DNA of 64,000 nt, from assembly GCF_002000985.1 (NCBI RefSeq), contig NZ_CP018822.1:1754001-1818000 (forward strand), read 5' to 3'. Shown here one piece after another: positions 1 through 64,000 of the stretch (its first letter is position 1; each line of letters starts with the position of its first letter). The position numbers and the translations under genes are program-made. Under the pieces are notes generated by a model. That model did not search any database. It was not told where the DNA came from and saw nothing but the letters and a program-made list of their open reading frames with translations. The DNA comes from Streptococcus gallolyticus subsp. gallolyticus DSM 16831. Its GTDB lineage: Bacteria > Bacillota > Bacilli > Lactobacillales > Streptococcaceae.

Positions 1-844
1 TAAATAAGGCAAGAGAAGAAATCTTATTAGAAATAACTTCTGTTGGATGAAAATGCCCTGCATCAAGCAAAATTGTCTTCTGACGTGTCAAACCATATCC
101 CATATAGAATTCATGAGAACCCACAGTATAAGCTTCAGCACCCAGTCCAAATAATTTACTTTCAACGGTGTCAACATTGTATTCTTCATCAATTTCCTCA
201 GAGAAGATTTCATCTAGTGATTCCATAAGACGCTTACGTGGTGCCAAGCGATCAATCGGATTATCTTTAAAGCCATCTGGCACCCAGAAATTAGTATAAC
301 AAGTTTCACCTAACTCTTTACCAAAATATTCTGCAATACGACGGCTACGTTTCCCATGCTCAATCCAATAATCACGAACTTCTTTGTCGGGATGAGAAAG
401 GGTAAACCCATCTCTCATCATTGGATGTGAGAAAAATGTTGGATTAAAATCAAGACCAATTTCTTGCTCTTTAGCCCACCTAACCCATTTTTCAAAATGT
501 TTTGGTTCAATTTCATTCAAATCCACAGCTTCATCCGTATCAAGGTAAATCGCATGGAGATTAAGTTTGTGTTTCCCTGGAATAAGTGAATAAGCTTTCT
601 CAAGATCAGCACGCAATTCTTCCGGCGTATGGGAAGCACCTGGATAATTACCAGTTGACATAATGCCGCCTGTCAATTCACCATCTGGTGTTAAGAAACC
701 TCTTACATCATCGCCTTGCCAGCAGTGCATTGAAATTTTAACATTTTGTAATTTTTCAAGAACAGCATCCGTATCAACACCTACTTCTGCGTAGCGTGCT
801 TTTGCTGCTTCATATGCTTTTTCAATTGTTTCTTTACTTACCAT
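1..844 (-). CDS. rhaA: L-rhamnose isomerase (3' end outside window)
   Basis: Converts L-rhamnose to L-rhamnulose, the first step of cytoplasmic rhamnose breakdown. The frame opens at an ATG at 844 behind an AGAGGG-type ribosome binding site and runs off the left edge after about 281 codons; the family is about 420 residues, so roughly the last third is missing. Family-typical stretches include [11 protein letters not shown] near residue 36, [11 protein letters not shown] and [12 protein letters not shown] in the TIM barrel. It lies 14 nt downstream of rhaB on the same strand, so the two form an operon that probably continues off the edge, where an aldolase gene would be expected. Confident by family recognition. 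Confidence 0.95.
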
Positions 845-858
845 AATATTACCCTCTA

Positions 859-2304
859 TTAATTAAATACTGTTTTTTTATAAATTTCTAAATGGTCACG
901 GTCAGCAATTGGACGTGGTTCGTAGCATTCCAATGATTGATGTTCACTCAACCATAATCGTGCTTCTTTCAAGTCTTGCAATTCTCCTGAAGTTATCATC
1001 TGAACCATGATATTTCCAAATGCTGTAGCTTCGCCAGGTCCTGCAATAACAGGCTTTCCAATAACATCTGCGGTTAATTGATTGAGCAATTTCACGTTGC
1101 TACCACCACCGACGATATGAAGTACATCCAATTTATGTCCAATCAAGTTTTCAAGAATTGTCCATTCGTGTGCATAAGCAAGTGCTAGATTTGAATACAC
1201 ACACATGACTAGTTCACCAACTGTTTCAGGAACAATTTGTCCACTTTCACGACAATAATCTTGAATTTCTGTAATCATATTATTCGGATTAATGAAACGG
1301 TCATCGTTTAAATTCACATATTGTAAAAATGGCTCAACTTGATATGCTTGCTCTGCCATTTCTGCAAAAGTGTATCGATAATCAAGCATACGCGCAATTT
1401 CTTGCACTGTCCACATGCCAGTAATATTTTTTAAGAAACGGTAAGTCTTATAGGCTCCCCACTCATTTGTGTAATTTTCTTCAAATGCCTTCTGACTTAA
1501 TATTGGCTCTTGATTTTCAACACCAATCAAAGACCATGTTCCACTTGAAAGATATGCCCAGTTCTCACTGGTAGCTGGCACTCCAACCACTGCTGAAGCT
1601 GTATCATGCGTTGCAACAGCAACTACCTTAGCTTCTGGTAAATCATAAGTTGCGTAAAGTTCAGAAGATAGATTTCCAATAATTTCACCTGTTTCTATCA
1701 AATCTGGAAATTTATCTAAATCAACTCCAGCAACATCAAGTAGTTCCTTATCATAATCACGGCTATGAATATTCAAATACTGAGTGGTTGATCCATTTGT
1801 AACTTCTCCAACTTTTTTCCCAGTTAAACGATAGGCAATATAATCTGGTACCATAAGAATTGTTTGGGCTTTAGCAAGTAAGTCGCTATCCTCGGCACAC
1901 AATTGATACAAAGTGTTAAAATTCAAAAATTGGATACCCGTTTTTTGATAGACGTTATTTTTAGAAATTTTTTCAAAAACTTTTTGCATCATTCCTTGTG
2001 TTCGTGCATCACGGTAAGCCACAGGTTCAGCTAACAATTCCCCATTTTCATCTAAAAGAACATAGTCAACGGCCCATGTATCAATACCAATTGTACAGGT
2101 TTTAACACCACACGCTTTTATTTTTTCAAGACCAAGTAAAATCTCATCAATTAAATGATTAATATTCCATCGCTCATGACCATTATTCTTTGTAAAGCCA
2201 TTTTTAAAACGATGGATTTCACTAATTTCAAGCTTATCTTCCCTATTTGCAAGAATCACACGTCCACTTGAAGCACCAATATCAATCGCTACATGATAAG
2301 TCAT
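859..2304 (-). CDS. rhaB: Rhamnulokinase
   Basis: FGGY-family sugar kinase that phosphorylates L-rhamnulose to L-rhamnulose-1-phosphate with ATP. At 481 residues it is full length. The N-terminal phosphate-1 motif DIGASSGR is at residues 8-15, a substrate-side [11 protein letters not shown] stretch lies mid-protein, and the C-terminal lobe has the [15 protein letters not shown] adenosine-side motif. The ATG is preceded by AAAGGAG. It is first in the operon with rhaA and divergent from an AraC-type regulator. A cre-like site (2326-2339) lies just upstream of the start, so catabolite repression is likely. Confidence 0.95.
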
Positions 2305-2325
2305 TATTTTCTCCTTTCATCATTT

Positions 2326-2339
2326 ATTAAACGTTTACA
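2326..2339. promoter_or_regulatory. Candidate cre (CcpA) site upstream of rhaB
   Basis: ATTAAACGTTTACA matches the Gram-positive cre consensus TGWAANCGNTNWCA except for the first two positions. It lies 22 nt upstream of the rhaB ATG in the rhaB/araC divergent region, a sensible place to repress a sugar operon when preferred carbon is present. Sequence match only. Confidence 0.5.
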
Positions 2340-2368
2340 TTTATATTTAACACTATTTCTTTTTATGG

Positions 2369-2374
2369 TACAAT
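2369..2374 (+). promoter_or_regulatory. Promoter (extended -10) of the AraC-type regulator
   Basis: TGGTACAAT gives an extended -10 (TG-n-TACAAT) about 58 nt before the regulator start codon. The same 130-nt divergent region carries the rhaB promoter. Confidence 0.5.
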
Positions 2375-2432
2375 AACAGATAGAAAGAGTAATCGTATCA
2401 TTTTTACAGATAAGTGTGGAACGGAGTCTTAA

Positions 2433-3386
2433 ATGAATCTTGAAACATTTTTATTAAAAGAAACAGAACATGAAAAACAGCAAAAAAGCCTGGGATTTAT
2501 TCCAGACTTAAAAGATACTCAAATCATCGATGGAATCATGCAACTACCAAATGCTTTATTCTTTAACAATAAAGATATCTATATTTCCAAACACAATCGC
2601 TATGCTGACTACCCCGAACATTCTCATCAATTTTTAGAACTCAATTTTATGTTTAAAGGAACTTGCCATCAGGTCATTAATGGAAAAGACTTTACTTTGC
2701 AGGAAGGCGATATATTGCTAATGGATTCTGGTAGTAGACATTCCATTTCAGCACTCGAAAAAGAGGATATTTTGATTAACATTCTCTTTCAAAATAGCAA
2801 CGTTTCACTAGAGTGGTTAACACAACTTCAAGGTCAAAATAGCTTAATCTACCAGCTGTTATTAGCTAATTCAACAACTCATCACCATTCAAATTATCTC
2901 ATTTTATCAACTAAAAATAACAAGCATGTGCAACACATTATTCAACAAATGATGACTGAGTATTTTATGCCACATGATTTTTCACAACAAATCATTAGTC
3001 AATATCTACCGATTTTATTCTATGAATTGGCTAGAAATCTCAGACAAATTGACCATAGCCAAAAAATTGAACTTGAAGAAACACCCTATTTACAGGTACT
3101 ACGTTTAATTGATAAACATTATCAAGATTTAACACTAGCTAGCTTAGCACAAGAATTGAACTTCAATAAAAACTACCTTAGTAATCTTATCAAAGAGAAG
3201 TCAGGAAAAACCTTTACCGAACTCATTACTCAACAAAAATTGATGAAAGCTAAGCTACTTCTTCAATCCACTCGTATGCCAATTTACGAAATTGCACAGA
3301 GTGTTGGATTTTCAAACAAAACCTACTTTTACGATAAATACCGTGCTTACTTTGGGCACTCTCCAAGAGATGATAGACAGGTATAA
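2433..3386 (+). CDS. AraC-family transcriptional regulator, probably of rhamnose genes
   Basis: 317-residue one-component regulator. The N-terminal half (about 60-170) has the cupin-type sugar-sensing fold, with HSHQFLELNF and LQEGDILLMDSG typical of AraC_binding domains. Residues about 215-315 carry two helix-turn-helix units, including LASLAQELNFNKNYLSNLIKEKSG and the conserved GFSNKTYFYDKYRAYFGHSPRDDR end. The start ATG follows ACGGAG. It is divergent from rhaB-rhaA, the usual arrangement of a RhaR/RhaS-like activator, so L-rhamnose as effector is inferred from position, not from residues. Confidence 0.85.
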   Translation: MNLETFLLKETEHEKQQKSLGFIPDLKDTQIIDGIMQLPNALFFNNKDIYISKHNRYADYPEHSHQFLELNFMFKGTCHQVINGKDFTLQEGDILLMDSGSRHSISALEKEDILINILFQNSNVSLEWLTQLQGQNSLIYQLLLANSTTHHHSNYLILSTKNNKHVQHIIQQMMTEYFMPHDFSQQIISQYLPILFYELARNLRQIDHSQKIELEETPYLQVLRLIDKHYQDLTLASLAQELNFNKNYLSNLIKEKSGKTFTELITQQKLMKAKLLLQSTRMPIYEIAQSVGFSNKTYFYDKYRAYFGHSPRDDRQV

Positions 3387-3401
3387 TTTATTTTATTAGA
3401 C

Positions 3402-3434
3402 AAAAAACACCAGCTGAAATCAGCTGGCTTTTGT
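3402..3434. terminator. Bidirectional terminator between the AraC gene and 3449-3730
   Basis: Perfect inverted repeat CCAGCTGA-AA-TCAGCTGG at 3410-3427, flanked by an A-run on the left and CTTTTG on the right. It serves the AraC gene on + and the converging small gene on -. Confidence 0.8.
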
Positions 3435-3448
3435 AATCTAACCCTTTA

Positions 3449-3730
3449 TTAAAGTTTCTTACAAGTGATTGAAACAATTGCTTCGTGTTGCCCAAGTTTT
3501 GAGAAATTATTTTGTAGAATCCACATAAAAAATGCCCTATAAAATCGTTCTAAGTCAGAAAAAAAGTTATCGCTTTGGGAAAATTTTTCTTCCCAAGATT
3601 TCAAGTCGTGTTCGACTTGATTTAGTTGTCGTTTTATTTCCAGTAAAAGTTTTTCTGGTATTCGTTGAAGTTTTAGAGCAACACGAAAAATTGAATCAAA
3701 AAAGGTAATCTCCGTGATATAAGTTATCAT
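3449..3730 (-). CDS. Hypothetical protein, 93 aa
   Basis: Not recognised. I place the start at the ATG at 3730 because GGAGGTGAT lies 4 nt upstream, rather than at a longer in-frame ATG at 3754. The product (MITYITEITF...) has no signal peptide or clear membrane span. It is rich in aromatic and charged residues, with a likely amphipathic helical middle (LLLEIKRQLNQVEHDLKSWE). It is isolated between two terminators, convergent with the AraC gene. A strong ribosome binding site and own terminators argue that it is expressed. Confidence 0.55.
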   Translation of the reverse strand: MITYITEITFFDSIFRVALKLQRIPEKLLLEIKRQLNQVEHDLKSWEEKFSQSDNFFSDLERFYRAFFMWILQNNFSKLGQHEAIVSITCKKL

Positions 3731-3824
3731 GTTTATCACCTCCACTAAAAACATAACAAAGAAAACTTAAAAGAAACCAAATTTTAAAAGCGCTTCAAAT
3801 AGTCGTACTCGTTATCCTGCATAC

Positions 3825-3851
3825 AAAAAAGACGCCTATTAGCGTCTTTTT
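3825..3851. terminator. Terminator of the dinG-ypmB-aspC-asnS cluster
   Basis: AAAAAGACGC-CTATTA-GCGTCTTTTT inverted repeat 8 nt past the asnS stop; symmetrical A/T tails make it usable in both directions. Confidence 0.85.
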
Positions 3852-3858
3852 ATATATA

Positions 3859-5205
3859 CTAAGGTTTAATACGGTGTAGCATACGTGGGAATGGAATGGC
3901 TTCACGGATGTGTTTTGTTCCAGCCACGAATGTTACCATACGTTCGATACCGATACCAAATCCAGCGTGTGGTACTGAACCATATTTACGAAGGTCAAGG
4001 TAGAATTCGTATTCTGATTTATCCATTTCAAGGGCATCCATTTTAGCCACAAGAGCATCGTAATCATCTTCACGGACTGAACCACCGATGATTTCACCGT
4101 AACCTTCTGGTGCAAGAAGGTCAGCACACAAAACGCGTTCTGGATTACCAGGAACTGGCTTCATATAGAAAGCTTTGAAGCTTGCAGGATAATTGATAAC
4201 GAATGTTGGAACACCAAAATAGTTTGAAATCCAAGTTTCATGTGGTGAACCGAAGTCATCACCGTGTTCTAGGTGTTCGTAATCAGCGTCTTCGTCATTT
4301 TCATGTTCTTGAAGAAGCGAGATAGCATCATCGTAAGAAACACGTTTGAATGGTTCTGCAATGTATTTTTTAAGCAAATCAACGTCACGTTCCAAGATTT
4401 CAAGGGCTTGTGGAGCACGGTCAAGAACACCTTGGATAAGAGCTTTAACGTAAGCTTCTTGAAGATCAAGAGATTCTTCGTGTGAAAGGAATGAATATTC
4501 AGCATCCATCATCCAGAACTCAGTCAAGTGACGGCGAGTTTTTGATTTTTCAGCACGGAAAACAGGACCGAAGTCAAAGACACGACCAAGCGCCATAGCA
4601 CCAGCTTCAAGGTACAATTGTCCTGATTGGCTCAAGTAAGCAGGTGTACCAAAGTAATCTGTTTCAAACAATTCTGTTGAATCTTCAGCCGCATTTCCAG
4701 ACAAGATTGGGCTATCAAATTTGATGAAGCCATTTTTATCAAAGAATTCATAAGTTGCATAGATAATTGCATTACGAACTTGCATGATAGCCATTTGTTT
4801 GCGTGAACGCAACCACAAGTGACGGTGATCCATTAGGAAATCTGTACCATGTTCTTTTGGAGTGATTGGGTAATCTTCTGAATGACCAACAATTTCAAGG
4901 TCTGTCACATCAAGCTCATAACCAAATTTTGAACGAGAATCTTCTTTGACAATACCTGTGATAAGGATAGAAGTTTCTTGGTTAAGGTGTTTGATAGTAT
5001 TGAATTTTTCAGTTCCTTCTTCTTCACCAAATTTTTCGATGAAGTTTGGTTTGAAAGCAACAGCTTGGAAGAATGCTGTTCCGTCACGAAGTTGTAGGAA
5101 GGCAATTTTTCCTTTTCCTGATTTGTTGGCAACCCAAGCACCGATTGTAACTTCTTCACCAACATGGTCTTTAACATCAATAATAGATACGTAATCTTTA
5201 GACAT
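3859..5205 (-). CDS. asnS: Asparaginyl-tRNA synthetase
   Basis: Class II aminoacyl-tRNA synthetase charging tRNA-Asn. The start is the ATG at 5205 (MSKDYVSI), 5 codons inside the longest frame, because AAGAGGA sits just before it; this gives 448 residues. The N-terminal OB-fold anticodon domain is visible ([24 protein letters not shown]), followed by class II motif 2 ([22 protein letters not shown] region) and motif 3 (GFGIGIERM near the C-terminus). Last gene of the dinG-ypmB-aspC-I42-asnS block, before a strong terminator. Confidence 0.97.
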
Positions 5206-5223
5206 ATTTCCTCTTTTCAACTA

Positions 5224-5667
5224 TTACTCTGACACTTCTGTCAGTTTAATCTTACTTATTTTATTTTTTGTGCTATTGATTGTGACTTGGTAGGTCATTT
5301 CTTTTTCGCCGCCGTCCCAGTCTTGACAATAAGTTAACTTGAAAGATTGCTTTCCAGATTTTGTCACCTTTCCTGTCAATTGACTATAACCGCCAGAACC
5401 TACGTTATCTGATTTACTTGGATAAGTGTGATAAGTTACACCTTCTAAAGCAATAGCTTCGCTATTAACATCACTAGCTACCCAAGAATATCCCGTGCTG
5501 CTGTTACTAGCCAAATCAATTTCAAAGGTCTTTTCATCTGTACTAACACGATAATCTCCAAGTTCTGTTAGCTTGGGAGAGCTTGGTTTGAAATGAATTC
5601 CCAATCCGACTAATACCATTCCTAAAAAGGCGACTAATACAATAATGATTTTTCGTCTTTTAGACAT
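5224..5667 (-). CDS. Membrane-anchored chagasin-like (I42) protease inhibitor domain protein
   Basis: 147 residues. One N-terminal transmembrane helix (about 6-23) is followed by an extracytoplasmic domain. Loops characteristic of inhibitor family I42 (chagasin-like inhibitors of papain-type cysteine proteases) are present: NSSTGYSW (the NPTTGY-like loop), GSGGYSQ, and YCQDWDGGEKEMTYQV corresponding to the RPWE loop. Known I42 proteins insert these loops into the active-site cleft. Here the target protease is unknown and no cysteine protease gene is adjacent. It sits 3 nt after aspC and 18 nt before asnS, so it is co-transcribed with housekeeping genes. Confidence 0.75.
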   Translation of the reverse strand: MSKRRKIIIVLVAFLGMVLVGLGIHFKPSSPKLTELGDYRVSTDEKTFEIDLASNSSTGYSWVASDVNSEAIALEGVTYHTYPSKSDNVGSGGYSQLTGKVTKSGKQSFKLTYCQDWDGGEKEMTYQVTINSTKNKISKIKLTEVSE

Positions 5668-5670
5668 AGC

Positions 5671-6852
5671 TTATTTTTCCATAAAGGCTTTCAAACGATT
5701 AACAGCGTCTTTCAAAGTGTCTAAGTCAGTGGCATAGCTCAAACGAACATTTTCAGGAGCACCAAAACCTGCACCAGTGACAAGAGCAACACCTACTTCT
5801 TCAAGAATAGCTGTTGTAAATGCTGTGACATCTGTATAGCCTTTCATTTCCATCGCTTTTTTCACGTTAGGGAAAAGGTAGAATGCCCCTTGTGGTTTAA
5901 TCACTTCAAATCCAGGAACTTCATTAAGCAATGGATAGATAGTATTAAGGCGTTCTTCGAAAGCTTGACGCATTGTCTCAATAGAATCTTGTGGACCAGT
6001 AAGAGCTTCAATGGCTGCATATTGAGAAACGGCTGTCAAATTTGAGGTTGTTTGGCTGATAACTTTTGCCATTCCTGAAATAATTTCTTCTTCAGCAACC
6101 GCAAAACCAACACGCCAACCTGTCATGGCATAAGTTTTTGAAACACCGTTAACCACAACAGTTTGTTTTCTGATAGCTTCTGAAATACTTGAGATTGGTG
6201 TAAACTCATTACCGTTATAAACCAAACGTCCATAAATATCGTCAGCAAGAATTAGAATGTTGTGTTCTACTGCCCAATTTCCGATAGCTTCCAATTCATC
6301 ACGTGTGTAAATCATACCTGTTGGATTAGACGGCGAATTTAACAAGAGAACTTTTGTTTTTTCTGTACGAGCTGCTTCAAGTTGTTCGACGGTCGCTTTG
6401 AAATGATTGCTTTCAGTTGTCGCAACAGTTACTGGCACACCATCAACCATTTTGACTTGGTCAACATAAGACACCCAGCATGGTGTTGGGATAATGACTT
6501 CATCGCCTGGATTAAGAACAGTTGTAAAGAAAGTATAAAGGATAAATTTCGCACCTGTTGCCACAACCACTTGATTACGATTGATTGAATAGCCATAGAA
6601 TTTTTCCATATAGCTATTAATAGCATCTTTTAATTCAGGTAGTCCTGAAGCAACTGTGTAAAAGCTTGCTTTACCATTTTGAATTGCCTCAATAGCTGCA
6701 TCTTGGATATTTTTAGGAGTTACAAAATCAGGTTCTCCCAAAGTAAGTGATAAAATATCACGACCTTCTGCTTTTAAGGCTTTAGCACGCGCACTTGCTG
6801 CTAGTGTCACACTTTCTTCCATGTTCAACACGCGATTTGATAAGTTTGTCAT
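5671..6852 (-). CDS. aspC: PLP-dependent aspartate/aromatic-type aminotransferase
   Basis: Class I aminotransferase of 393 residues, the usual length, transferring the amino group of aspartate (or related acids) to 2-oxoglutarate. Seen: the LTLGEPDF substrate motif near residue 38, NSPSNPTG, the PLP lysine in NGVSKTYAMTGWRVGF around residue 235, and RLSYA near the C-terminus contributing the carboxylate-binding Arg. The ATG overlaps the ypmB stop (ATGA), with GGAGG before it. The exact donor range cannot be read from sequence. Confidence 0.9.
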   Translation of the reverse strand: MTNLSNRVLNMEESVTLAASARAKALKAEGRDILSLTLGEPDFVTPKNIQDAAIEAIQNGKASFYTVASGLPELKDAINSYMEKFYGYSINRNQVVVATGAKFILYTFFTTVLNPGDEVIIPTPCWVSYVDQVKMVDGVPVTVATTESNHFKATVEQLEAARTEKTKVLLLNSPSNPTGMIYTRDELEAIGNWAVEHNILILADDIYGRLVYNGNEFTPISSISEAIRKQTVVVNGVSKTYAMTGWRVGFAVAEEEIISGMAKVISQTTSNLTAVSQYAAIEALTGPQDSIETMRQAFEERLNTIYPLLNEVPGFEVIKPQGAFYLFPNVKKAMEMKGYTDVTAFTTAILEEVGVALVTGAGFGAPENVRLSYATDLDTLKDAVNRLKAFMEK

Positions 6853-7319
6853 ATGCCCTCCTTCTTCACGAGCTCACTTGTTTCAAAATTCACAAGATAA
6901 TAACCATTAGTAGCTGTTACTTCCCAAATAGGCGTTTCGTCATAAATACCATAAACAACCTTAGAAATACCAGTCGCTCCGTTTGCTGTCGCAACTTGCT
7001 TAGCTTCTTTACGACTAATACCATCATTTACAGAATAGACATAAACTTCACCATTGTCCTCGCCAACAGACACAATCTTTTGCTCTCCAGATGATGTTGT
7101 CCCATAAACGCTATAATAAGTCTCTGAACCATTATAAAGGTCAACTGAAGATGTGTCTGTCAAATCAGCTTTTTCAACGGCAACTTGGGTAGCCAATTTT
7201 TCTGCATCCAGTCTTGGTTTCACTGATAGATACAAAACTGTCACCACAGAAATCAAGAGAACTAAGAAAATCAAGCTAAAACCAAGTAAATACTGTTTTA
7301 CTGGTGTTAATTTTTTCAT
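6849..7319 (-). CDS. ypmB: YpmB/TseB-like DUF5590 membrane protein
   Basis: 156 residues with an N-terminal membrane anchor (about 11-31) and an extracytoplasmic region with two small PepSY-like alpha/beta units (SVYGTTSSGEQKIVSVGEDNG and ISKVVYGIYDETPIWEVTA). In Bacillus subtilis the homologous YpmB (TseB) influences cell elongation and penicillin-binding protein activity at the membrane. The order dinG-ypmB-aspC-asnS is a conserved Firmicutes block, which supports the assignment. The start has GGGAGAAG six nt upstream, and the stop overlaps the aspC ATG. Confidence 0.85.
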   Translation of the reverse strand: MKKLTPVKQYLLGFSLIFLVLLISVVTVLYLSVKPRLDAEKLATQVAVEKADLTDTSSVDLYNGSETYYSVYGTTSSGEQKIVSVGEDNGEVYVYSVNDGISRKEAKQVATANGATGISKVVYGIYDETPIWEVTATNGYYLVNFETSELVKKEGI

Positions 7320-7349
7320 TTACTTCTCCCTTTTAGTTTATCCCCTTTA

Positions 7350-9833
7350 TTATAGCAAAAAATTCTTTATTTCTGTTAGACTCTTTGAAAATTTTTGAGA
7401 AGAAAGGTAAAATTCTTCTGCCAAAGCATCATTTATCATTTTTCCGTACGATTTTGTCAATATCCGATTGTCTAAAATGAGCACAGCTGAGCGTTGATTG
7501 TCACGTCTCATCGTACGTCCAATCGCTTGTTTTAATTTCAAGATTGCTAATGGTAATGAATAATCATAAAATGGTGATTTGACTTGCGCTAGCAAATGAT
7601 TGCTGATTTTTTGCACAAATAAATCCTTAGGATTTTCAAATGGCAATCGTGTGATGACCTCAATCATTTTATCAGCTTGAACAAAATCCACACCTTCCCA
7701 GAAAGCGCCTGTTCCAAGCAGAATACGACTTTCACCACGTTCAAAACGGCGTTTGACATTATAAGCCGTGCCATTTTTCTCCTGCGTCAAATGATGAAGT
7801 GCCATATCATCTAGCAAATCAGAAACATCAAGCATTGTTTTCTTAGCATTAAATAGCACCAAAATCGGCTCATCCAATTGTTTCAACTGATAAATACGTT
7901 CCGCAATGGCTGAAGCATATTCTTCCTCAGAAATATCAGCGACATTTGGCATTTCCTCATCAATCCAAATATGTTGGGCATTCTGCTTATCATGCGCAAT
8001 GCTCATGAAATGATAGTGTTCAAAGCCTAGCAAATCAGCTAAACTAACCTGCGGACTGATATGCAAGGTTGCCGAAATCATATAAGTCTTGCGTGTTTCG
8101 GGTAGAAATTCTTGAAAATTCAACAATTCTTCACTACTAGCATTTAGGTAAGTTTGACGTTTTTCATTTTCAACAATTGTCTCAAACCAAAAATCAGTAA
8201 AAGGCTGCGCAAATAAGGCTAACAAATCCTCCAAACAAATATATCGCCAATCAGGATTGAAAGCCAGCAATTCATTGGTTGTTTGTTCTAAACGACGAGC
8301 GTCCTCTGTTGTCACATAGACTTCTTGATTTTGGTAAAAGCGTGTTGCCAAATGGCTCAATTGGAAAGAAAGGCTTTCTATCAATCGTTTTTCCAATGTC
8401 GGTAAAGCTGCATCTAAGTGCTTTTCAAGTTTTTGCACCAATTGCGTTACGTTAACACGACGACGTGAAAATTGCTCCAAATTTAAAATCAATTTTTGGG
8501 CTTCATCAAAAACAAGCACTTTCTTAGCCGCAAACGCCTTATCATCTTGCACACGTTCCAAAAAATAAGCATGATTAATAATCAATAGTTTGCTATGTTT
8601 CGCATTTTCATAAGTACGATTCCAAAAATCAACATCCTTATAAAGGGATTTTTCGCTTAAATTTCCATCATGTTTAATCTGGTCAAAATAAGCTTCAAAT
8701 CGCTGTTTTTGTTTGATTTCATCTAAATCGCCAGTTTCCGTTTCAGTCAGCCAAACCAAAAGCTGCATTTTATAACGATTTACCAAACGATTATCCCCTT
8801 CACGTCGCAAACTATCCGCGAAGGCATCTAATTTAATATAGTTACCAGGACCTTTAATCGATTGACACGGTATGTGAAAAATATCTTGAATCTGTCTGAC
8901 TTCATTTGCCATGATTTGGTCTTGAAGAACCTTAGTTGGTACGGAAACAATGACCTGCTCATCTTGAGTCAACTGGAGCAAAGGTAAAAGATAACCATAG
9001 GTTTTTCCAAGTCCTGCTTGCGCTTCTAAAAATGAGACCTGTGACGATTGAAAATCATCTTTAACCAACTGTGCAAACTGACTTTGCTTTTCACGCGCTT
9101 CCAAGCCCAGAAGCGCCAAATTGACATCAAATGCTTCTGATAATTGACGCGCTTCACCAATCGTTTTTGGTTGTCGGAGCACTAAACCACCAACTTCTTG
9201 AAAATCTTTTGGCGATAAAACCTTAGCCTGTTTGAAGCTTTCCTCAATTAACATCCCTGTTTCAAACAAAAGGCTATCAGCTAAAGGCAAAAGGCATTCC
9301 AAGACTTCCTTGGGCAGGCTTTTCATTTTTGCTTTCAATTTTAAAAATAGCTGCGCAGTCGCATAGGCATCTGAAATTGCCGTGTGAGCATCTGCCAAAT
9401 CTAAAGCTAAAGCATCAGCTAAATTTCCCAAACTGTATTTCTCAAAAGTTGGATAAAAAACCTGCGCCAATTCAACCGTATCAACGCGAGGTGTTCGTAA
9501 TTCATAGCCTTCCATGAATAATTGTTCTGCTAACAGATTGGCATCAAATTTGACATTGTGAGCCACAAAAACACAATCCTCAATTAGGCTAAAAATCTCC
9601 TGCGCAACTTGTGAAAAATCTGGCGCTTTTGCCAATTGCTCATCTGTAATACCAGTCAAATTAATAATATGTTCAGATAAAGCTTCGTGGGGATTGACAT
9701 CCGTTTGATAGGTCTTGACGATTTCATCATTTTCAATAATCACAATCCCAACTTGAATAATTTCTGCCATTGCATGGGCACCCGTTGCCTCCAAATCCAC
9801 AATAGCATATTTTTGAGAATTTACTTGCATCAT
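7350..9833 (-). CDS. dinG: DinG-type fusion of 3'-5' exonuclease and SF2 helicase
   Basis: About 827 residues. An N-terminal DnaQ/DEDDh exonuclease domain (VDLEATG at residues 12-18, HNVKFDAN, HTAISDAYAT) is fused to an XPD-like superfamily 2 helicase with Walker A AGLGKT, DEAQ box (LVFDEAQK) and motif VI QAIGRTMRR. I see no obvious Fe-S cysteine cluster, as is usual in Gram-positive DinG. The likely start is the ATG at 9833 (or the adjacent ATG at 9830), not an upstream codon, because the -10 box lies at 9843-9848. No Shine-Dalgarno is present, so the mRNA is probably nearly leaderless. First gene of the block ending in asnS. Confidence 0.92.
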   Translation of the reverse strand: MMQVNSQKYAIVDLEATGAHAMAEIIQVGIVIIENDEIVKTYQTDVNPHEALSEHIINLTGITDEQLAKAPDFSQVAQEIFSLIEDCVFVAHNVKFDANLLAEQLFMEGYELRTPRVDTVELAQVFYPTFEKYSLGNLADALALDLADAHTAISDAYATAQLFLKLKAKMKSLPKEVLECLLPLADSLLFETGMLIEESFKQAKVLSPKDFQEVGGLVLRQPKTIGEARQLSEAFDVNLALLGLEAREKQSQFAQLVKDDFQSSQVSFLEAQAGLGKTYGYLLPLLQLTQDEQVIVSVPTKVLQDQIMANEVRQIQDIFHIPCQSIKGPGNYIKLDAFADSLRREGDNRLVNRYKMQLLVWLTETETGDLDEIKQKQRFEAYFDQIKHDGNLSEKSLYKDVDFWNRTYENAKHSKLLIINHAYFLERVQDDKAFAAKKVLVFDEAQKLILNLEQFSRRRVNVTQLVQKLEKHLDAALPTLEKRLIESLSFQLSHLATRFYQNQEVYVTTEDARRLEQTTNELLAFNPDWRYICLEDLLALFAQPFTDFWFETIVENEKRQTYLNASSEELLNFQEFLPETRKTYMISATLHISPQVSLADLLGFEHYHFMSIAHDKQNAQHIWIDEEMPNVADISEEEYASAIAERIYQLKQLDEPILVLFNAKKTMLDVSDLLDDMALHHLTQEKNGTAYNVKRRFERGESRILLGTGAFWEGVDFVQADKMIEVITRLPFENPKDLFVQKISNHLLAQVKSPFYDYSLPLAILKLKQAIGRTMRRDNQRSAVLILDNRILTKSYGKMINDALAEEFYLSSQKFSKSLTEIKNFLL

Positions 9834-9842
9834 AACACATAG

Positions 9843-9848
9843 ATTATA
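9843..9848 (-). promoter_or_regulatory. Extended -10 promoter of dinG, 9 nt before the start codon
   Basis: On the minus strand TGGTATAAT is an extended -10. Transcription starting about 7 nt downstream would leave only some 3 nt before the ATG at 9833. The -35 is weak. Confidence 0.65.
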
Positions 9849-9918
9849 CCACACTTGGCTGCTACTTGCGTAACGGATTTAAACTAGCTTTATCTTGGCT
9901 CAAAAAAATGTTCTATGT

Positions 9919-9924
9919 TATAAT
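9919..9924 (+). promoter_or_regulatory. Promoter of the esterase gene at 9956
   Basis: TTGGCT at 9895-9900 and TATAAT at 9919-9924, separated by 18 nt; this predicts a leader of about 25 nt. Confidence 0.6.
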
Positions 9925-9955
9925 GACTTTATAAATTTTCAGAAGCTAGGTGCTT

Positions 9956-10786
9956 ATGGTGAGAAAGACAAAATTAAACAACTATTACCTTGAAATGGTC
10001 GAACACAGCCTGTACGTTCCTTATTATGACGAAGAGCGACGCATTCGTGTTCTTCTTCCAAAAGATTACGATAAAGAAGAATGGGCAAGCTACCCTGTTC
10101 TTTACATGCACGATGGGCAAAATATTTTTTATAGCAAGGAATCATTCTCAGGCTATTCATGGAAACTTATCCCTACTATCAAGAATCACAAAGAGTTGCC
10201 GAAATTGATTGTCGTGGGGATTGATAACGCCCAAGATAATCGTCTTAATGAATACGCTCCTTGGATGACTGACGTTGGAACAACTCCTGAAACAGCTTCT
10301 GCTGGCGGAGACGGAATGGCTTACGGTGATTGGGTGGTAAATACCGTAAAACCTTTTATTGATAAAACTTATCGTACCAAGACAGACCGTCAAAATACGC
10401 TTCTTGCTGGTTCATCTATGGGCGGCATTATCACCGCTTATATGGGCGCGACCTATCCAGAGATTTTTGGAAATCTAGGTGTTTTTTCACTTGCTTCTTG
10501 GTTTAGTGAGCGTGACTTTTTACGTTTTTGTGACTCTCATCCACTGCATTCTGACAACAAAGTCTATATTCAAGTTGGAACAAAAGAAGGGGACGACGTT
10601 GATGAACAATTCGCCCCAAATATGAACCAAGCTTATATTGATTGCAGTTTGCACTACTACCAATCCCTACTACGTACAGGATTTCCAATGGAAAATGTAC
10701 AATTACGCATTATGGCAAATGAAATTCATCATGAAAAATATTGGGCTGATCATTTTGCCGAATTTCTACAATTTTGCCTTAATTAG
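9956..10786 (+). CDS. Alpha/beta-hydrolase, esterase D/Fes-like
   Basis: 276 residues counted from the ATG at 9956; a GTG at 9950 is the alternative. The fold and motifs match the putative-esterase family (esterase D, Fes, mycolyltransferase-like): LYMHDGQNIF near the oxyanion region, the nucleophile elbow GSSMGG (Ser about residue 150), and a late His in ANEIHHEKYW. Family members cleave small acyl or phenolic esters, thioesters or siderophore esters; the substrate here is unknown. No signal peptide. It converges on a second esterase and an ATP-grasp gene (10870-12866). Confidence 0.8.
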   Translation: MVRKTKLNNYYLEMVEHSLYVPYYDEERRIRVLLPKDYDKEEWASYPVLYMHDGQNIFYSKESFSGYSWKLIPTIKNHKELPKLIVVGIDNAQDNRLNEYAPWMTDVGTTPETASAGGDGMAYGDWVVNTVKPFIDKTYRTKTDRQNTLLAGSSMGGIITAYMGATYPEIFGNLGVFSLASWFSERDFLRFCDSHPLHSDNKVYIQVGTKEGDDVDEQFAPNMNQAYIDCSLHYYQSLLRTGFPMENVQLRIMANEIHHEKYWADHFAEFLQFCLN

Positions 10787-10831
10787 CACATGATTTATAA
10801 AACTCTAAATTCCTATAATGGCATAAACAAA

Positions 10832-10866
10832 CGAAGCTGAGATTTTTAGTCTCAGCTTCTTATTTT
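10832..10866. terminator. Bidirectional terminator between the two convergent esterases
   Basis: GAAGCTGAGA-TTTTTAG-TCTCAGCTTC, a 10-bp stem followed by a T-rich tail on + and an A-rich flank usable on -. Confidence 0.8.
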
Positions 10867-10869
10867 GTT

Positions 10870-11622
10870 TTATAATCTATTTTCTTCTTCCAATTTTCCG
10901 AGAAAATACGGCATTTGCACACGCCACCATTCCCAGTCATGGGCAACGTCTTTCCCCCAGAAATCAAACCAAGCAGGGATAGACTTGGCTGCAAAAACTT
11001 CCTCCAAACGCTTGATATCCAAAATATGGGGTTCTTCCCAAGCACCTTGACCAACAGCCACAATAAAACGATTATGACGATAATGGTCTAAAAACCAATC
11101 ATCTTCTTGATTCCAAAGATAGTCAATTGGTGAATTGTAATAAACAGCAAGGTCGCCATTATAATCACCCGTAAAAAAGCGAGCATCATAAACACCTGAA
11201 AGAGCAACAGCTACATCAAACAAATCAGGGTGACGAAGGGCAAAATTAACCGCATGAAAAGCTCCCATTGAGCAACCAGTCGCTAACATTCCACCTTGCC
11301 AGTTTGACTCGTAGCGAATCAGCGGTACCAATTCATTCACAATATAACGGTCATAAGCTTCGTGAGCGAGTGCTTTATCATGACCAGTTTTCCACGTATT
11401 AAGCCAAGACTCATTATCATAAGAATCTGGTGTGTAAAACCTGACCAATCCACGGTTAATAAAATCTTGACAAGCTTCAATCATGCCAAAATCCCCATAC
11501 TCATTTTGACTTCCGCCAGATGACGGAAAAACGATAATCGGCTTTCCAGCATGACCATAAACATTGAAAAACATTTCCTTACCAAGCTCACCTGACCAAT
11601 GGTTTCTTCTTTCAAAATGCAT
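10870..11622 (-). CDS. Alpha/beta-hydrolase, putative esterase
   Basis: 250 residues of the same putative-esterase family as the convergent neighbour, although the two are clearly diverged. IIVFPSSGGSQNEY opens the hydrolase core and ATGCSMGAFHAV is the nucleophile elbow (Ser about residue 115). The C-terminal stretch AHDWEWWRVQMPYF offers the catalytic His. No secretion signal. It is 65 nt downstream of an ATP-grasp gene on the same strand and probably shares its transcript. Substrate unknown; the combination suggests making and hydrolysing an amide- or ester-linked small molecule, which is inference. Confidence 0.8.
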   Translation of the reverse strand: MHFERRNHWSGELGKEMFFNVYGHAGKPIIVFPSSGGSQNEYGDFGMIEACQDFINRGLVRFYTPDSYDNESWLNTWKTGHDKALAHEAYDRYIVNELVPLIRYESNWQGGMLATGCSMGAFHAVNFALRHPDLFDVAVALSGVYDARFFTGDYNGDLAVYYNSPIDYLWNQEDDWFLDHYRHNRFIVAVGQGAWEEPHILDIKRLEEVFAAKSIPAWFDFWGKDVAHDWEWWRVQMPYFLGKLEEENRL

Positions 11623-11687
11623 TTTTTATCTTTCTGAACCCCTTAAAACGATATTTTTAAGGTTCTTCCTTTCAAATTTTTCTAATA

Positions 11688-12866
11688 TTAAGCCTTAGCT
11701 TGTGCGTATTGAGCCAGCTCACGCATCTCTTCAATCGTTTGAGTACGTGCCAAAATACCTTCTTCTCCCATAATCTTAGCAAACACTCCTGGAACAGATT
11801 GAATAGAAATGATGTTATCTCCAAAATTCGCCCAAATATCATCAATGCTATGAGCATAAGTTTGATTCGCTTTTCGAGAAATATAAACAACGTTATATGG
11901 TCGTAAGATTTCGGCTTCAAATAAATTATCCTTAACAATATTGGCATACTCGCGGAAAATATCAAAATCGTTAGAATAATTCCACATATCAATTGTTAGA
12001 CCACCTGGTGGACGACAGTTGACTTCAAGCGCCATAAGTTCTTTGGTTTCCTTGACACGGAAAAATTCAAAATGGAAAAAACGTTCTTTCACATGAAAGG
12101 CTTCCACACAAATTTTCCCTAATGCCACAAGGTCATCTGGAATGGTTCGAGGCACATAATAATACATATCATCGTCTTTTTCAACGGTATCCAAAACCGC
12201 TTCTGAATACTCCAAACTAGAATAAAAGACAATTTCCCCGTCATGGTCAGTCAGACCATCAAAAGTGACAATATCACCATCGATGAATTCTTCCATGATG
12301 TATTCTACCTTTGGATTTTGATAGCCAAAAAAGGCTTCAAGTTCTTCACTTGATTTTATCTTATGAGTATCCGAAGCACCCACGCCAGAATTTGGCTTGA
12401 TAATAACTGGAAAGCCCAATTTTTCAGCTAAAACTCGTGCTTCGTCATCAGAATGAAAAACATCCCCTGCTGCCACTTTCAATCCATGCTCACTAAAAAT
12501 TTTCTTCATTTGGCGTTTAGTTTTAACAGCTAACATATCATCTGTTTTATAGCCAAAAACATTAAAATCCGTGCGCAATTGAGCATCTAACTCTAACCAA
12601 TATTCATTATGCGATTCGATGCGGTCAATGCGCCCATATTTATGAGCGAAATAAGCTACCGCACGATAAACTTGGTCGTAATCTTCCATATTATCAACTC
12701 TATAATATTCCGTTAAATGGGCACGTAATCCCTCTGATAATTCATGATATGGAGCATCCGCTATTCCCAAGGTATGAAAACCAGCCTCATGCAAACGCAC
12801 AGCAAACGTTTCAAAATTAGCAGGAAAATGCGGAGAAATCATTACAAAATTCATTGGTCTTGACAT
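11688..12866 (-). CDS. ATP-grasp ligase-like protein (carbamoyl-phosphate synthase L-chain-like)
   Basis: 392 residues. An N-terminal Rossmann-like pre-ATP-grasp region is followed by an ATP-grasp core: GFPVIIKPNSGVGASDTHK (the nucleotide lysine and glycine loop), EEFIDGDIVTFDGL, and the metal-binding ALEVNCRPPGG (Glu/Asn) near residue 290. ATP-grasp enzymes join a carboxylate to an amine or thiol through an acyl-phosphate. Annotation as carbamoyl-phosphate synthase is misleading, since the other CPSase domains are absent. The start follows GAGAG, and it forms a unit with the esterase 65 nt downstream. Product unknown. Confidence 0.8.
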   Translation of the reverse strand: MSRPMNFVMISPHFPANFETFAVRLHEAGFHTLGIADAPYHELSEGLRAHLTEYYRVDNMEDYDQVYRAVAYFAHKYGRIDRIESHNEYWLELDAQLRTDFNVFGYKTDDMLAVKTKRQMKKIFSEHGLKVAAGDVFHSDDEARVLAEKLGFPVIIKPNSGVGASDTHKIKSSEELEAFFGYQNPKVEYIMEEFIDGDIVTFDGLTDHDGEIVFYSSLEYSEAVLDTVEKDDDMYYYVPRTIPDDLVALGKICVEAFHVKERFFHFEFFRVKETKELMALEVNCRPPGGLTIDMWNYSNDFDIFREYANIVKDNLFEAEILRPYNVVYISRKANQTYAHSIDDIWANFGDNIISIQSVPGVFAKIMGEEGILARTQTIEEMRELAQYAQAKA

Positions 12867-12944
12867 AATATTCTCTCAATTCTCAATTTTTCCTTAAGTT
12901 TATCATAATTTTAAGAACATATCTAGGAAGTTGTCCTAAAAATG

Positions 12945-13195
12945 AGAGCAGGGTTGTAAAACCTGATTTATCAGCGCATAAAAATCCACTCAATAATGAT
13001 TGATTGCTCAAATAATCAAGAATTGTTCGAGGTGGTAAATCTAGCTTGCAAAGTAAGCGTCAAAAAGTGCCTAATCAATTGTGCATGGGAAACTCTAAGT
13101 TGACTAAAGTTGGTAATCGCTGGTTTAATATTTCTTGGCAGCGACCTTCAATAATCGATTCTCAGATTGTTAACGTCCAAACCACTGCTTTCTTC
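12945..13195. repeat. Degenerate copy of a modular intergenic repeat
   Basis: The 418-nt gap 12867-13284 has no credible gene. Much of 12945-13195 matches the better copy at about 50380-50516: shared blocks include the segment with CTGATTTATCAGCGCAT, one with TGCCTAATCAATTGTGCATG, one with AACTCTAAGTTGACTAAAG, and CCAAACCACTGC. Between shared blocks this copy has different filler (about 13006-13065 and 13113-13180), and several hairpin partners of the other copy are missing. I read it as a decayed member of one family. Confidence 0.7.
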
Positions 13196-13272
13196 TCCTT
13201 GCTAGAGAAAGTGATTATTGGTATCAACTCATTGTCGCATTTCACAAATATGACTTTTAGCCAAATTTTTGA

Positions 13273-13278
13273 TACACT
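13273..13278 (+). promoter_or_regulatory. Promoter placing the transcription start at the MBL-hydrolase ATG
   Basis: ATGACT (13250-13255), 17-nt spacer, extended -10 TGATACACT. The expected +1, 7 nt past the -10, coincides with the ATG at 13285. Confidence 0.65.
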
Positions 13279-13284
13279 TTTTTT

Positions 13285-13920
13285 ATGAAGACTTTTAGAT
13301 TATTAAATCACGTTGCACGTGAAAATACTTATTTATTGGTCAATGACCAAGGCATTATTGTTGTTGATCCAGGTAGTGATGTTGACCATATTCAAGAAAA
13401 GATTGCCTCATTTGATAAACCAGTTGTGGCAATTTTAATCACACATGCTCATTATGACCATATTATGGGGCTTGATGTCATTCGTGACGCTTTTGGACAC
13501 CCACCTGTTTACATTTCTGATAAAGAAGCGTCTTGGCTTTATTCGCCGAAAGATAATTTTTCAGGTTTGGAGCGCCATGCGGATTTGCCAGATGTTGTCT
13601 TAGCGCCTGCCGAACATCATTATCAGTATGATGATGATTATCAAATCGCTGGTTTTCGTTTTCATGTTCGTCAAACGCCTGGACATTCCTGCGGTAGTGT
13701 TTCCTTAGTATTTCCAGATGACGAATTGGTTTTAACTGGCGATGCTCTTTTTCGTGAAACAATCGGACGCACAGATTTGCCAACGGGAAATTCTGAACAA
13801 TTACTAAATAGTATAAAAACTGAACTTTTCAGCTTGCCAAATCATTTCATGGTTTACCCTGGTCACGGTCGTGAAACGACTATTGCCCACGAGAAGAATT
13901 TTAACCCATATTTTAACTAG
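13285..13920 (+). CDS. MBL-fold metallo-hydrolase (glyoxalase II-like)
   Basis: 211 residues with the metallo-beta-lactamase-fold metal ligands THAHYDH at 53-59, the later His in TPGHSCGS, the bridging Asp in TGDALF, and the final GH in YPGHG. The family includes hydroxyacylglutathione hydrolases; the substrate is not fixed by these motifs. No Shine-Dalgarno is present and a -10 box lies 6 nt before the ATG, so the transcript is probably leaderless. The next gene begins 2 nt after the stop, so the two are coupled. Confidence 0.88.
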   Translation: MKTFRLLNHVARENTYLLVNDQGIIVVDPGSDVDHIQEKIASFDKPVVAILITHAHYDHIMGLDVIRDAFGHPPVYISDKEASWLYSPKDNFSGLERHADLPDVVLAPAEHHYQYDDDYQIAGFRFHVRQTPGHSCGSVSLVFPDDELVLTGDALFRETIGRTDLPTGNSEQLLNSIKTELFSLPNHFMVYPGHGRETTIAHEKNFNPYFN

Positions 13921-13922
13921 CC

Positions 13923-14639
13923 ATGAAAAAAATCAAGAAATTTACTTTAAGTTTCCTTCTGATTATTGCTACTCTAATTGCCATTAGTGGAGTGGTACTT
14001 CATCAAAAAACTTACCAAGCAAGTTCAGAAGCACAGACAGCTGCTAAAACTGCCGAAAGTACAAAAGATTATCTGTTTTTTCAAAGTTCTGGCACCGCTA
14101 AAGCTAGTATTGTTTTTTACCAAGGCGCTCTCGTCGAGGAAACAGCCTACGCAAGTTTCGCAAAAAACTTAGCGCAAGAAGGTTTTGACGTTTATCTCTT
14201 AAAAACACCTTTGAATCTGCCAGTTTTATCAAGCAACAAAGCCTTAAAAGTGATTGCGAAAAACAATCTCTCCAATGTTTACCTAGCTGGACATTCACTA
14301 GGTGGCGTTGTTACCTGCTTAAATGCCGCTGATTCTGAGTCTCAAGCCATTTCTGGGCTTATTCTACTTGCAAGCTACCCATCCGAAAAAACTGACTTAT
14401 CAGATAGTGATTTAAAAGTCCTATCAATCACTGCTAGCAATGATAAGGTGCTGCAATGGGACAATTACGAAAAAGCTAAAAAACGCCTCCCTGACGATAC
14501 CGAATACTTGACTATCGTCGGTGGTAATCACAGTGGTTTTGGCGATTACGGCAAACAAACCAAAGACGGTAAAGCAACCATTTCCCAAACAGAACAAGAA
14601 AACCAAATCATTTCAGCCATTACTAATTTTATTGATTAA
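13923..14639 (+). CDS. Membrane-anchored alpha/beta-hydrolase
   Basis: 238 residues. An N-terminal hydrophobic helix (about 8-27) anchors or exports it. The rest has a compact alpha/beta-hydrolase fold: FYQGALVEETAY, nucleophile elbow GHSLGG (Ser about 122), late Asp in TASNDKV and a final His in GGNHSGFG. It resembles alpha/beta-hydrolase fold-5 proteins. It starts 2 nt after the MBL-hydrolase stop with no ribosome binding site of its own, which suggests translation by re-initiation. A strong terminator follows at once. Confidence 0.8.
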   Translation: MKKIKKFTLSFLLIIATLIAISGVVLHQKTYQASSEAQTAAKTAESTKDYLFFQSSGTAKASIVFYQGALVEETAYASFAKNLAQEGFDVYLLKTPLNLPVLSSNKALKVIAKNNLSNVYLAGHSLGGVVTCLNAADSESQAISGLILLASYPSEKTDLSDSDLKVLSITASNDKVLQWDNYEKAKKRLPDDTEYLTIVGGNHSGFGDYGKQTKDGKATISQTEQENQIISAITNFID

Positions 14640-14673
14640 AAAATGCCCTTCTGAAATATCAGAAGGGCATTTT
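14640..14673. terminator. Bidirectional terminator between the hydrolase operon and ftsX
   Basis: AAAATGCCCTTCTGA-AATA-TCAGAAGGGCATTTT, a perfect 15-bp stem that terminates both converging units. Confidence 0.9.
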
Positions 14674-14678
14674 CGATA

Positions 14679-15608
14679 TTAAATTTTAAGATAACGTCTC
14701 ATTGAGATAACTGAACCAAGTGCTCCGATAATAATTCCGACTAAGAACATACCTCCAATGACAAGTGGAAGGAATGTGTCAATTGGATATAATGACAAGC
14801 CTTGGACTTCAAATTGTGGATTAACTGATGAATAAACAGTCTTATACGCAAAGTAGATGATAATTGATGGAACAATTGCTCCAAGAAGTCCTACCCAAGC
14901 ACCTTCAAAGAAGAATGGTCCACGGATGTAAGAATTTTTAGCACCCACTAAACGCATGATTTCAATGTCACGTTGACGAGACATAATTGTCATACGAATT
15001 GTGTTAGAAATCAAGAAGATAGCCACAACCACTAGAAGGATTGTTCCTGCAAATCCCCATGTACGAATGAATTTAGCAATGCTGAAGAGTTGGTCTGAGT
15101 TTGAACCACCATAATCGACAGATTCAACACCTTCAATGTTGGCGATTTTCTTAGCCACTTTCTTCACATCTGATGGTGAGTCTGCTTCAACAATGTAAAC
15201 GTCTTGCAATGGATTTGAGTCACCGTCAAAAAGTGACCAATCATCTCCATAAGTTTGTTGTAATTTTTCAAGTTGTTCATCTTTACTTGAATAAGTAACT
15301 GATTCAACACCTGAAACTTTTGAAATTTGATCATAAACTTGGTGATACGAATCATTAGCGACTGTTTCACCAGCTTCGTTAGTTGTTGTTTCAGAGCTAT
15401 CTGTTGAGTCAACATCCAAATAAACATTAATTTGAATGTTATTTTCAATACCTGTTGCGATGCGCTCAACGTTCAATAGAACAGCGGCAAAAACACCAAC
15501 AAGTGTCAATGTAATGGTAACAGAGCTGACTGAAGCGATGGTCATCCAGACATTACGTTTCAAACTTTTAATGGATTCCCATAAATGGCGGAAAAAATTT
15601 CTAATCAT
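14679..15608 (-). CDS. ftsX: Cell-division ABC-like permease FtsX
   Basis: Membrane subunit of FtsEX, which in streptococci activates the peptidoglycan hydrolase PcsB at the septum. The start is placed at the ATG at 15608 ([16 protein letters not shown]), which overlaps the ftsE end by 8 nt, giving 309 residues. Four transmembrane segments are visible: one near residues 20-45 and three in the C-terminal half. An extracellular loop of about 120 residues (NIQINVYLDVDSTDSS onward) lies after TM1 and would contact PcsB. The first 28 codons of the longest frame lie inside ftsE and are not used. Confidence 0.95.
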   Translation of the reverse strand: MIRNFFRHLWESIKSLKRNVWMTIASVSSVTITLTLVGVFAAVLLNVERIATGIENNIQINVYLDVDSTDSSETTTNEAGETVANDSYHQVYDQISKVSGVESVTYSSKDEQLEKLQQTYGDDWSLFDGDSNPLQDVYIVEADSPSDVKKVAKKIANIEGVESVDYGGSNSDQLFSIAKFIRTWGFAGTILLVVVAIFLISNTIRMTIMSRQRDIEIMRLVGAKNSYIRGPFFFEGAWVGLLGAIVPSIIIYFAYKTVYSSVNPQFEVQGLSLYPIDTFLPLVIGGMFLVGIIIGALGSVISMRRYLKI

Positions 15609-16293
15609 TATATCCGTATTCTCCTTCCTCTTCGTCACGTACAATGCGACCGTCTTCAATAGCGATAACGCGATGGCGAAGATTATCGACAATTTGTTTG
15701 TTGTGCGTTGCCATCAAAACAGTTGTTCCTTGAAGATTGATACGTTCTAATAATTGCATGATTTCCCATGAAATTTCTGGGTCAAGGTTACCTGTTGGTT
15801 CGTCAGCAATCAAAACTTTAGGATTATTAACAATCGCACGCGCAATTGCGACACGTTGTTGTTCACCACCAGATAGTTGATCTGGGAATGAACGCATTTT
15901 GTGTTTAAGTCCAACCAAATCAAGAACTTCTGGTACACGTTTTTTAATTTCACGTGGTTTTTCACCGATAACTTGCATTGCATAGGCAACATTTTCAAAA
16001 ACCGTTTTCTTAGGAAGAAGTTTATAGTCTTGGAAAACAACCCCAATGCTACGACGCAAGATTGGAACATCACGTTTTTTCAATTTTGTTAGGTTAAATT
16101 CCCCAACTTTAAGGGTTCCAGCAGATACTTTTTCTTCACGGTACAATAATTTAATAAAACTAGATTTACCAGCACCAGAAGGACCAACAATATAAACAAA
16201 TTCACCTGGATTGACAGATACGGTAATATCTCTCAAAGCAGTTGTTGAGCGGTGATACTTCTTGGTTACACCATTCATTTCAATTAATGCCAT
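15601..16293 (-). CDS. ftsE: Cell-division ATP-binding protein FtsE
   Basis: ABC-type ATPase subunit of FtsEX, 230 residues. Walker [10 protein letters not shown] at about 37-45, signature LSGGEQQR, and Walker B with the catalytic Glu in [12 protein letters not shown] are intact; the switch His is in MATHN. AAAGGAAAA precedes the ATG. It lies 47 nt downstream of prfB and overlaps ftsX by 8 nt. The order prfB-ftsE-ftsX is standard in streptococci. Confidence 0.97.
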
Positions 16294-16340
16294 TTGTATT
16301 TTCCTTTACGATTTTGTTATCCTAAAATTTTACTTTTGAG

Positions 16341-17436
16341 TTAATCAATACGCCATTTTAGATAAGCGTCGATGAAGCCGTCAATGTCACCATCCATAAC
16401 TTTATCAACTTGAGCCACTTCATAGCCTGTACGATGGTCTTTTACCATTGTATAAGGCGTAAAGACATAAGAGCGAATTTGGCTTCCCCATGTGATTTCT
16501 TTTTTATCACCTTTAAGAGCATCCACTTCTTGCGCTTTTTTCTCTTGCTCTAATTGATAGAGTTTGGCTTGCAACATTTTCATCGCACGGTCACGGTTTC
16601 CGTACTGAGTACGGTCAACCGTTGATGCTACAACGATTCCTGTTGGAATGTGAGTCAAACGAACACCAGTTGATACCTTGTTGACATTTTGTCCACCAGC
16701 ACCACCTGAACGGAAAGTATCCATTTTAATATCATCATCACGAATGTCAACTTCAATTGTGTCATCCAATTCTGGCATAACTTCGACAGAAGAAAACGAC
16801 GTGTGACGACGTTTGGCTGAATCAAACGGTGAGATACGCACTAGACGATGAACACCCATTTCAGATTTCAAAAGCCCATAAGCATTTGGACCTTCAAATG
16901 AAAGAGTGACAGATTTGATACCAGCTTCGTCACCTGCTTGATAATCAAGGGTTTCAACTTTGAAGCCTTTGGCATTGCCATAACGTGTGTACATACGGAA
17001 AAGCATATCAGCCCAGTCTTGAGCTTCGGTACCACCTGACCCTGGATGAATTTCCAAAATAGCGTTGTTGCGATCATAAGGCTCTGATAAAAGCAAGGTC
17101 ATTTCATAACTTGTCATGATTTTATCAAGCTTTTCAAGACTTTCCTCTAATTCAGCTTGAACAGAATCATCTTCGTCCAACATTTCCAAATAAAGTTCAG
17201 TCTCGTCAGACAACTCTTGCATTTCATTAAAAGTTTCATAAGTTTGTTTCAAACCATTTAACTCTTGAGACGTTTTTTGAGCTGCAATGTTATCATTCCA
17301 AAAATCTGGCTCAGTCATTTTGTTTTCAAGAAGCGCAATGTCCTCTTCCAAACGATCTAAGTCAAAGAGACCTCCTGAAGCTAGTCAACTTCTCTTGATT
17401 TTCTACTATTTTTTGGCGAATTTCAGCCACTTCCAT
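16341..17436 (-). CDS. prfB: Peptide chain release factor 2, with programmed +1 frameshift
   Basis: Recognises UGA and UAA stop codons and releases the finished protein. The coding sequence is split. A 24-codon leader runs from the ATG at 17436 (behind AAAGGAG) to a CTT at 17365 followed by in-frame TGA (17364-17362). Skipping base 17364 continues in the +1 frame from GAC at 17363 to 16341, giving about 364 residues. Hallmarks are the internal AGGAGG three nt before CTT-TGA-C, the SPF codon-recognition tripeptide ([11 protein letters not shown]) and the catalytic GGQ ([10 protein letters not shown]). Frameshifting rises when RF2 is scarce, so the gene autoregulates. This is not a broken gene. 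Confidence 0.96.
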
Positions 17437-17454
17437 GAAATAACTCCTTTTACT

Positions 17455-18062
17455 AAGATACTAAGTCCGTCAAGAAAGCAAGATGAAAATAGGAATTTGA
17501 CGCTGTGTCCTAAGACACAAGGAAAATTATCTTTTTCACGACGCTTTTAGGACGAGTTCAATTAATTAAGATACTAAGTTCGTTAAACGAGCAAAGCAAA
17601 AATAAGCGGTAAGTCAGAAATCTCTGATTTCGTTGACGCACCCTCGTCAGGACGACTAGAACTCTCAAGGACTACAAGGACGAAGAAAGTTCAGACGTCC
17701 ACGACGAACTTTAAGATGACATGTGATTGTACACAATGAAATCTATCTTTTTTGCACAGCTCGTAGAACGTGTTCAATTAATTAAGATACTAAGTCCGTT
17801 AAACGAGCAAAGCAAAAATAAGCGGTAAGTCAGAAATCTCTGATTTCGTTGACACACCCTCGTCAGGACGACTAGAACTCTCAAGGACTACAAGGACGAA
17901 GAAAGTTCAGACGTCCACGACGAACTTTAAGTTGACATGTGCTTGTACACAATGAAATCTATCTTTTTTGCACAGCTCGTAGAACGTGTTCAATTAATTA
18001 AGATACTAAGTCCGTTAAGAAAGCAAAGTAAAAATTTGAATTTTCACGCTACCTTTAGGACT
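17455..18062. repeat. 216-bp tandem repeat upstream of prfB
   Basis: The 840-nt gap 17437-18277 has no gene. AAGATACTAAGTYCGTYAA occurs four times, starting at 17455, 17568, 17784 and 18000. The last three are exactly 216 nt apart, defining two near-identical full units (about 17556-17771 and 17772-17987) with only a few differences. The outer partial units (17455-17555 and 18000-18062) have different bodies, ending in CACGCT or CACGACGCT then TTTAGGAC. Within each unit lie small inverted repeats: TCAGA-AATC-TCTGA, and AAAGTTC paired with GAACTTT. Nothing recognised in 18063-18277. Confidence 0.85.
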
Positions 18063-18277
18063 TATTCTATATTACTACTGTTTTCTTATTCTACCATAAA
18101 GCCCGCAAAATTACCATTATACGCCATGCTTCATTTGCATCAAAACCACACAATAAGTAGCTTTCTCACCACTAAAAATATTTCTGTAGAAAATTAACAC
18201 CCAGCAGCTTCTATTTTAAGCTAAAAATATAATTCAAATAAGGCAGGACAATTACAAAACGGTAACAAAAAATAATG

Positions 18278-18940
18278 TTAGATAGAGCTGTTATGATTTT
18301 CATTTTCGACAAATTGCAACGCTTCTGTCAAACTATCAATCAAAACATCTGCTTTTGATTGGTCAACGCCAAAGACTTTATCACGAATGGCTAAGACACG
18401 TACGCCAGCTGCCACACCTGCTTGAATTCCTTTTTGGCTATCTTCAATAATCACAATATCTTTTTTAGCAAAGCCTAATTTCTCACAAGCGGCATTATAA
18501 ATAGCAGGGTTAGGTTTCCCTTCTGCAAATTCACTTCCCGATAAAATATGAGTAAAGTACTGCTTTAAGCCTGATTTTTCCAAGGCATCTTCGACATCTT
18601 CACGCGCACTATTGGAAGCCAATGCTAGGACGATTCCCTTGGCTGTTAATGTTGCCAAAACCGTGCTGGCATCGGCAAAAACTAATTCATCGTAAGCTGG
18701 TCGATGAGTATTTTTATAAGCTGTGTATTCGGCTTCTAGTGCTTTAGTATCATAATTTGCAATCTTATCACCTAAGATATTTTCCCAAAATTGATCCATG
18801 CGCCCGCCAATGAAATATTTTGGCGGCAAGTGTTTGACCGAAATACCTTTACTGCCTAAAAATGTCTCACGTCGTTTAAAATAAAAATTCTCAGTGTCAA
18901 ATAAGACACCATCCATATCAAATATTATTGCCTTTATCAT
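18278..18940 (-). CDS. HAD-superfamily phosphatase (beta-phosphoglucomutase-like)
   Basis: 220 residues counted from the ATG at 18940, which has CAGGAGG eight nt upstream; a longer frame with 33 extra codons has no such site. HAD motif I DMDGVLFDTE (nucleophile Asp at 8), motif II Ser in ALASNSARE, motif III Lys in GKPNPAIY and motif IV IEDSQKGIQA are all present, with a cap of the beta-phosphoglucomutase type. It dephosphorylates or isomerises a small sugar phosphate; substrate unknown. Monocistronic, divergent from a leaderless metallophosphoesterase gene. Confidence 0.88.
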   Translation of the reverse strand: MIKAIIFDMDGVLFDTENFYFKRRETFLGSKGISVKHLPPKYFIGGRMDQFWENILGDKIANYDTKALEAEYTAYKNTHRPAYDELVFADASTVLATLTAKGIVLALASNSAREDVEDALEKSGLKQYFTHILSGSEFAEGKPNPAIYNAACEKLGFAKKDIVIIEDSQKGIQAGVAAGVRVLAIRDKVFGVDQSKADVLIDSLTEALQFVENENHNSSI

Positions 18941-19020
18941 GAAAGCCTCCTGAAAATATTCTATCATATTTTCAGAAGAGATAAAAATACACATCAAGGG
19001 CTTTTTCGAAGATTTTTTGC

Positions 19021-19026
19021 TACAAT
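19021..19026 (+). promoter_or_regulatory. Promoter placing +1 at the metallophosphoesterase ATG
   Basis: Extended -10 TGCTACAAT ends 6 nt before the ATG at 19033, so the predicted start of transcription is the start codon. No clear -35. Confidence 0.6.
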
Positions 19027-19032
19027 AATGCC

Positions 19033-19890
19033 ATGACAAAACTAGCTATTATGAGTGATTTACATATCGATTTGAATCAGTTTGATGATTTTGAAATCCA
19101 GACACTCATTGACACATTAAACGCAGAAAAAATTTCTCATCTGCATTTGGCTGGGGATATTTCCAACCATTTTTATGACATCTCTTACCCATTTTTAGAA
19201 ACAATGAGCAAACATTTTGACGTTACTTATAATCTCGGAAATCATGATATGCTTGACTTAGATGACAAGGTCATTGATGATTTAGATTTTCAGATTATTC
19301 CGTTGGGGCAAAAGACACTCTTGGCTTTTCATGGTTGGTATGATTATTCCTTTTTCCCAGAAAAATCTGAAGCTGAAACAATCAAATTTAAAAATACTTT
19401 CTGGTTTGATCGACGTTTAAATCGCAACTTTTCCGACAAAGAACTCACGCACCAAACAACACAAAAACTCGATAGAACTTTATCAACGATTGCCAATGAC
19501 GTGATTGTCAGTCTGCATTTTGTACCACATTACCAATTTACCTTGCAACATGAGCGTTTTAAACCATTTAATGCTTTTTTAGGTAGTCAAGTTTTTCATG
19601 ATATTTTCAAAAAACATCAGGTTAACAACGTGATTTTTGGGCATACTCATCATAGTATCGCTTCGCAGCAAATTGACAATATTACTTACCATGCTAAACC
19701 GCTTGGTTATATCCGCGAGTGGGATTTGACTATTGATTATGTCAATCAACACCCCGAACTCAACCCAAATCAGACCTGGAATCTTAGCAAACGCTACAAC
19801 ATTGTCAAAAAACTTGATGACTTTACTGATTACAAACGTCAAAATTTGGCACAAGAATTCCGAAAATCCATGACTATTTTTGAATTATAA
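19033..19890 (+). CDS. Calcineurin-like metallophosphoesterase
   Basis: 285 residues. Di-metal phosphoesterase motifs are complete: SDLHID at 8-13, GDISNH, GNHDM, the His in SLHFVPH, and GHTHHS. The class hydrolyses phosphomono- or diesters; the cytosolic substrate here is not evident. There is no Shine-Dalgarno, and the -10 lies immediately upstream, so the mRNA is probably leaderless. It ends at a strong terminator shared with the converging P-type ATPase gene. Confidence 0.88.
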   Translation: MTKLAIMSDLHIDLNQFDDFEIQTLIDTLNAEKISHLHLAGDISNHFYDISYPFLETMSKHFDVTYNLGNHDMLDLDDKVIDDLDFQIIPLGQKTLLAFHGWYDYSFFPEKSEAETIKFKNTFWFDRRLNRNFSDKELTHQTTQKLDRTLSTIANDVIVSLHFVPHYQFTLQHERFKPFNAFLGSQVFHDIFKKHQVNNVIFGHTHHSIASQQIDNITYHAKPLGYIREWDLTIDYVNQHPELNPNQTWNLSKRYNIVKKLDDFTDYKRQNLAQEFRKSMTIFEL

Positions 19891-19891
19891 T

Positions 19892-19925
19892 AAAAAGCAA
19901 ATCTCATGTGTGAGATTTGCTTTTT
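19892..19925. terminator. Bidirectional terminator between metallophosphoesterase and caxP
   Basis: AAAAAGCAAATCTCA-TGTG-TGAGATTTGCTTTTT, 15-bp perfect stem. Confidence 0.9.
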
Positions 19926-19955
19926 GCTGAATCAATCTGATTCAATTTTATATTT

Positions 19956-22637
19956 TTAAATTGCTTTTTCATCTTGTCCAAGTGCACGTTGAACAGCTTT
20001 AACGATTTCAGTTAAAACAACCATAAGCAAGCTTCCAATAATAACTGCGAGCCATTGTGTAACGCTTAGGTGCGAAACATGGAACAAATCATTAAATCCA
20101 GGTACTACGATTGTTACCATCAAAAGAAGAAAGGCTACTGGGATAGCCCAGTTAAAGGTTCTGTTTTTAAAAGCTCCGACAGTAAAGATAGATTGATAAA
20201 CAGATTTAACATTGAAAGCATGAACCAATTGAATTAAACCAAGTGTCGCAAATGCCATTGTCAAAGCATCTTCGTGTACCATACGATTAGCAGCATGTTC
20301 TGGGAACATCAACGCCCAACCATAGACACCAAGAACAAGAACAGTTTGGAAAATTCCTTGGTAAATAATCGCTCCCATGACACCACCGTCAAAGAAATTA
20401 GACTTACGACCACGAGGTTTGTGGCTCATAACACCAGGTTCGGCAGGTTCAACACCAAGCGCAATAGCTGGTAGTGTATCGGTTACCAAGTTAATCCAAA
20501 GAAGATGAACAGGTTGAAGCACATCCCAACCAAATAATGTTGCAAAGAAAATCGTAAAGACTTCTGCCATGTTAGCTGAGAGAAGATATTGAATAGATTT
20601 TTGAATGTTTGAGAAAACTTTACGTCCTTCTTCAACTGCAACGATAATTGTAGCAAAGTTATCATCAGCAAGAACCATATCAGAAGCGCCTTTAGATACT
20701 TCTGTACCTGTAATCCCCATACCAATACCAATGTCAGCTGTCTTGAGTGAAGGCGCATCATTGACACCATCACCAGTCATGGCAACAACCTTACCTTCAT
20801 TTTGCCAAGCTTTTACGATACGCACCTTGTGTTCTGGAGACACACGTGCATAAACTGAGTATTGTTTGAAAACTTTTTGGAATTCTTCATCAGAAAGTTC
20901 ATTAAGTTCAGCACCAGTAAAAACGTGGTCTTGACCATCATCTTCAATGATACCAAGGCGTTTGGCAATAGCTTCCGCTGTATCTTGGTGGTCTCCAGTA
21001 ATCATGATTGGACGAATACCAGCTTCTTTAGCAACAGCAACAGCTTTTGCAGCTTCTGGACGTTCAGGGTCAATCATTCCGACCAAGCCAGAGAAAATCA
21101 AATCAGACTCAACAATTTCTGACTCAAGTGTTGGAATTTCAGAAACGTATTTGTAAGCCATCATCAAGACACGAAGAGCTTTTTGCGCCAATTCCTTATT
21201 AACAGCAAGAATAGCTTTTTTTTCGTCCGCAGTAATCTCACGAACGTGACCATTTTCTTCAATACGAGTGACACGTTTAAGAAGTTGGTCTGGTGCACCT
21301 TTTACTGCAACAAAGTATTTACCATCAGCTTCTTTATGAATAGTTGACATCAATTTACGTTCAGAATCAAACGGCAATTCTGCCACACGTGGTTCTTCTT
21401 TAAGAGCTTCACGCACATCAAAACTATGATCAAGTCCGAATTGCACAAGAGCTGTTTCTGTCGGGTCACCAATCAATTTGCCATTTGGGTCAATTTTCGT
21501 ATCGTTTGCAAAGTTCATGATACGAAGCGTATTGTTATCTTTTGCAATTTCACTAGCAGAGCTTTGTAATTGACCGTTGGTATAAACTTTCTCAACCGTC
21601 ATTTGGTTCATTGTAAGAGTACCAGTTTTATCTGAAGCGATAATTTCAGTTGAACCAAGTGTTTCAACAGCAGGGAGTTTACGCACGATTGAATTACGTT
21701 TAGCCAGTGTTGTTGTCCCCATTGAGAGCACAATTGTAACAATGGCAGGCAAACCTTCAGGAATAGCAGCAACAGCAAGAGCAACAGATGTCATCAAGCC
21801 TTCAAGCGGAGCTTCTCCACGAACAAAGACACCCACGATAAAGGTAATAATAGCAATACCTACCACCAAGTAGGTCAACACTTTAGACAATTGGTTAAGG
21901 TTTTGTTTCAGTGGTGTGTCTGTTTCATCAGCATTTGCAAGCATATCAGCAATCTTACCAACTTCGGTGTACATTCCTGTATTGACAACAACACCTGAAC
22001 CACGTCCATAAGTGACATTTGAGTTTTGGTAAGCCATGTTAACTCGGTCACCAATACCCGCATCAGCTGCAACATCTACCGATAAATCTTTATCAACAGG
22101 GACAGATTCACCAGTCAGAGCTGCTTCTTCAATTTTCAATGACGCAGCTTCCAAGAGACGCATATCTGCAGGCACCACATCACCAGCTTCAAGCATAACA
22201 ATATCACCAGGAACTAATTCTCGTGAATCAATTTCGACAACATGACCATCACGACGGACACGTGCGATTTGGCTTGACATGTCTTTGAGCGCTTCAATTG
22301 CCGCTTCGGCTTGACCTTCTTGGTAAACACCAAATGCTGCATTAAGGATAACAACCGCTAAAATGATAAGCGCATCTGTCAAACCTTCAGTACCTTCGGT
22401 AATCACAGAAAGGGCTGCCGCAACCAACAAAATAATAATCATTAAATCCTTGAATTGGTCAAGAAATTTTGCAAGTAAACCTCGTTTTTGACCTTCTTCA
22501 AGTTCATTATGACCATATTCGTCCAAACGTTTTTGGGCTTCTGCTGTCGATAACCCTTCACGTGATGATTGCAACGCTTCTAACGTTTCATCTTTTCCTT
22601 GTGTGTAAAACAAGGCTTTACTTTGTTCTTTAGACAA
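19956..22637 (-). CDS. caxP: P-type cation-exporting ATPase (CaxP/MgtA-like, Ca2+/Mn2+)
   Basis: 893-residue P2-type ATPase in the cell membrane, full length. Seen: the actuator TGES motif near residue 180, phosphorylation loop SDKTGTLTMNQ near 335, GDGVNDAPSL hinge near 640, and about ten membrane spans (four N-terminal, six C-terminal) with the PEGLP cation motif in TM4. The pneumococcal homologue exports calcium and protects against manganese. The upstream yybP-ykoY riboswitch (22662-22910) supports a manganese-linked role here. Translation starts at a TTG at 22637, fixed by AGAGGAGG eight nt upstream. Confidence 0.9.
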   Translation of the reverse strand: MSKEQSKALFYTQGKDETLEALQSSREGLSTAEAQKRLDEYGHNELEEGQKRGLLAKFLDQFKDLMIIILLVAAALSVITEGTEGLTDALIILAVVILNAAFGVYQEGQAEAAIEALKDMSSQIARVRRDGHVVEIDSRELVPGDIVMLEAGDVVPADMRLLEAASLKIEEAALTGESVPVDKDLSVDVAADAGIGDRVNMAYQNSNVTYGRGSGVVVNTGMYTEVGKIADMLANADETDTPLKQNLNQLSKVLTYLVVGIAIITFIVGVFVRGEAPLEGLMTSVALAVAAIPEGLPAIVTIVLSMGTTTLAKRNSIVRKLPAVETLGSTEIIASDKTGTLTMNQMTVEKVYTNGQLQSSASEIAKDNNTLRIMNFANDTKIDPNGKLIGDPTETALVQFGLDHSFDVREALKEEPRVAELPFDSERKLMSTIHKEADGKYFVAVKGAPDQLLKRVTRIEENGHVREITADEKKAILAVNKELAQKALRVLMMAYKYVSEIPTLESEIVESDLIFSGLVGMIDPERPEAAKAVAVAKEAGIRPIMITGDHQDTAEAIAKRLGIIEDDGQDHVFTGAELNELSDEEFQKVFKQYSVYARVSPEHKVRIVKAWQNEGKVVAMTGDGVNDAPSLKTADIGIGMGITGTEVSKGASDMVLADDNFATIIVAVEEGRKVFSNIQKSIQYLLSANMAEVFTIFFATLFGWDVLQPVHLLWINLVTDTLPAIALGVEPAEPGVMSHKPRGRKSNFFDGGVMGAIIYQGIFQTVLVLGVYGWALMFPEHAANRMVHEDALTMAFATLGLIQLVHAFNVKSVYQSIFTVGAFKNRTFNWAIPVAFLLLMVTIVVPGFNDLFHVSHLSVTQWLAVIIGSLLMVVLTEIVKAVQRALGQDEKAI

Positions 22638-22661
22638 AATAGCTTCCTCCTCTGGTCTCCT

Positions 22662-22910
22662 TTAAATAGAAAAAGAGACCTGTTTTTTAAAAAACAAGTC
22701 TCGCTGTTTAAGATTATGCCGGAAATCAATGATTTCGTAATGACGACATAAACGCGATTTTTCAGTCGCAAATGCGCACTGAATGTTTACCATTCGTTTT
22801 GTTCATCCTAAGCACCGCAATTGCAGATTGGACTTAAATCCAACAAAACAAGACGCCGACAGAGGAAGCAAAAACAAAGGTAAAAATCGCCTGCTACTCC
22901 CTTGAATACA
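22662..22910 (-). ncRNA. yybP-ykoY manganese riboswitch with attenuator, leader of caxP
   Basis: Minus-strand transcript. The aptamer opens with CAAGGGAGTAGC (22904-22893). Its 3' core has GTCGTCATTACG, a GAAATC/GATTTC arm with CCGGC, then AGCGAGACTTG, where CTTG (22695-22698) closes P1 with CAAG; this matches the Lactococcus yybP aptamer block by block. The aptamer is about 210 nt rather than about 100, because a 119-nt insert sits on a 9-bp stem (22882-22890 with 22754-22762). The P1 3' strand overlaps a terminator hairpin (22675-22702) followed by a T-run. Metal binding should therefore block termination and switch the exporter on. Confidence 0.85.
22675..22702 (-). terminator. Riboswitch-controlled intrinsic terminator
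   Basis: 14-bp hairpin with arms GAGACTTGTTTTTT and AAAAAACAGGTCTC (one G-T pair), then TTTTTC. Its 5' arm contains the GAGACTTG that otherwise closes aptamer P1, the expected mutually exclusive arrangement. Confidence 0.8.
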
Positions 22911-22915
22911 GAGTA

Positions 22916-22944
22916 ATCATATCAATTTTTACCTTTTTTGTCAA
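22916..22944 (-). promoter_or_regulatory. Promoter of the riboswitch-caxP transcript
   Basis: On the minus strand TTGACA (22939-22944), 17-nt spacer, TATGAT (22916-22921). Near-consensus sigma-A promoter; +1 expected about 22909, just before the aptamer. Confidence 0.85.
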
Positions 22945-22993
22945 CTGAATACATTCCCACTCAAACGCCGATAATATCGGATTTATAGCGTGT

Positions 22994-23380
22994 TTATGCC
23001 CAATTAATTTCTAACTGATAATTCGCAAAAACACTCTCACCATCAACTTGTTTGAGTTGATAATGAATTTTAAGATGTTGTTGTTCAGCATCCAACTCAT
23101 AAACACTTGTTTGCGTTTGTAAATGCTGCAAGCCTACTGGCGTTGGAATGGCAACCAAAGCAGGATTTTCACGGTGAAAACGCATAATTGATTTCGGCGT
23201 TGAATAACGTGTCATGACCAACTCTTGCTCGTTGCATTTGAGCATCACCGTTTCTTCTTCCTCATTGGTATAAGTAAGGTAAATATGCCCGTTTTTTTCC
23301 GTTAATTTGACAGGATAAGATTGTTCAACCAGCTCAACCTGCCCATCCAAATCAATTTTATTCTTAATGTGAAGTTTCAT
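22994..23380 (-). CDS. DUF1934 beta-barrel protein (YwiB-like)
   Basis: 128 residues, all predicted beta strand, of the DUF1934 family whose structures are calycin-like small barrels. No enzymatic motif, signal peptide or membrane span; function unknown. The frame starts with MKLHIKNKIDLDGQ and ends NYQLEINWA. TATAAT lies at 23412-23417 on the minus strand. The purine-rich stretch GGGAAAGGAAAG is unusually far (about 18 nt) from the ATG. It is a single gene just upstream of the caxP leader. Confidence 0.75.
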   Translation of the reverse strand: MKLHIKNKIDLDGQVELVEQSYPVKLTEKNGHIYLTYTNEEEETVMLKCNEQELVMTRYSTPKSIMRFHRENPALVAIPTPVGLQHLQTQTSVYELDAEQQHLKIHYQLKQVDGESVFANYQLEINWA

Positions 23381-23448
23381 GTAATATAAAAATATCTTTC
23401 CTTTCCCTAAAATTATAGCAATTTTGACGTGTTAAAGCCACTATAAGC

Positions 23449-24327
23449 CTAACGTTTAATGGCAGATGAGCGAAGTAAACTTGTTCCTGTGAAAAGAGCA
23501 ATAAAGACAATCAAAATTTTAAAATGATTAATATCAAGTTTGCTCAAGAAAAATGCTGCTGTCAGAACACCAAAAGAACCACCGATAATAATTCCTAAAA
23601 CACCAGGCCAGTTGACACGCCCAGACTTAATAAAATCTGTCGTACTCGCTGACATGATAACTGCTGCATCAAGCATCATCACAGGCAGTGCAACTGACGG
23701 ATTAATACCCAACATTGAGAAAAAGATTAACTCTGGTGCATAATTTCCTAGCCCCATTGTCATCAAAATACCAACCGTAAAATTAAACATCACTCCGACA
23801 AGAATCCAAATACCATGTAAGCCATGAGCACTTTCAGAAATATTAGTACCAGGATTGGCAATCAGTCGGTAAACCATAATGAATGCTGCAACAATTAACA
23901 GAATTCCCAAAACACGTTGGACTTGGCGTGTGTTCCAATTTTTAGTTATTCGTGTTCCTACAAATGCTCCTAAAAAAGATGCCATGGCCATAGCAAATAA
24001 AGTGGTCAAGTCAACCTCAACAATGGTAATAAAGCAAAGCGCTTCAATCAAAACAGGAATAATATGCGCTGTCGATAGGGTTGCAGGGATTTTTTTATCA
24101 TCTTCAACCAGTTTTGTCGCTTTAAAAAGTGCTATACTCGTTGCAAAGGTTCCAATCCCTAGCGTATCTAATAAATCTGTCACGTAACCAATCCATAGCC
24201 CCGTCCAGAATTTTTCCTTTAAATTAATGCCATGCTTTTTAGCATTTACCAGAATATTTCCCATTGTCCAAAAGATGAGAAAAATCAAAAAAAGTTGAAT
24301 TATACGAAGAATAAGTTCATTTGTCAT
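23449..24327 (-). CDS. TSUP-family (TauE/SafE) membrane permease
   Basis: About 292 residues with eight likely membrane spans in two homologous halves, typical of the sulfite exporter TauE/SafE family. Members move sulfite, sulfonates or organic anions; the cargo here is not defined. I place the start at the ATG at 24327 (MTNELILR). The longer reading from 24336 would begin inside the -10 box TATAAT (24335-24340). This leaves essentially no 5' leader and no Shine-Dalgarno. It is divergent from the HD hydrolase gene, which is also apparently leaderless. Confidence 0.85.
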   Translation of the reverse strand: MTNELILRIIQLFLIFLIFWTMGNILVNAKKHGINLKEKFWTGLWIGYVTDLLDTLGIGTFATSIALFKATKLVEDDKKIPATLSTAHIIPVLIEALCFITIVEVDLTTLFAMAMASFLGAFVGTRITKNWNTRQVQRVLGILLIVAAFIMVYRLIANPGTNISESAHGLHGIWILVGVMFNFTVGILMTMGLGNYAPELIFFSMLGINPSVALPVMMLDAAVIMSASTTDFIKSGRVNWPGVLGIIIGGSFGVLTAAFFLSKLDINHFKILIVFIALFTGTSLLRSSAIKR

Positions 24328-24334
24328 AGTCAAC

Positions 24335-24340
24335 ATTATA
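24335..24340 (-). promoter_or_regulatory. Promoter of the TSUP permease gene
   Basis: Minus strand TTTACG (24358-24363), 17-nt spacer, TATAAT (24335-24340); the ATG at 24327 is 7 nt beyond the -10. Confidence 0.65.
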
Positions 24341-24404
24341 AATCAAATCCAAGTATTCGTAAATATCCCAAACCTTCAAAAATCAGCTTTACAAAGTTTT
24401 TTGT

Positions 24405-24410
24405 TATAAT
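24405..24410 (+). promoter_or_regulatory. Promoter of the HD hydrolase gene
   Basis: Extended -10 TGTTATAAT; the ATG at 24417 is 6 nt beyond it, so +1 falls on the start codon. Confidence 0.65.
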
Positions 24411-24416
24411 GAAAGT

Positions 24417-25718
24417 ATGAATGAAAAAGTATTTCGTGACCCTGTTCACAACTATATAACTGTCAATCATCAGGTCATTTACGACCTTATCAATAGTAAA
24501 GAGTTTCAGCGCCTACGACGGGTCAAACAAGTTTCGACAACTGTTTTCACCTTTCATGGTGCAGAACACAGCCGCTTCTCACACTGTTTAGGGGTTTACG
24601 AGATTGCAAGACGTGTGACTGAAATTTTTGATGACAAATTTCCTGATATTTGGAATTCTGATGACAATCTCTTAACGATGGTGGCTGGGCTTTTACATGA
24701 TGTCGGACATGGTGCTTATTCACACACTTTTGAAAAACTCTTTGATACCGACCACGAAGCCGTTACACAAGAGATTATCACCAGTCCAGATACTGAAATC
24801 AATACTATCTTGCGTCGTGTCTCGCCTGATTTTCCAGAAAAAGTCGCTAGTGTTATCAACCACACTTATCATAATAAACAAGTTGTCCAACTCATTTCTA
24901 GCCAAATTGACTGTGACCGTATGGACTACCTTTTGCGCGATTCTTACTATAGCGGCGCTAATTATGGTCAATTTGACTTGAATCGCATTCTACGTGTGAT
25001 TCGCCCAACCGAAGACGGTATTGTTTTTGAATACAATGGCATGCACGCCGTTGAGGACTATATTGTCAGTCGTTTTCAAATGTATATGCAAGTGTATTTT
25101 CACCCTGCTAGCCGCGGAATGGAAGTATTGTTACAAAATCTTTTAAAGCGCGCAAAATACCTTTACCAAACTGATACCGATTTCTTTGAAAGAACATCAC
25201 CAAATCTGATTCCATTTTTAGAAAATCATGCTAACTTAGCTGATTATCTTGCTTTAGATGATGGGGTGATGAATACCTATTTTCAAACTTGGATGACTGC
25301 TGAAGATGAGATTTTGGCTGATTTGGCAAGCCGTTTTGTCAATCGTAAAGTCTTTAAATCGGTGACTTTCGAAGAATCGTCACGCAAAGAACTCAGTCAC
25401 CTTGTTGACCTTGTCAAATCTGTTGGCTTTGACCCTGATTATTACACAGGCATCCATGTCAATTTTGACTTGCCTTATGACATTTACCGTCCTGAAAAAG
25501 AAGAACCAAGAACCGAGATTAACATGATTCAAAAAGACGGCTCTGTTGTAGAATTATCAACAATTTCACCAATCGTCAAAACCTTAACGGGTACTATTTA
25601 TGGCGATAGACGATTCTATTTTCCAAAAGAAATGCTAGTTGATAACGACCTATTTGCTGTTGATAAGAAAGCCTTTATGAGCTATATTTCAAACGAACAT
25701 TTTGTTTATCATAATTAA
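24417..25718 (+). CDS. HD-domain phosphohydrolase (dNTPase/YwfO-like)
   Basis: 433 residues. Metal-binding HD motifs are clear: HSRFSHCLGVYEIAR near residue 56, LLHDVGHGAYSH near 95, and a later Asp in SSQIDCDRMDYLLRD. This matches the SAMHD1/dGTPase-like superfamily; Bacillus YwfO-type relatives hydrolyse (d)NTPs. The opening MNEKVFRDPVHNYI is characteristic. No ribosome binding site can fit between the -10 and the ATG. A 135-nt gap separates it from the Cof-Fem operon. Confidence 0.88.
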   Translation: MNEKVFRDPVHNYITVNHQVIYDLINSKEFQRLRRVKQVSTTVFTFHGAEHSRFSHCLGVYEIARRVTEIFDDKFPDIWNSDDNLLTMVAGLLHDVGHGAYSHTFEKLFDTDHEAVTQEIITSPDTEINTILRRVSPDFPEKVASVINHTYHNKQVVQLISSQIDCDRMDYLLRDSYYSGANYGQFDLNRILRVIRPTEDGIVFEYNGMHAVEDYIVSRFQMYMQVYFHPASRGMEVLLQNLLKRAKYLYQTDTDFFERTSPNLIPFLENHANLADYLALDDGVMNTYFQTWMTAEDEILADLASRFVNRKVFKSVTFEESSRKELSHLVDLVKSVGFDPDYYTGIHVNFDLPYDIYRPEKEEPRTEINMIQKDGSVVELSTISPIVKTLTGTIYGDRRFYFPKEMLVDNDLFAVDKKAFMSYISNEHFVYHN

Positions 25719-25853
25719 TTTTAAGAGCGTATCATGACTTATTTAGCATTGAAAACGTTCCACTTCAGATTTCCTTGTGTTCCCCATGACAAATAAGCCA
25801 CTTTTTAGTAAGATAGATAGGTAGAGATTCTTTAGGAAGGGTAAAATAACCTT

Positions 25854-26663
25854 ATGTCTATTAAATTAGTCGCTGTCGATATCGACGGCACACTTTTGAC
25901 CAATGACCGCAAAGTCACACCTGAAGTTTTTGAAGCCGTTCAAGATGCTAAAAAACAAGGTGTTAAAGTCATCATTGCTACTGGACGTCCAATTCCAGGC
26001 GTTCAAACACTTCTCGATGAATTAAACCTGAAAGAATCAGGCGATTATGTCATCACTTTCAACGGTGGTTTAGTCCAAGATACCGCTACTGGTGAGAACA
26101 TTATCACTGAAACCATGACTTACGATGATTATCTTGATATTGAATTCCTTAGCCGTAAGTTAGATGTTCATATGCACGCTATTACCAAAGAAGGTATCTT
26201 CACTGCAAACCGCAACATTGGTAAATACACTGTTCACGAATCAACCCTGGTTAACATGCCAATCTTTTATCGCACCCCAGAAGAAATGGGCGATAAAGAA
26301 ATTATTAAAATGATGTTCATTGATGAACCTGAAATTCTTGATGCTGCAATCGCTAAAATTCCACAAGAATTTTATGACAAATACACCATTGTCAAATCAA
26401 CACCATTTTACCTAGAATTCATGAACAAAAGTGCTAGCAAAGGCAATGCCATTACACACCTTGCCGAAAAAATGGGGCTTAGCAAAGACCAAACCATGGC
26501 TATTGGCGATGCTGAAAACGACCGTGCCATGCTTGAAGCCGTCGGTAACCCTGTTGTCATGGAAAATGGTACACCAGAACTCAAAGAAATCGCTAAATAT
26601 ATTACAAAATCAAATGAAGAAAGTGGCGTTGCATACGCCCTTAGAGAGTGGGTCTTAAAATAA
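25854..26663 (+). CDS. Cof-type HAD-IIB sugar phosphatase (YidA-like)
   Basis: 269 residues. HAD motif I DIDGTLL (nucleophile Asp 9), TGRP motif II, and GDAENDRAMLE motif IV with a large type IIB cap between; C-terminal KYITKSNEESGVA is typical of Cof proteins. It dephosphorylates sugar phosphates or similar small molecules, with broad specificity in relatives. Its TAA overlaps the ATG of the next gene (TAATG), linking it to two peptidoglycan aminoacyltransferases. TAAAAT lies 6 nt before the ATG, but GGAAGGG is also upstream, so I cannot decide whether this transcript is leaderless. Confidence 0.88.
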   Translation: MSIKLVAVDIDGTLLTNDRKVTPEVFEAVQDAKKQGVKVIIATGRPIPGVQTLLDELNLKESGDYVITFNGGLVQDTATGENIITETMTYDDYLDIEFLSRKLDVHMHAITKEGIFTANRNIGKYTVHESTLVNMPIFYRTPEEMGDKEIIKMMFIDEPEILDAAIAKIPQEFYDKYTIVKSTPFYLEFMNKSASKGNAITHLAEKMGLSKDQTMAIGDAENDRAMLEAVGNPVVMENGTPELKEIAKYITKSNEESGVAYALREWVLK

Positions 26664-27877
26664 TGTATAGCTATAAAATCGGTATTTCTGCGGAAGAACA
26701 CGATAATTTTGCAAAATCAAGTAACCAAACAAACCTTTTACAATCATCAAATTGGGCAAAAATTAAAGATAATTGGGATAACGAACGCATTGGTTTCTAC
26801 AAAGACGATGCCTTAGTTGCTTCTGCTTCTATCCTTATCAAAGCTTTGCCACTTGGCTTTACCATGCTTTATATCCCTCGTGGACCAATCATGGACTACA
26901 GTGACAAAGAACTCGTTGCCTTTGTCATTAGCTCCCTTAAGAAGTATGGTAAAACAAAACGCTCCCTCTTCATCAAAATTGACCCTGCTTTACTGCTTAA
27001 ACAATACAAAATCGGTGAAGAAGTTGATGAAAACAAAGACACACTTACTGCTATTGATAACTTGAAAGCAGCGGGTTGCGAATGGACTGGACGCACAACA
27101 ACAATTGCTGAAAGTATCCAACCTCGTTTCCAAGCAAATGTCTATACCCAAGAAGACATGACAGCAACTTTCCCTAAACACACAAAACGTTTGATGAAAG
27201 ATGCTATTCACCGTGGTGTCATCACTAGCCGTGGTACAATCGATGACGTTAAAGCTTTCGCTGATGTCGTCGCTCTTACTGAAAATCGTAAAGGCGTTGC
27301 CCTTCGTAATGAAGATTATTTCCGTAAAATGATGGAAACTTACGGTGACGATGCTTACCTACACCTTGCCAAAGTTAATTTGCCAAAACGTCTAACTGAA
27401 TACAAAGAACAACTCGCTCAAATCGAAAAAGATTTGTCTGAAACTGCTGAACATCAGAAAAAACGTTTGACTAAGTTAACACAACAAAAAAATTCTGTTA
27501 CAAAATACATTACTGAGTTTGAAGAATTTGTTGAAAAATACCCAGATGAACTCATCATTGCAGGTATCTTATCTGTATCATTTGGTAATGTCATGGAAAT
27601 GCTTTATGCTGGTATGAATGATGAATTCAAGAAATTCTACCCACAATATTCCCTTTATCCAAAAGTATTCGAAGATGCTTACGCTGACGATATTATTTGG
27701 GCAAATATGGGTGGTGTTGAAGGAACACTTGATGACGGTTTAACTAAATTTAAATCAAACTTCAACCCAACTATTGAAGAATTCATTGGAGAATTTAACA
27801 TTCCAGTCAATCCATTCCTTTACAAACTTTCAAACTTGGCTTACAATATTCGCAAACAAAGGAGAAATAGCCATTAA
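26663..27877 (+). CDS. FemX/MurM-like peptidoglycan branch aminoacyltransferase
   Basis: 404 residues of the FemABX family, which adds amino acids from aminoacyl-tRNA to the stem-peptide lysine of lipid II to build the interpeptide bridge. Two GNAT-like halves are interrupted by a helical coiled-coil arm (about 235-295, RLTEYKEQLAQIEKDL...), as in FemA. SNWAKIKDNWD and the HTKRLMKDA basic patch are family features. The ATG overlaps the upstream stop and its own TAA overlaps the next ATG. Whether it adds Ala or Ser cannot be told. Confidence 0.88.
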   Translation: MYSYKIGISAEEHDNFAKSSNQTNLLQSSNWAKIKDNWDNERIGFYKDDALVASASILIKALPLGFTMLYIPRGPIMDYSDKELVAFVISSLKKYGKTKRSLFIKIDPALLLKQYKIGEEVDENKDTLTAIDNLKAAGCEWTGRTTTIAESIQPRFQANVYTQEDMTATFPKHTKRLMKDAIHRGVITSRGTIDDVKAFADVVALTENRKGVALRNEDYFRKMMETYGDDAYLHLAKVNLPKRLTEYKEQLAQIEKDLSETAEHQKKRLTKLTQQKNSVTKYITEFEEFVEKYPDELIIAGILSVSFGNVMEMLYAGMNDEFKKFYPQYSLYPKVFEDAYADDIIWANMGGVEGTLDDGLTKFKSNFNPTIEEFIGEFNIPVNPFLYKLSNLAYNIRKQRRNSH

Positions 27878-29115
27878 TGACCTCTCTTGAGATTATCGAA
27901 AAAAAAGTTTTTGAGACTTTTTGCAACACCGTCTCTTACAAATCATTTATGCAATCGGTAGAGATGGCGGATTTATTAAAAAAACGTGGGTACCAAGTAA
28001 CCTATCTTGGGCTAAAAGATGAAGGGACACTACAAGTTGCTGCCGTTCTCTTTAGCTTGCCAATGACAGGTGGGCTCCGCATGGAAATCAATTCTGGTCC
28101 TGTTTCACGTGATAAACACTATCTGAAACAATTCTACCAAGAACTTCAAAGCTATGCTAAAGAAAATGGAGCTCTTGAATTACTGGTCAAACCTTATGAT
28201 ACCTATCAGCATTTTGACACTACTGGTCAGCCAACCGACCAAGAAAACACGGCACTATTAGACGATTTTCTATCACTCGGTTATCAACACGATGGACTTT
28301 TGACTGGTTACCCAGGTGGTGAGCCTGACTGGCATTATGTCAAAGATTTGACTGACTTAGATGAAAAAACGTTACTAAAATCTTTTAGCAAAAAAGGTCG
28401 TCCATTGGTCAAAAAAGCTAAGACCTTCGGCATCACCTTACGAAAACTTAACCGTAATGAATTGCCCCTTTTCAAGGAAATCACTTCTGCCACATCAGAC
28501 CGCAGAGATTACGATGATAAATCCCTTGATTATTACCAAGATTTCTATGATAGCTTTGGAGATTCTTGTGAATTCATGGTTGCAAGTTTGAATTTTCAAG
28601 ATTATTTAGCACACCTTGAAACTGATAAAGCCAAACTTGACCAACGAATCGAAAAACTCCGAACTGCCATTGAAAATAACAATGTTTCTGAAAAGAAACA
28701 AAATCAGCTTCGCGAATTATCCAGTCAATCTGCAACATTTGATACACGCATGGCAGAAGCTAAGGAATTCATTGGCAAGTACGGTTCACAAAACGTTGTC
28801 CTTGCAGGAAGCCTATTTGTTTATACCAAACAGGAAGCTGTCTATCTCTTCTCAGGTTCTTACCCTGAGTTCAATAAATTCTACGCACCTGCCCTGCTTC
28901 AAGAATACGTCATGTTAGAAGCCATAAAACGTGGCATTACAACTTATAATCTTCTTGGCATCACAGGAAAATTTGACGGTTCAGACGGCGTTCTACGCTT
29001 CAAACAAAACTACAATGGCTACATTACCCGAAAAATGGGAACTTTCCGTTACTACCCTCACCCACTCAAATACAAATTAATTCATAATCTCAAAAAAATA
29101 TTGAGACGTCATTAA
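27877..29115 (+). CDS. Second FemX/MurN-like peptidoglycan branch aminoacyltransferase
   Basis: 412 residues and a diverged paralogue of the gene it overlaps. It has the same two-lobed FemABX fold, a coiled-coil arm (about 250-295), FSKKGRPLVKKAKTFG as the basic patch and the conserved end YNLLGITGKFDGSDGVLRFKQ. In pneumococcus MurM adds the first residue and MurN the second; position in the operon suggests the same division of labour here. The TAATG overlap and GGAGAAAT just upstream imply coupled, stoichiometric expression. A strong terminator follows. Confidence 0.88.
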   Translation: MTSLEIIEKKVFETFCNTVSYKSFMQSVEMADLLKKRGYQVTYLGLKDEGTLQVAAVLFSLPMTGGLRMEINSGPVSRDKHYLKQFYQELQSYAKENGALELLVKPYDTYQHFDTTGQPTDQENTALLDDFLSLGYQHDGLLTGYPGGEPDWHYVKDLTDLDEKTLLKSFSKKGRPLVKKAKTFGITLRKLNRNELPLFKEITSATSDRRDYDDKSLDYYQDFYDSFGDSCEFMVASLNFQDYLAHLETDKAKLDQRIEKLRTAIENNNVSEKKQNQLRELSSQSATFDTRMAEAKEFIGKYGSQNVVLAGSLFVYTKQEAVYLFSGSYPEFNKFYAPALLQEYVMLEAIKRGITTYNLLGITGKFDGSDGVLRFKQNYNGYITRKMGTFRYYPHPLKYKLIHNLKKILRRH

Positions 29116-29122
29116 AAATTAT

Positions 29123-29154
29123 GCCTTGAAACCCAAACGTTTCAAGGCTTTTTA
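29123..29154 (+). terminator. Terminator of the Cof-FemX-FemX operon
   Basis: GCCTTGAAAC-CCAAAC-GTTTCAAGGC followed by TTTTTAG. Confidence 0.9.
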
Positions 29155-29238
29155 GTTGGAACTTAACTTCCAAATTTGTTGCTCTTTGCTTTACAAGCTA
29201 TATTTTTTATCGTTCAAATCTATAAACCAAGAGAACAC

Positions 29239-29270
29239 AAAAACCTACCTGTCCTAAGACAAGTAGGTTT
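29239..29270 (-). terminator. Terminator of tpiA
   Basis: AAACCTACcTGTC paired with GACAaGTAGGTTT; read leftwards it is followed by a T-rich stretch (TTTTGTGTTCTC). Confidence 0.75.
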
Positions 29271-29292
29271 AAATGACTTCAATGTTTCTTGA

Positions 29293-30051
29293 TTATTTTA
29301 CAAAGTCAAGAAGAGCAAGGAAGCTTTCTGGTTGAAGTGATGCACCACCAACAAGGGCACCATCAACGTCTGGGCAAGCCATGTAAGCTGCAACGTTTTC
29401 AGGTTTAACTGAACCACCGTATTGAACGCGAACTTTGTCAGCTACTGCTTGACCGAAGTCTGCTGCAACTGTGTCACGAACAACTTTACACATTTTTTGT
29501 GCGTCATCTTGGCTAGCTGATTTACCAGTACCGATAGCCCAGATTGGTTCGTATGCGATAACAAGTGAAGAAACTTGTTCTTCTGACAATCCAGCAAGAG
29601 CAGCTGAAACTTGTCCACCTACGAATTCAGCAGCTTTACCAGCTTCGTAAGTTTCAAGAGTTTCACCACAGCAGATGATTGGAAGCATACCGTTAGCAAA
29701 GATTGCTTTAGCTTTTTTGTTGATATCTTCGTCAGTTTCGTGGAAGTATTCACGACGTTCTGAGTGACCGATTACAACGTAGTCAGTTCCCATTTCAGAC
29801 AATACTTTAGGGCTGTTTTCACCAGTGAAAGCACCAGCGTTTTCAAAGTAGCAGTTTTCAGCAGCAACTTTAAGGTTTGAACCTTTAGCTGCAGCAAGAA
29901 CTGTTGAAAGGTCAAGTGCAGGAGCTGCGATACCAGCTTCAACAAGTTCTGATGAAGGCAATTTAGAAGCTACTGCTTCAACGAATGCTTTAGCTTCTTC
30001 TGGATTTTTGTTCATTTTCCAGTTACCAGCGATAAATGGTTTACGTGACAT
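29293..30051 (-). CDS. tpiA: Triosephosphate isomerase
   Basis: Interconverts dihydroxyacetone phosphate and glyceraldehyde-3-phosphate in glycolysis. 252 residues, standard TIM barrel: AGNWKMN with the active-site Lys at 12, VIGHSERR with the electrophilic His, the catalytic Glu in [14 protein letters not shown] followed by the closing loop, and the phosphate loop GGSVKPEN. Codon use is that of a highly expressed gene. It lies downstream of tuf on the same strand but behind a terminator, so it is a separate unit. Confidence 0.98.
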
Positions 30052-30155
30052 TTCACATACCTCTTCTTTTTTTATTTACTCCCCTATTTTATCATATTTT
30101 TAGCAGGTTTTAAAGGTTCGACGGGATTTTTAGCGACAAACCTCAAAGAAATCAC

Positions 30156-30182
30156 AAAAAAAGAGCCCCTTACGGGACTCTT
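30156..30182 (-). terminator. Terminator of tuf
   Basis: Minus-strand AAGAG-TCCCGTAAGGGG-CTCTT type hairpin at 30161-30182, then a run of seven T. Confidence 0.8.
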
Positions 30183-30239
30183 CCACAATTACTATCTGAC
30201 TAATAATTGTTATCTGGGAACTTAATTAATTAACTAAAA

Positions 30240-31436
30240 TTAAGCTTCGATTTCTGAAACGATACCTGAACCAACAGTACGTCCACCTTCACGGATTGAG
30301 AATGTAGTACCTTGTTCAACGGCGATTGGGTGAATCAATTCAACGTCGATAGTTACGTTATCACCAGGCATTACCATTTCAGTACCTGCTGGAAGTTCGA
30401 TTGAACCTGTAACGTCAGTTGTACGGAAGTAGAATTGTGGACGGTAGTTGTTGAAGAATGGAGTGTGACGTCCACCTTCTTCTTTAGTAAGGATGTAAAC
30501 TTCACCTTTGAATTTAGTGTGTGGGTGAATTGAACCTGGTTTAGCAAGAACTTGACCACGTTCGATTTCATCACGTTGGATACCACGAAGAAGAACACCA
30601 ACGTTATCCCCTGCAAGACCTTCATCAAGTTGTTTACGGAACATTTCAACACCAGTAACAACAGCTTTTTGGATGTCGTCACGGATACCAACGATTTCAA
30701 CTTCGTCGTTGACTTTAACAGTACCACGGTCGATACGTCCTGATGCTACTGTACCACGTCCAGTGATTGAGAATACGTCTTCGACTGGAAGAAGCAATGG
30801 TTTGTCAGTATCACGTTCTGGTTCTGGAATGTATTCATCTACAGTGTCCATCAATTCCATGATGATATCTTCGTAGTGAGTGTCACCTTCAAGAGCTTTA
30901 AGAGCTGAACCTTGGATAACTGGAAGATCATCACCTGGGAAATCGTATTCTGAAAGAAGGTCACGGATTTCCATTTCAACCAATTCAAGCAATTCTTCGT
31001 CATCAACAAGGTCAACTTTGTTCATGAAGACGATAAGGTATTTAACACCAACTTGACGTGAAAGAAGGATGTGTTCACGAGTTTGTGGCATTGGACCATC
31101 TGTTGAAGCTACTACAAGGATAGCACCATCCATTTGGGCAGCACCAGTGATCATGTTTTTAACGTAGTCCGCGTGTCCTGGAGCGTCGATGTGAGCATAG
31201 TGACGTTTAGCAGTTTCGTATTCAACGTGTGCAGTGTTGATTGTGATACCGCGTTCGCGTTCTTCAGGAGCAGCATCGATAGAAGCGTAGTCTTTTGGTT
31301 GGTTAACTGCGCTTGGAAGACGACGAGCAAGAACTGTTGTAATTGCAGCTGTCAAAGTAGTTTTACCATGGTCAACGTGTCCAATTGTACCAATGTTAAC
31401 GTGTGGTTTACTACGATCGTATTTTTCTTTTGCCAT
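30240..31436 (-). CDS. tuf: Elongation factor Tu
   Basis: GTPase that delivers aminoacyl-tRNA to the ribosome. 398 residues from the ATG at 31436 ([14 protein letters not shown]); a longer frame from 31454 starts inside the GGAGGC ribosome binding site region. G1 GHVDHGKT, the switch I region [20 protein letters not shown] and [10 protein letters not shown] are intact, followed by two beta-barrel domains. Strong codon bias, single gene, own terminator. Confidence 0.98.
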
Positions 31437-31564
31437 TTGGGTAAAAGCCTCCAATAAAATATATTTTATAGATAGACAGTAGGCAATACAGTCTAACTTT
31501 ACCTTACTATTTTAACAAATTATGCGGGAATTGCAAGTATTTTACTATTTTATTTATGATTTCT

Positions 31565-32524
31565 TTATTTCGTAAGTGTGTGATATGGCTGAATTGTGAC
31601 GCTCTGTCCGATATTCGAAGCGTAAACCCAATCCTTATCTTCAAGCTGGGCAAAATTTTCAGCACGCCCAGTCAGGATAACCCCAGAAAAGGTTGCTGTT
31701 TTATAATTTGAATTATTTTTCAAGTAAGTTTTGGCATCATCTTCTAATGACAATGTTTCATCTTCGATGCTATATTGAGAACCAATGCCACCTGACTCAA
31801 TCGCCTTTTTCAAATTTGACTTGAAGTTCTTAAAATCAGCCTCATAATCATTAATTGAAGACGGAGCGAAACCTAATTGGGCATCTAGAGCTAAATTCGC
31901 TGTATCCACAGTACTCGATGTGCCAATCCAGTACCAATTGACCAAAAGGTTATCAGGGACCATGTCTGTAATTTCTTGATAGGTGTAAGGTTTATCAAAT
32001 GTAATTGCTACTTCCACAGCCTGTCCAGTCATTTCTGCAACCTTACTAATATCTTGTGTGACTTCCATACTTACTGTCTTAGCGGAAGCATTAACATTAT
32101 AGAAGATTGGTACTTTATAGAGATTGCCATGTGTATAGTTGGAGCTATTGCTATCTCCTTCTTCCAAGTCTTCATTTTGACTAGCTGACATAGGACGAAT
32201 TATTGAATAATTTCCTTGATACTCTTCAAAAGGGACACTAATACCGTCAATATTTTTATAACGGTGTGAATAAAAGGTCCCTGTAAATTCCGAATTTGCT
32301 TCAAAGCCCCAAGTGGTGTAGTCGATATTGGGATAGGCAATCTCTGACCTCAACAGATAGTTTTCTTTGACCATCTCTGCATGACGTGCTGTCAATGAAC
32401 GTAATCCTAAAAAGATAATCAAAGCACTAATCAACATCGCACCGACACTAATCCCAACTGTTTTCAAGCGATTTTTTCGCTTATTTTTCGTAGCAATTTT
32501 TTCAAAATCATTTGAAATCGTCAT
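31565..32524 (-). CDS. Membrane anti-sigma factor (sigma-regulator family)
   Basis: 319 residues. A short cytoplasmic N-terminus of about 25 residues is followed by one membrane helix (about 24-45) and a 270-residue extracytoplasmic region. This is the layout of Firmicutes anti-sigma proteins with a sigma-factor regulator C-terminal domain. It overlaps the end of the ECF sigma gene by 17 nt, the usual coupling of a sigma factor and its inhibitor. The role of sequestering the sigma at the membrane is inferred from context and architecture. The signal is unknown. Confidence 0.75.
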   Translation of the reverse strand: MTISNDFEKIATKNKRKNRLKTVGISVGAMLISALIIFLGLRSLTARHAEMVKENYLLRSEIAYPNIDYTTWGFEANSEFTGTFYSHRYKNIDGISVPFEEYQGNYSIIRPMSASQNEDLEEGDSNSSNYTHGNLYKVPIFYNVNASAKTVSMEVTQDISKVAEMTGQAVEVAITFDKPYTYQEITDMVPDNLLVNWYWIGTSSTVDTANLALDAQLGFAPSSINDYEADFKNFKSNLKKAIESGGIGSQYSIEDETLSLEDDAKTYLKNNSNYKTATFSGVILTGRAENFAQLEDKDWVYASNIGQSVTIQPYHTLTK

Positions 32525-33029
32525 AATAATACCCTTCTTTCTCTAATATTTTTTGCAAATCGCGACGCCCTCGCATCAAATCAATCTTGGCTTTACTTGC
32601 TGAAATACCAAGAACTTGACAAATCTCCTTTATAGAAAGATTCTGGAAGTAATACAAATCAATCACCAAGCGATATTTTTCCTTTAACAAAGCCACGGCT
32701 TGATAAAGTGGTTCATAATCTGGGGTGTCAAAAGCAATGACATTTTCATCCTTAAAGAATTCACGTTGCAAGATTTCCCAATACTTTTTATCACGCCGAT
32801 AGCGGTCAATGTAGAGCCTAACTGCTACACGATACATCCATGCCCGCATTTTCTCGAAAGGAAGGACAATCTCGCTTTCTAGCATTTTAACGAGAACATC
32901 TTGGCTAATATCACGCGCATTTTCAGCACTAGCCCCCGATTTTTGCAAATAATAACTAATCTCCTCAGCGAATCCTAACAATTCCACCTCATAACCATCC
33001 AGCTTAATCCTACTCACCTCCCTTTTCAC
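32508..33029 (-). CDS. ECF-type RNA polymerase sigma factor
   Basis: Up to 173 residues. Region 2 (ENARDISQDVLVKMLES...MRAWMYRVAVRLYIDRYRRDKKY) and region 4 with its helix-turn-helix (YRLVIDLYYFQNLSIKEICQVLGISASKAKIDLMRGRRDL) are clear, with no region 3: an extracytoplasmic-function sigma. The start is uncertain. The GTG at 33029 has no ribosome binding site, while GGAGGTGA lies 8 nt before an in-frame ATT at 33008. Translated with the downstream anti-sigma. Streptococci have few sigma factors, so this pair deserves attention. Confidence 0.85.
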   Translation of the reverse strand: MKREVSRIKLDGYEVELLGFAEEISYYLQKSGASAENARDISQDVLVKMLESEIVLPFEKMRAWMYRVAVRLYIDRYRRDKKYWEILQREFFKDENVIAFDTPDYEPLYQAVALLKEKYRLVIDLYYFQNLSIKEICQVLGISASKAKIDLMRGRRDLQKILEKEGYYYDDFK

Positions 33030-33033
33030 TTTT

Positions 33034-33061
33034 ATAACGAATCACATTTCTTTTGGTTACA
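33034..33061 (-). promoter_or_regulatory. Candidate ECF-type autoregulatory promoter
   Basis: On the minus strand TGTAACC (33055-33061), 15-nt spacer, CGTTAT (33034-33039), resembling the AAC...CGT pattern of ECF promoters and placed directly before the sigma gene. An overlapping TATAAA could instead be a vegetative -10. Confidence 0.4.
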
Positions 33062-33084
33062 AAAAAACTCCCGCAAAGGGGAGA
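33061..33084 (-). terminator. Terminator of ftsW
   Basis: Minus-strand CTCCC-CTTTGC-GGGAG followed by seven T, 4 nt past the ftsW stop and abutting the candidate sigma promoter. Confidence 0.75.
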
Positions 33085-33087
33085 TTT

Positions 33088-34368
33088 CTAATAAAAACTA
33101 TCTAGGTCGATAACGTTGTCATCGTATTCTTGTGTTATTTCCTTGGCTTTTAATTCTTCTTCTGCTTCACGGATGATTTCTTCGCGTTTTTCATTGGCGT
33201 CAATATTTAGCACAAAGCCGATAGCGACTGATAAAACTAGCAAACTATTTCCCCCTTGGGATAAGAATGGGAAGGTAACACCAGTTGACGGAATAAGCCC
33301 TGAAATTCCTCCGATGTTAACAAAAGTTTGCATGAGCATCATTCCGCCGATACCAAGAGCAATCATAGAGTTGAAAGGATTCTTAGCTTTAATGCCCACG
33401 TGCATAATACGTAAAATCAAAAAGAATAGCAATGCTAAAATGAGCCCCGCACCAATTAAGCCAAGTTCTTCAATGACAATTGAAAAGACAAAGTCTGTCG
33501 TTGCTTCGGGTAAGTAACCAGCTTTTTCAATCGAATTTCCCAAACCACGACCAAACCAGCCACCATTACTCATGGCATAATACGAATGTGCTAACTGGTG
33601 TCCTGAGTCCGTCAAATCATCAAATGGATTGAAAAAGGCACTGAAACGTTTGGCAACATAACCAAAGACTGGAACTTTTTCCATGGTTTTAACCCCGACA
33701 ACCGCAATCAAACCTAAGAAAGCAGCTGACAAAGCTGTTACGGTAGCTAAAATGGCTGAAAACCAACGATAACCAACCCCGCTAACAGAATACATGATTA
33801 AGGCTGTCAAAACGATAATTGCCGCATTTCCAAGGTCAGGTTGGGCAGCGACCAGCAATATCATGACTAACGAATAAACACGCCAATCCTTCAAATCGCT
33901 CCATTTTCTAGGAAACCATTTCCGCTTGGTAAGTGCTTGGTAATCATAGGTTTCAATCAATTCTTGACGCCTTGCAAAGGTAAATGCCAAAAACCAAACA
34001 ATGATAATTTTCAAATATTCAGCTGGTTGGAAACTGATCGGTCCAATGACAATCCAACCGTGAGCACCATTAACGGTTTTAGTGAAGAAACGCGCAATGA
34101 GCAACAAAATAATTTCGACCATCATTGTCATGGTCAGCGTTCGTGAATTTTTTAAAAAGTTTAATTTCAGTTTATAAATAAAAAGAATGGCAATCAGACT
34201 GACTATCCAAAAAAGCCCTTGGTTTAATACTGACGCAAACGGATTAAGACCATATTGGACAAGTGTCGCACTCGTTGTTGAATAGACAACAATCAGCCCA
34301 ATAACAGACAGAATTAAATAAGGCACAAGGATAGAATAATTTAATAAATGCCTTTTATCAATTTTCAT
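33088..34368 (-). CDS. ftsW: Cell-division peptidoglycan polymerase FtsW
   Basis: SEDS-family glycosyltransferase that polymerises lipid II at the septum with its partner PBP. 426 residues from the ATG at 34368 (MKIDKRHLLNYS), which has AGGGGA upstream; the longer reading adds six codons without a site. About ten membrane helices are visible. Family signatures include AAQPDLGNAAIIVLTA with the catalytic Asp, GGWFGRGLGNSIEKAGYLPEATTDFVF, and GVTFPFLSQGGNSLL. The neighbouring ppc gene is the usual streptococcal context and argues for FtsW over RodA. Confidence 0.93.
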   Translation of the reverse strand: MKIDKRHLLNYSILVPYLILSVIGLIVVYSTTSATLVQYGLNPFASVLNQGLFWIVSLIAILFIYKLKLNFLKNSRTLTMTMMVEIILLLIARFFTKTVNGAHGWIVIGPISFQPAEYLKIIIVWFLAFTFARRQELIETYDYQALTKRKWFPRKWSDLKDWRVYSLVMILLVAAQPDLGNAAIIVLTALIMYSVSGVGYRWFSAILATVTALSAAFLGLIAVVGVKTMEKVPVFGYVAKRFSAFFNPFDDLTDSGHQLAHSYYAMSNGGWFGRGLGNSIEKAGYLPEATTDFVFSIVIEELGLIGAGLILALLFFLILRIMHVGIKAKNPFNSMIALGIGGMMLMQTFVNIGGISGLIPSTGVTFPFLSQGGNSLLVLSVAIGFVLNIDANEKREEIIREAEEELKAKEITQEYDDNVIDLDSFY

Positions 34369-34435
34369 AGATTCCCCTACATACATTCGAGTTTATCATA
34401 TGCCATTATATCATCTTTCGACCCTAAAAAAAAGT

Positions 34436-34466
34436 AAAAGTCTGAGAAGTTAATCTCAGACTTTCA
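34436..34466 (-). terminator. Terminator of ppc
   Basis: AAAGTCTGAGA-TTAACT-TCTCAGACTTT hairpin with a T-rich tail reading leftwards, just after the ppc stop. Confidence 0.85.
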
Positions 34467-34479
34467 GAATATTTTGATA

Positions 34480-37305
34480 TCAGCCAGAATTACGCAATCC
34501 TGTGGCAATACCGTTGATAGTTGTGTGAATGAGTTTTTCGTAATCCTCATCCAATTCTTCATGACGTAAACGTTTAATCAACTCAATTTGAATGTAGTTC
34601 AAAACGTTGAAGTATGGCAAGCGGTAATCTAAGCTTGCTTGAAGCGAAGGGTTTTCTTCCAACAAATCTTCGTGTTTTTCAATTGCTAAAATAACATTTT
34701 TAGTCAATTGCCATTCGTCAAGGATAGTATTAAAGACATCGCGTACTTCTTCGCTTTCTGCCAATTGAGCATATTGGAAAGCAATGTTCATATTTGATTT
34801 AGACAAGACCATATCAACATTTGAAAGAAGTGAATGGAAGAATGGCCATTTTTCATACATATGTTGAAGTTTTGCCAAGTTTCCTTCTTCAGCGTCAATA
34901 AAGTTTTTGAATGCTGAACCAACACCATACCAACCTGGGAACATGATACGGCTTTGTGACCATGAGAATACCCAAGGGATTGCACGGAGACCTGAAATTT
35001 CTGTGATTGTTTTACGAGCAGCTGGACGTGAACCAATGTTCAAGCTTGATACTTCCTTGATTGGTGTTGCTTCAAAGAAGTAATCATAGAAATGTGGATT
35101 ACCGAATACTAAATCACGATAAACACCATTTGAGTAAGTGACAATGCCGTCCATTGTTGCACGGAAATCATCAATTTCATCTGGATTTGTAATCATACGT
35201 GTCACGATACGATCGATAGTTGCTGAAACCAACATTTCAAGGTTGTAATAAGCAACGTCTTTATTGCCGTATTTATTTTCAATGATTTCACCTTGCTCAG
35301 TAAGACGAATACGATCTTTGATTGAACCGAATGGTTGTGATGTGATAGCTTCGTATGATGGACCACCACCACGACCAACAGTACCACCACGACCGTGAAT
35401 GAATGTCACTTTAATACCACGTTCTGAACCAATACGAGTCAATTCATTTTGAGCTTTATAAAGTGTCCAAACAGATGATAAGTAACCACCATCTTTGTTA
35501 CTGTCTGAGTAACCAAGCATGATTTCTTGGTAACCTTTGTTAGCTGAAACCCAGCGACGAACAATATCATAATCAAGATATTCTTCCATGATAGCACGTG
35601 AATTTTCAAGGTCCTCAATTGTTTCAAAGAGTGGCACAATTTGAACACGTGCTTTTTGGTTATCAAGAAGTCCGACTTCTTTAAGCATGATAGCCAACTC
35701 AAACATATCAGAAACACTTTCAGTATGTGAAATGATGTGTTGTTTGATGACTTCGTCACCTAATTTATCTTTAAGGTAACGAGCTGTTTGGAAGATTGCT
35801 AATTCTTTTTGAAGTTGTTCTGATTTTTCAGCATTTGTTGATGACAACGTACGTGGGTCTTCTTGCAATTCTTTGAGAAGAACTTTTACTTTTTCTTCTT
35901 CTGAAAGTGCGCTGTAATCCTCAACGATATTAGCTGATTTCAACAATTCTGCAACACAAGCTTCGTTAACGCTTGAATCTTGACGCATATCAATCGTTGC
36001 AAGATAGAATCCAAAGACATCAACTGCTTGAAGCAATTCGCTAAAATCACCTGTCAAGAGCGCATCATCACCATTGTCAAGCAATGATTGTTTGATGATA
36101 AGCAAATCATCTTTAAATTCTTTGGCTGTTTTATAGCTTGGAATTTCTTCTTGAAGTTCTGATGAAACTTTAGAGAATTTTGTTTGCAAGTATTTTGTAA
36201 CGACACTAGCGTTGTTAGTGCTTGTGTAAACATCTGAACTGATGTTGTTGCTACTTTCCAAAACACGTTGAGAAATAGCTGGACCAGCTTTTAATTCAAT
36301 TAAGGTTTGAATTAATTTTGATTGAATATAGTTAAATGCCTTACGATAAGGTTCATTTTCACGGTAGATAGATTTATCGCTTGACAATTCTGCTAATTTT
36401 TCAACTTCTGGACTAATATTAGTCAAGGTTGTTGAAAGTGAGAATGTGCGATAAAGACCTGTTAATTTTTCAATGTAGTAGTTAATGATGACTTCACTTT
36501 GAACCGTTGCTGACAAACGAAGTGTTTCAGCTGTTACGTATGGGTTACCGTCACGGTCACCACCAATCCACATTCCCATTGTGATAGGTTTTGGATTTTC
36601 TAGGTCGATGCCTTTTTCAGCTGCTAAGCGTTTGTACTCTGAAGTCAACTTGGTAATCGCCTGAATTAAGGATGTATTGTAATACTCCATAACGTTGGTA
36701 ATTTCATTTTTTACCTTCAGTTTTTTCTCACGAATAATGTCCGTTTGCATGATGATTTCAATGTAACGGCGCAAATCAGTGTACCATTTGTCACGGTTCA
36801 CAACACCCGCTCTGACATCGCGGTATTTACGTAAAAGGTCATGAATGTGATTTGTCAATTCGAGGACTGTCTTACGTTGAACTTGTGTAGGGTGAGCTGT
36901 TAATACAGGCACAACATTGACATTTTCAAGGATTTCTTTAGAGTTTTCGCTTTCTGAAACCATATCTACGGTTAAAGAGAGTTTACCAAGATAATCTTGA
37001 TTGGTATTATTTTGGTAATTGATTTCATAAGCAAAATCAACGTCTTCTGAAATGTTGATTAAAAGTGGCAAAATTGAAAAATAACGAGACACTACAACCA
37101 TTTCATCGTTGGTTAATTGAGCTACTAATTTTTCAAGTTTGACGTATTCATCACTTGCTGACAATTCAACAATGTTTTGAATTTTGGCAAACACCTCATC
37201 ACCAACCATTTGATGAGTTGTCTCATCGAGCAAGTCTTTTAATACTTTGACTTCCTCGGTAATAATCGACTGGGTGCTATTGTTCTCCAGTTTTTTGATT
37301 GTCAC
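34480..37305 (-). CDS. ppc: Phosphoenolpyruvate carboxylase
   Basis: Carboxylates PEP to oxaloacetate, feeding aspartate synthesis. The start is taken as the GTG at 37305 (then TIKKLENNS), 6 nt after AAGGAG; the GTG at 37314 overlaps that site and is unlikely. About 941 residues, normal length. The catalytic His is in [11 protein letters not shown] near residue 135, the glycine-rich [15 protein letters not shown] loop near 585, [10 protein letters not shown] before it, and the invariant C-terminus ends RNSG. Single gene with its own terminator. Confidence 0.97.
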
Positions 37306-37632
37306 ACTCTTCACTCCTTTTTTGTTCGGATTTTAATCCTTTATTACAAGCGTACTACTCTATCATACCACTTTTTACGTCAAAAGTAACCCAATTTATG
37401 TCAAATTGTCCATTATTTTATAAATTTTCTGATATTTTAAACGATATTTATTTTGAGACAAAATATCTAAAAAACTAACAAAGCATGTTAACAAATAGGT
37501 TGTTAGCGTTTTTAGTTTTGAAAAAATATTGAAGGATTCTTTTTGAGAAAATGGGAAACTTTCTTTTTTGTTTAGGTGTTATTTTCTGATATACTGGTCC
37601 ATGACAAAAGTTTTGCAAAGGAGTAATACTAG
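37306..37632. other. AT-rich divergent promoter region of ppc and pepF
   Basis: 327 nt with no gene. For pepF I see an extended -10 TGATATACT (37587-37595) about 37 nt before the start and GGAG nine nt before the ATG. A loose inverted repeat (CTAACAAAG... with ...TTGTTAG) lies around 37474-37507. Nothing else recognised. Confidence 0.5.
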
Positions 37633-39432
37633 ATGGAATTAAAAAAACGTTCGGAATTTCCTGAAAATGAATTGTGGGATTTGAGTGCCCTTTACCAAGA
37701 CCGTGAGGATTTTTTGCGAAGTATCGAAAAAACGTTAGAAGATATTAATCTTTTTAAACGAAATTACGAGGAAAATTTGACGACTTTGGAAGATTTTACC
37801 AGAGCGCTTTATGAAATTGAACAAATTTATATCGAGATGAGCCATATCGATAATTATTCTTTCATGCCGCAAACCAGCGACTTTAGTAATGAAGAATTTG
37901 CTCAGATTGCACAAGCTGGTGCTGATTTTTTCACGAAAGCCAATGTAGCATTAAGCTTCTTTGATACTGCGCTAGCGACTGCCGACTTAGAAATCCTTGA
38001 TACTTTAGAAGAAAATCCGCATTTTAGCGCAGCTATTCGCCAAGCGAAAATTCAAAAAAGTCATTTTATCTCCCCAGAAGTTGAAAAAGCGTTGACGAAC
38101 CTTGGTGAAGTTTTTAAAGCGCCAGAAGATATCTACACCAAAATGCGTGCAGGTGACTTTGAAATGGAAGATTTTGAAGTTGATGGCAAGGTCTATCAAA
38201 ACTCTTTTGTCACCTATGAAAATTTTTATCAAAATCATGAAAATGCTCAAGTCCGTGAAAAAGCCTTTCGTTCTTTTTCTGCAGGACTTCGTAAACATCA
38301 AAATGCCGCAGCAAGTGCTTATCTAGCACAAGTCAAATCAGAAAAAATCATTGCTGATATGCGAGGTTACGACTCTGTTTTTGATTACCTCTTAGCCGAA
38401 CAAGAAGTTAACCGTGACATGTTTGACCGTCAAATTGACCTTATCATGACAGAATTTGCTCCTGTTGCGCAAAAATACCTCAAACACGTTGCTCAAGTTA
38501 ATGGTCTTAAAAAAATGACTTTTGCAGACTGGAAGCTTGACTTGGATAGCGAGCTTAATCCAGAGGTTACGATTGATGATGCTTATGACTTGGTGATGAA
38601 ATCCGTTGCCCCACTTGGTGACGAATATGCTCAAGAAGTCTCACGTTATCAAGAAGAACGTTGGGTTGACTTTGCTGCTAATGCCAATAAAGATTCTGGT
38701 GGCTACGCTACTGACCCTTACAAAGTTCATCCCTACGTTTTAATGAGTTGGACTGGTCGTATGTCTGATGTGTACACACTTATCCATGAAATTGGTCACT
38801 CTGGACAATTTATCTTCTCAGACAACAACCAAAGTTACTTTAATACCCATATGTCAACTTATTACGTCGAAGCCCCTTCTACTTTCAACGAACTTCTGCT
38901 CAGCGATTACCTCGAAAAACAATTTGACACTCCACGTCAGAAACGCTTTGCCCTCGCTCATCGTTTGACAGATACTTATTTCCATAATTTTATCACTCAC
39001 TTACTTGAAGCTGCTTTTCAACGTCAGGTTTACAATCTCATTGAAGATGGAAAAACCTTCGGTGCTACACAACTTAACAAGATAATGAAAGATGTTCTTA
39101 GCCAATTTTGGGGTGATGCCATTGATATTGACGACGATGCTGCTTTAACTTGGATGCGCCAAAGTCATTATTATGCTGGGTTGTATAGCTACACTTACTC
39201 TGCAGGTATGGTTATTTCAACTTCTGGGTATCTTAATCTAAAAAATAACCCAAATGGTGCTAACGACTGGTTGAATTTCTTAAAATCAGGTGGTTCACGT
39301 ACGCCGCTTAACACCGCTAAATTAATTGGTGCCGATATTTCCACCGCACAACCACTCCGTGATACCATTCAATTTTTAAGTGATACCGTTGATCAAATTA
39401 TTGCTTATACAAAGGAGCTTAATCATGACTAA
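37633..39432 (+). CDS. pepF: Oligoendopeptidase F
   Basis: M3-family zinc metallopeptidase of 599 residues that cleaves peptides of moderate length in the cytoplasm. The HExxH zinc motif is LIHEIGHSGQF near residue 380, with the third ligand Glu in VEAPSTFNELL about 25 residues on. The N-terminal helical half typical of PepF/M3B is present. The start ATG follows AAAGGAG. Its last codons overlap the glutathione peroxidase start by 8 nt (ATGACTAA), so the two are translated from one message. Confidence 0.95.
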   Translation: MELKKRSEFPENELWDLSALYQDREDFLRSIEKTLEDINLFKRNYEENLTTLEDFTRALYEIEQIYIEMSHIDNYSFMPQTSDFSNEEFAQIAQAGADFFTKANVALSFFDTALATADLEILDTLEENPHFSAAIRQAKIQKSHFISPEVEKALTNLGEVFKAPEDIYTKMRAGDFEMEDFEVDGKVYQNSFVTYENFYQNHENAQVREKAFRSFSAGLRKHQNAAASAYLAQVKSEKIIADMRGYDSVFDYLLAEQEVNRDMFDRQIDLIMTEFAPVAQKYLKHVAQVNGLKKMTFADWKLDLDSELNPEVTIDDAYDLVMKSVAPLGDEYAQEVSRYQEERWVDFAANANKDSGGYATDPYKVHPYVLMSWTGRMSDVYTLIHEIGHSGQFIFSDNNQSYFNTHMSTYYVEAPSTFNELLLSDYLEKQFDTPRQKRFALAHRLTDTYFHNFITHLLEAAFQRQVYNLIEDGKTFGATQLNKIMKDVLSQFWGDAIDIDDDAALTWMRQSHYYAGLYSYTYSAGMVISTSGYLNLKNNPNGANDWLNFLKSGGSRTPLNTAKLIGADISTAQPLRDTIQFLSDTVDQIIAYTKELNHD

Positions 39433-39910
39433 TCTTTATGACTTTACTGTCAAAGCCCAAGACGGCTCTGATGTCCAATTGTCAAAATACCAAGGCAAAA
39501 TCCTACTCATTGTCAATACGGCAACAGGTTGTGGCTTAACCCCACAATACGAAGGACTACAAAAACTTTATGACACTTACCATGACAAAGGATTTGAAAT
39601 TTTAGATTTTCCTTGTAATCAATTTTTAAATCAAGCGCCAGGAAACGCCGACGAAATCAATACCTTTTGCACCTTGAATTACCAGACAACTTTTCCTCGC
39701 TTTGCGAAAATAAAAGTCAACGGTAAAGAAGCCGACCCACTCTATGATTGGCTAAAAAGTGAACAAAAGGGACCGCTTGGCAAACGTATTGAATGGAACT
39801 TTGCAAAATTTCTTATCGACCAAAATGGCAATGTCATCAAACGTTTTTCATCAAAAACAGAACCTGAAACAATTGTTACAGAAATTGAAAGCCTTATCAA
39901 TGACAAATAG
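39425..39910 (+). CDS. Glutathione/thiol peroxidase (Gpx family)
   Basis: 161 residues from the ATG at 39425, fixed by AAAGGAG seven nt upstream; the ORF could extend upstream into pepF but need not. Thioredoxin-fold peroxidase with a cysteine in place of selenocysteine in NTATGCGLTPQY (about residue 36), the FPCNQFLNQAPG Gln motif and WNFAKFLID with the Trp-Asn of the tetrad. It reduces organic or hydrogen peroxides; bacterial Cys-Gpx often use thioredoxin. Second gene of the pepF operon. Confidence 0.92.
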   Translation: MTNLYDFTVKAQDGSDVQLSKYQGKILLIVNTATGCGLTPQYEGLQKLYDTYHDKGFEILDFPCNQFLNQAPGNADEINTFCTLNYQTTFPRFAKIKVNGKEADPLYDWLKSEQKGPLGKRIEWNFAKFLIDQNGNVIKRFSSKTEPETIVTEIESLINDK

Positions 39911-40038
39911 CTGTCAGACTATTTGCAGCGCCTTTACTAGCATTACTTCTTTTGTAACAGTCCATAGATAAAATATTAAAAAATATGACAAAATGGTTAC
40001 AAAATGAGCATTGCTTTGATTTTTAAGCCTTTTTACGC

Positions 40039-40044
40039 TAAAAT
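40039..40044 (+). promoter_or_regulatory. Promoter of the GH25 lysozyme gene
   Basis: TTGATT (40016-40021), exact 17-nt spacer, TAAAAT (40039-40044); the ATG at 40052 is 7 nt beyond, predicting a leaderless mRNA. Confidence 0.7.
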
Positions 40045-40051
40045 ATGACTA

Positions 40052-40948
40052 ATGAGAAGACGAATAAAACCCATTGTTGTTGTAGTTTTCTTTGCCCTCT
40101 GTGGGCTACTTCTCGTGATTGGTAAAGCTCACTCAGATAGCTTACAAAAGCAACAACTAGCTTCAGCTAAGGATTCTATTCCAACTGTGAGTAGCACGAG
40201 TACTACCACTACATCAACTTCTGAAACTGATGAAGATTTTGTTCTTAATCCGATTATTGATATCTCAGGTTGGCAACTTCCAAGCGAAATTGACTATGAT
40301 ACTTTATCTCAGAATATTTCTGGTGCTATCGTTCGTGTTTATGGAGGGTCACAAATCAGTAAAGATAGCAATGCCGCCTATACAACTGGTATTGATAAAT
40401 CATTTAAGACACATATCAAAGAATTACAGAAACGAAATGTTCCTGTAGCCGTTTATAGCTACGCTCTCGGTACAACCGTCAAGGAGATGAAGGAGGAAGC
40501 AAAAACTTTCTATGAGAATGCTTCACCTTACAGTCCAACATTCTATTGGATTGATGTTGAAGAGGCGACTATGTCTGACATGAATAAAGGTGTACAGGCT
40601 TTCTTAAAAGAGCTCAAAAAACTCGGTGCGGAAAATGTCGGTATCTACATTGGAACTTATTTCATGGATGAACAAGAAATTTCCGTGGATGGTTTCGATG
40701 CAGTGTGGATTCCTGCTTATGGTTCTGACACTGGTTATTACGATGCTGCGCCACAAACTGATTTGGACTATGACCTCCATCAATACACCTCACAAGGTTA
40801 CATCAATGGTTTTAGTTCACCACTTGACTTAAACCAAATTGCCGTCACAAAAGATACGAAAACAACGTACGAAAAACTTTTCGGTACAACAAGTACCTCA
40901 AGCAGTAGCACGTCAAGTTCAAGCAGTACAACAAGTAGTAGCAAATAA
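40052..40948 (+). CDS. Exported GH25 lysozyme (muramidase)
   Basis: 298 residues. Basic N-terminus plus a hydrophobic helix (about 7-25) for export or anchoring, a Ser/Thr-rich linker (44-58), then a glycoside-hydrolase 25 barrel starting at IIDISGWQ (catalytic-type Asp 70) with the acidic pair in FYWIDVEEA near residue 170. It ends in a low-complexity Ser/Thr tail of about 25 residues. It should cleave the glycan strand of peptidoglycan outside the membrane. No Shine-Dalgarno. A second wall hydrolase gene follows after a terminator. Confidence 0.88.
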   Translation: MRRRIKPIVVVVFFALCGLLLVIGKAHSDSLQKQQLASAKDSIPTVSSTSTTTTSTSETDEDFVLNPIIDISGWQLPSEIDYDTLSQNISGAIVRVYGGSQISKDSNAAYTTGIDKSFKTHIKELQKRNVPVAVYSYALGTTVKEMKEEAKTFYENASPYSPTFYWIDVEEATMSDMNKGVQAFLKELKKLGAENVGIYIGTYFMDEQEISVDGFDAVWIPAYGSDTGYYDAAPQTDLDYDLHQYTSQGYINGFSSPLDLNQIAVTKDTKTTYEKLFGTTSTSSSSTSSSSSTTSSSK

Positions 40949-40977
40949 AAGCTAGGAAATACTATCCTAGCTTTTTT
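40944..40977 (+). terminator. Terminator of the GH25 gene
   Basis: AAAAGCTAGG-AAATACTAT-CCTAGCTTTTTT, starting at the stop codon. Confidence 0.9.
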
Positions 40978-41041
40978 GCTAACTCAATTTTTATAAAAAA
41001 GTTCTGAAAAATCCTGTGATTTTTAATGTCAAAATCAACAA

Positions 41042-41079
41042 TTTTAACCCTCAAATTAATATTAATTTAAGGGTTAAAA
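41042..41079. repeat. 38-nt near-perfect palindrome at the amidase promoter
   Basis: Left half TTTTAACCCTCAAATTAAT and right half ATTAATTTAAGGGTTAAAA are complementary except for one pair (41052/41069). It ends 2 nt before the -10 box TATAGT and covers the -35 position, which has no consensus hexamer. Likely an operator; the binding protein is unknown. Confidence 0.7.
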
Positions 41080-41081
41080 CT

Positions 41082-41087
41082 TATAGT
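41082..41087 (+). promoter_or_regulatory. Promoter -10 of the amidase gene
   Basis: TATAGT 6 nt before the ATG at 41094, no Shine-Dalgarno; the weak -35 inside the palindrome suggests activator dependence or repression. Confidence 0.5.
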
Positions 41088-41093
41088 AAAACT

Positions 41094-42080
41094 ATGCCAA
41101 CAAGAAATTATTCACGTAGAAAACGACAACAAAAATCTCAAATAATAACAATAGCTGGGCTTGTCACGGCAGCAGTCGCACTTGTCCTAATTCTCGCTAA
41201 ACTGATTTTTTCAGGAGTCACAACTTTAGCTTCAGACGGAAGTTTGGATTTATCAAATGCCAATTCTTATGACGTTTCCGAAACAGCTACGGTCTCTACT
41301 TCTGACGCTGTTATGTATACTAACGATGGTTCTAGCAGCAAAATTAGTGAAAATACTGCGATTACAATCAGTGCCTATTACTATGATGCGACGCTCGATG
41401 ACGAAGATATCACCTTAGCTCAATTTAGCATGAACGGTGATACTTACTATATCGACACGAATGATATTTCGCTTGAGCAGGATAATACTATTAATGCTTA
41501 TATCGTTGAAACACTTGGTTATTCGCACACTGATATTACCGATGACATTGAAAGTAGTTTTGAACAAGCCGCTTATAAGACAGATGACGGAAAACCTCTT
41601 GGGGTAATTATTCATGATACTGGCGTTGACAATTCAACGATTGAAAGCGAAGTGAATTATATGGTTCAAAGTTATGATGAAGAAGGTGTCTTTGTCCACT
41701 CTTTCATTGATAGTGATACCATTCTTCGCATTGCTGATGAAGATTACAAAGCTCAGGGTGCTGGTGCCAATGCCAATCCTTATTACATTCAATTTGAATT
41801 AACACATGAGGATTCTCAAAAAGGCTTCGCCGAGCAACTAGCAAACGCAGCTTATTATACTGCCTACATGCTCAAAAAATATGACCTTCCTGTAACACTT
41901 GGTCAAGAAGATGGCGAAGGAACCATTTGGACACATGAAATGGTCAGCCTTTACCTTGGTGGTACTGACCACGTTGATCCAACTGATTACTGGACAGAAA
42001 CCGCTAATGATTATTTCGGTACGGACTATGACGTCGAAGATTTTGTCGAACTCGTCCAAGCTTATTATAATGCTCTCTAA
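41094..42080 (+). CDS. Membrane-anchored N-acetylmuramoyl-L-alanine amidase (amidase_2-like)
   Basis: 328 residues if started at the ATG at 41094 (MPTRNYSRRKRQQ); the longer frame from 41016 runs through the palindrome and promoter. A very basic N-terminus is followed by a membrane helix (about 20-42), an SH3-like or linker region (to about 155) and an amidase_2-type domain. That domain shows GVIIHDTG, VFVHSFID and WTHEMVSLYLGGTDHVDPTDYW, matching zinc ligands and end motif. It should cut between muramic acid and the stem peptide. Apparently leaderless, like the lysozyme gene before it. Confidence 0.78.
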   Translation: MPTRNYSRRKRQQKSQIITIAGLVTAAVALVLILAKLIFSGVTTLASDGSLDLSNANSYDVSETATVSTSDAVMYTNDGSSSKISENTAITISAYYYDATLDDEDITLAQFSMNGDTYYIDTNDISLEQDNTINAYIVETLGYSHTDITDDIESSFEQAAYKTDDGKPLGVIIHDTGVDNSTIESEVNYMVQSYDEEGVFVHSFIDSDTILRIADEDYKAQGAGANANPYYIQFELTHEDSQKGFAEQLANAAYYTAYMLKKYDLPVTLGQEDGEGTIWTHEMVSLYLGGTDHVDPTDYWTETANDYFGTDYDVEDFVELVQAYYNAL

Positions 42081-42104
42081 AAGGTGCAAACTTGTACCTT
42101 TTTA
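42079..42104 (+). terminator. Terminator of the amidase gene
   Basis: AAAGGTGCAA-AC-TTGTACCTTTTT hairpin beginning at the stop codon, then a long T-rich tail. Confidence 0.8.
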
Positions 42105-42156
42105 TTTTTTTAGTAAAATAGTAATTGACTAATAAATAGAAAGATTGAGAGGGAAA

Positions 42157-42639
42157 ATGGCAAAAAAAGCAAAATTAAAAAAGACACTTGTTGACCAAAT
42201 TCTGGACAAGGCAAAAATCGAACACGACAGTTTAGCAATCAATGCACTTGAGGGAGACTTACCAGATGACATTGAAAAATCTGATATTTTCAAAACCCTT
42301 GCTTTAACAGGTGACAAAACAGGTCCTCTAATCGGAATTGTTCAAATCACCGAACATCTTTCTGAGAAAAAATTAGCCAAAGTTTCTGGCAACAAAAAAG
42401 TCAGCATGATTCCACAAAAAAATCTTCAAAAAACGACTGGCTACATTCACGGAGCAAATAATCCTGTCGGTATTCATCAGAAACACAATTTTCCGATTTT
42501 CATTGACAACCGTGCTTTAGAAATGGGTACGATGATTGTTTCTGCTGGTGAAATTGGACGTTCTATCCGCATTGACAGTCAAACCTTGGCAGATTTTGTT
42601 GGTGCCAGCTTTGCTGACTTGATTGACGATTCACATTAA
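42157..42639 (+). CDS. ybaK: YbaK/EbsC-type aminoacyl-tRNA deacylase
   Basis: 160 residues. Trans-editing protein that hydrolyses mischarged Cys-tRNA-Pro or similar. The start is the ATG at 42157 (MAKKAKLKK), with GAGAGGG five nt before; an upstream TTG at 42145 overlaps that site. Family landmarks are GPLIGIVQITEHLSEKKLAK, KKVSMIPQKNLQKTTGYIHGANNPVG and the FIDNRALEMGTMIVSAGEIGRS end. It is 22 nt before a phosphatase gene and probably co-transcribed with it. Confidence 0.9.
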   Translation: MAKKAKLKKTLVDQILDKAKIEHDSLAINALEGDLPDDIEKSDIFKTLALTGDKTGPLIGIVQITEHLSEKKLAKVSGNKKVSMIPQKNLQKTTGYIHGANNPVGIHQKHNFPIFIDNRALEMGTMIVSAGEIGRSIRIDSQTLADFVGASFADLIDDSH

Positions 42640-42661
42640 TTTTTAGATTGGAAAGTAACTG

Positions 42662-43291
42662 ATGAAATTTTATTTTGTACGTCATGGTAAAACACAATGG
42701 AACTTAGAAGGACGTTTCCAAGGAGCAAATGGTGACTCCCCACTCTTGGAGGAATCCGTCCATGATTTGGAAAAATTAGGTGATTATCTCCAAGATGTTA
42801 AATTTGATGCCGTTTTTTCAAGCGATTTAAAACGTGCCAGCGATACTTGCAAGATTATCATGTCACGCAGCCACTATCCAAAGCCAATCAGCTTTCAACC
42901 CTCGCTGCGTGAATGGCATCTTGGAAGATTGGAAGGCAGCAAAATTGCAACGATAACATCTATTTATCCTCAACAAATGCAAGCTTTTCGACATAATTTA
43001 GCTAAATTCGATAATGATGTATTTGACGCTGAATCTGTTTATCAAACCACTAAACGCGTTGAGTCATTCATTAAATCAATGAAAAATCAACCTTATCAGA
43101 ATGTCTTGTTAGTTGGGCATGGTGCTAATTTTACCGCCTCTATCCGTACTTTATTAGGATATGAACCAGCCGTTCTCCGTGCCAAAGGCGGACTTGATAA
43201 CGGTAGTGTGACGATTTTAGAGACCAAGGATTTTAAAACCTTCACTTGCCTAAAATGGAATGACACATCTTATAAACAAAAGAAATCTTAA
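42662..43291 (+). CDS. Histidine phosphatase (phosphoglycerate-mutase-like)
   Basis: 209 residues. The branch-1 histidine phosphatase signature RHGKTQWNLEGRFQG at 8-22 carries the catalytic His. The second His lies in LVGHGANF and the phosphate-binding Arg in SSDLKRASDTCK. The lack of the long mutase insert points to a cofactor-independent phosphatase rather than a glycolytic mutase. Substrate unknown. Second gene after ybaK, closed by a strong terminator. Confidence 0.88.
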   Translation: MKFYFVRHGKTQWNLEGRFQGANGDSPLLEESVHDLEKLGDYLQDVKFDAVFSSDLKRASDTCKIIMSRSHYPKPISFQPSLREWHLGRLEGSKIATITSIYPQQMQAFRHNLAKFDNDVFDAESVYQTTKRVESFIKSMKNQPYQNVLLVGHGANFTASIRTLLGYEPAVLRAKGGLDNGSVTILETKDFKTFTCLKWNDTSYKQKKS

Positions 43292-43300
43292 AGACAAAAA

Positions 43301-43328
43301 AACCTCCTAAATAGCGTTTAGGAGGGTT
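43301..43328. terminator. Bidirectional terminator
   Basis: CCTCCTAAA-TAGCG-TTTAGGAGG with an A-run on the left and GTT/TTTA on the right, between the converging phosphatase genes. Confidence 0.8.
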
Positions 43329-43334
43329 CATTTA

Positions 43335-44243
43335 TTAGTTATTTCTTGCGTATTTTAGGCGCAAAACTTTTTCTTGTTGTTTGTCCAAACGAAGCAGGAT
43401 AACAACTTTATCAATACTCATGTTACTTTCAAGCAGACGTTCTGCTGCCATCATCAATCCGTTATTGATACCCATTTCAAGAATTGGATTTTTCTTGTCA
43501 TTGACATCAAAGATGAATTTATTATCAGGAAGGTCAAAGAGAACTTTCACAGCTCCGAACAATTGTTCAAAGTTATCAATAGCAACATCATAAACTGGTT
43601 TGATACCAGGTTTCAAGCTACGACCACGGTGGTTAAACCACATTGAGTGCCAGCCACCATTGAAAGCACCGACAACGTCATTGTCATATGAATCACCAAC
43701 GTAAAGTGTTGTTGCAGGGTTCATGTCAAATTGCTCAGCAGCAAGGTTGAAAATCTCTTTTTCTGGTTTTTGGAATCCAGTCGCTTGGCTGACAAGGACA
43801 CGTTTTGGATCAACATAATCATAAAGACCAAGTTTTTTAACTTTTTTCAATTGGTGTTCCGTTGGTCCATTCGTGATAATTCCCATTGGAACGCCTTTTT
43901 CTTTAAGAAAATCAAGCGTCATGCGCATCTCATCAAGCATTGTGATATTTTCCAATTCTTCTTCATAGATTTCTTGAAAATGCACGCCAGTTGCTTCATC
44001 GATTTCACGGTAACCAAATTCTAACAAGGTTTCCTTGCAACGCCAAAAACGGAAATACTCAGTTGTCCACTCACCTGCCATTACACGCGGAAATCCAACA
44101 TCTGAATAATGACGGAAACGAATATAAGCCTGATTGATTTTACTCATATCAAAATCAGGGAAACATTTCTCAACGGCAATGCGATAAGGTGCCTGTTGGT
44201 CATAAATCGTATCATCAACATCAAAAACAATTGAAGTAATCAT
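43335..44243 (-). CDS. HAD-IA hydrolase (YjjG-like) with C-terminal extension
   Basis: 302 residues. Motif I FDVDDTIYD (nucleophile Asp 8), ITNGPTEHQLKK motif II, KPEKEIF motif III Lys and YVGDSYDNDVVGA motif IV resemble the YjjG pyrimidine-nucleotidase group. That group is about 230 residues. The last 70 (from about FDVNDKKNPILEM) form an added, mainly helical tail ending LRLKYARNN, which I cannot assign. AAAGAG precedes the ATG. Single gene, convergent with ybaK-phosphatase. Confidence 0.82.
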   Translation of the reverse strand: MITSIVFDVDDTIYDQQAPYRIAVEKCFPDFDMSKINQAYIRFRHYSDVGFPRVMAGEWTTEYFRFWRCKETLLEFGYREIDEATGVHFQEIYEEELENITMLDEMRMTLDFLKEKGVPMGIITNGPTEHQLKKVKKLGLYDYVDPKRVLVSQATGFQKPEKEIFNLAAEQFDMNPATTLYVGDSYDNDVVGAFNGGWHSMWFNHRGRSLKPGIKPVYDVAIDNFEQLFGAVKVLFDLPDNKFIFDVNDKKNPILEMGINNGLMMAAERLLESNMSIDKVVILLRLDKQQEKVLRLKYARNN

Positions 44244-46063
<1,820 letters not shown>

Positions 46064-46086
46064 ATTAGATTATATAATCATTTAAA

Positions 46087-46119
46087 ACCTTCCCTTGAAT
46101 AATTCAAGGGATATTTTTT
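46087..46119 (+). terminator. Terminator of lysS
   Basis: CCCTTGAA-TAA-TTCAAGGG (46092-46110) then ATATTTTTTA. Confidence 0.9.
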
Positions 46120-46136
46120 AGTTTAAAATAAAAGAA

Positions 46137-46165
46137 AACTGACAGCAGAAATTCTACTGTCAGTT
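46137..46165 (-). terminator. Terminator overlapping the stop of the orphan gene
   Basis: AACTGACAG and CTGTCAGTT form a 9-bp stem; on the minus strand TTTTCTTTTATTT follows. The stop codon lies inside the upstream arm. Confidence 0.75.
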
Positions 46166-46915
46166 ACCTCCTAAGTATTTTGAACTATATGCTCTTCCCT
46201 CTTTAGACTGTAAAATACTGATGAAGTAATGCTTTAAATCTAATACAACATTTACATCTTCTTTATCTAGATAAAATACTCTTCCTGTTTGCGGTTCGCG
46301 TAATTTCTTATACAATTCGTTACCACTAGGCCATACCAATTTCCTTGCTTGTGGGACGAATATATTCTTACCCCCAATAGGCAATTGCATTCTTCCTTCA
46401 CCTTGATTAACTCTTTTTGAAAATGACTTATTTATCAGCGTTATTGTAGCTAACCCTAAATTATTTTTCCCAATTATCACTATTATAAAGGGACGAATAT
46501 CATACTCCGACTCCTTATCAGAATAGTAGCACATCTGTTTTGATAACTTATACTCATATTTACCGTTCGACAACCCAACTTTTTTCAACTTATTTACGGA
46601 TAGGCTATCTCCATATAACGCTTGATTGTTGCTATCAAAGGAAATCTTACTATCATTCTCTGAGTAAATCAAGAACACATCAGGATCATCCCCAAAATTC
46701 CCATGAAATGACAAAGAATGAAAAACATAAAAACTATGTTTATACTTTGTAATGGCAGCTATTTCTAAAGACGATGAGACAGGTGATATAAATTCTAAAT
46801 TTTCAATCCTTGATTTTCTAACAACATTCCAATCTCTAATCTTTTTCAATAAATCACTAACACTAAAACTCCCCGTAATATTTGAATGAGATATTCCTAA
46901 ACTAATATTAATCAT
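46160..46915 (-). CDS. Orphan protein of unknown function, 251 aa
   Basis: Not recognised. The start is the ATG at 46915 (MINISLGISHSN), with GGAGGGG upstream; a longer frame adds 15 codons. No signal peptide, no membrane span; mixed alpha/beta composition with Ser/Asn/Lys richness. Segments that stand out are FYVFHSLSFHGNFGDDPDVFLIY, a YSDKESEYDIRPFIIVIIGKNN strand-rich core and a basic stretch ending RVNQGEGRMQLPIGGKN. It sits alone in an AT-rich stretch between lysS and a TetR gene, which suggests accessory DNA. Its own terminator and ribosome binding site imply a functional gene. Confidence 0.6.
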   Translation of the reverse strand: MINISLGISHSNITGSFSVSDLLKKIRDWNVVRKSRIENLEFISPVSSSLEIAAITKYKHSFYVFHSLSFHGNFGDDPDVFLIYSENDSKISFDSNNQALYGDSLSVNKLKKVGLSNGKYEYKLSKQMCYYSDKESEYDIRPFIIVIIGKNNLGLATITLINKSFSKRVNQGEGRMQLPIGGKNIFVPQARKLVWPSGNELYKKLREPQTGRVFYLDKEDVNVVLDLKHYFISILQSKEGRAYSSKYLGGN

Positions 46916-47727
46916 ACTATTCCCCTCCTCACAGTAGATTTCCTTGTTTATTTTGTTCATTTAGTATATGCAATTCTGATTTTATTTAGTACTAAATAAT
47001 GATAATGAGGTTTATATTGGAAAATAAGCTTAAAAAATCTTCTAATCTTAAATCACTATTCATTACATTTTAATATATTGAATAACCTCAACTTTATATT
47101 TAGAAATATATACATGGAAAAACTTTTACATTTTTAAATAGCTCATTTAATATAGAAAATAAAGCTACATAAACCACTCGTTATTCTGTATCCTCACAAT
47201 TACGAAAAACATGGCTAAACACTCTAACAATCATTTCCAAAATTTAGTATTCTAAATTCCTAATCGATTATTCAAATCACCATCAAAATGTATATTAAAT
47301 GATAGCTCTCTTAAATGGCAGAAGGAGCTAATACTATAATGATTATCACCAATGTGAAAATTATCAATTTATGTACCAATAAAAAATGTGCTTTTTACCA
47401 CATACATACTTTGTGAAGTGCTCCCAGTATTATTATAGTACAACAACGCATCTAAAAGCAGGTTTAAAACTTTTTATTTGTCCTTTTCCTTATTTTAAAA
47501 AATAAAGTTTTACTTCCTAACTCTATTATCTTATTTCTAAAAAATTTTCATTATTTATTTACATTATGTCAATTAATATTTTAAAACTTAAAATATTAAT
47601 CGACTAGAATTCCCTATTTCATAAGGTTTTCAACAAATAAAATGAGAAAATATTCACTCTCTAAGCAAATTAGATAAATTCTTCTGCTTGTGTTAAAATA
47701 CCTATAAATTTACTGGGGGTTCACACT
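46916..47727. other. 812-nt AT-rich non-coding stretch
   Basis: No ORF above 60 codons on either strand. A 25-codon frame (47339-47416, MIITNVKIINLCTNKKC...) follows AGAAGGAG by 11 nt, but its ATG also lies within TATAAT (47335-47340), so it may be promoter rather than gene. A TTAAAAT -10-like box lies near 47693, before the TetR gene. Otherwise this looks like decayed or imported DNA. Confidence 0.5.
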
Positions 47728-48309
47728 ATGGCAAAATATACGCGTGAAAAAATCATCGATGCTTTCTTTGCATTGGCTTCAGAAAATCCAGAGAAATCAA
47801 ATTTTACAATTTCCGAGATTGCTTCAAAAGCTGGCATTTCAAGACAGGCCATTTATCAAAAACATTTTAAAAATTTCAATGAAATTATATTGTATGTCCA
47901 TAATCTCATCGATAAAGAGATTTGCCAAGTATTTAATAATTATAATCCCTCCAGTAATATCAACCCTTTAGATTACATAGCTGAAAATGTTTTACCAGCA
48001 ATTTGGAAGGAGAGACAGTGGATAAGGTGTCTCTATACTACAAATATCGATCCTAATTTTGAAGATTTTATTGTATCTACTTACACTAAATGGGGTGCTT
48101 CAAATATTGTCCCAAAAGAAGGACAATTCAATCTCTCAAATGAAGAAGTGGTTCAACTCGTTACATCACTCACTGTAGTTGTTATTAAAAATTGGATTAC
48201 TCAAGATAATCCTTCTCCACCTAAGCAATTTAAAGGAGAATTTCTGAGGCTTATCAGAACACCTATTTATGAATATATCAATCATACAGCTGTTACCGTC
48301 TCTGATTAA
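47728..48309 (+). CDS. TetR/AcrR-family transcriptional regulator
   Basis: 193 residues. The N-terminal helix-turn-helix fits TetR: REKIIDAFFALA, then FTISEIASKAGISRQAIYQKHFKNFNEII (about 24-52). The C-terminal ligand domain (about 60-190) is divergent and Trp-rich (WKERQWIRCLYTTNI). CTGGGGG precedes the ATG. TetR repressors usually control themselves and a neighbour, but the flanking genes are a 780-nt non-coding stretch and a convergent HAD gene. The target is therefore not evident, and a lost neighbour is possible. Confidence 0.82.
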   Translation: MAKYTREKIIDAFFALASENPEKSNFTISEIASKAGISRQAIYQKHFKNFNEIILYVHNLIDKEICQVFNNYNPSSNINPLDYIAENVLPAIWKERQWIRCLYTTNIDPNFEDFIVSTYTKWGASNIVPKEGQFNLSNEEVVQLVTSLTVVVIKNWITQDNPSPPKQFKGEFLRLIRTPIYEYINHTAVTVSD

Positions 48310-48349
48310 ATACCTAAAATGTCCCTAGCATAAAGTTAGATATGATTTT

Positions 48350-49105
48350 TCACTCCACCACCAACTCACTGATATCTTCAATTACTTTGGCGTTCATGGT
48401 ATTGAGGGTTTCGATTTCTGATTGGTTGTATGGGAATGTGTTAAGCAGGATACCGTCGATGCCTGCTGCTTGTGCGATTACCATGTCGCTCGTAAAATCA
48501 TTGCCAACCATAACGGTTTCTTCTGGATTAAGTTGATTGTCGTTCAAGACCAGATTCATGAATTCAACTTGTGGTTTTTTCATTTTGTAATCAGACGAGA
48601 TGTAAATCTTATCAAGAAATTCTCTGCAGCCTGTCACTTCAATTTCAGCTTGGGTGAAAGCTCGCTGGGCATTTGACAATAAAATAACTGTTGCTCCTAC
48701 TTCTTTGAGTGTTTTCAAAGTCGCTAAGGTATTTTCGTAAGCTTGCAATTTCTTGCGTGACAACATTCTAAAAGTTTGGGCAATTAGATTTCCCCATGTT
48801 TCAAGGTCTAGAATAATGCTATCTGTGGCGTGTTTGTGCGGTGCTTCTAACAGCAATTCAATAAAAACAACCACCAAATCAACCTCAACATGTTCTAACT
48901 GAGAACGTTTGCGTAATTGATTTTCTTGACGTTTAATATGGTTATCATAATTTGCTTTAAGCTCCGCAGCAGAATAATCAGCGCCATAAGCAGCATAAAG
49001 CGCAGCCATCCGCTTCCAAAGCTTCTCGTCATCTTCGTCTGTCCAAATATCTACAAGTGTTCCATAAAAGTCAAAAATGTAATTCTTATATTGTAAATCT
49101 GCCAT
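48350..49105 (-). CDS. HAD-IA family hydrolase
   Basis: 251 residues. Motif I IFDFYGTLVD (nucleophile Asp 12), motif II VILLSNAQRAF, motif III Lys in KMKKPQVEFM, and motif IV MVGNDFTSDMVIAQAAG. An Asn precedes the first motif IV Asp, where YjjG/haloacid-type enzymes often have Gly-Asp. The cap is helical. Phosphatase of unknown substrate. GCGAGGAAAAA precedes the ATG. Convergent with the TetR gene; no clear terminator lies between. Confidence 0.85.
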   Translation of the reverse strand: MADLQYKNYIFDFYGTLVDIWTDEDDEKLWKRMAALYAAYGADYSAAELKANYDNHIKRQENQLRKRSQLEHVEVDLVVVFIELLLEAPHKHATDSIILDLETWGNLIAQTFRMLSRKKLQAYENTLATLKTLKEVGATVILLSNAQRAFTQAEIEVTGCREFLDKIYISSDYKMKKPQVEFMNLVLNDNQLNPEETVMVGNDFTSDMVIAQAAGIDGILLNTFPYNQSEIETLNTMNAKVIEDISELVVE

Positions 49106-49248
49106 TTTTCCTCGCCTTTTTAATGATTATGATTACGTTTCCAAATTTCATTATAAAGAAAAATATGTGATTTGACTAGCCTTAGAATGTCAAAGAAAGC
49201 TACTTTATGCTACAATGTGGGTAAGTATTATATTCAAAAGGAATTGCT

Positions 49249-49392
49249 ATGTCAAAAAATATTGTCTATTTCATTTCTGCTATCATCTTTTTAGCTTATG
49301 GCTTGTTAGAGCATAAAGCAATCTTTATCATTCTGGGAATTGTTTTTGGAGTGATTGGGATAGCAGATTATCTCAACCATAAAGGAAAATGA
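49249..49392 (+). CDS. Small two-span membrane protein, 47 aa
   Basis: A short ATG frame (MSKNIVYFISAIIFLAYGLL...ADYLNHKGK) with AAAGGAA seven nt upstream and TACAAT (49211-49216) as a probable -10. Two hydrophobic helices (about 4-20 and 25-41) are separated by a short EHK turn, with a basic C-terminus, so both ends are probably on the same side. A short terminator follows. Function unknown; such hairpin proteins often modulate larger membrane partners, which is only a suggestion. Confidence 0.7.
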   Translation: MSKNIVYFISAIIFLAYGLLEHKAIFIILGIVFGVIGIADYLNHKGK

Positions 49393-49393
49393 A

Positions 49394-49416
49394 ATCGCTG
49401 AAAAAGCGATTTTTTC
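49394..49416 (+). terminator. Short terminator after the 47-aa gene
   Basis: ATCGCT-GAAAA-AGCGAT followed by TTTTTC; separates the small gene from bioY. Confidence 0.65.
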
Positions 49417-49445
49417 TTGACATTCTGCTTAGCTTTGGATAAAAT
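49417..49445 (+). promoter_or_regulatory. bioY promoter
   Basis: Perfect TTGACA (49417-49422), 17-nt spacer, TAAAAT (49440-49445). Confidence 0.85.
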
Positions 49446-49479
49446 TTAGTTAACCTAAATATAATTATAAGTTAACTAA
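49446..49479. promoter_or_regulatory. BirA-type biotin operator
   Basis: Inverted repeat TTAGTTAAC-N16-GTTAACTAA directly abutting the -10 and covering the transcription start. This fits the known Firmicutes BirA operator form (GTTAAC arms about 15 nt apart). Biotin-loaded BirA would repress bioY. Confidence 0.85.
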
Positions 49480-49497
49480 AATAACTAAGGAGATTTT

Positions 49498-50037
49498 ATG
49501 TCTAGAAATAAGCTTTTAACGCTCATCCTCCCAGCATTTGGTGCTGCTTTGATTGCAATACTTTCACAGATTGTAATTCCTATCGGAACGGTTCCGTTTA
49601 CACTTCAAACACTTGCTGTTGGGCTTATCGCTTCAATTTTCCGTCCACGTGAAGCTACACTCAGTGTGGCGCTTTATCTGCTACTTGGCGCTATTGGGCT
49701 TCCTGTTTTCGCAGGCGGTAGCGGCGGCATTGCAGCATTATCAGGTCCAACATCTGGTTTTCTCTGGGGCTTTCTTTTCTACGCTGTCTTAACTTCTTAC
49801 CTAACCAATACGGAAAGCTCTTTGGTTAAGATTTTTGTTAGCAATCTACTCGGTAATTGTTTAGCTTTTATTTGCGGAGTGATTGGCTTACATTTTTTAG
49901 CAAATATGAGCTGGCAAGCTGCTTTCTTAGCTGGCGTTGTACCTTTTATCATTCCTGAAATTGGAAAACTTCTAGCTATTACAGCTATCAGTAAACCTTT
50001 ATTTATCTCTCTGAAAAATACTGCCTATTTTGCATAA
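49498..50037 (+). CDS. bioY: Biotin transporter substrate-binding subunit BioY
   Basis: 179 residues, the S component of an ECF-type biotin importer. About six membrane helices; family landmarks are VPFTLQTLAVGLIA, the GLPVFAGGSGGIAALSGPTSGFLWGF loop and a C-terminal PEIGKLLAI. It would use the shared ECF ATPases and T protein encoded elsewhere. CTAAGGAG precedes the ATG. Control by biotin is shown by the operator at the promoter. Confidence 0.95.
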   Translation: MSRNKLLTLILPAFGAALIAILSQIVIPIGTVPFTLQTLAVGLIASIFRPREATLSVALYLLLGAIGLPVFAGGSGGIAALSGPTSGFLWGFLFYAVLTSYLTNTESSLVKIFVSNLLGNCLAFICGVIGLHFLANMSWQAAFLAGVVPFIIPEIGKLLAITAISKPLFISLKNTAYFA

Positions 50038-50041
50038 AAAA

Positions 50042-50577
50042 GGGAGTGAGACAAATAAAGTCTCCAGTGGAGACTTTATTCATGAGCCTAAAAATTAAAA
50101 AGCGAATCAGTAGTTTCGTAGAAACTTGATTTCTCAGCAAGTCTTAATTTCTTGTTGCTGACCTAAAACGGTCTATCCCCAGACCGTTTTTGACACTTAC
50201 TTTGTAAGTTTTATTTCCCGATTATAAAGGTTCCCCGAACCTTTATAACTCACCCCCGCATGGCTCGAAAGATTTGGGGAATCTTTCGAGGTGGAAAATA
50301 GAGTCAAGTGAAGCTTGACATCAAAAAGGTTTGGGGAACCTTTTGAGGTTGGAAATGAAGTCAAGCGCAGCTTGATGTCAAAAGGGTTGTAAAAGCTGAT
50401 TTATCAGCGCATTAGAATCCACTCAGCAGTGATTGATTGGCACTAAAGTGCCTAATCAATTGTGCATGGGAAACTCTAAGTTGACTAAAGTCAACAGAGT
50501 TTCTCCAAACCACTGCGCCTTGTAAATAATAACCATATAAATAAAGAAGCTGAGTACTTTTGTCTCAGCCTCTTTTA
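50042..50577. repeat. Modular hairpin-string repeat
   Basis: The 548-nt gap between bioY and ydbC consists almost wholly of back-to-back inverted repeats. Stems of 9-14 bp lie at 50055-50079, 50165-50190, 50222-50248, 50264-50290, 50321-50346, 50431-50460 and 50471-50502, with shorter ones between. Three have loops CCCCG or TGGGG, and two units of the type stem-GAGGTKGRAAAT-GTCAAG-hairpin are tandem. The first hairpin probably terminates bioY; the last (GAAGCTGAG...CTCAGCCTC at 50546-50572) has a T-tail. Part of it recurs at 12945-13195. Confidence 0.8.
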
Positions 50578-50585
50578 TCTCTAAC

Positions 50586-50798
50586 TTAGCCGCGGAAAGC
50601 GTCCAAGATGATTTTAAATTCATCATTTGTGAGTGTCACACCTTTGCCCATTTTGCTGTGGTCTGGGCTCCATGAACGGATATCAAATTTTGGCTCTGCT
50701 CCGTTAAAACTGACACGGTTCAATTCTTTTGTCCAACCTTTATCGCTCTCAGATAGGGTAAGTAAGTGTTCAACAATTTCAAATTTAAATTCTGACAT
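50586..50798 (-). CDS. ydbC: PC4/YdbC-like single-strand nucleic-acid-binding protein
   Basis: 70 residues, full length for YdbC. The PC4 fold is seen as a curved sheet with LNRVSFNGAEPKFDIRSWSPDHSKMGKGVTLTNDEFKIIL. Lactococcal YdbC is a dimeric PC4-like protein that binds single-stranded DNA; a role in transcription or repair is by analogy. AGGAGG precedes the ATG. Single gene, next to the hairpin-rich repeat. Confidence 0.85.
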   Translation of the reverse strand: MSEFKFEIVEHLLTLSESDKGWTKELNRVSFNGAEPKFDIRSWSPDHSKMGKGVTLTNDEFKIILDAFRG

Positions 50799-50878
50799 AA
50801 TAAATCTTCCTCCTAATATATATATTCGTAAAAAAACTTTCTAAACTTTTGATTATTTATTTTTTTCTTCAAAAGGTG

Positions 50879-50884
50879 TATAAT
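50879..50884 (+). promoter_or_regulatory. Promoter -10 of the gene at 50914
   Basis: TATAAT preceded by GTG; predicted leader about 23 nt, with a weak AGG ribosome binding site. Confidence 0.45.
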
Positions 50885-50913
50885 CATTTTATCAATTTTT
50901 TAGGTAAATGACT

Positions 50914-51237
50914 ATGAAAAATCTTATCAAACGTTTAAAAAGGCAAGCACAGGCGTATATTGACTTTCGTGCTCAACCAGCCGCAGATATTAATCTGAAA
51001 ACTCACAAAATCATCACAACCATCAAAGAAGCGCAAGAAAAGCAATTAGCGCTCCATGCTATTTACAAAGACGGCAGTTTTACAGGTGATTTGGTCAAAT
51101 ACGACCCCAAAAATGACAAATTAATCCTCAAAAACTTCCAAAAGAATATCTCAACAATCATCGCTATCAGCGATATCAATCGTTTGACATTGGTACCACC
51201 AACTGTCCGTAAATCTCAAGAACTAGACAAAAAATGA
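50914..51237 (+). CDS. Hypothetical protein, 107 aa
   Basis: Not recognised by function. Start at the second ATG (MKNLIKRLKRQAQAYID), because TAGG lies 9 nt upstream; the first ATG at 50908 is only 3 nt from it. A basic amphipathic N-terminus is followed by a probable small beta domain (LHAIYKDGSFTGDLVKYDPKNDKLILKNFQKNISTIIAISDINRL), which looks like an Sm- or YolD-like barrel. Lysine-rich tail. No membrane span. Single gene with its own terminator. Confidence 0.65.
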   Translation: MKNLIKRLKRQAQAYIDFRAQPAADINLKTHKIITTIKEAQEKQLALHAIYKDGSFTGDLVKYDPKNDKLILKNFQKNISTIIAISDINRLTLVPPTVRKSQELDKK

Positions 51238-51278
51238 ACGACCCTACGCCATTACGTTTAAGAGTCGTTCATTTTTTA
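51229..51278. terminator. Bidirectional terminator
   Basis: AAAATGAACGAC and GTCGTTCATTTT arms around a 21-nt loop; the stop codon is in the left arm. Serves the 107-aa gene and the converging U32 gene. Confidence 0.8.
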
Positions 51279-51292
51279 ATAATTATTACTGA

Positions 51293-52582
51293 TTATGCTC
51301 TAACAGTTTTGCTAGAACCGTCGCTTTTATAAAGGTTCACAAGTCCTTCTTTACGAGCACGAATCATATCTCCTGCTTGAACCGCTTGAGGGACAGTGAT
51401 TGTCAATAATTCCATTGGATTTGGAGCACGATCAATTTTATTGCCATCAGCATCATGCAAATCTTTGATGTAAGTTTCAAAATGACGGAATCCTGGTCCG
51501 TAGAATTCGACGGCATCTCCTTCGAGAATAACGTTACGTTGACGGATTGTTGCTGTCATTGTTTCTTCGTCAAAGGCAACAACTTCACCGACAAATTTAT
51601 ATTGTGGTATTTTACGACGAGCACCAAAGAGTTGCTCGTTTTCTGTTGGTGTTTGGTAGTAGAAGCCAGTTGCCAATTCACGTTGGGCAACTTTCCAAAG
51701 CTCATCAAGTAATTCACCTTTGATAGCTTCGAATTTTGCTGGGCTTTCTAGGTAAGCATCGACAGCTGCACGGTAGCAGTTTGTGACTGTTGATACGTAA
51801 TGAATTGATTTCATACGACCTTCAATCTTAAAGCTATCAACACCATTTTCAATCAAATCAGGCAAGTGTTCAATCATACACATATCAACTGATGACATTG
51901 AAAAGGGCTCTGGAATTTCACCTTCAAGACTTTTACGTTCTTGACCGAATGGCATATCGTAAAGGTCATATTTCCAGCGGCAAGATTGTGAACAACCGCC
52001 ACGGTTAGCATCACGGTGGCTCATGTGATTAGAAAGGACACAACGTCCTGAATAACCGATACACATTGCGCCGTGAACGAAGGCTTCAATTTCAAGTGAG
52101 GTGTGTTTGCGAATTTCTTCAATTTCAGCAATGCCGACTTCACGCGCCAAAACGACACGAGACACACCAATTTCTTCCCAGAAAGCAAAGGCTTCATAGT
52201 TGGTTGTCGAAGCTTGTGTTGACACATGGACTTCTAAACCTGGTGCTTCTGTTAAACAAATTACCATAAGTGCTGGGTCAGATACGATAACGGCATCCAA
52301 GCCCATATCACGAAGTTCACGGAACCACTCTCCTGCACCAGTTTCGTTTCCTTCGTGGGTAACCATATTTGCTGCGACATGGACCTTAGCGCCATGCGCA
52401 TGGGCATAATTAATCCCTTCTTGCAATTCTTCCATCGTGAAGTTACCAGCACGGCTACGAAGACCGTAAGCTTGTCCACCGACAAAGACTGCATCAGCTC
52501 CATAATCAACAGCGACTTTTAATTTCTCAAGAGTACCAGCAGGTGCTAAAACCTCTGGACGTTTTAAAGTTTTTTCTGACAT
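51293..52582 (-). CDS. trhP2: U32 family protein, probable tRNA-hydroxylation factor
   Basis: 429 residues of the U32 family, formerly called collagenase-like peptidases. A TIM barrel (PEVLAPAGTLEKLKVAVDYGADAVFVGGQ) is followed by the four-cysteine cluster HGAMCIGYSGRCVLSN...GGCSQSCRWKY and a C-terminal beta-barrel. Bacillus homologues TrhP1/TrhP2 (YrrN/YrrO) are needed for 5-hydroxyuridine at tRNA position 34. The length and the paired neighbour fit TrhP2. A peptidase role is unlikely. TAGGA precedes the ATG; 131 nt downstream of trhP1. Confidence 0.88.
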   Translation of the reverse strand: MSEKTLKRPEVLAPAGTLEKLKVAVDYGADAVFVGGQAYGLRSRAGNFTMEELQEGINYAHAHGAKVHVAANMVTHEGNETGAGEWFRELRDMGLDAVIVSDPALMVICLTEAPGLEVHVSTQASTTNYEAFAFWEEIGVSRVVLAREVGIAEIEEIRKHTSLEIEAFVHGAMCIGYSGRCVLSNHMSHRDANRGGCSQSCRWKYDLYDMPFGQERKSLEGEIPEPFSMSSVDMCMIEHLPDLIENGVDSFKIEGRMKSIHYVSTVTNCYRAAVDAYLESPAKFEAIKGELLDELWKVAQRELATGFYYQTPTENEQLFGARRKIPQYKFVGEVVAFDEETMTATIRQRNVILEGDAVEFYGPGFRHFETYIKDLHDADGNKIDRAPNPMELLTITVPQAVQAGDMIRARKEGLVNLYKSDGSSKTVRA

Positions 52583-52713
52583 TATTATATTCCTATTTCC
52601 AAGATAGTAAAATTTAAAGATAAATATCTTTACAACAATTTCAGTTAATTAGCTAACTTGTCATGCCCTGAAATAGTAACTCAATCATGACAAGAGTTCA
52701 TTTTTGGGTAGTT

Positions 52714-53640
52714 TTACTTCACTTCCTCTGGATCAAATTCATAGAATCCAGTTCCAAGTGTGCGACCTTTTGGATGTAATTTACGAATTTCTTCATCCAA
52801 TAAGAAAGCTTGGTCTTGTGTAAATTCAGCTGCTTCAATCAATTCTTTAGCTTTGACAAAGCATTTAACAATCTCAACAAAATCATGCCCTGGACAATAA
52901 ATACCGTCCAATTTCCAATGAGTGAAATTATGGTCAGTTAACTCTGTCAATTTTGGCATCATATCAAGATCATCAGTATCAAAAATATGTGTGCCATGTT
53001 TATCCTCAAAAATTGAGTAATGAGAGTCTTTATTGCTTGGTTCAGCAAGGAAAAGACCACGCTCACGTGTTTTTTCATCATCATTATGCGTAAAATTGTA
53101 ATAATTTTGCAATAATGGACGTTTTGAATGATGAATGACAGTAGCTCCGTAAACAAGCACTTCAGCTGGGTAGCGAAGATTTTCTGACATTTTGAACAAT
53201 TCGACCGACGGGATTTCACGAGCAAGAACGACTTCACTAGCGCCATGGTCTCCCCAGAAATTCACTTGACGACTTGATGTTACAAAAACAGAAACATCAT
53301 AAATCATCTTGAAATCGTAGCCTTCATTTTTATTGATGTGAAAAACACCTGCATCTCCTGCTACTAGATAATCGGCTTTAATATCTTTCAAAAAATCAAG
53401 ATATGGGCGAACCGCATTAATCATATCTTGGTGCAACAAAGCATTGCAAGCGATACTTAGTTCTTTTCCAGCATCATGAACTAGCTTAGCGATTTCAGAA
53501 AGTTCATCATAAGTAAAATTATGAGGCAAACGTAAACCATAGTTTTCCTCACCCACATAAATACGATCAACACCTGCATCTAAAAGCTCTTTGACCTGCT
53601 CAATAGATTCAGCTGTCGCAGTAATAATTATTTTTTCCAT
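52714..53640 (-). CDS. trhP1: Second U32 family protein, TrhP1-like
   Basis: 308 residues, matching the shorter partner (YrrN/TrhP1) of the tRNA hydroxylation pair. The barrel begins IIITATAESIEQVKELLDAGVDRIYVGEENYGLRLP. VYGATVIHHSKRPLLQNYY replaces the cysteine cluster of trhP2, so this subunit lacks the metal-site cysteines. The -10 box TATAAT lies 9 nt before the ATG and no Shine-Dalgarno is present, so the message is probably leaderless. The 131-nt gap to trhP2 holds a 9-bp hairpin (52657-52665 with 52686-52694). Confidence 0.85.
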   Translation of the reverse strand: MEKIIITATAESIEQVKELLDAGVDRIYVGEENYGLRLPHNFTYDELSEIAKLVHDAGKELSIACNALLHQDMINAVRPYLDFLKDIKADYLVAGDAGVFHINKNEGYDFKMIYDVSVFVTSSRQVNFWGDHGASEVVLAREIPSVELFKMSENLRYPAEVLVYGATVIHHSKRPLLQNYYNFTHNDDEKTRERGLFLAEPSNKDSHYSIFEDKHGTHIFDTDDLDMMPKLTELTDHNFTHWKLDGIYCPGHDFVEIVKCFVKAKELIEAAEFTQDQAFLLDEEIRKLHPKGRTLGTGFYEFDPEEVK

Positions 53641-53649
53641 AACGTTTTA

Positions 53650-53655
53650 ATTATA
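53650..53655 (-). promoter_or_regulatory. Extended -10 promoter of trhP1, 9 nt before the start codon
   Basis: Minus strand GTGACT (53673-53678), 17-nt spacer, TGGTATAAT. An inverted repeat CTATAACAAT (53662-53671) with ATTGTTATAG (53698-53707) has one arm in the spacer and may be an operator. Confidence 0.6.
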
Positions 53656-53856
53656 CCACTCCTATAACAATTAGTCACAGATATCCTCTAAAATCTTATT
53701 GTTATAGCTTTCTAAAAAGTTTTAGTGACATCTCAAAATGAGAAAAACTTTATGAGAGGAGAGGCTCAAAAAGAAATCCTCATTTTGAAACAAAAAAGAG
53801 GAACAACTATTTTAAACATATTTTTTAACATCAGTCAAGGGATTTTTTAAAAAAAG

Positions 53857-53885
53857 GTGACAAATTTGTTAATTTATGGTATGAT
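53857..53885 (+). promoter_or_regulatory. Promoter of the DUF3270 gene
   Basis: GTGACA (53857-53862), 17-nt spacer, extended -10 TGGTATGAT (53880-53885). Confidence 0.75.
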
Positions 53886-53911
53886 ATCTAAGTATCAGAG
53901 GAGAGAGGATT

Positions 53912-54196
53912 ATGCCAACACCATTAAAGCAACACAAAGAGCTTGAAGAACGGCATTATCAAGAAGATAATGCACCAAAATTTCAAGAATTTCAAGAAAT
54001 TGACCACAGAAATGCTAAATTAAAAGAGTTAATGTTTTTTGCTCGTATTGCATTATTTGGAATTTCGACTGTCGTCATTTCATTCTTTTTGCTGGTCTTG
54101 AATCTAGCTCCAATCTGGGCTTTCTTATTTGCCTCTCTTATTAGCCTAGCTATTACGTCAGCTGTTTCAAGTATTATTTGGTCTTTAAGACATTGA
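53912..54196 (+). CDS. DUF3270 membrane protein
   Basis: 94 residues, a streptococcal family of unknown function. A charged, soluble N-terminus (PTPLKQHKELEERHYQEDNAPKF) precedes two membrane helices (about 45-65 and 68-90). GAGGAGAGAGG lies just before the ATG, an unusually long purine-rich site. Single gene with a near-consensus promoter and its own terminator, which suggests steady expression. Confidence 0.8.
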   Translation: MPTPLKQHKELEERHYQEDNAPKFQEFQEIDHRNAKLKELMFFARIALFGISTVVISFFLLVLNLAPIWAFLFASLISLAITSAVSSIIWSLRH

Positions 54197-54248
54197 AATG
54201 AACTACTACAACTCCACTTTGGGGTTGTTTTTATATTTTCCATATTAG

Positions 54249-54281
54249 AAAAGCGGTCATGTGTTCAACTGACCGCTTTTT
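54249..54281 (+). terminator. Terminator of the DUF3270 gene
   Basis: AAAAGCGGTCA-TGTGTTCAAC-TGACCGCTTTTTAG. Confidence 0.9.
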
Positions 54282-54310
54282 AGATTGTGAGAATGATTTT
54301 TGATATTTTT

Positions 54311-54513
54311 CTTAGCTTTCCTATTTTCAGACTCGAACATAAAAAGGTCCACTGGCACCTTCTCGCTTTCCTGTTTTCAGGCTCGAACATAAAAAGGTCC
54401 ACTGGCACCTTCTCGCTTTCCTGTTTTCGGGCTCGAACATAAAAAGGTCCACTGGCACCTTCTCGCTTTCCTGTTTTCGGGCTCGAACATAAAAAGGTCC
54501 ACTGGACCTTTTT
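54311..54513. repeat. 50-bp tandem repeat built on a terminator hairpin
   Basis: Four copies with an exact 50-bp period; RCTCGAACATAAAAAGGTCC begins at 54331, 54381, 54431 and 54481. The copy next to the YtxH gene ends in the intact terminator AAAAAGGTCC-ACT-GGACCTTTTT (54491-54513). The other copies have GGCACCTTC in its place, which breaks the right arm. The array lies between convergent genes and grew away from the YtxH stop. Confidence 0.9.
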
Positions 54514-54514
54514 A

Positions 54515-54988
54515 TTATTCTTCATCAGCTTCTTCGGTAGTAGTCTCAGGCTTTTCAGTTGCTGGGGCTTCTTCGTCTTGTGTGTAGTCAATGATAATGT
54601 CATCGACTTCTGCTTTTGTTTCTTCTTTAGCTTCTTCTGCTTCGTTAACCGCTTCAGATACTTTAGAAGTGAATTCTGAGACTTTTTCAGAAGCAAAATC
54701 GGCTGCGGCTTTACCTTTTTCTTTTACTGTATCCAAAAATTCATCGGTTGTTAATTCACCAGATTCAAATTTTTGGCGGTAGTCGTTGAAGGTATCAACA
54801 GCTAAATCTGTGTATTCTGTTGCTTTATCTTTTGCTTTTTGATGATATTCAGCAGGATTTTCTTTATAAGCCTCGTAAGCTTTAGCGGCTTTCTTTTGGA
54901 ATTTCTTACCTTTTTCGGTAGATAGGAAATAAGCTGCGGCTGCACCAGAGGCAACACCAATAATCACGTTTTTCAATAGTTTACTCAT
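54515..54988 (-). CDS. YtxH-domain protein
   Basis: 157 residues. A short N-terminal membrane helix (LLKNVIIGVASGAAAAYFL, about 4-22), then STEKGKKFQKKAAKAYE, the YtxH/gas-vesicle-P-like pattern. A long charged helical and probably coiled-coil region (to about 115) and an acidic Glu/Thr-rich tail follow. YtxH relatives are general-stress or envelope-associated proteins of unclear function. Its ATG overlaps the DUF948 stop (ATGA), so they are one translational unit. The 3' end carries the 50-bp repeat array. Confidence 0.82.
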   Translation of the reverse strand: MSKLLKNVIIGVASGAAAAYFLSTEKGKKFQKKAAKAYEAYKENPAEYHQKAKDKATEYTDLAVDTFNDYRQKFESGELTTDEFLDTVKEKGKAAADFASEKVSEFTSKVSEAVNEAEEAKEETKAEVDDIIIDYTQDEEAPATEKPETTTEEADEE

Positions 54989-55404
54989 GCTTCTTCTCCT
55001 TTTTTACGAAATAATTTTGAGGCAACTTTACCAACAGCAAATGCTGCACCAGCTTTGCTAACATTTGATGAGGCTTGAGTAGCTTTTTGAGTGATGTTAC
55101 GAGCTTGTGTATTCAAGTCCGAAACAGTCTCAGACAACTCTGCAACTGCCACAAAAAGTGGATCAATTGTCGACACCTTGCCATTAACATCCTCAACTAA
55201 AACATTAGCTTTAGCCAAGATTTCATTGGTCTGATGAAGAGTGACGTTAACATCACTGGTCAACACTTTTATGGTCTGCTTTGTTTCATCAATTGTCTCA
55301 TTTACAACATCAACTGTTTTATATAGTTTAACACCAAGTGGTATAAAAACGCCAACCAAAACAGCAAAAGCAATGGCAATAATTAATAGTGCTACTTCAA
55401 ACAT
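54985..55404 (-). CDS. DUF948 membrane protein
   Basis: 139 residues from the ATG at 55404, with GGGAGAAAA before it. One N-terminal membrane helix (about 3-23) is followed by a long heptad-like helix (VVNETIDETKQTIKVLTSDVNVTLHQTNEIL...) that should form a coiled coil. This is a streptococcal companion of YtxH proteins, downstream of hprK-lgt. Function unknown; possibly structural at the membrane. Confidence 0.82.
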   Translation of the reverse strand: MFEVALLIIAIAFAVLVGVFIPLGVKLYKTVDVVNETIDETKQTIKVLTSDVNVTLHQTNEILAKANVLVEDVNGKVSTIDPLFVAVAELSETVSDLNTQARNITQKATQASSNVSKAGAAFAVGKVASKLFRKKGEEA

Positions 55405-55426
55405 TTTTTCTCCCATCTACCTATTT

Positions 55427-56209
55427 TTATTCCTGATAATACGGAACATCTTTCTGTTTTCTTCTCCAGATAACCAAGACCACACCAATCAAAACGAGTA
55501 GAGCAGAAAGCCATTGCGATACTCGAATTCCGAGTAACATTAGACTATCTGTCCGCATTCCTTCGATGACAAAACGCCCACAACCATACCAAATGAGGTA
55601 AAAGAAGGCAATTTCACCTTGTTTGAAGAAACGTGGTCGGTGTCTTAGGCTCATGACAATCACAAATCCTAATAAATTCCACAATGATTCATATAAAAAT
55701 GTCGGAACACGATACGAACCATCAATATACATCTGGTTCTTGATAAAATCTGGTAGGTAATTCAGATTATCTACTATTTTACCATAAGCTTCTTGATTTA
55801 TGAAATTTCCCCATCGTCCAATAGCTTGCGCAATCATGACACCAGGTGCTGCAATGTCCAAAAAATCGAGTGGATTGATTGCTCGGTAATAAGAAAAAAC
55901 AAACAATACGATTGCTCCTGTAATCAAGCCACCGTAAATAGCAAGGCCACCGTTCCAAATGGCAACTATTTCGCTCAATGGCTGATTAGCATAATAAGAC
56001 CAATCAAAAATGACATAATAAACACGAGCACCAATAATCGCAAGTGGGAATGCAATTAAAATAAAATCTAAAATATCATCAGGAATTATCTTCCGACGCG
56101 GTGCTTCTTTCATCGCTAAATAAACAGCAAGAAGTAACCCTGAAACAATGAAAATCGCATACCAACGAATACTAATAGGACCTAACTGGATAGCAACTGG
56201 ATCAATCAT
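55427..56209 (-). CDS. lgt: Prolipoprotein diacylglyceryl transferase
   Basis: Membrane enzyme that attaches diacylglycerol to the lipobox cysteine of prelipoproteins. 260 residues, seven membrane helices. The Lgt signature [13 protein letters not shown] is present (residues near 130-145), as are [11 protein letters not shown] and the late [16 protein letters not shown]. The ATG overlaps the hprK stop (TAATG). The order hprK-lgt is a conserved Firmicutes pair. Confidence 0.96.
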
Positions 56210-57138
56210 TAGTCCTCCTCGTTTTGGCTAATAAGCTGAGTGAGGCGGTCCTCAAATGTCTTAGTTGCATCAAATCCCATTTGTTTAGCACGGTAGTTCA
56301 TGGCTGCTGCTTCAATAACGACTGACACGTTACGTCCTGTTTTTACTGGGATACGCACGCGCGGAATTTTTACACCAGATAACTCGATTTCTTCGTTACT
56401 ATTTCCTAAGCGGTCAAAGATTTTATCTGATTCAAAATTCTCTAAGTAAATTGCCAATTGAACTTGTGATGAATCTTTAACAGCGCTAGCACCGTACAAG
56501 CTCATCACGTCAATGATACCAACACCTCGAATTTCAAGCAAATGACGGAGAATTTCTGCGGGTTCACCCCAAAGTGTTTCCTCGTCTTTGGCAAATACAT
56601 CGACACGGTCATCAGCCACCAAGCGGTGACCACGTTTGACTAATTCAAGACCAGTTTCACTTTTACCAATTCCTGAATCACCTTGAATTAAAACTCCCAT
56701 ACCGTAAATATCCATGAGAACACCATGAACGCTAGTGCGTTCGGCAAGGCAAGAATCCAGATACCATGACATTTCACCAGATAAACGACTTGTTGGCACA
56801 TGACTTTGCAAGACAGCAATGCCTTTTTCTTTAGCAGCTGCCAACATTTCATCTGGAATGGCTAGATTACGCGCCACAATAATGGCAGGTGTCTCTGGCT
56901 TAATCATTTCTGTCAAAACTTGATGACGATTATGTGATGACATTTTGGTAAGATAAGACCACTCTTTCATCCCTAGCAATTGCAGGCGTTCCGGCGAATA
57001 ATAATCAAAATAACCTGTCATCTCAAGCCCAGGTCGTGAAATATCTGACGTTGTAATTTCTTTAGCTAATAAGTCATCATCACCGTAGATAACATCTAGC
57101 TTGACCTTGTCCACCAACATTTTTACAGTAACCGACAT
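56209..57138 (-). CDS. hprK: HPr kinase/phosphorylase
   Basis: Phosphorylates and dephosphorylates HPr at Ser-46 and so drives CcpA catabolite repression. 309 residues from the ATG at 57138 ([11 protein letters not shown]), chosen by family length. An in-frame ATG four codons earlier (57150) is nearer the GAGGTG site and remains possible. Walker [10 protein letters not shown] near residue 152, the signature [17 protein letters not shown] and the HGVLMDIYG catalytic His are intact. It links to the cre site at rhaB elsewhere in this window. Confidence 0.96.
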
Positions 57139-57370
57139 TTGATGTACCATGAACCATTTACCAATCACCTCGTGACTGTGTAAATAAATTGAAAATTTTA
57201 GAAAATAAGCTTGACTAAACCACAAGCTATTTTCAGTTTATCATCAATTTTTGTTCAATCCTTTTCCTCTTTTTTTCATTATTATATCACATTAACCTGC
57301 AAAAGTAAGCGCTCACGCAGACTTATTCAAAAATATTGTCAATTTCCTGCTAATAAAAAGCTACCAAATC

Positions 57371-57402
57371 AAAAGCCCAGAACAATCATGCTCTGAGCTT
57401 TT
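57371..57402 (-). terminator. Terminator of the PspC-domain gene
   Basis: AAAAGCTCAGA...TCTGGGCTTTT hairpin reading leftwards, 83 nt past the stop. Confidence 0.75.
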
Positions 57403-57484
57403 CCTGTTTTGAAAGACCTTTATAAGTTCCTGTTATCCCTATAAGTGTCAAGTTTTTGCTACATTGAAGTTGAACTGTCAGTTT

Positions 57485-57763
57485 TTACCAAAACCAACCG
57501 TCGTTGTCGTCATCTTCGTCAACGACTTCAGCATCCTTACGTCGGCGTGGTCCCGTTCCATAATGGTCGCGAGTGATATCTTCTTTGTAAGGAAGAAAAA
57601 TTGCTAAAAGAATATAAATGACAATGCCAAAGCCATAAAAATACATCAGCAATGCTGTCAGGACACGCGTCAAAGGCAAGTCCCAACCAAACTTATCAGC
57701 AATTCCGGCACAGACACCACAAACCAGTTTATTTTTTCGCTGTTTATAAAGAGCTGATTTCAT
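57485..57763 (-). CDS. PspC-domain membrane protein
   Basis: 92 residues. The PspC fold opens KQRKNKLVCGVCAGIADKFGWDLPLTRVLTALLMYFYGFGIVIYILLAIFLP, with one or two membrane helices, then a basic RRRK stretch and an acidic tail of Asp/Glu ending WFW. PspC proteins take part in phage-shock or envelope-stress sensing in other bacteria; in streptococci the role is open. AAGGGAC lies just before the ATG. Single gene. Confidence 0.85.
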   Translation of the reverse strand: MKSALYKQRKNKLVCGVCAGIADKFGWDLPLTRVLTALLMYFYGFGIVIYILLAIFLPYKEDITRDHYGTGPRRRKDAEVVDEDDDNDGWFW

Positions 57764-57868
57764 TTTAGTCCCTTCCTTCTTTTTATCTCACTATGATTAT
57801 TATACCTAATCGCCCTTAAAATAAAATCAGTCCTACGACTGATTTTATACTGAAGAAAAAATGTTTCT

Positions 57869-58312
57869 CTAAATTTCTTGATTTTTGATTTCTAAGAGCT
57901 TGCCGTGGCAACGTCCACAACGGTATTTTTGGGTATTGACACGACGTTTTCGGTGATAGTCTTGTCCACATTTTTGGCAACGGTATAGGTATTTTTCCGT
58001 CTTTTGGGGCATGGCTGGCGCGTAACGCAGACCATCAACTGCTTTCAATAATGCTTTAAAATCGGCATCAGCGTGCTTATAGCCTTTTCCCTCAAAATAC
58101 AAATGATAATGGCAAAGCTCATGGCGAACAATTTTTCGAAAAACGTCAACACCAAATGCTTCATAAATCTTGGGATTAAAATCCAAATGCCCATCAGCTG
58201 GGAAAAAACGACCACCTGTTGTCCGCAAACGTGGATTCCAAACTGCCGTGTGGCGAAATTCTTTTCCGAAATCTTCTCGTGAGACTGTTTTGATAAAATT
58301 AGTTAAGTTCAC
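57869..58312 (-). CDS. sprT: SprT-like zinc metalloprotein
   Basis: 147 residues. The zinc-protease motif HELCHYH at about 63-69 lies in an SprT domain ([31 protein letters not shown]). A C-terminal zinc ribbon has CQKCGQDY and CGRCHGK. Eukaryotic Spartan relatives digest DNA-protein crosslinks; the bacterial role is unproven. The start is a GTG at 58312 inside the last codons of tex, a 14-nt overlap, so the two are translationally coupled. Confidence 0.9.
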
Positions 58313-60431
58313 GTAAGTCTACCAAGGAAAGATTGATTTTTCCGCGTTCCTTATCGATTTTTGAAACCCAAACCGTCACAACGTCTCCGACAGAAACCAC
58401 TTGACTTGGGTGTTTGACAAAGGACTTGCTCATTTGTGAAATATGAATCAAACCGTCATCATGCAAACCAATATCAACAAATGCACCAAAATCAACGACA
58501 TTGCGGACAGTTCCTTCTAATTTTTGCCCAATTTCAAGGTCTGAAATATCCAAAACATCTTGGCGGAGCACAGGTGCTTCAAAATCATCACGCAAATCAC
58601 GCCCTGGTTTTAAGAGGTCAGCGATAATATCTTTAAGCGTTTCTTGCCCGATATTAATGGTTTCAGCCATCGTTTCAATTGAAACAGATTGCAGTTTTGT
58701 TTTTGCTGAATCATCTAAATCTGTGATATTTAATTCTTTCAATAAACGTTCAACGGCTTTATAAGACTCTGGGTGAACGCCTGTATTGTCAAGGATATTT
58801 TCTGCCCCTGGAATACGCAAGAAACCTGCTGCTTGTTCAAAAGCCTTAGCTCCCAGACGTGGAACTTTTTTGATTTCTTCACGCGAAGCAATTCGTCCAT
58901 TTTCATCACGGTATTTGACAATATTTTCAGAAATTGTTTTATTTAATCCTGAAACGTGGGCTAATAGCGCGGGGCTTGCTGTATTGATATTAACACCAAC
59001 TTGGTTAACAACGGTATCTACAACAAAATCAAGGTTTTCGGCAAGTTTTTTCTGACTAACGTCGTGCTGATATTGTCCGACACCAATTGATTTTGGATCG
59101 ATTTTAACCAATTCTGCAAGTGGGTCTTGCAAACGACGCGCAATGGAAATAGCAGAGCGTTTTTCAACGGTCAAATCTGGAAACTCGTGACGTGCCAATT
59201 CAGATGCGGAATAGACAGAAGCTCCGCTTTCATTGACAATCACGTAAGAAACATCTGGAAAATCTTTCAAAACTTGTGCCACAAAGGCTTCACTTTCACG
59301 GCTAGCAGTCCCATTTCCGATAGCAATAATCTCAACACCATATGTGCGAATGAGCTCTGCTAAATCTTTTTTCGATTGCTCGATTTTAGCCTGACTAGCT
59401 GGCGGAACAGGATAGATAACTTGGGTAGTCATCAATTTTCCTGTTTGGTCAACAACAGCTAACTTAGCTCCTGTACGAAAGGCTGGGTCAAATCCTAACA
59501 CCATTTTTCCTTTCAAAGGAGACACCAAAAGGAGATTGCGAAGATTTTCTGAGAACAGTTCGATTGCACCATCCTCTGCACTTTCTGTTAACTCACTGTG
59601 AACACGGCGTTCCATAGCAGGAACGATTTTTTTCTTAATCGTTCCTGCGATGACATCATCAATATAAGCATTTTTATTTTTAAAACGAGCTCCCATGAAG
59701 CGCACCATTTTATCAATGTTATGCTCGAAACCAACTTTTAAAATACCGAGTTTTTCACCACGATTAAGTGCCAAAATACGATAACCTTGGATTTTAGAAA
59801 CTTTCTCTGAAAAATCATAGTAAATTTGGAAGGTTTTATTATCATCGGCAGCTTCGTCTTTAACTGTTGATATGATTGAGCTGTAAGACCAGATTTCATT
59901 GTAAACCCATGAGCGGAGCTTGTTGTCCTCCGAAAAAGCTTCAATAAGAATTTCACAAGCGCCAGCAAGTGCCTTGTCAGCTGTTTCAAACCCTTCTGTT
60001 ATAAAATTCGCTGCTTCTACTTCAAGCGAAGGCTTATTTTGCAAAATTAAACGAGCTAGTGGAAATAGCCCTGCTTCTCTGGCGATAGTGGCTTTAGTAC
60101 GACGTTTTTCCTTGTAAGGAAGATAAAGTTCCTCAACGTCTGCCAACTTTTCAGCGTTCTCAATAGCTTTTTTGAGTTCCGCAGTAAGCTTACCTTGTTC
60201 TTCAATTTTAGCAAGAACAGTCGCTTTACGGTCTGCTAAAGCTGTCATGCTTTTATCCAAGTCAATGATAGCTTTAATTTGTACTTCATCCAAATTACCT
60301 GTCATTTCCTTACGGTAACGAGCAATGAAAGGAATGGTATTCCCTTGTGAAGTCAAGTCTAGAACTTTGGCAATTTGGCTCTCTTTGATGTTTAAATCTT
60401 GAGCAATTTTTGTTACATTTTCATTTTCCAT
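58299..60431 (-). CDS. tex: Tex-family RNA-binding transcription accessory protein
   Basis: 710 residues. Helical N-terminal region, a YqgF/RuvC-like domain ([18 protein letters not shown], about 325), helix-hairpin-helix modules ([30 protein letters not shown]) and a C-terminal S1 RNA-binding domain ([34 protein letters not shown], about 640-705). Tex binds RNA and RNA polymerase and affects expression of many genes, including toxins. The -10 TATAAT ends 9 nt before the ATG; AGAAG lies between but is too close to the predicted 5' end to act normally. Confidence 0.94.
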
Positions 60432-60440
60432 AGTGCTTCT

Positions 60441-60446
60441 ATTATA
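60441..60446 (-). promoter_or_regulatory. Extended -10 promoter of tex
   Basis: Minus strand TGATATAAT ending 9 nt before the ATG at 60431; predicted leader about 3 nt. Confidence 0.6.
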
Positions 60447-60585
60447 TCATAAATCAGCTGAATCTCAGGTTTTCACTTAGATTTTTAAATGCAATAATGA
60501 GAAATTCACGCCAATTTCTTAGGCAGATAAATGTCTAAATGACATACTATTTCGCATTAAAATAGCTAACTTGTCTGCTTAGTTT

Positions 60586-60614
60586 TTGTACTATTTGAGG
60601 ATTGATAGTATAAT
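60586..60614 (+). promoter_or_regulatory. Promoter of the small gene-permease operon
   Basis: TTGTAC (60586-60591), 17-nt spacer, TATAAT (60609-60614). Confidence 0.75.
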
Positions 60615-60647
60615 AAGAGGTGATTACATATAGAAAAGAGGTGCCTT

Positions 60648-60782
60648 ATGGCTATCACACATAAACGTCAAGATGATTTAGAGTCAATGTTTGCAAGCTT
60701 TGCAAGTATTCCTAAAATCTCTAGCGACCCTGAAAAAGAAAAGAAAGTTAAGGACAAAAAAGCTGAGAAAGCGACTGATTAA
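60648..60782 (+). CDS. Small soluble protein, 44 aa (SPJ_0845-like)
   Basis: A short frame behind AGAGGTG with its own near-consensus promoter, encoding MAITHKRQDDLESMFASFAS...KAEKATD. No membrane span; charged, with a lysine/glutamate-rich C-terminal half. It resembles the small streptococcal SPJ_0845-type proteins, from memory only. It is first in an operon, 5 nt before a permease gene, so it may assist or regulate that complex. Confidence 0.72.
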   Translation: MAITHKRQDDLESMFASFASIPKISSDPEKEKKVKDKKAEKATD

Positions 60783-60787
60783 TTTTT

Positions 60788-61690
60788 ATGGAAATTTTTA
60801 ATAATTTACCTGCTAGTGTCTTACAATGGTTTGCGATTTTTATTTCAATCATTATCGAGGCACTGCCTTTTGTTTTGCTAGGAACTATTCTTTCTGGCTT
60901 CATTGAGGTTTATGTTACGCCTGATTTGGTACAACGTTTTCTACCTCGAAATCGTTTTTTACGAATCCTTTTTGGAACTTTTATCGGTTTTGTCTTTCCG
61001 TCCTGCGAATGTGGTATTGTTCCCATTATCACGCGCTTTTTAGAGAAAAAAGTTCCTAGTTACACCGCTGTTCCTTTCTTGGCAACAGCTCCGATTATCA
61101 ACCCAATCGTCCTTTTTGCCACCTATTCAGCCTTTGGAAATAGCTGGCGCTTCTTAGGTTTACGACTGCTTGGTGCTATTATTGTTGCTATTACGTTGGG
61201 TATCATGCTGGGATTTGTGGTTGATGAAAATATCCTCAAGGAAAATGCTAAACCAACACATTTTCATGATTATTCTGGTGAAACATGGTATCGCAAAATT
61301 TTCTTAGCTCTTGCGCACGCAATTGATGAATTTTTCGATACTGGACGTTATTTGGTTTTTGGTACCCTGGTAGCTTCAGGAATGCAAATTTACCTGCCAA
61401 CACGCATTTTGACCAGAATTGGTGGTAATGCCCTTACAGCCATTTTAGTCATGATGTTACTGGCATTCATTCTTTCTCTTTGTAGTGAAGCAGATGCCTT
61501 TATCGGAGCTTCCTTGCTATCAAGTTTTGGTACAGCACCTGTTCTAGCCTTTCTTTTGATTGGACCAATGGTAGATATTAAAAACCTAATGATGATGGTA
61601 AATTCCTTTAAACCTCGCTTTATCGTTCAATTTATCACAGTATCTGTTGGGATGATTATTATTTACTGTTTACTTGTGGGGGTGATTTGA
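60788..61690 (+). CDS. ArsP_1/UPF0718-type permease subunit
   Basis: 300 residues, about eight membrane helices in two bundles. The core motif PSCECG (about residue 75) with IVPIITRFLEKKVPSYTAVPFLATAPIINPI is typical of this permease family, whose best-studied members export organoarsenicals. The paired CxCG could bind metal or thiophilic substrate. It overlaps the next gene by ATGA. Streptococcal annotation usually calls the pair a putative two-component permease; cargo unknown. Confidence 0.85.
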   Translation: MEIFNNLPASVLQWFAIFISIIIEALPFVLLGTILSGFIEVYVTPDLVQRFLPRNRFLRILFGTFIGFVFPSCECGIVPIITRFLEKKVPSYTAVPFLATAPIINPIVLFATYSAFGNSWRFLGLRLLGAIIVAITLGIMLGFVVDENILKENAKPTHFHDYSGETWYRKIFLALAHAIDEFFDTGRYLVFGTLVASGMQIYLPTRILTRIGGNALTAILVMMLLAFILSLCSEADAFIGASLLSSFGTAPVLAFLLIGPMVDIKNLMMMVNSFKPRFIVQFITVSVGMIIIYCLLVGVI

Positions 61691-62502
61691 TGATTCGATT
61701 TTTAATTTTAGCGGGTTACTTTGAATTAACCATGTATCTTCAAATCTCTGGGAAATTGGATCAATACATCAATACTCACTATGCTTATTTAGCCTACATT
61801 TCCATGGTTTTATCATTTCTTTTAGCGGTTATTCAACTGGTTATTTGGATGAAAAACCTGAAATTGCACAGCCATTTACATGGAAAAATAGCGAAGCTGA
61901 CTAGTCCGATGATTTTGGTCATTCCAGTTTTGGTAGGACTCTTAGTTCCTACGGTAACGCTGGATTCAACGACAGTAGCTGCCAAAGGCTATAATTTCCC
62001 ACTTGCTGCTGGTTCTGCTGGTACGGTTAGTGATGATGGAACAACAGTCCAATACCTGAAACCTGACACAAGTTTGTATTTTACATCTTCTGCTTACGAA
62101 AAAGAAATGCAGAAAGAACTCAAAAAATACAAAGGTTCAGGCGAACTTAAAATCACAACCGAAAATTATATGGAAGTCATGGAACTCATCTATCTCTATC
62201 CTGACGAATTTATGGGACGTGAGATTACTTATACTGGATTTGTTTATAACGAGCCTGGTCACGAAGGCTATCAATTCCTTTTCCGTTTTGGTATCATTCA
62301 CTGTATTGCGGATTCTGGTGTTTATGGCTTATTGACAACTGGAAACAGTACAAGCTACGCTGATAACACTTGGATTACCGCAACAGGCACAATCAGCCTC
62401 GAATACAACCAAACCCTTGAACAAACACTCCCAGTTCTTCATATTACAGAAATGAAAGAGACTAGTGAACCCGATAATCCTTACGTTTATCGTGTCTTTT
62501 AA
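61687..62502 (+). CDS. TIGR03943-type putative permease subunit (DUF1980)
   Basis: 271 residues. Three N-terminal membrane helices (about 1-20, 32-55 and 70-92) are followed by an extracytoplasmic domain. That domain carries YMEVMELIYLYPDEFMGREITYTGFVYNEPG and FRFGIIHCIADSGVYG, the family signature with a single conserved Cys. Bacillus YcgQ/YcgR are the equivalent pair. The ATGA overlap with the preceding permease points to a stoichiometric complex. A strong terminator follows. Confidence 0.85.
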   Translation: MMIRFLILAGYFELTMYLQISGKLDQYINTHYAYLAYISMVLSFLLAVIQLVIWMKNLKLHSHLHGKIAKLTSPMILVIPVLVGLLVPTVTLDSTTVAAKGYNFPLAAGSAGTVSDDGTTVQYLKPDTSLYFTSSAYEKEMQKELKKYKGSGELKITTENYMEVMELIYLYPDEFMGREITYTGFVYNEPGHEGYQFLFRFGIIHCIADSGVYGLLTTGNSTSYADNTWITATGTISLEYNQTLEQTLPVLHITEMKETSEPDNPYVYRVF

Positions 62503-62505
62503 ACA

Positions 62506-62540
62506 CAAGCCCCCCTCCAAAACTGGAAGGGGGTTTTTGC
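62506..62540 (+). terminator. Terminator of the permease operon
   Basis: CCCCCCTCC-AAAACT-GGAAGGGGG followed by TTTTTG. Confidence 0.85.
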
Positions 62541-62568
62541 TTGATGATTAGAAGCTTATGCTACTATG

Positions 62569-63561
62569 TCATGGTTCAATAATAATCGTTCCTAAAAAGT
62601 CATTCTCTTCAAGTTTACGATAAGCTTCCCAAATCTGATTTAAAGGGTAAGTTTTAGCAATAGTAGGATTAAAATCACCAAGTGCTAATTTTTCACAAAT
62701 GTAAGTCACCGCTTGGCTTCTTGCCAAGTCATCCTCAACAAGTTCACTTACTGTCCACCCCTTAAGCGTTAAGCCTTTACCAAGCAAAAGTCCTGCCGAA
62801 AATTGGCACTCACTGCCACCAAGAATGCCATATTCATAAATTTTTGCTCCTACGCTAGCCACCTGAAGCAAGTCAGGCAATGTATTACCACCAATAGGAT
62901 CAAAAATGAATTGAACACCTTTTCCTCCTGTAATCGTTCCAACAGCTACTTTTAAATCTTCTTCTGAGCTGATGACAATATGCTCGACTTGTTTCAAATG
63001 ACGTAGTTGCGCTGCTTTACGGCGTGAGCGGGTTGTCACAATTGGAATTGCTCCTAATTCACGTGCCAAATCAATCGCCGCTTGACCAACAGCAGAAGTC
63101 CCTGCGATAATCAACACATAATCACCCGATTTTAGATTACTCTGACTATAAACAGGGTAAGCTGTTAGATATGGTACCCAAGTACTAGCAGCTGCTGTAA
63201 AATCTACATTATCTGGAATCTCAACCAGACGACTGGCTGGAACAATAATATCATCTCCCAAACTTGGATAACGTTCAAAATCATATGGTCCCACAGGCAT
63301 AACTCGCTTACCAAGCCACTTTTCATCAACCGCTTTTCCAATAGCAGTCACAATCCCAGCAGCCTCATATCCAAGAGAGCTAATTTCATGAATAGCTTCT
63401 CCTGGCAAACGCAATCCCTTGATGTAGTTTAGCTGGTCGCCAGTAATTCGACTCGCTTTGACAGTCATTCTCACTTCATTTGAGGCTAATTCACGAAGTT
63501 CAACCTCATCCAACTGTAACTGGTCAATCCCTTGACCGTGAACACGAACTAATGTTGCCAT
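62569..63561 (-). CDS. MDR-family zinc-independent oxidoreductase (quinone-reductase-like)
   Basis: 330 residues from the ATG at 63561 (MATLVRVHGQG), with AAAGGAG nine nt upstream. Medium-chain dehydrogenase fold: N-terminal GroES-like domain (SLGYEAAGIVTAIGKAV) and Rossmann domain (VLIIAGTSAVGQAAIDLARELG, about 140-160). The catalytic-zinc cysteines of alcohol dehydrogenases are missing, so an NADPH quinone/enal reductase is more likely. It is divergent from a MerR regulator and read from a 19-bp-spacer promoter, so it is probably induced by reactive carbonyls or similar electrophiles (inference). Confidence 0.85.
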   Translation of the reverse strand: MATLVRVHGQGIDQLQLDEVELRELASNEVRMTVKASRITGDQLNYIKGLRLPGEAIHEISSLGYEAAGIVTAIGKAVDEKWLGKRVMPVGPYDFERYPSLGDDIIVPASRLVEIPDNVDFTAAASTWVPYLTAYPVYSQSNLKSGDYVLIIAGTSAVGQAAIDLARELGAIPIVTTRSRRKAAQLRHLKQVEHIVISSEEDLKVAVGTITGGKGVQFIFDPIGGNTLPDLLQVASVGAKIYEYGILGGSECQFSAGLLLGKGLTLKGWTVSELVEDDLARSQAVTYICEKLALGDFNPTIAKTYPLNQIWEAYRKLEENDFLGTIIIEP

Positions 63562-63604
63562 AAAAGTTTCTCCTTTACTTTTGTAGTCTTTTTTTGATAC
63601 CATG

Positions 63605-63635
63605 ATTATAGACCCCTCGGGTAACCCGAAGTCAA
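63605..63635 (-). promoter_or_regulatory. MerR-type promoter with operator in a 19-bp spacer
   Basis: Minus strand TTGACT (63630-63635), 19-nt spacer, TATAAT (63605-63610). The spacer holds the inverted repeat CGGGT-T-ACCCG. Long spacers with a central palindrome are the hallmark of MerR-activated promoters. Confidence 0.85.
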
Positions 63636-63667
63636 CTATTTACTATTATTTTTTAGAGGATTTCATT

Positions 63668-64000
63668 ATGTCATATACAATTAAAGAAACTAGCAAACGA
63701 ACTGGGCTAACCTTACACACTATTCGCCACTACTGTGACCTTGACTTAATCCCAAGTTTACAACGTGATGAGAATAACAACCGTATTTTTGATGAAGCTT
63801 CTATTCATTGGTTGTACGCCATAAAATTTCTTAGACAAAGTCAAATGTCTCTCAAAGAAATTCGCCAATTTTTTGAAAAATACCAATATGACCCAACTAA
63901 ATCTAGCGACCGTAAAAAGTTGTTACAAAAAGCCATTCAAGTTTCTGACGAAAAATTACAACAAACCATTCAAGAACATGACCGATTAAAACATGAGTTG
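63668..64000 (+). CDS. MerR-family transcriptional regulator (3' end outside window)
   Basis: The first 111 codons are visible, from the ATG at 63668 behind AGAGGA. The winged helix-turn-helix is clear: YTIKETSKRTGLTLHTIRHYCDLDLIPSLQRDENNNRIFDEASI, then a long dimerisation helix (KLLQKAIQVSDEKLQQTIQEHDRLKHEL). No cysteine is present in the visible dimer helix. It resembles regulators of the NmlR/AdhR type. It is divergent from the oxidoreductase it very likely controls through the spacer operator. Confidence 0.92.
   Translation, partial: MSYTIKETSKRTGLTLHTIRHYCDLDLIPSLQRDENNNRIFDEASIHWLYAIKFLRQSQMSLKEIRQFFEKYQYDPTKSSDRKKLLQKAIQVSDEKLQQTIQEHDRLKHEL

Follow-up and report, generated by a model that had tools for sequence, protein, structure and literature searches.

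Leaderless transcripts account for 8–9% of streptococcal mRNAs and many are conserved between species, according to the portions of the start-site studies used here (PMC4448216, PMC6431027, PMC6212727). Within these portions, the leaderless transcripts of S. agalactiae all begin with AUG (PMC4448216), pbp2A is translated efficiently in S. pneumoniae without a ribosome-binding site (RBS) (PMC6212727), and pbp2A and holA are named as leaderless in S. pneumoniae and S. agalactiae (PMC6212727, PMC4448216). On a broader scale, Zheng et al. (2011) predicted TA-like signals and leaderless genes across bacteria. The sections of that work drawn on here agree with our data in placing leaderless genes in the Lactococcus–Streptococcus clade and none in Enterococcus or Lactobacillus, in the TG before the Pribnow box and in an excess of information-processing COG categories; they differ in also placing leaderless genes in Oenococcus–Leuconostoc (PMC3160421).

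In 26 Streptococcus genomes, we count TG-n-TATAAT 6–7 nt before an ATG 13.5 times as often as in the control; in 33 other Lactobacillales the ratio is 1.4. Enterococcus faecalis and E. faecium resemble the streptococci in having a few leaderless mRNAs, one of them for a DNA polymerase III subunit. However, in the available part of that study these make up <1% of mRNAs and follow no functional theme (PMC7724050), a share consistent with motif counts close to control in the outgroup genomes that we sampled.

Here we analyse nine genes of a 64-kb stretch of Streptococcus gallolyticus DNA, hereafter the window. In all nine, the −10 box is placed for transcription to start at or next to the ATG, and the nine messages probably begin at, or a few bases from, the first codon. 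The arrangement is a known, conserved and previously described streptococcal habit. The excerpts used from the S. agalactiae, S. pyogenes and S. pneumoniae maps describe leaderless mRNAs that our genes resemble in their AUG, in a probable start at or next to its A and in conservation; those, however, are from other species and have mapped ends. Both pbp2A and holA are in the strict-motif catalogue of our genome.

Nine genes with a −10 box next to the start codon

A preliminary description had named nine genes with a −10 box ending 6–9 nt 5′ of the ATG, and the box was found in every one of them:

7350..9833, minus strand: dinG, exonuclease plus helicase (Pfam RNase_T, Helicase_C_2)
9843..9848, minus strand: dinG −10 box TATAAT, TG-n ahead, 9 nt to the ATG at 9833
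13273..13278, plus strand: MBL −10 box TACACT, TG-n ahead, 6 nt to the ATG at 13285
13285..13920, plus strand: MBL-fold hydrolase (Pfam Lactamase_B)
19021..19026, plus strand: phosphoesterase −10 box TACAAT, TG-n ahead, 6 nt to the ATG at 19033
19033..19890, plus strand: metallophosphoesterase (Pfam Metallophos)
23449..24327, minus strand: TSUP permease (Pfam TauE)
24335..24340, minus strand: TSUP −10 box TATAAT, 7 nt to the ATG at 24327; TTTACG 17 nt upstream
24405..24410, plus strand: HD −10 box TATAAT, TG-n ahead, 6 nt to the ATG at 24417
24417..25718, plus strand: HD-domain hydrolase (Pfam HD)
40039..40044, plus strand: GH25 −10 box TAAAAT, 7 nt to the ATG at 40052; TTGATT 17 nt upstream
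40052..40948, plus strand: GH25 lysozyme (Pfam Glyco_hydro_25)
41082..41087, plus strand: amidase −10 box TATAGT, 6 nt to the ATG at 41094
41094..42080, plus strand: N-acetylmuramoyl-L-alanine amidase (Pfam Amidase_2)
52714..53640, minus strand: trhP1, U32 family protein (Pfam Peptidase_U32)
53650..53655, minus strand: trhP1 −10 box TATAAT, TG-n ahead, 9 nt to the ATG at 53640
58299..60431, minus strand: tex (Pfam Tex_YqgF, Tex_N)
60441..60446, minus strand: tex −10 box TATAAT, TG-n ahead, 9 nt to the ATG at 60431

The U32 protein at 52714..53640 we take to be trhP1, with a role in tRNA modification. TG-n stands ahead of the −10 box in six genes (dinG, MBL, phosphoesterase, HD, trhP1 and tex) and the Shine–Dalgarno (SD) site is absent from all nine, both as first described. 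Their anti-SD pairing energies range from −2.8 to +2.2 kcal/mol; the energy is −5 or lower in 34 of the 55 genes called in the window. The start codon is AUG throughout the set. A plasmid megablast gave no match, and a related-locus search with dinG returned 5 named loci only.

Further members were considered and rejected. Cof (25854), which had been called borderline, carries its own SD site (−6.5); among 30 genomes, 29 have an SD-led Cof gene and one falls below threshold. Gene 34386 carries a looser box at 6–9 nt, but an ATG slightly downstream, by a few codons, is SD-led and the better start. Gene 12854 was marked by the gene caller with a gap of 10 and a weak box, and was discounted.

Excess over chance

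TATAAT-like words will precede some ATGs in any case when the genome is AT-rich, and the nine might simply have been picked out by the reader. In keeping with this, TATAAT-N5-10-ATG without TG is only in mild excess over its control in our genome (273 versus 199), and the MBL and amidase boxes depart from consensus. However, TGNTAYAAT-N6-9-ATG occurs at 81 sites genome-wide, against 14 for the reversed pattern. Internal in-frame ATGs match in 48 of 2,084 cases, which predicts 1.1 matches in the window; the looser box at 6–9 nt was found before 11 of its 47 ATG-start genes (the nine, Cof and 34386), a count biased upward by a start picker that favours the motif.

The claim that nine in 63 genes is far more than expected stands against chance and against a published average of 2.3 per 64 kb (from 78 in 2.21 Mb; Poisson probability of at least nine, 0.0006, uncorrected for window choice), but less so on the strict-motif map, with 5 matches in the window versus 2.1 expected (P = 0.06). 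Over 39 bins of 64 kb the strict motif has a near-Poisson variance/mean of 1.2, with 7 matches in one other bin and 5 in two others, and it is not clearly clustered in the window. An open-reading-frame comparison with 302 other ATG-start genes, drawn from 20 sampled stretches, indicated local clustering (11/47 versus 11/302; Fisher P = 2e-5) but was discounted, because the stretches lose end genes, the start picker favours the motif and 2 of the 11 (Cof and 34386) are false.

Retention across Streptococcus

Orthologs were counted in Streptococcus genomes, our own included, of which 30 were searched. Across the genus the upstream sequence varies while the −10-to-ATG arrangement stays. Starts are leaderless-type in 30/30 Streptococcus orthologs of tex, 29/29 of trhP1, 29/30 of dinG (the remaining one being leaderless-type plus SD), 27/30 of HD (SD-led in 2, both in 1) and 24/30 of GH25 (both in 1, neither in 5), as well as at 17/17 phosphoesterase loci, from the 16 of 30 searched genomes that have the gene, and in the 7/7 TSUP orthologs located beside HD. 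In 28 held-out genomes unused earlier (the 59th, G015, was in pieces and excluded), dinG has an extended −10 box at 5–10 nt from the ATG in 28/28. Conservation of the arrangement among streptococci holds for seven genes. It is thin for the amidase, leaderless-type at 5/5 evaluable loci beside GH25 (our own and four relatives at 32–40% identity), and partial for MBL, which is leaderless-type in 12/29 orthologs, SD-led in 16/29 and neither in 1/29. These MBL counts, the few and distant amidase relatives and the GH25 orthologs scored as neither (5/30) are points against a leaderless reading. MBL and tex switch between leaderless and SD-led modes among relatives.

The ortholog scorer takes whichever motif fits best around the expected start and is thereby mildly biased toward the motif, a bias gauged with seven neighbouring control genes, in which 3 of 104 evaluable starts are leaderless-type. 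For the control trhP2, 12/29 of all matches had leaderless-type starts; those below 50% identity were dropped as likely matches to the paralogue trhP1, and the filtered set used in the control count is SD-led in 15/22, neither in 6/22 and leaderless-type in 1/22. Control gene 57869 overlaps the gene upstream of it and is a weak control. Genus-wide retention despite differing upstream sequence, set against these controls, leaves chance hardly credible as an account of the set; the ortholog data refute it for eight of the nine, the amidase being the exception.

The boxes might instead serve other starts, the annotated ATGs being wrong and the true starts lying downstream (or the promoters upstream), in either case with usable RBSs. 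Such cases occur: plsX has an SD-led ATG 8 codons past its strict-motif match, and 34386 has one within a few codons. However, alignments with orthologs of the nine begin at the same ATG or at most a few codons away, the −10 box shifts together with the ATG between species, and the SD-led relatives of MBL and HD keep the same ATG behind a leader; we regard wrong starts as very improbable. The genomes themselves show the sequence arrangement, that it exceeds controls, that it is kept across the genus and that it is restricted to part of the family.

Position of the transcript start

Spacings in the first ortholog sets (n = 168) are 5 nt (1), 6 nt (66), 7 nt (45), 8 nt (9) and 9 nt (47). As fits a start site, the base ahead of the A is C or T in 63 of the 66 spacing-6 cases, and a pyrimidine–purine step lies at the presumed start in 40 of the 47 spacing-9 cases. 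For dinG, trhP1 and tex, with their 9-nt spacing, a leader of about 3 nt rather than zero would be likeliest.

It is possible, but doubtful, that these three genes form a sub-class of their own in which the leader is always 3 nt long (a purine start followed by two bases, the second of them T, and the ATG) beside a 0-nt class comprising the others. The scarcity of spacing 8 between 7 and 9 in the first ortholog sets points this way, as do the T before the ATG in 46/47 spacing-9 versus 36/66 spacing-6 spacers (P = 7e-8) and the 0/45 coding matches at spacing 8 in our genome. However, the counts are non-independent because the sequences are related, published streptococcal maps, in the parts used here, put 90% or 70/81 of starts exactly at the A, and the 28 held-out dinG genomes have spacing 8 nine times, 9 seven times, 5 six times and 10 three times. 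A rule of 0- or 3-nt leaders thus failed in the held-out genomes, and the exact dinG start is uncertain because spacing there ranges from 5 to 10 nt. The held-out spacing-9 cases carry the pyrimidine–purine step and the T in 7/7. On a post hoc reading, a leader of about 3 nt could still arise from several of the spacers of 8 and 10 nt.

Proposed mechanism

For the exact 5′ ends, sigma factor and translation route of the nine genes, we infer the following. The coding region would directly follow a promoter for the housekeeping sigma factor, in most cases an extended −10 promoter. RNA polymerase would therefore start at the A of the AUG where the spacing is 6–7 nt, and some 3 nt ahead of it, at the purine 7 nt past the −10 box, where the spacing is 9 nt. 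The message would be too short at its 5′ end to hold an SD site and would be translated by the leaderless route, through recognition of the 5′-terminal AUG. The likeliest use would be simple constitutive expression of housekeeping enzymes; a common switch is not indicated. The nine genes are very probably typical representatives of the leaderless class known from streptococci. Anatomy, genus-wide retention and the published streptococcal start-site maps, in the parts used, give good support to calling them a leaderless set.

Functional bias and shared control

Shared control at initiation, which had been suggested for the set, is not supported: the promoters are of the usual extended −10 or −35/−10 kind, MBL is SD-led in more than half of its orthologs (16/29), and no common element beyond the sigma boxes was seen by eye in the upstream listings of the nine. 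The reported mix of nucleic-acid enzymes and hydrolases does stand as a small sample of a genome-wide bias, but one that says function, not regulation.

With classes assigned after viewing the gene list, DNA replication/repair or RNA-modification enzymes make up 19/41 strict-motif genes versus 2/60 random others (P = 1.7e-7). The 41 are the 45 coding matches minus plsX, for its SD-led ATG, and sites inside essC, pgk and gltX. Family-search E-value limits were 1e-10 or 1e-8 for the motif set versus 1e-15 for the background, and two members enter only under the laxer limits (L249, best matched by PrmC with TrmN close behind, and the RsmJ-like L268). Without these two the contrast is 17/41 versus 2/60 (P = 1.7e-6), or 17/41 versus 5/60 (P = 1.4e-4) when Fmt, D-aminoacyl-tRNA deacylase and RNase Y are added to the background count. 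Dropping 18 background proteins without a family match gives 19/41 versus 2/42 (P = 1e-5). Against 16 hand-picked, core-like background genes it is 19/41 versus 1/16 (P = 0.005), or 17/41 versus 1/16 (P = 0.011) without L249 and L268. The bias in our one genome, toward DNA repair plus rRNA/tRNA modification, is related to one reported across bacteria but differs from it in detail: for all bacteria pooled, the sections used of PMC3160421 give an excess in the COG categories A, B and K, with J under-represented.

Conditions favouring leaderless translation (cold, altered initiation factors or altered ribosomes) might raise repair and RNA-modification enzymes together, as a translational regulon. 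The 19/41 versus 2/60 enrichment would fit, and the idea that conserved leaderless transcripts may be regulated together is raised as a speculation in the part used of PMC6431027. However, the classes are post hoc and the contrast falls to P = 0.005 against core-like genes, an RBS added to a leaderless pbp2A reporter in S. pneumoniae reportedly left it unchanged in the passage available, and MBL and tex change mode among relatives; a regulon of this kind is improbable. RsmH, RsmD and others modify the ribosome near the initiation site. If they were made from messages dependent on the state of that site, ribosome quality would set the supply of repair and modification enzymes, and leaderless expression would mark genome maintenance and rRNA/tRNA modification in part of the Streptococcaceae as a ribosome-quality feedback circuit, which we consider less probable still.

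Implications

On the preferred reading, that of ordinary leaderless genes behind housekeeping promoters, streptococcal leaderless starts can be read from sequence with few false calls, and the arrangement is localised to part of one family. An RBS should not be expected in these housekeeping genes. MBL, HD and tex provide natural pairs, leaderless in one relative versus SD-led in another. If the bias toward repair and RNA modification is regulatory, the importance of the arrangement would grow.

Leaderless-type starts in the window

The window occupies positions 1,754,001–1,818,000 of a single contig of 2,492,900 bases and has a G+C content of 37.6%. Its closest named relative among the matches listed, from which near-identical records may be omitted, is Streptococcus gallolyticus (96% DinG identity). 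Nine genes (dinG, an MBL hydrolase, a metallophosphoesterase, a TSUP permease, an HD hydrolase, a GH25 lysozyme, an amidase, trhP1 and tex) had been described as leaderless, with a −10 box 6–9 nt before the ATG and no Shine–Dalgarno sequence (SD), an arrangement hereafter called leaderless-type. We re-read the start regions, and the boxes, spacings and counts of extended −10 elements (TG-n) were correct for all nine. Pairing energies of −2.8 to +2.2, compared with −5 or lower in 34 of the 55 called genes of the window, confirm that these genes have no SD. The protein kinds named match the Pfam assignments; for the trhP1 product Pfam gives Peptidase_U32 only, the finer name being that of the preliminary description.

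The observation is a correct instance of an already known leaderless class. The accessible parts of published streptococcal maps report 78 leaderless mRNAs (8%) in S. agalactiae, with AUG in all and the start at the A in 90% (PMC4448216); a leader too short for an SD in 81 of 768 S. pneumoniae operons, 70 starting exactly at the first base, and an efficiently translated pbp2A reporter (PMC6212727); and 8.6% leaderless in S. pyogenes, 54 being common with S. agalactiae and 39 also with S. pneumoniae (PMC6431027). Both pbp2A and holA, named in those parts, are also in the motif catalogue of the present genome.

Motif excess in the genome

Across the genome the arrangement is commoner than chance: TGNTAYAAT-N6-9-ATG occurs at 81 sites, against 14 for the reversed pattern. 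Of these sites, 45 start a frame of 50 or more codons that has a positive coding score, at spacings of 6 (30 hits), 7 (11), 8 (none) and 9 (4). Sites of this strict, TG-n-bearing motif are almost evenly distributed over the genome. When TG is missing, TATAAT discriminates less well (273 before ATG versus 199 in the control), and the membership of TSUP, GH25 and amidase therefore rests on conservation. TSUP and GH25 have −35-like boxes (TTTACG and TTGATT, respectively) 17 nt upstream, each matching TTGACA at 4 of 6 bases.

TSUP and HD form a divergent pair, both leaderless-type, with 89 bases between their ATGs (window 24328–24416). A second divergent strict-motif pair, YaaA-like and YiiX-like, lies within about 100 bases at ~1,985,200–1,985,300 of the same genome (L280).

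Conservation in Streptococcus

Orthologous start regions were scored in the best 30 of 59 Streptococcus genomes for dinG and in one fixed set of 30 for the other genes, own genome included. Conservation in other streptococci, proposed earlier as a check, held for most genes and only partially for MBL. Leaderless-type starts were found in 30/30 orthologs of tex, 29/29 of trhP1, 29/30 of dinG (the remaining one has an SD as well), 27/30 of HD (two SD-led, one both), 24/30 of GH25 (one both, five neither) and 12/29 of MBL (16 SD-led, one neither). The phosphoesterase was leaderless-type at 17/17 loci in 16 genomes, the gene being absent from 14/30 at the limit used, and TSUP in 7/7 relatives where it adjoins HD; five evaluable amidase loci support conservation. 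In 28 further Streptococcus genomes, dinG had an extended −10 at 5–10 nt in 28/28. Neighbouring genes scored in the same way gave two leaderless-type starts and one both among 82 evaluable, and the trhP2 control gave 1/22 once low-identity paralogue hits were removed (12/29 unfiltered). By inspection, between most species the sequence 5′ of the boxes varies and the box retains its position relative to the ATG.

GH25 start regions (L186–L215) are unusually conserved and lack TG-n, with a TTTTGATTTTTT-like −35 stretch and ATGAGAA-like first codons in most of the 30. In six held-out genomes (L369, L374–L378), dinG starts ATGATG and the −10 box lies 5 nt ahead of the first of these two codons, so the message could begin with either.

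Lineage distribution and switching of mode

We counted TGNTATAAT-N6-7-ATG on both strands against a control in Streptococcus, in other Streptococcaceae genera (g31–g34 and g36–g38) and in other families.

Occurrences of TGNTATAAT-N6-7-ATG by lineage
Streptococcus, 26 genomes: 1,028 versus 76 control (median 40 per genome)
g31, 2 genomes: 160 versus 2
g37, 5 genomes: 357 versus 9
g38, 6 genomes: 420 versus 23
g32, 4 genomes: 112 versus 16
g34, 2 genomes: 15 versus 8
g36, 1 genome: 5 versus 1
g33, 1 genome: 4 versus 2
Other families, 33 genomes: 207 versus 149 (median 7)

The promoter-at-ATG arrangement characterizes some Streptococcaceae lineages and not the whole family. These counts agree with the accessible portions of Zheng et al. 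2011 (PMC3160421), which place leaderless genes in the Lactococcus–Streptococcus and Oenococcus–Leuconostoc clades and not in Enterococcus or Lactobacillus, and of a study of two mapped enterococci, in which <1% of mRNAs are leaderless (PMC7724050).

For tex, we examined 20 of 37 matching genomes in other Streptococcaceae genera and 39 of 48 in other families, calling each by the best SD or box close to the expected start (some SD calls are weak): it is leaderless-type in g32 (4/4), g38 (4/4) and g37 (4/6, the other two unclassified), SD-led in g31, g34 and g36 (2/2 each), and SD-led in 38/39 outgroup genomes, the remaining one being neither. Strict-motif sites per genome are more numerous in the sister genera g31, g37 and g38 (64–83) than in Streptococcus (23–50), yet tex is SD-led in both g31 genomes.

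In SD-led MBL relatives a −10-like box can often be made out, separated from the ATG by sequence that carries an SD (L156, L157, L161); the HD orthologs L120 and L137 have the same layout. With 12 leaderless-type and 16 SD-led of 29, MBL (L146–L168) is a natural test pair, some SD-led copies retaining the box with the SD stretch inserted ahead of the ATG.

Putative transcription start and regulation

At spacings of 6–7, transcription would start at the A of the AUG (the preceding base is C or T in 63/66 spacing-6 cases); at spacing 9 it would start about 3 nt before the A (a pyrimidine–purine step is present in 40/47). Recognition of a 5′-terminal AUG is established in other systems, according to work cited in the accessible parts of PMC4448216 and PMC6431027. 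Common regulation of the nine, suggested earlier as shared control at initiation, is not supported: the boxes are of the ordinary type, the genome carries its strict-motif sites at near-even density, and relatives differ in the mode they use for MBL and tex.

Functional bias of strict-motif genes

Four of the 45 coding hits were dropped, leaving 41 genes, five of them in the window. Eight act in DNA replication or repair (RecX, HolA, UvrC, MutS2, TatD, PolA, RuvB and DinG). Eleven act in RNA modification: an RluA family member, RlmB, TsaE, RsmH, RsmD, a PrmC/TrmN-intermediate methyltransferase, RsmJ-like, RlmI-like, MnmL/YtqA, a second RlmB-like protein and TrhP1, whose role we take to be of this kind. 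Some family matches fall under curated cut-offs, partly owing to truncation of the stretches at 301 residues; Tex and an FtsK-like protein (assigned by eye) were left out of the count. Of 60 genes drawn at random (seed 7) from 287 and cut at 600 residues, only topB and MnmE qualified, giving an enrichment with Fisher P = 1.7e-7; stricter versions of the test gave P from 1e-5 to 0.011. In the accessible part of Zheng et al. (PMC3160421), which pools bacteria, COG A, B and K are in excess and J is in deficit. A literature search that covered few subscription papers found no statement of a repair/RNA-modification bias in streptococci. The functional bias, together with the natural switch pairs, is the part worth following.
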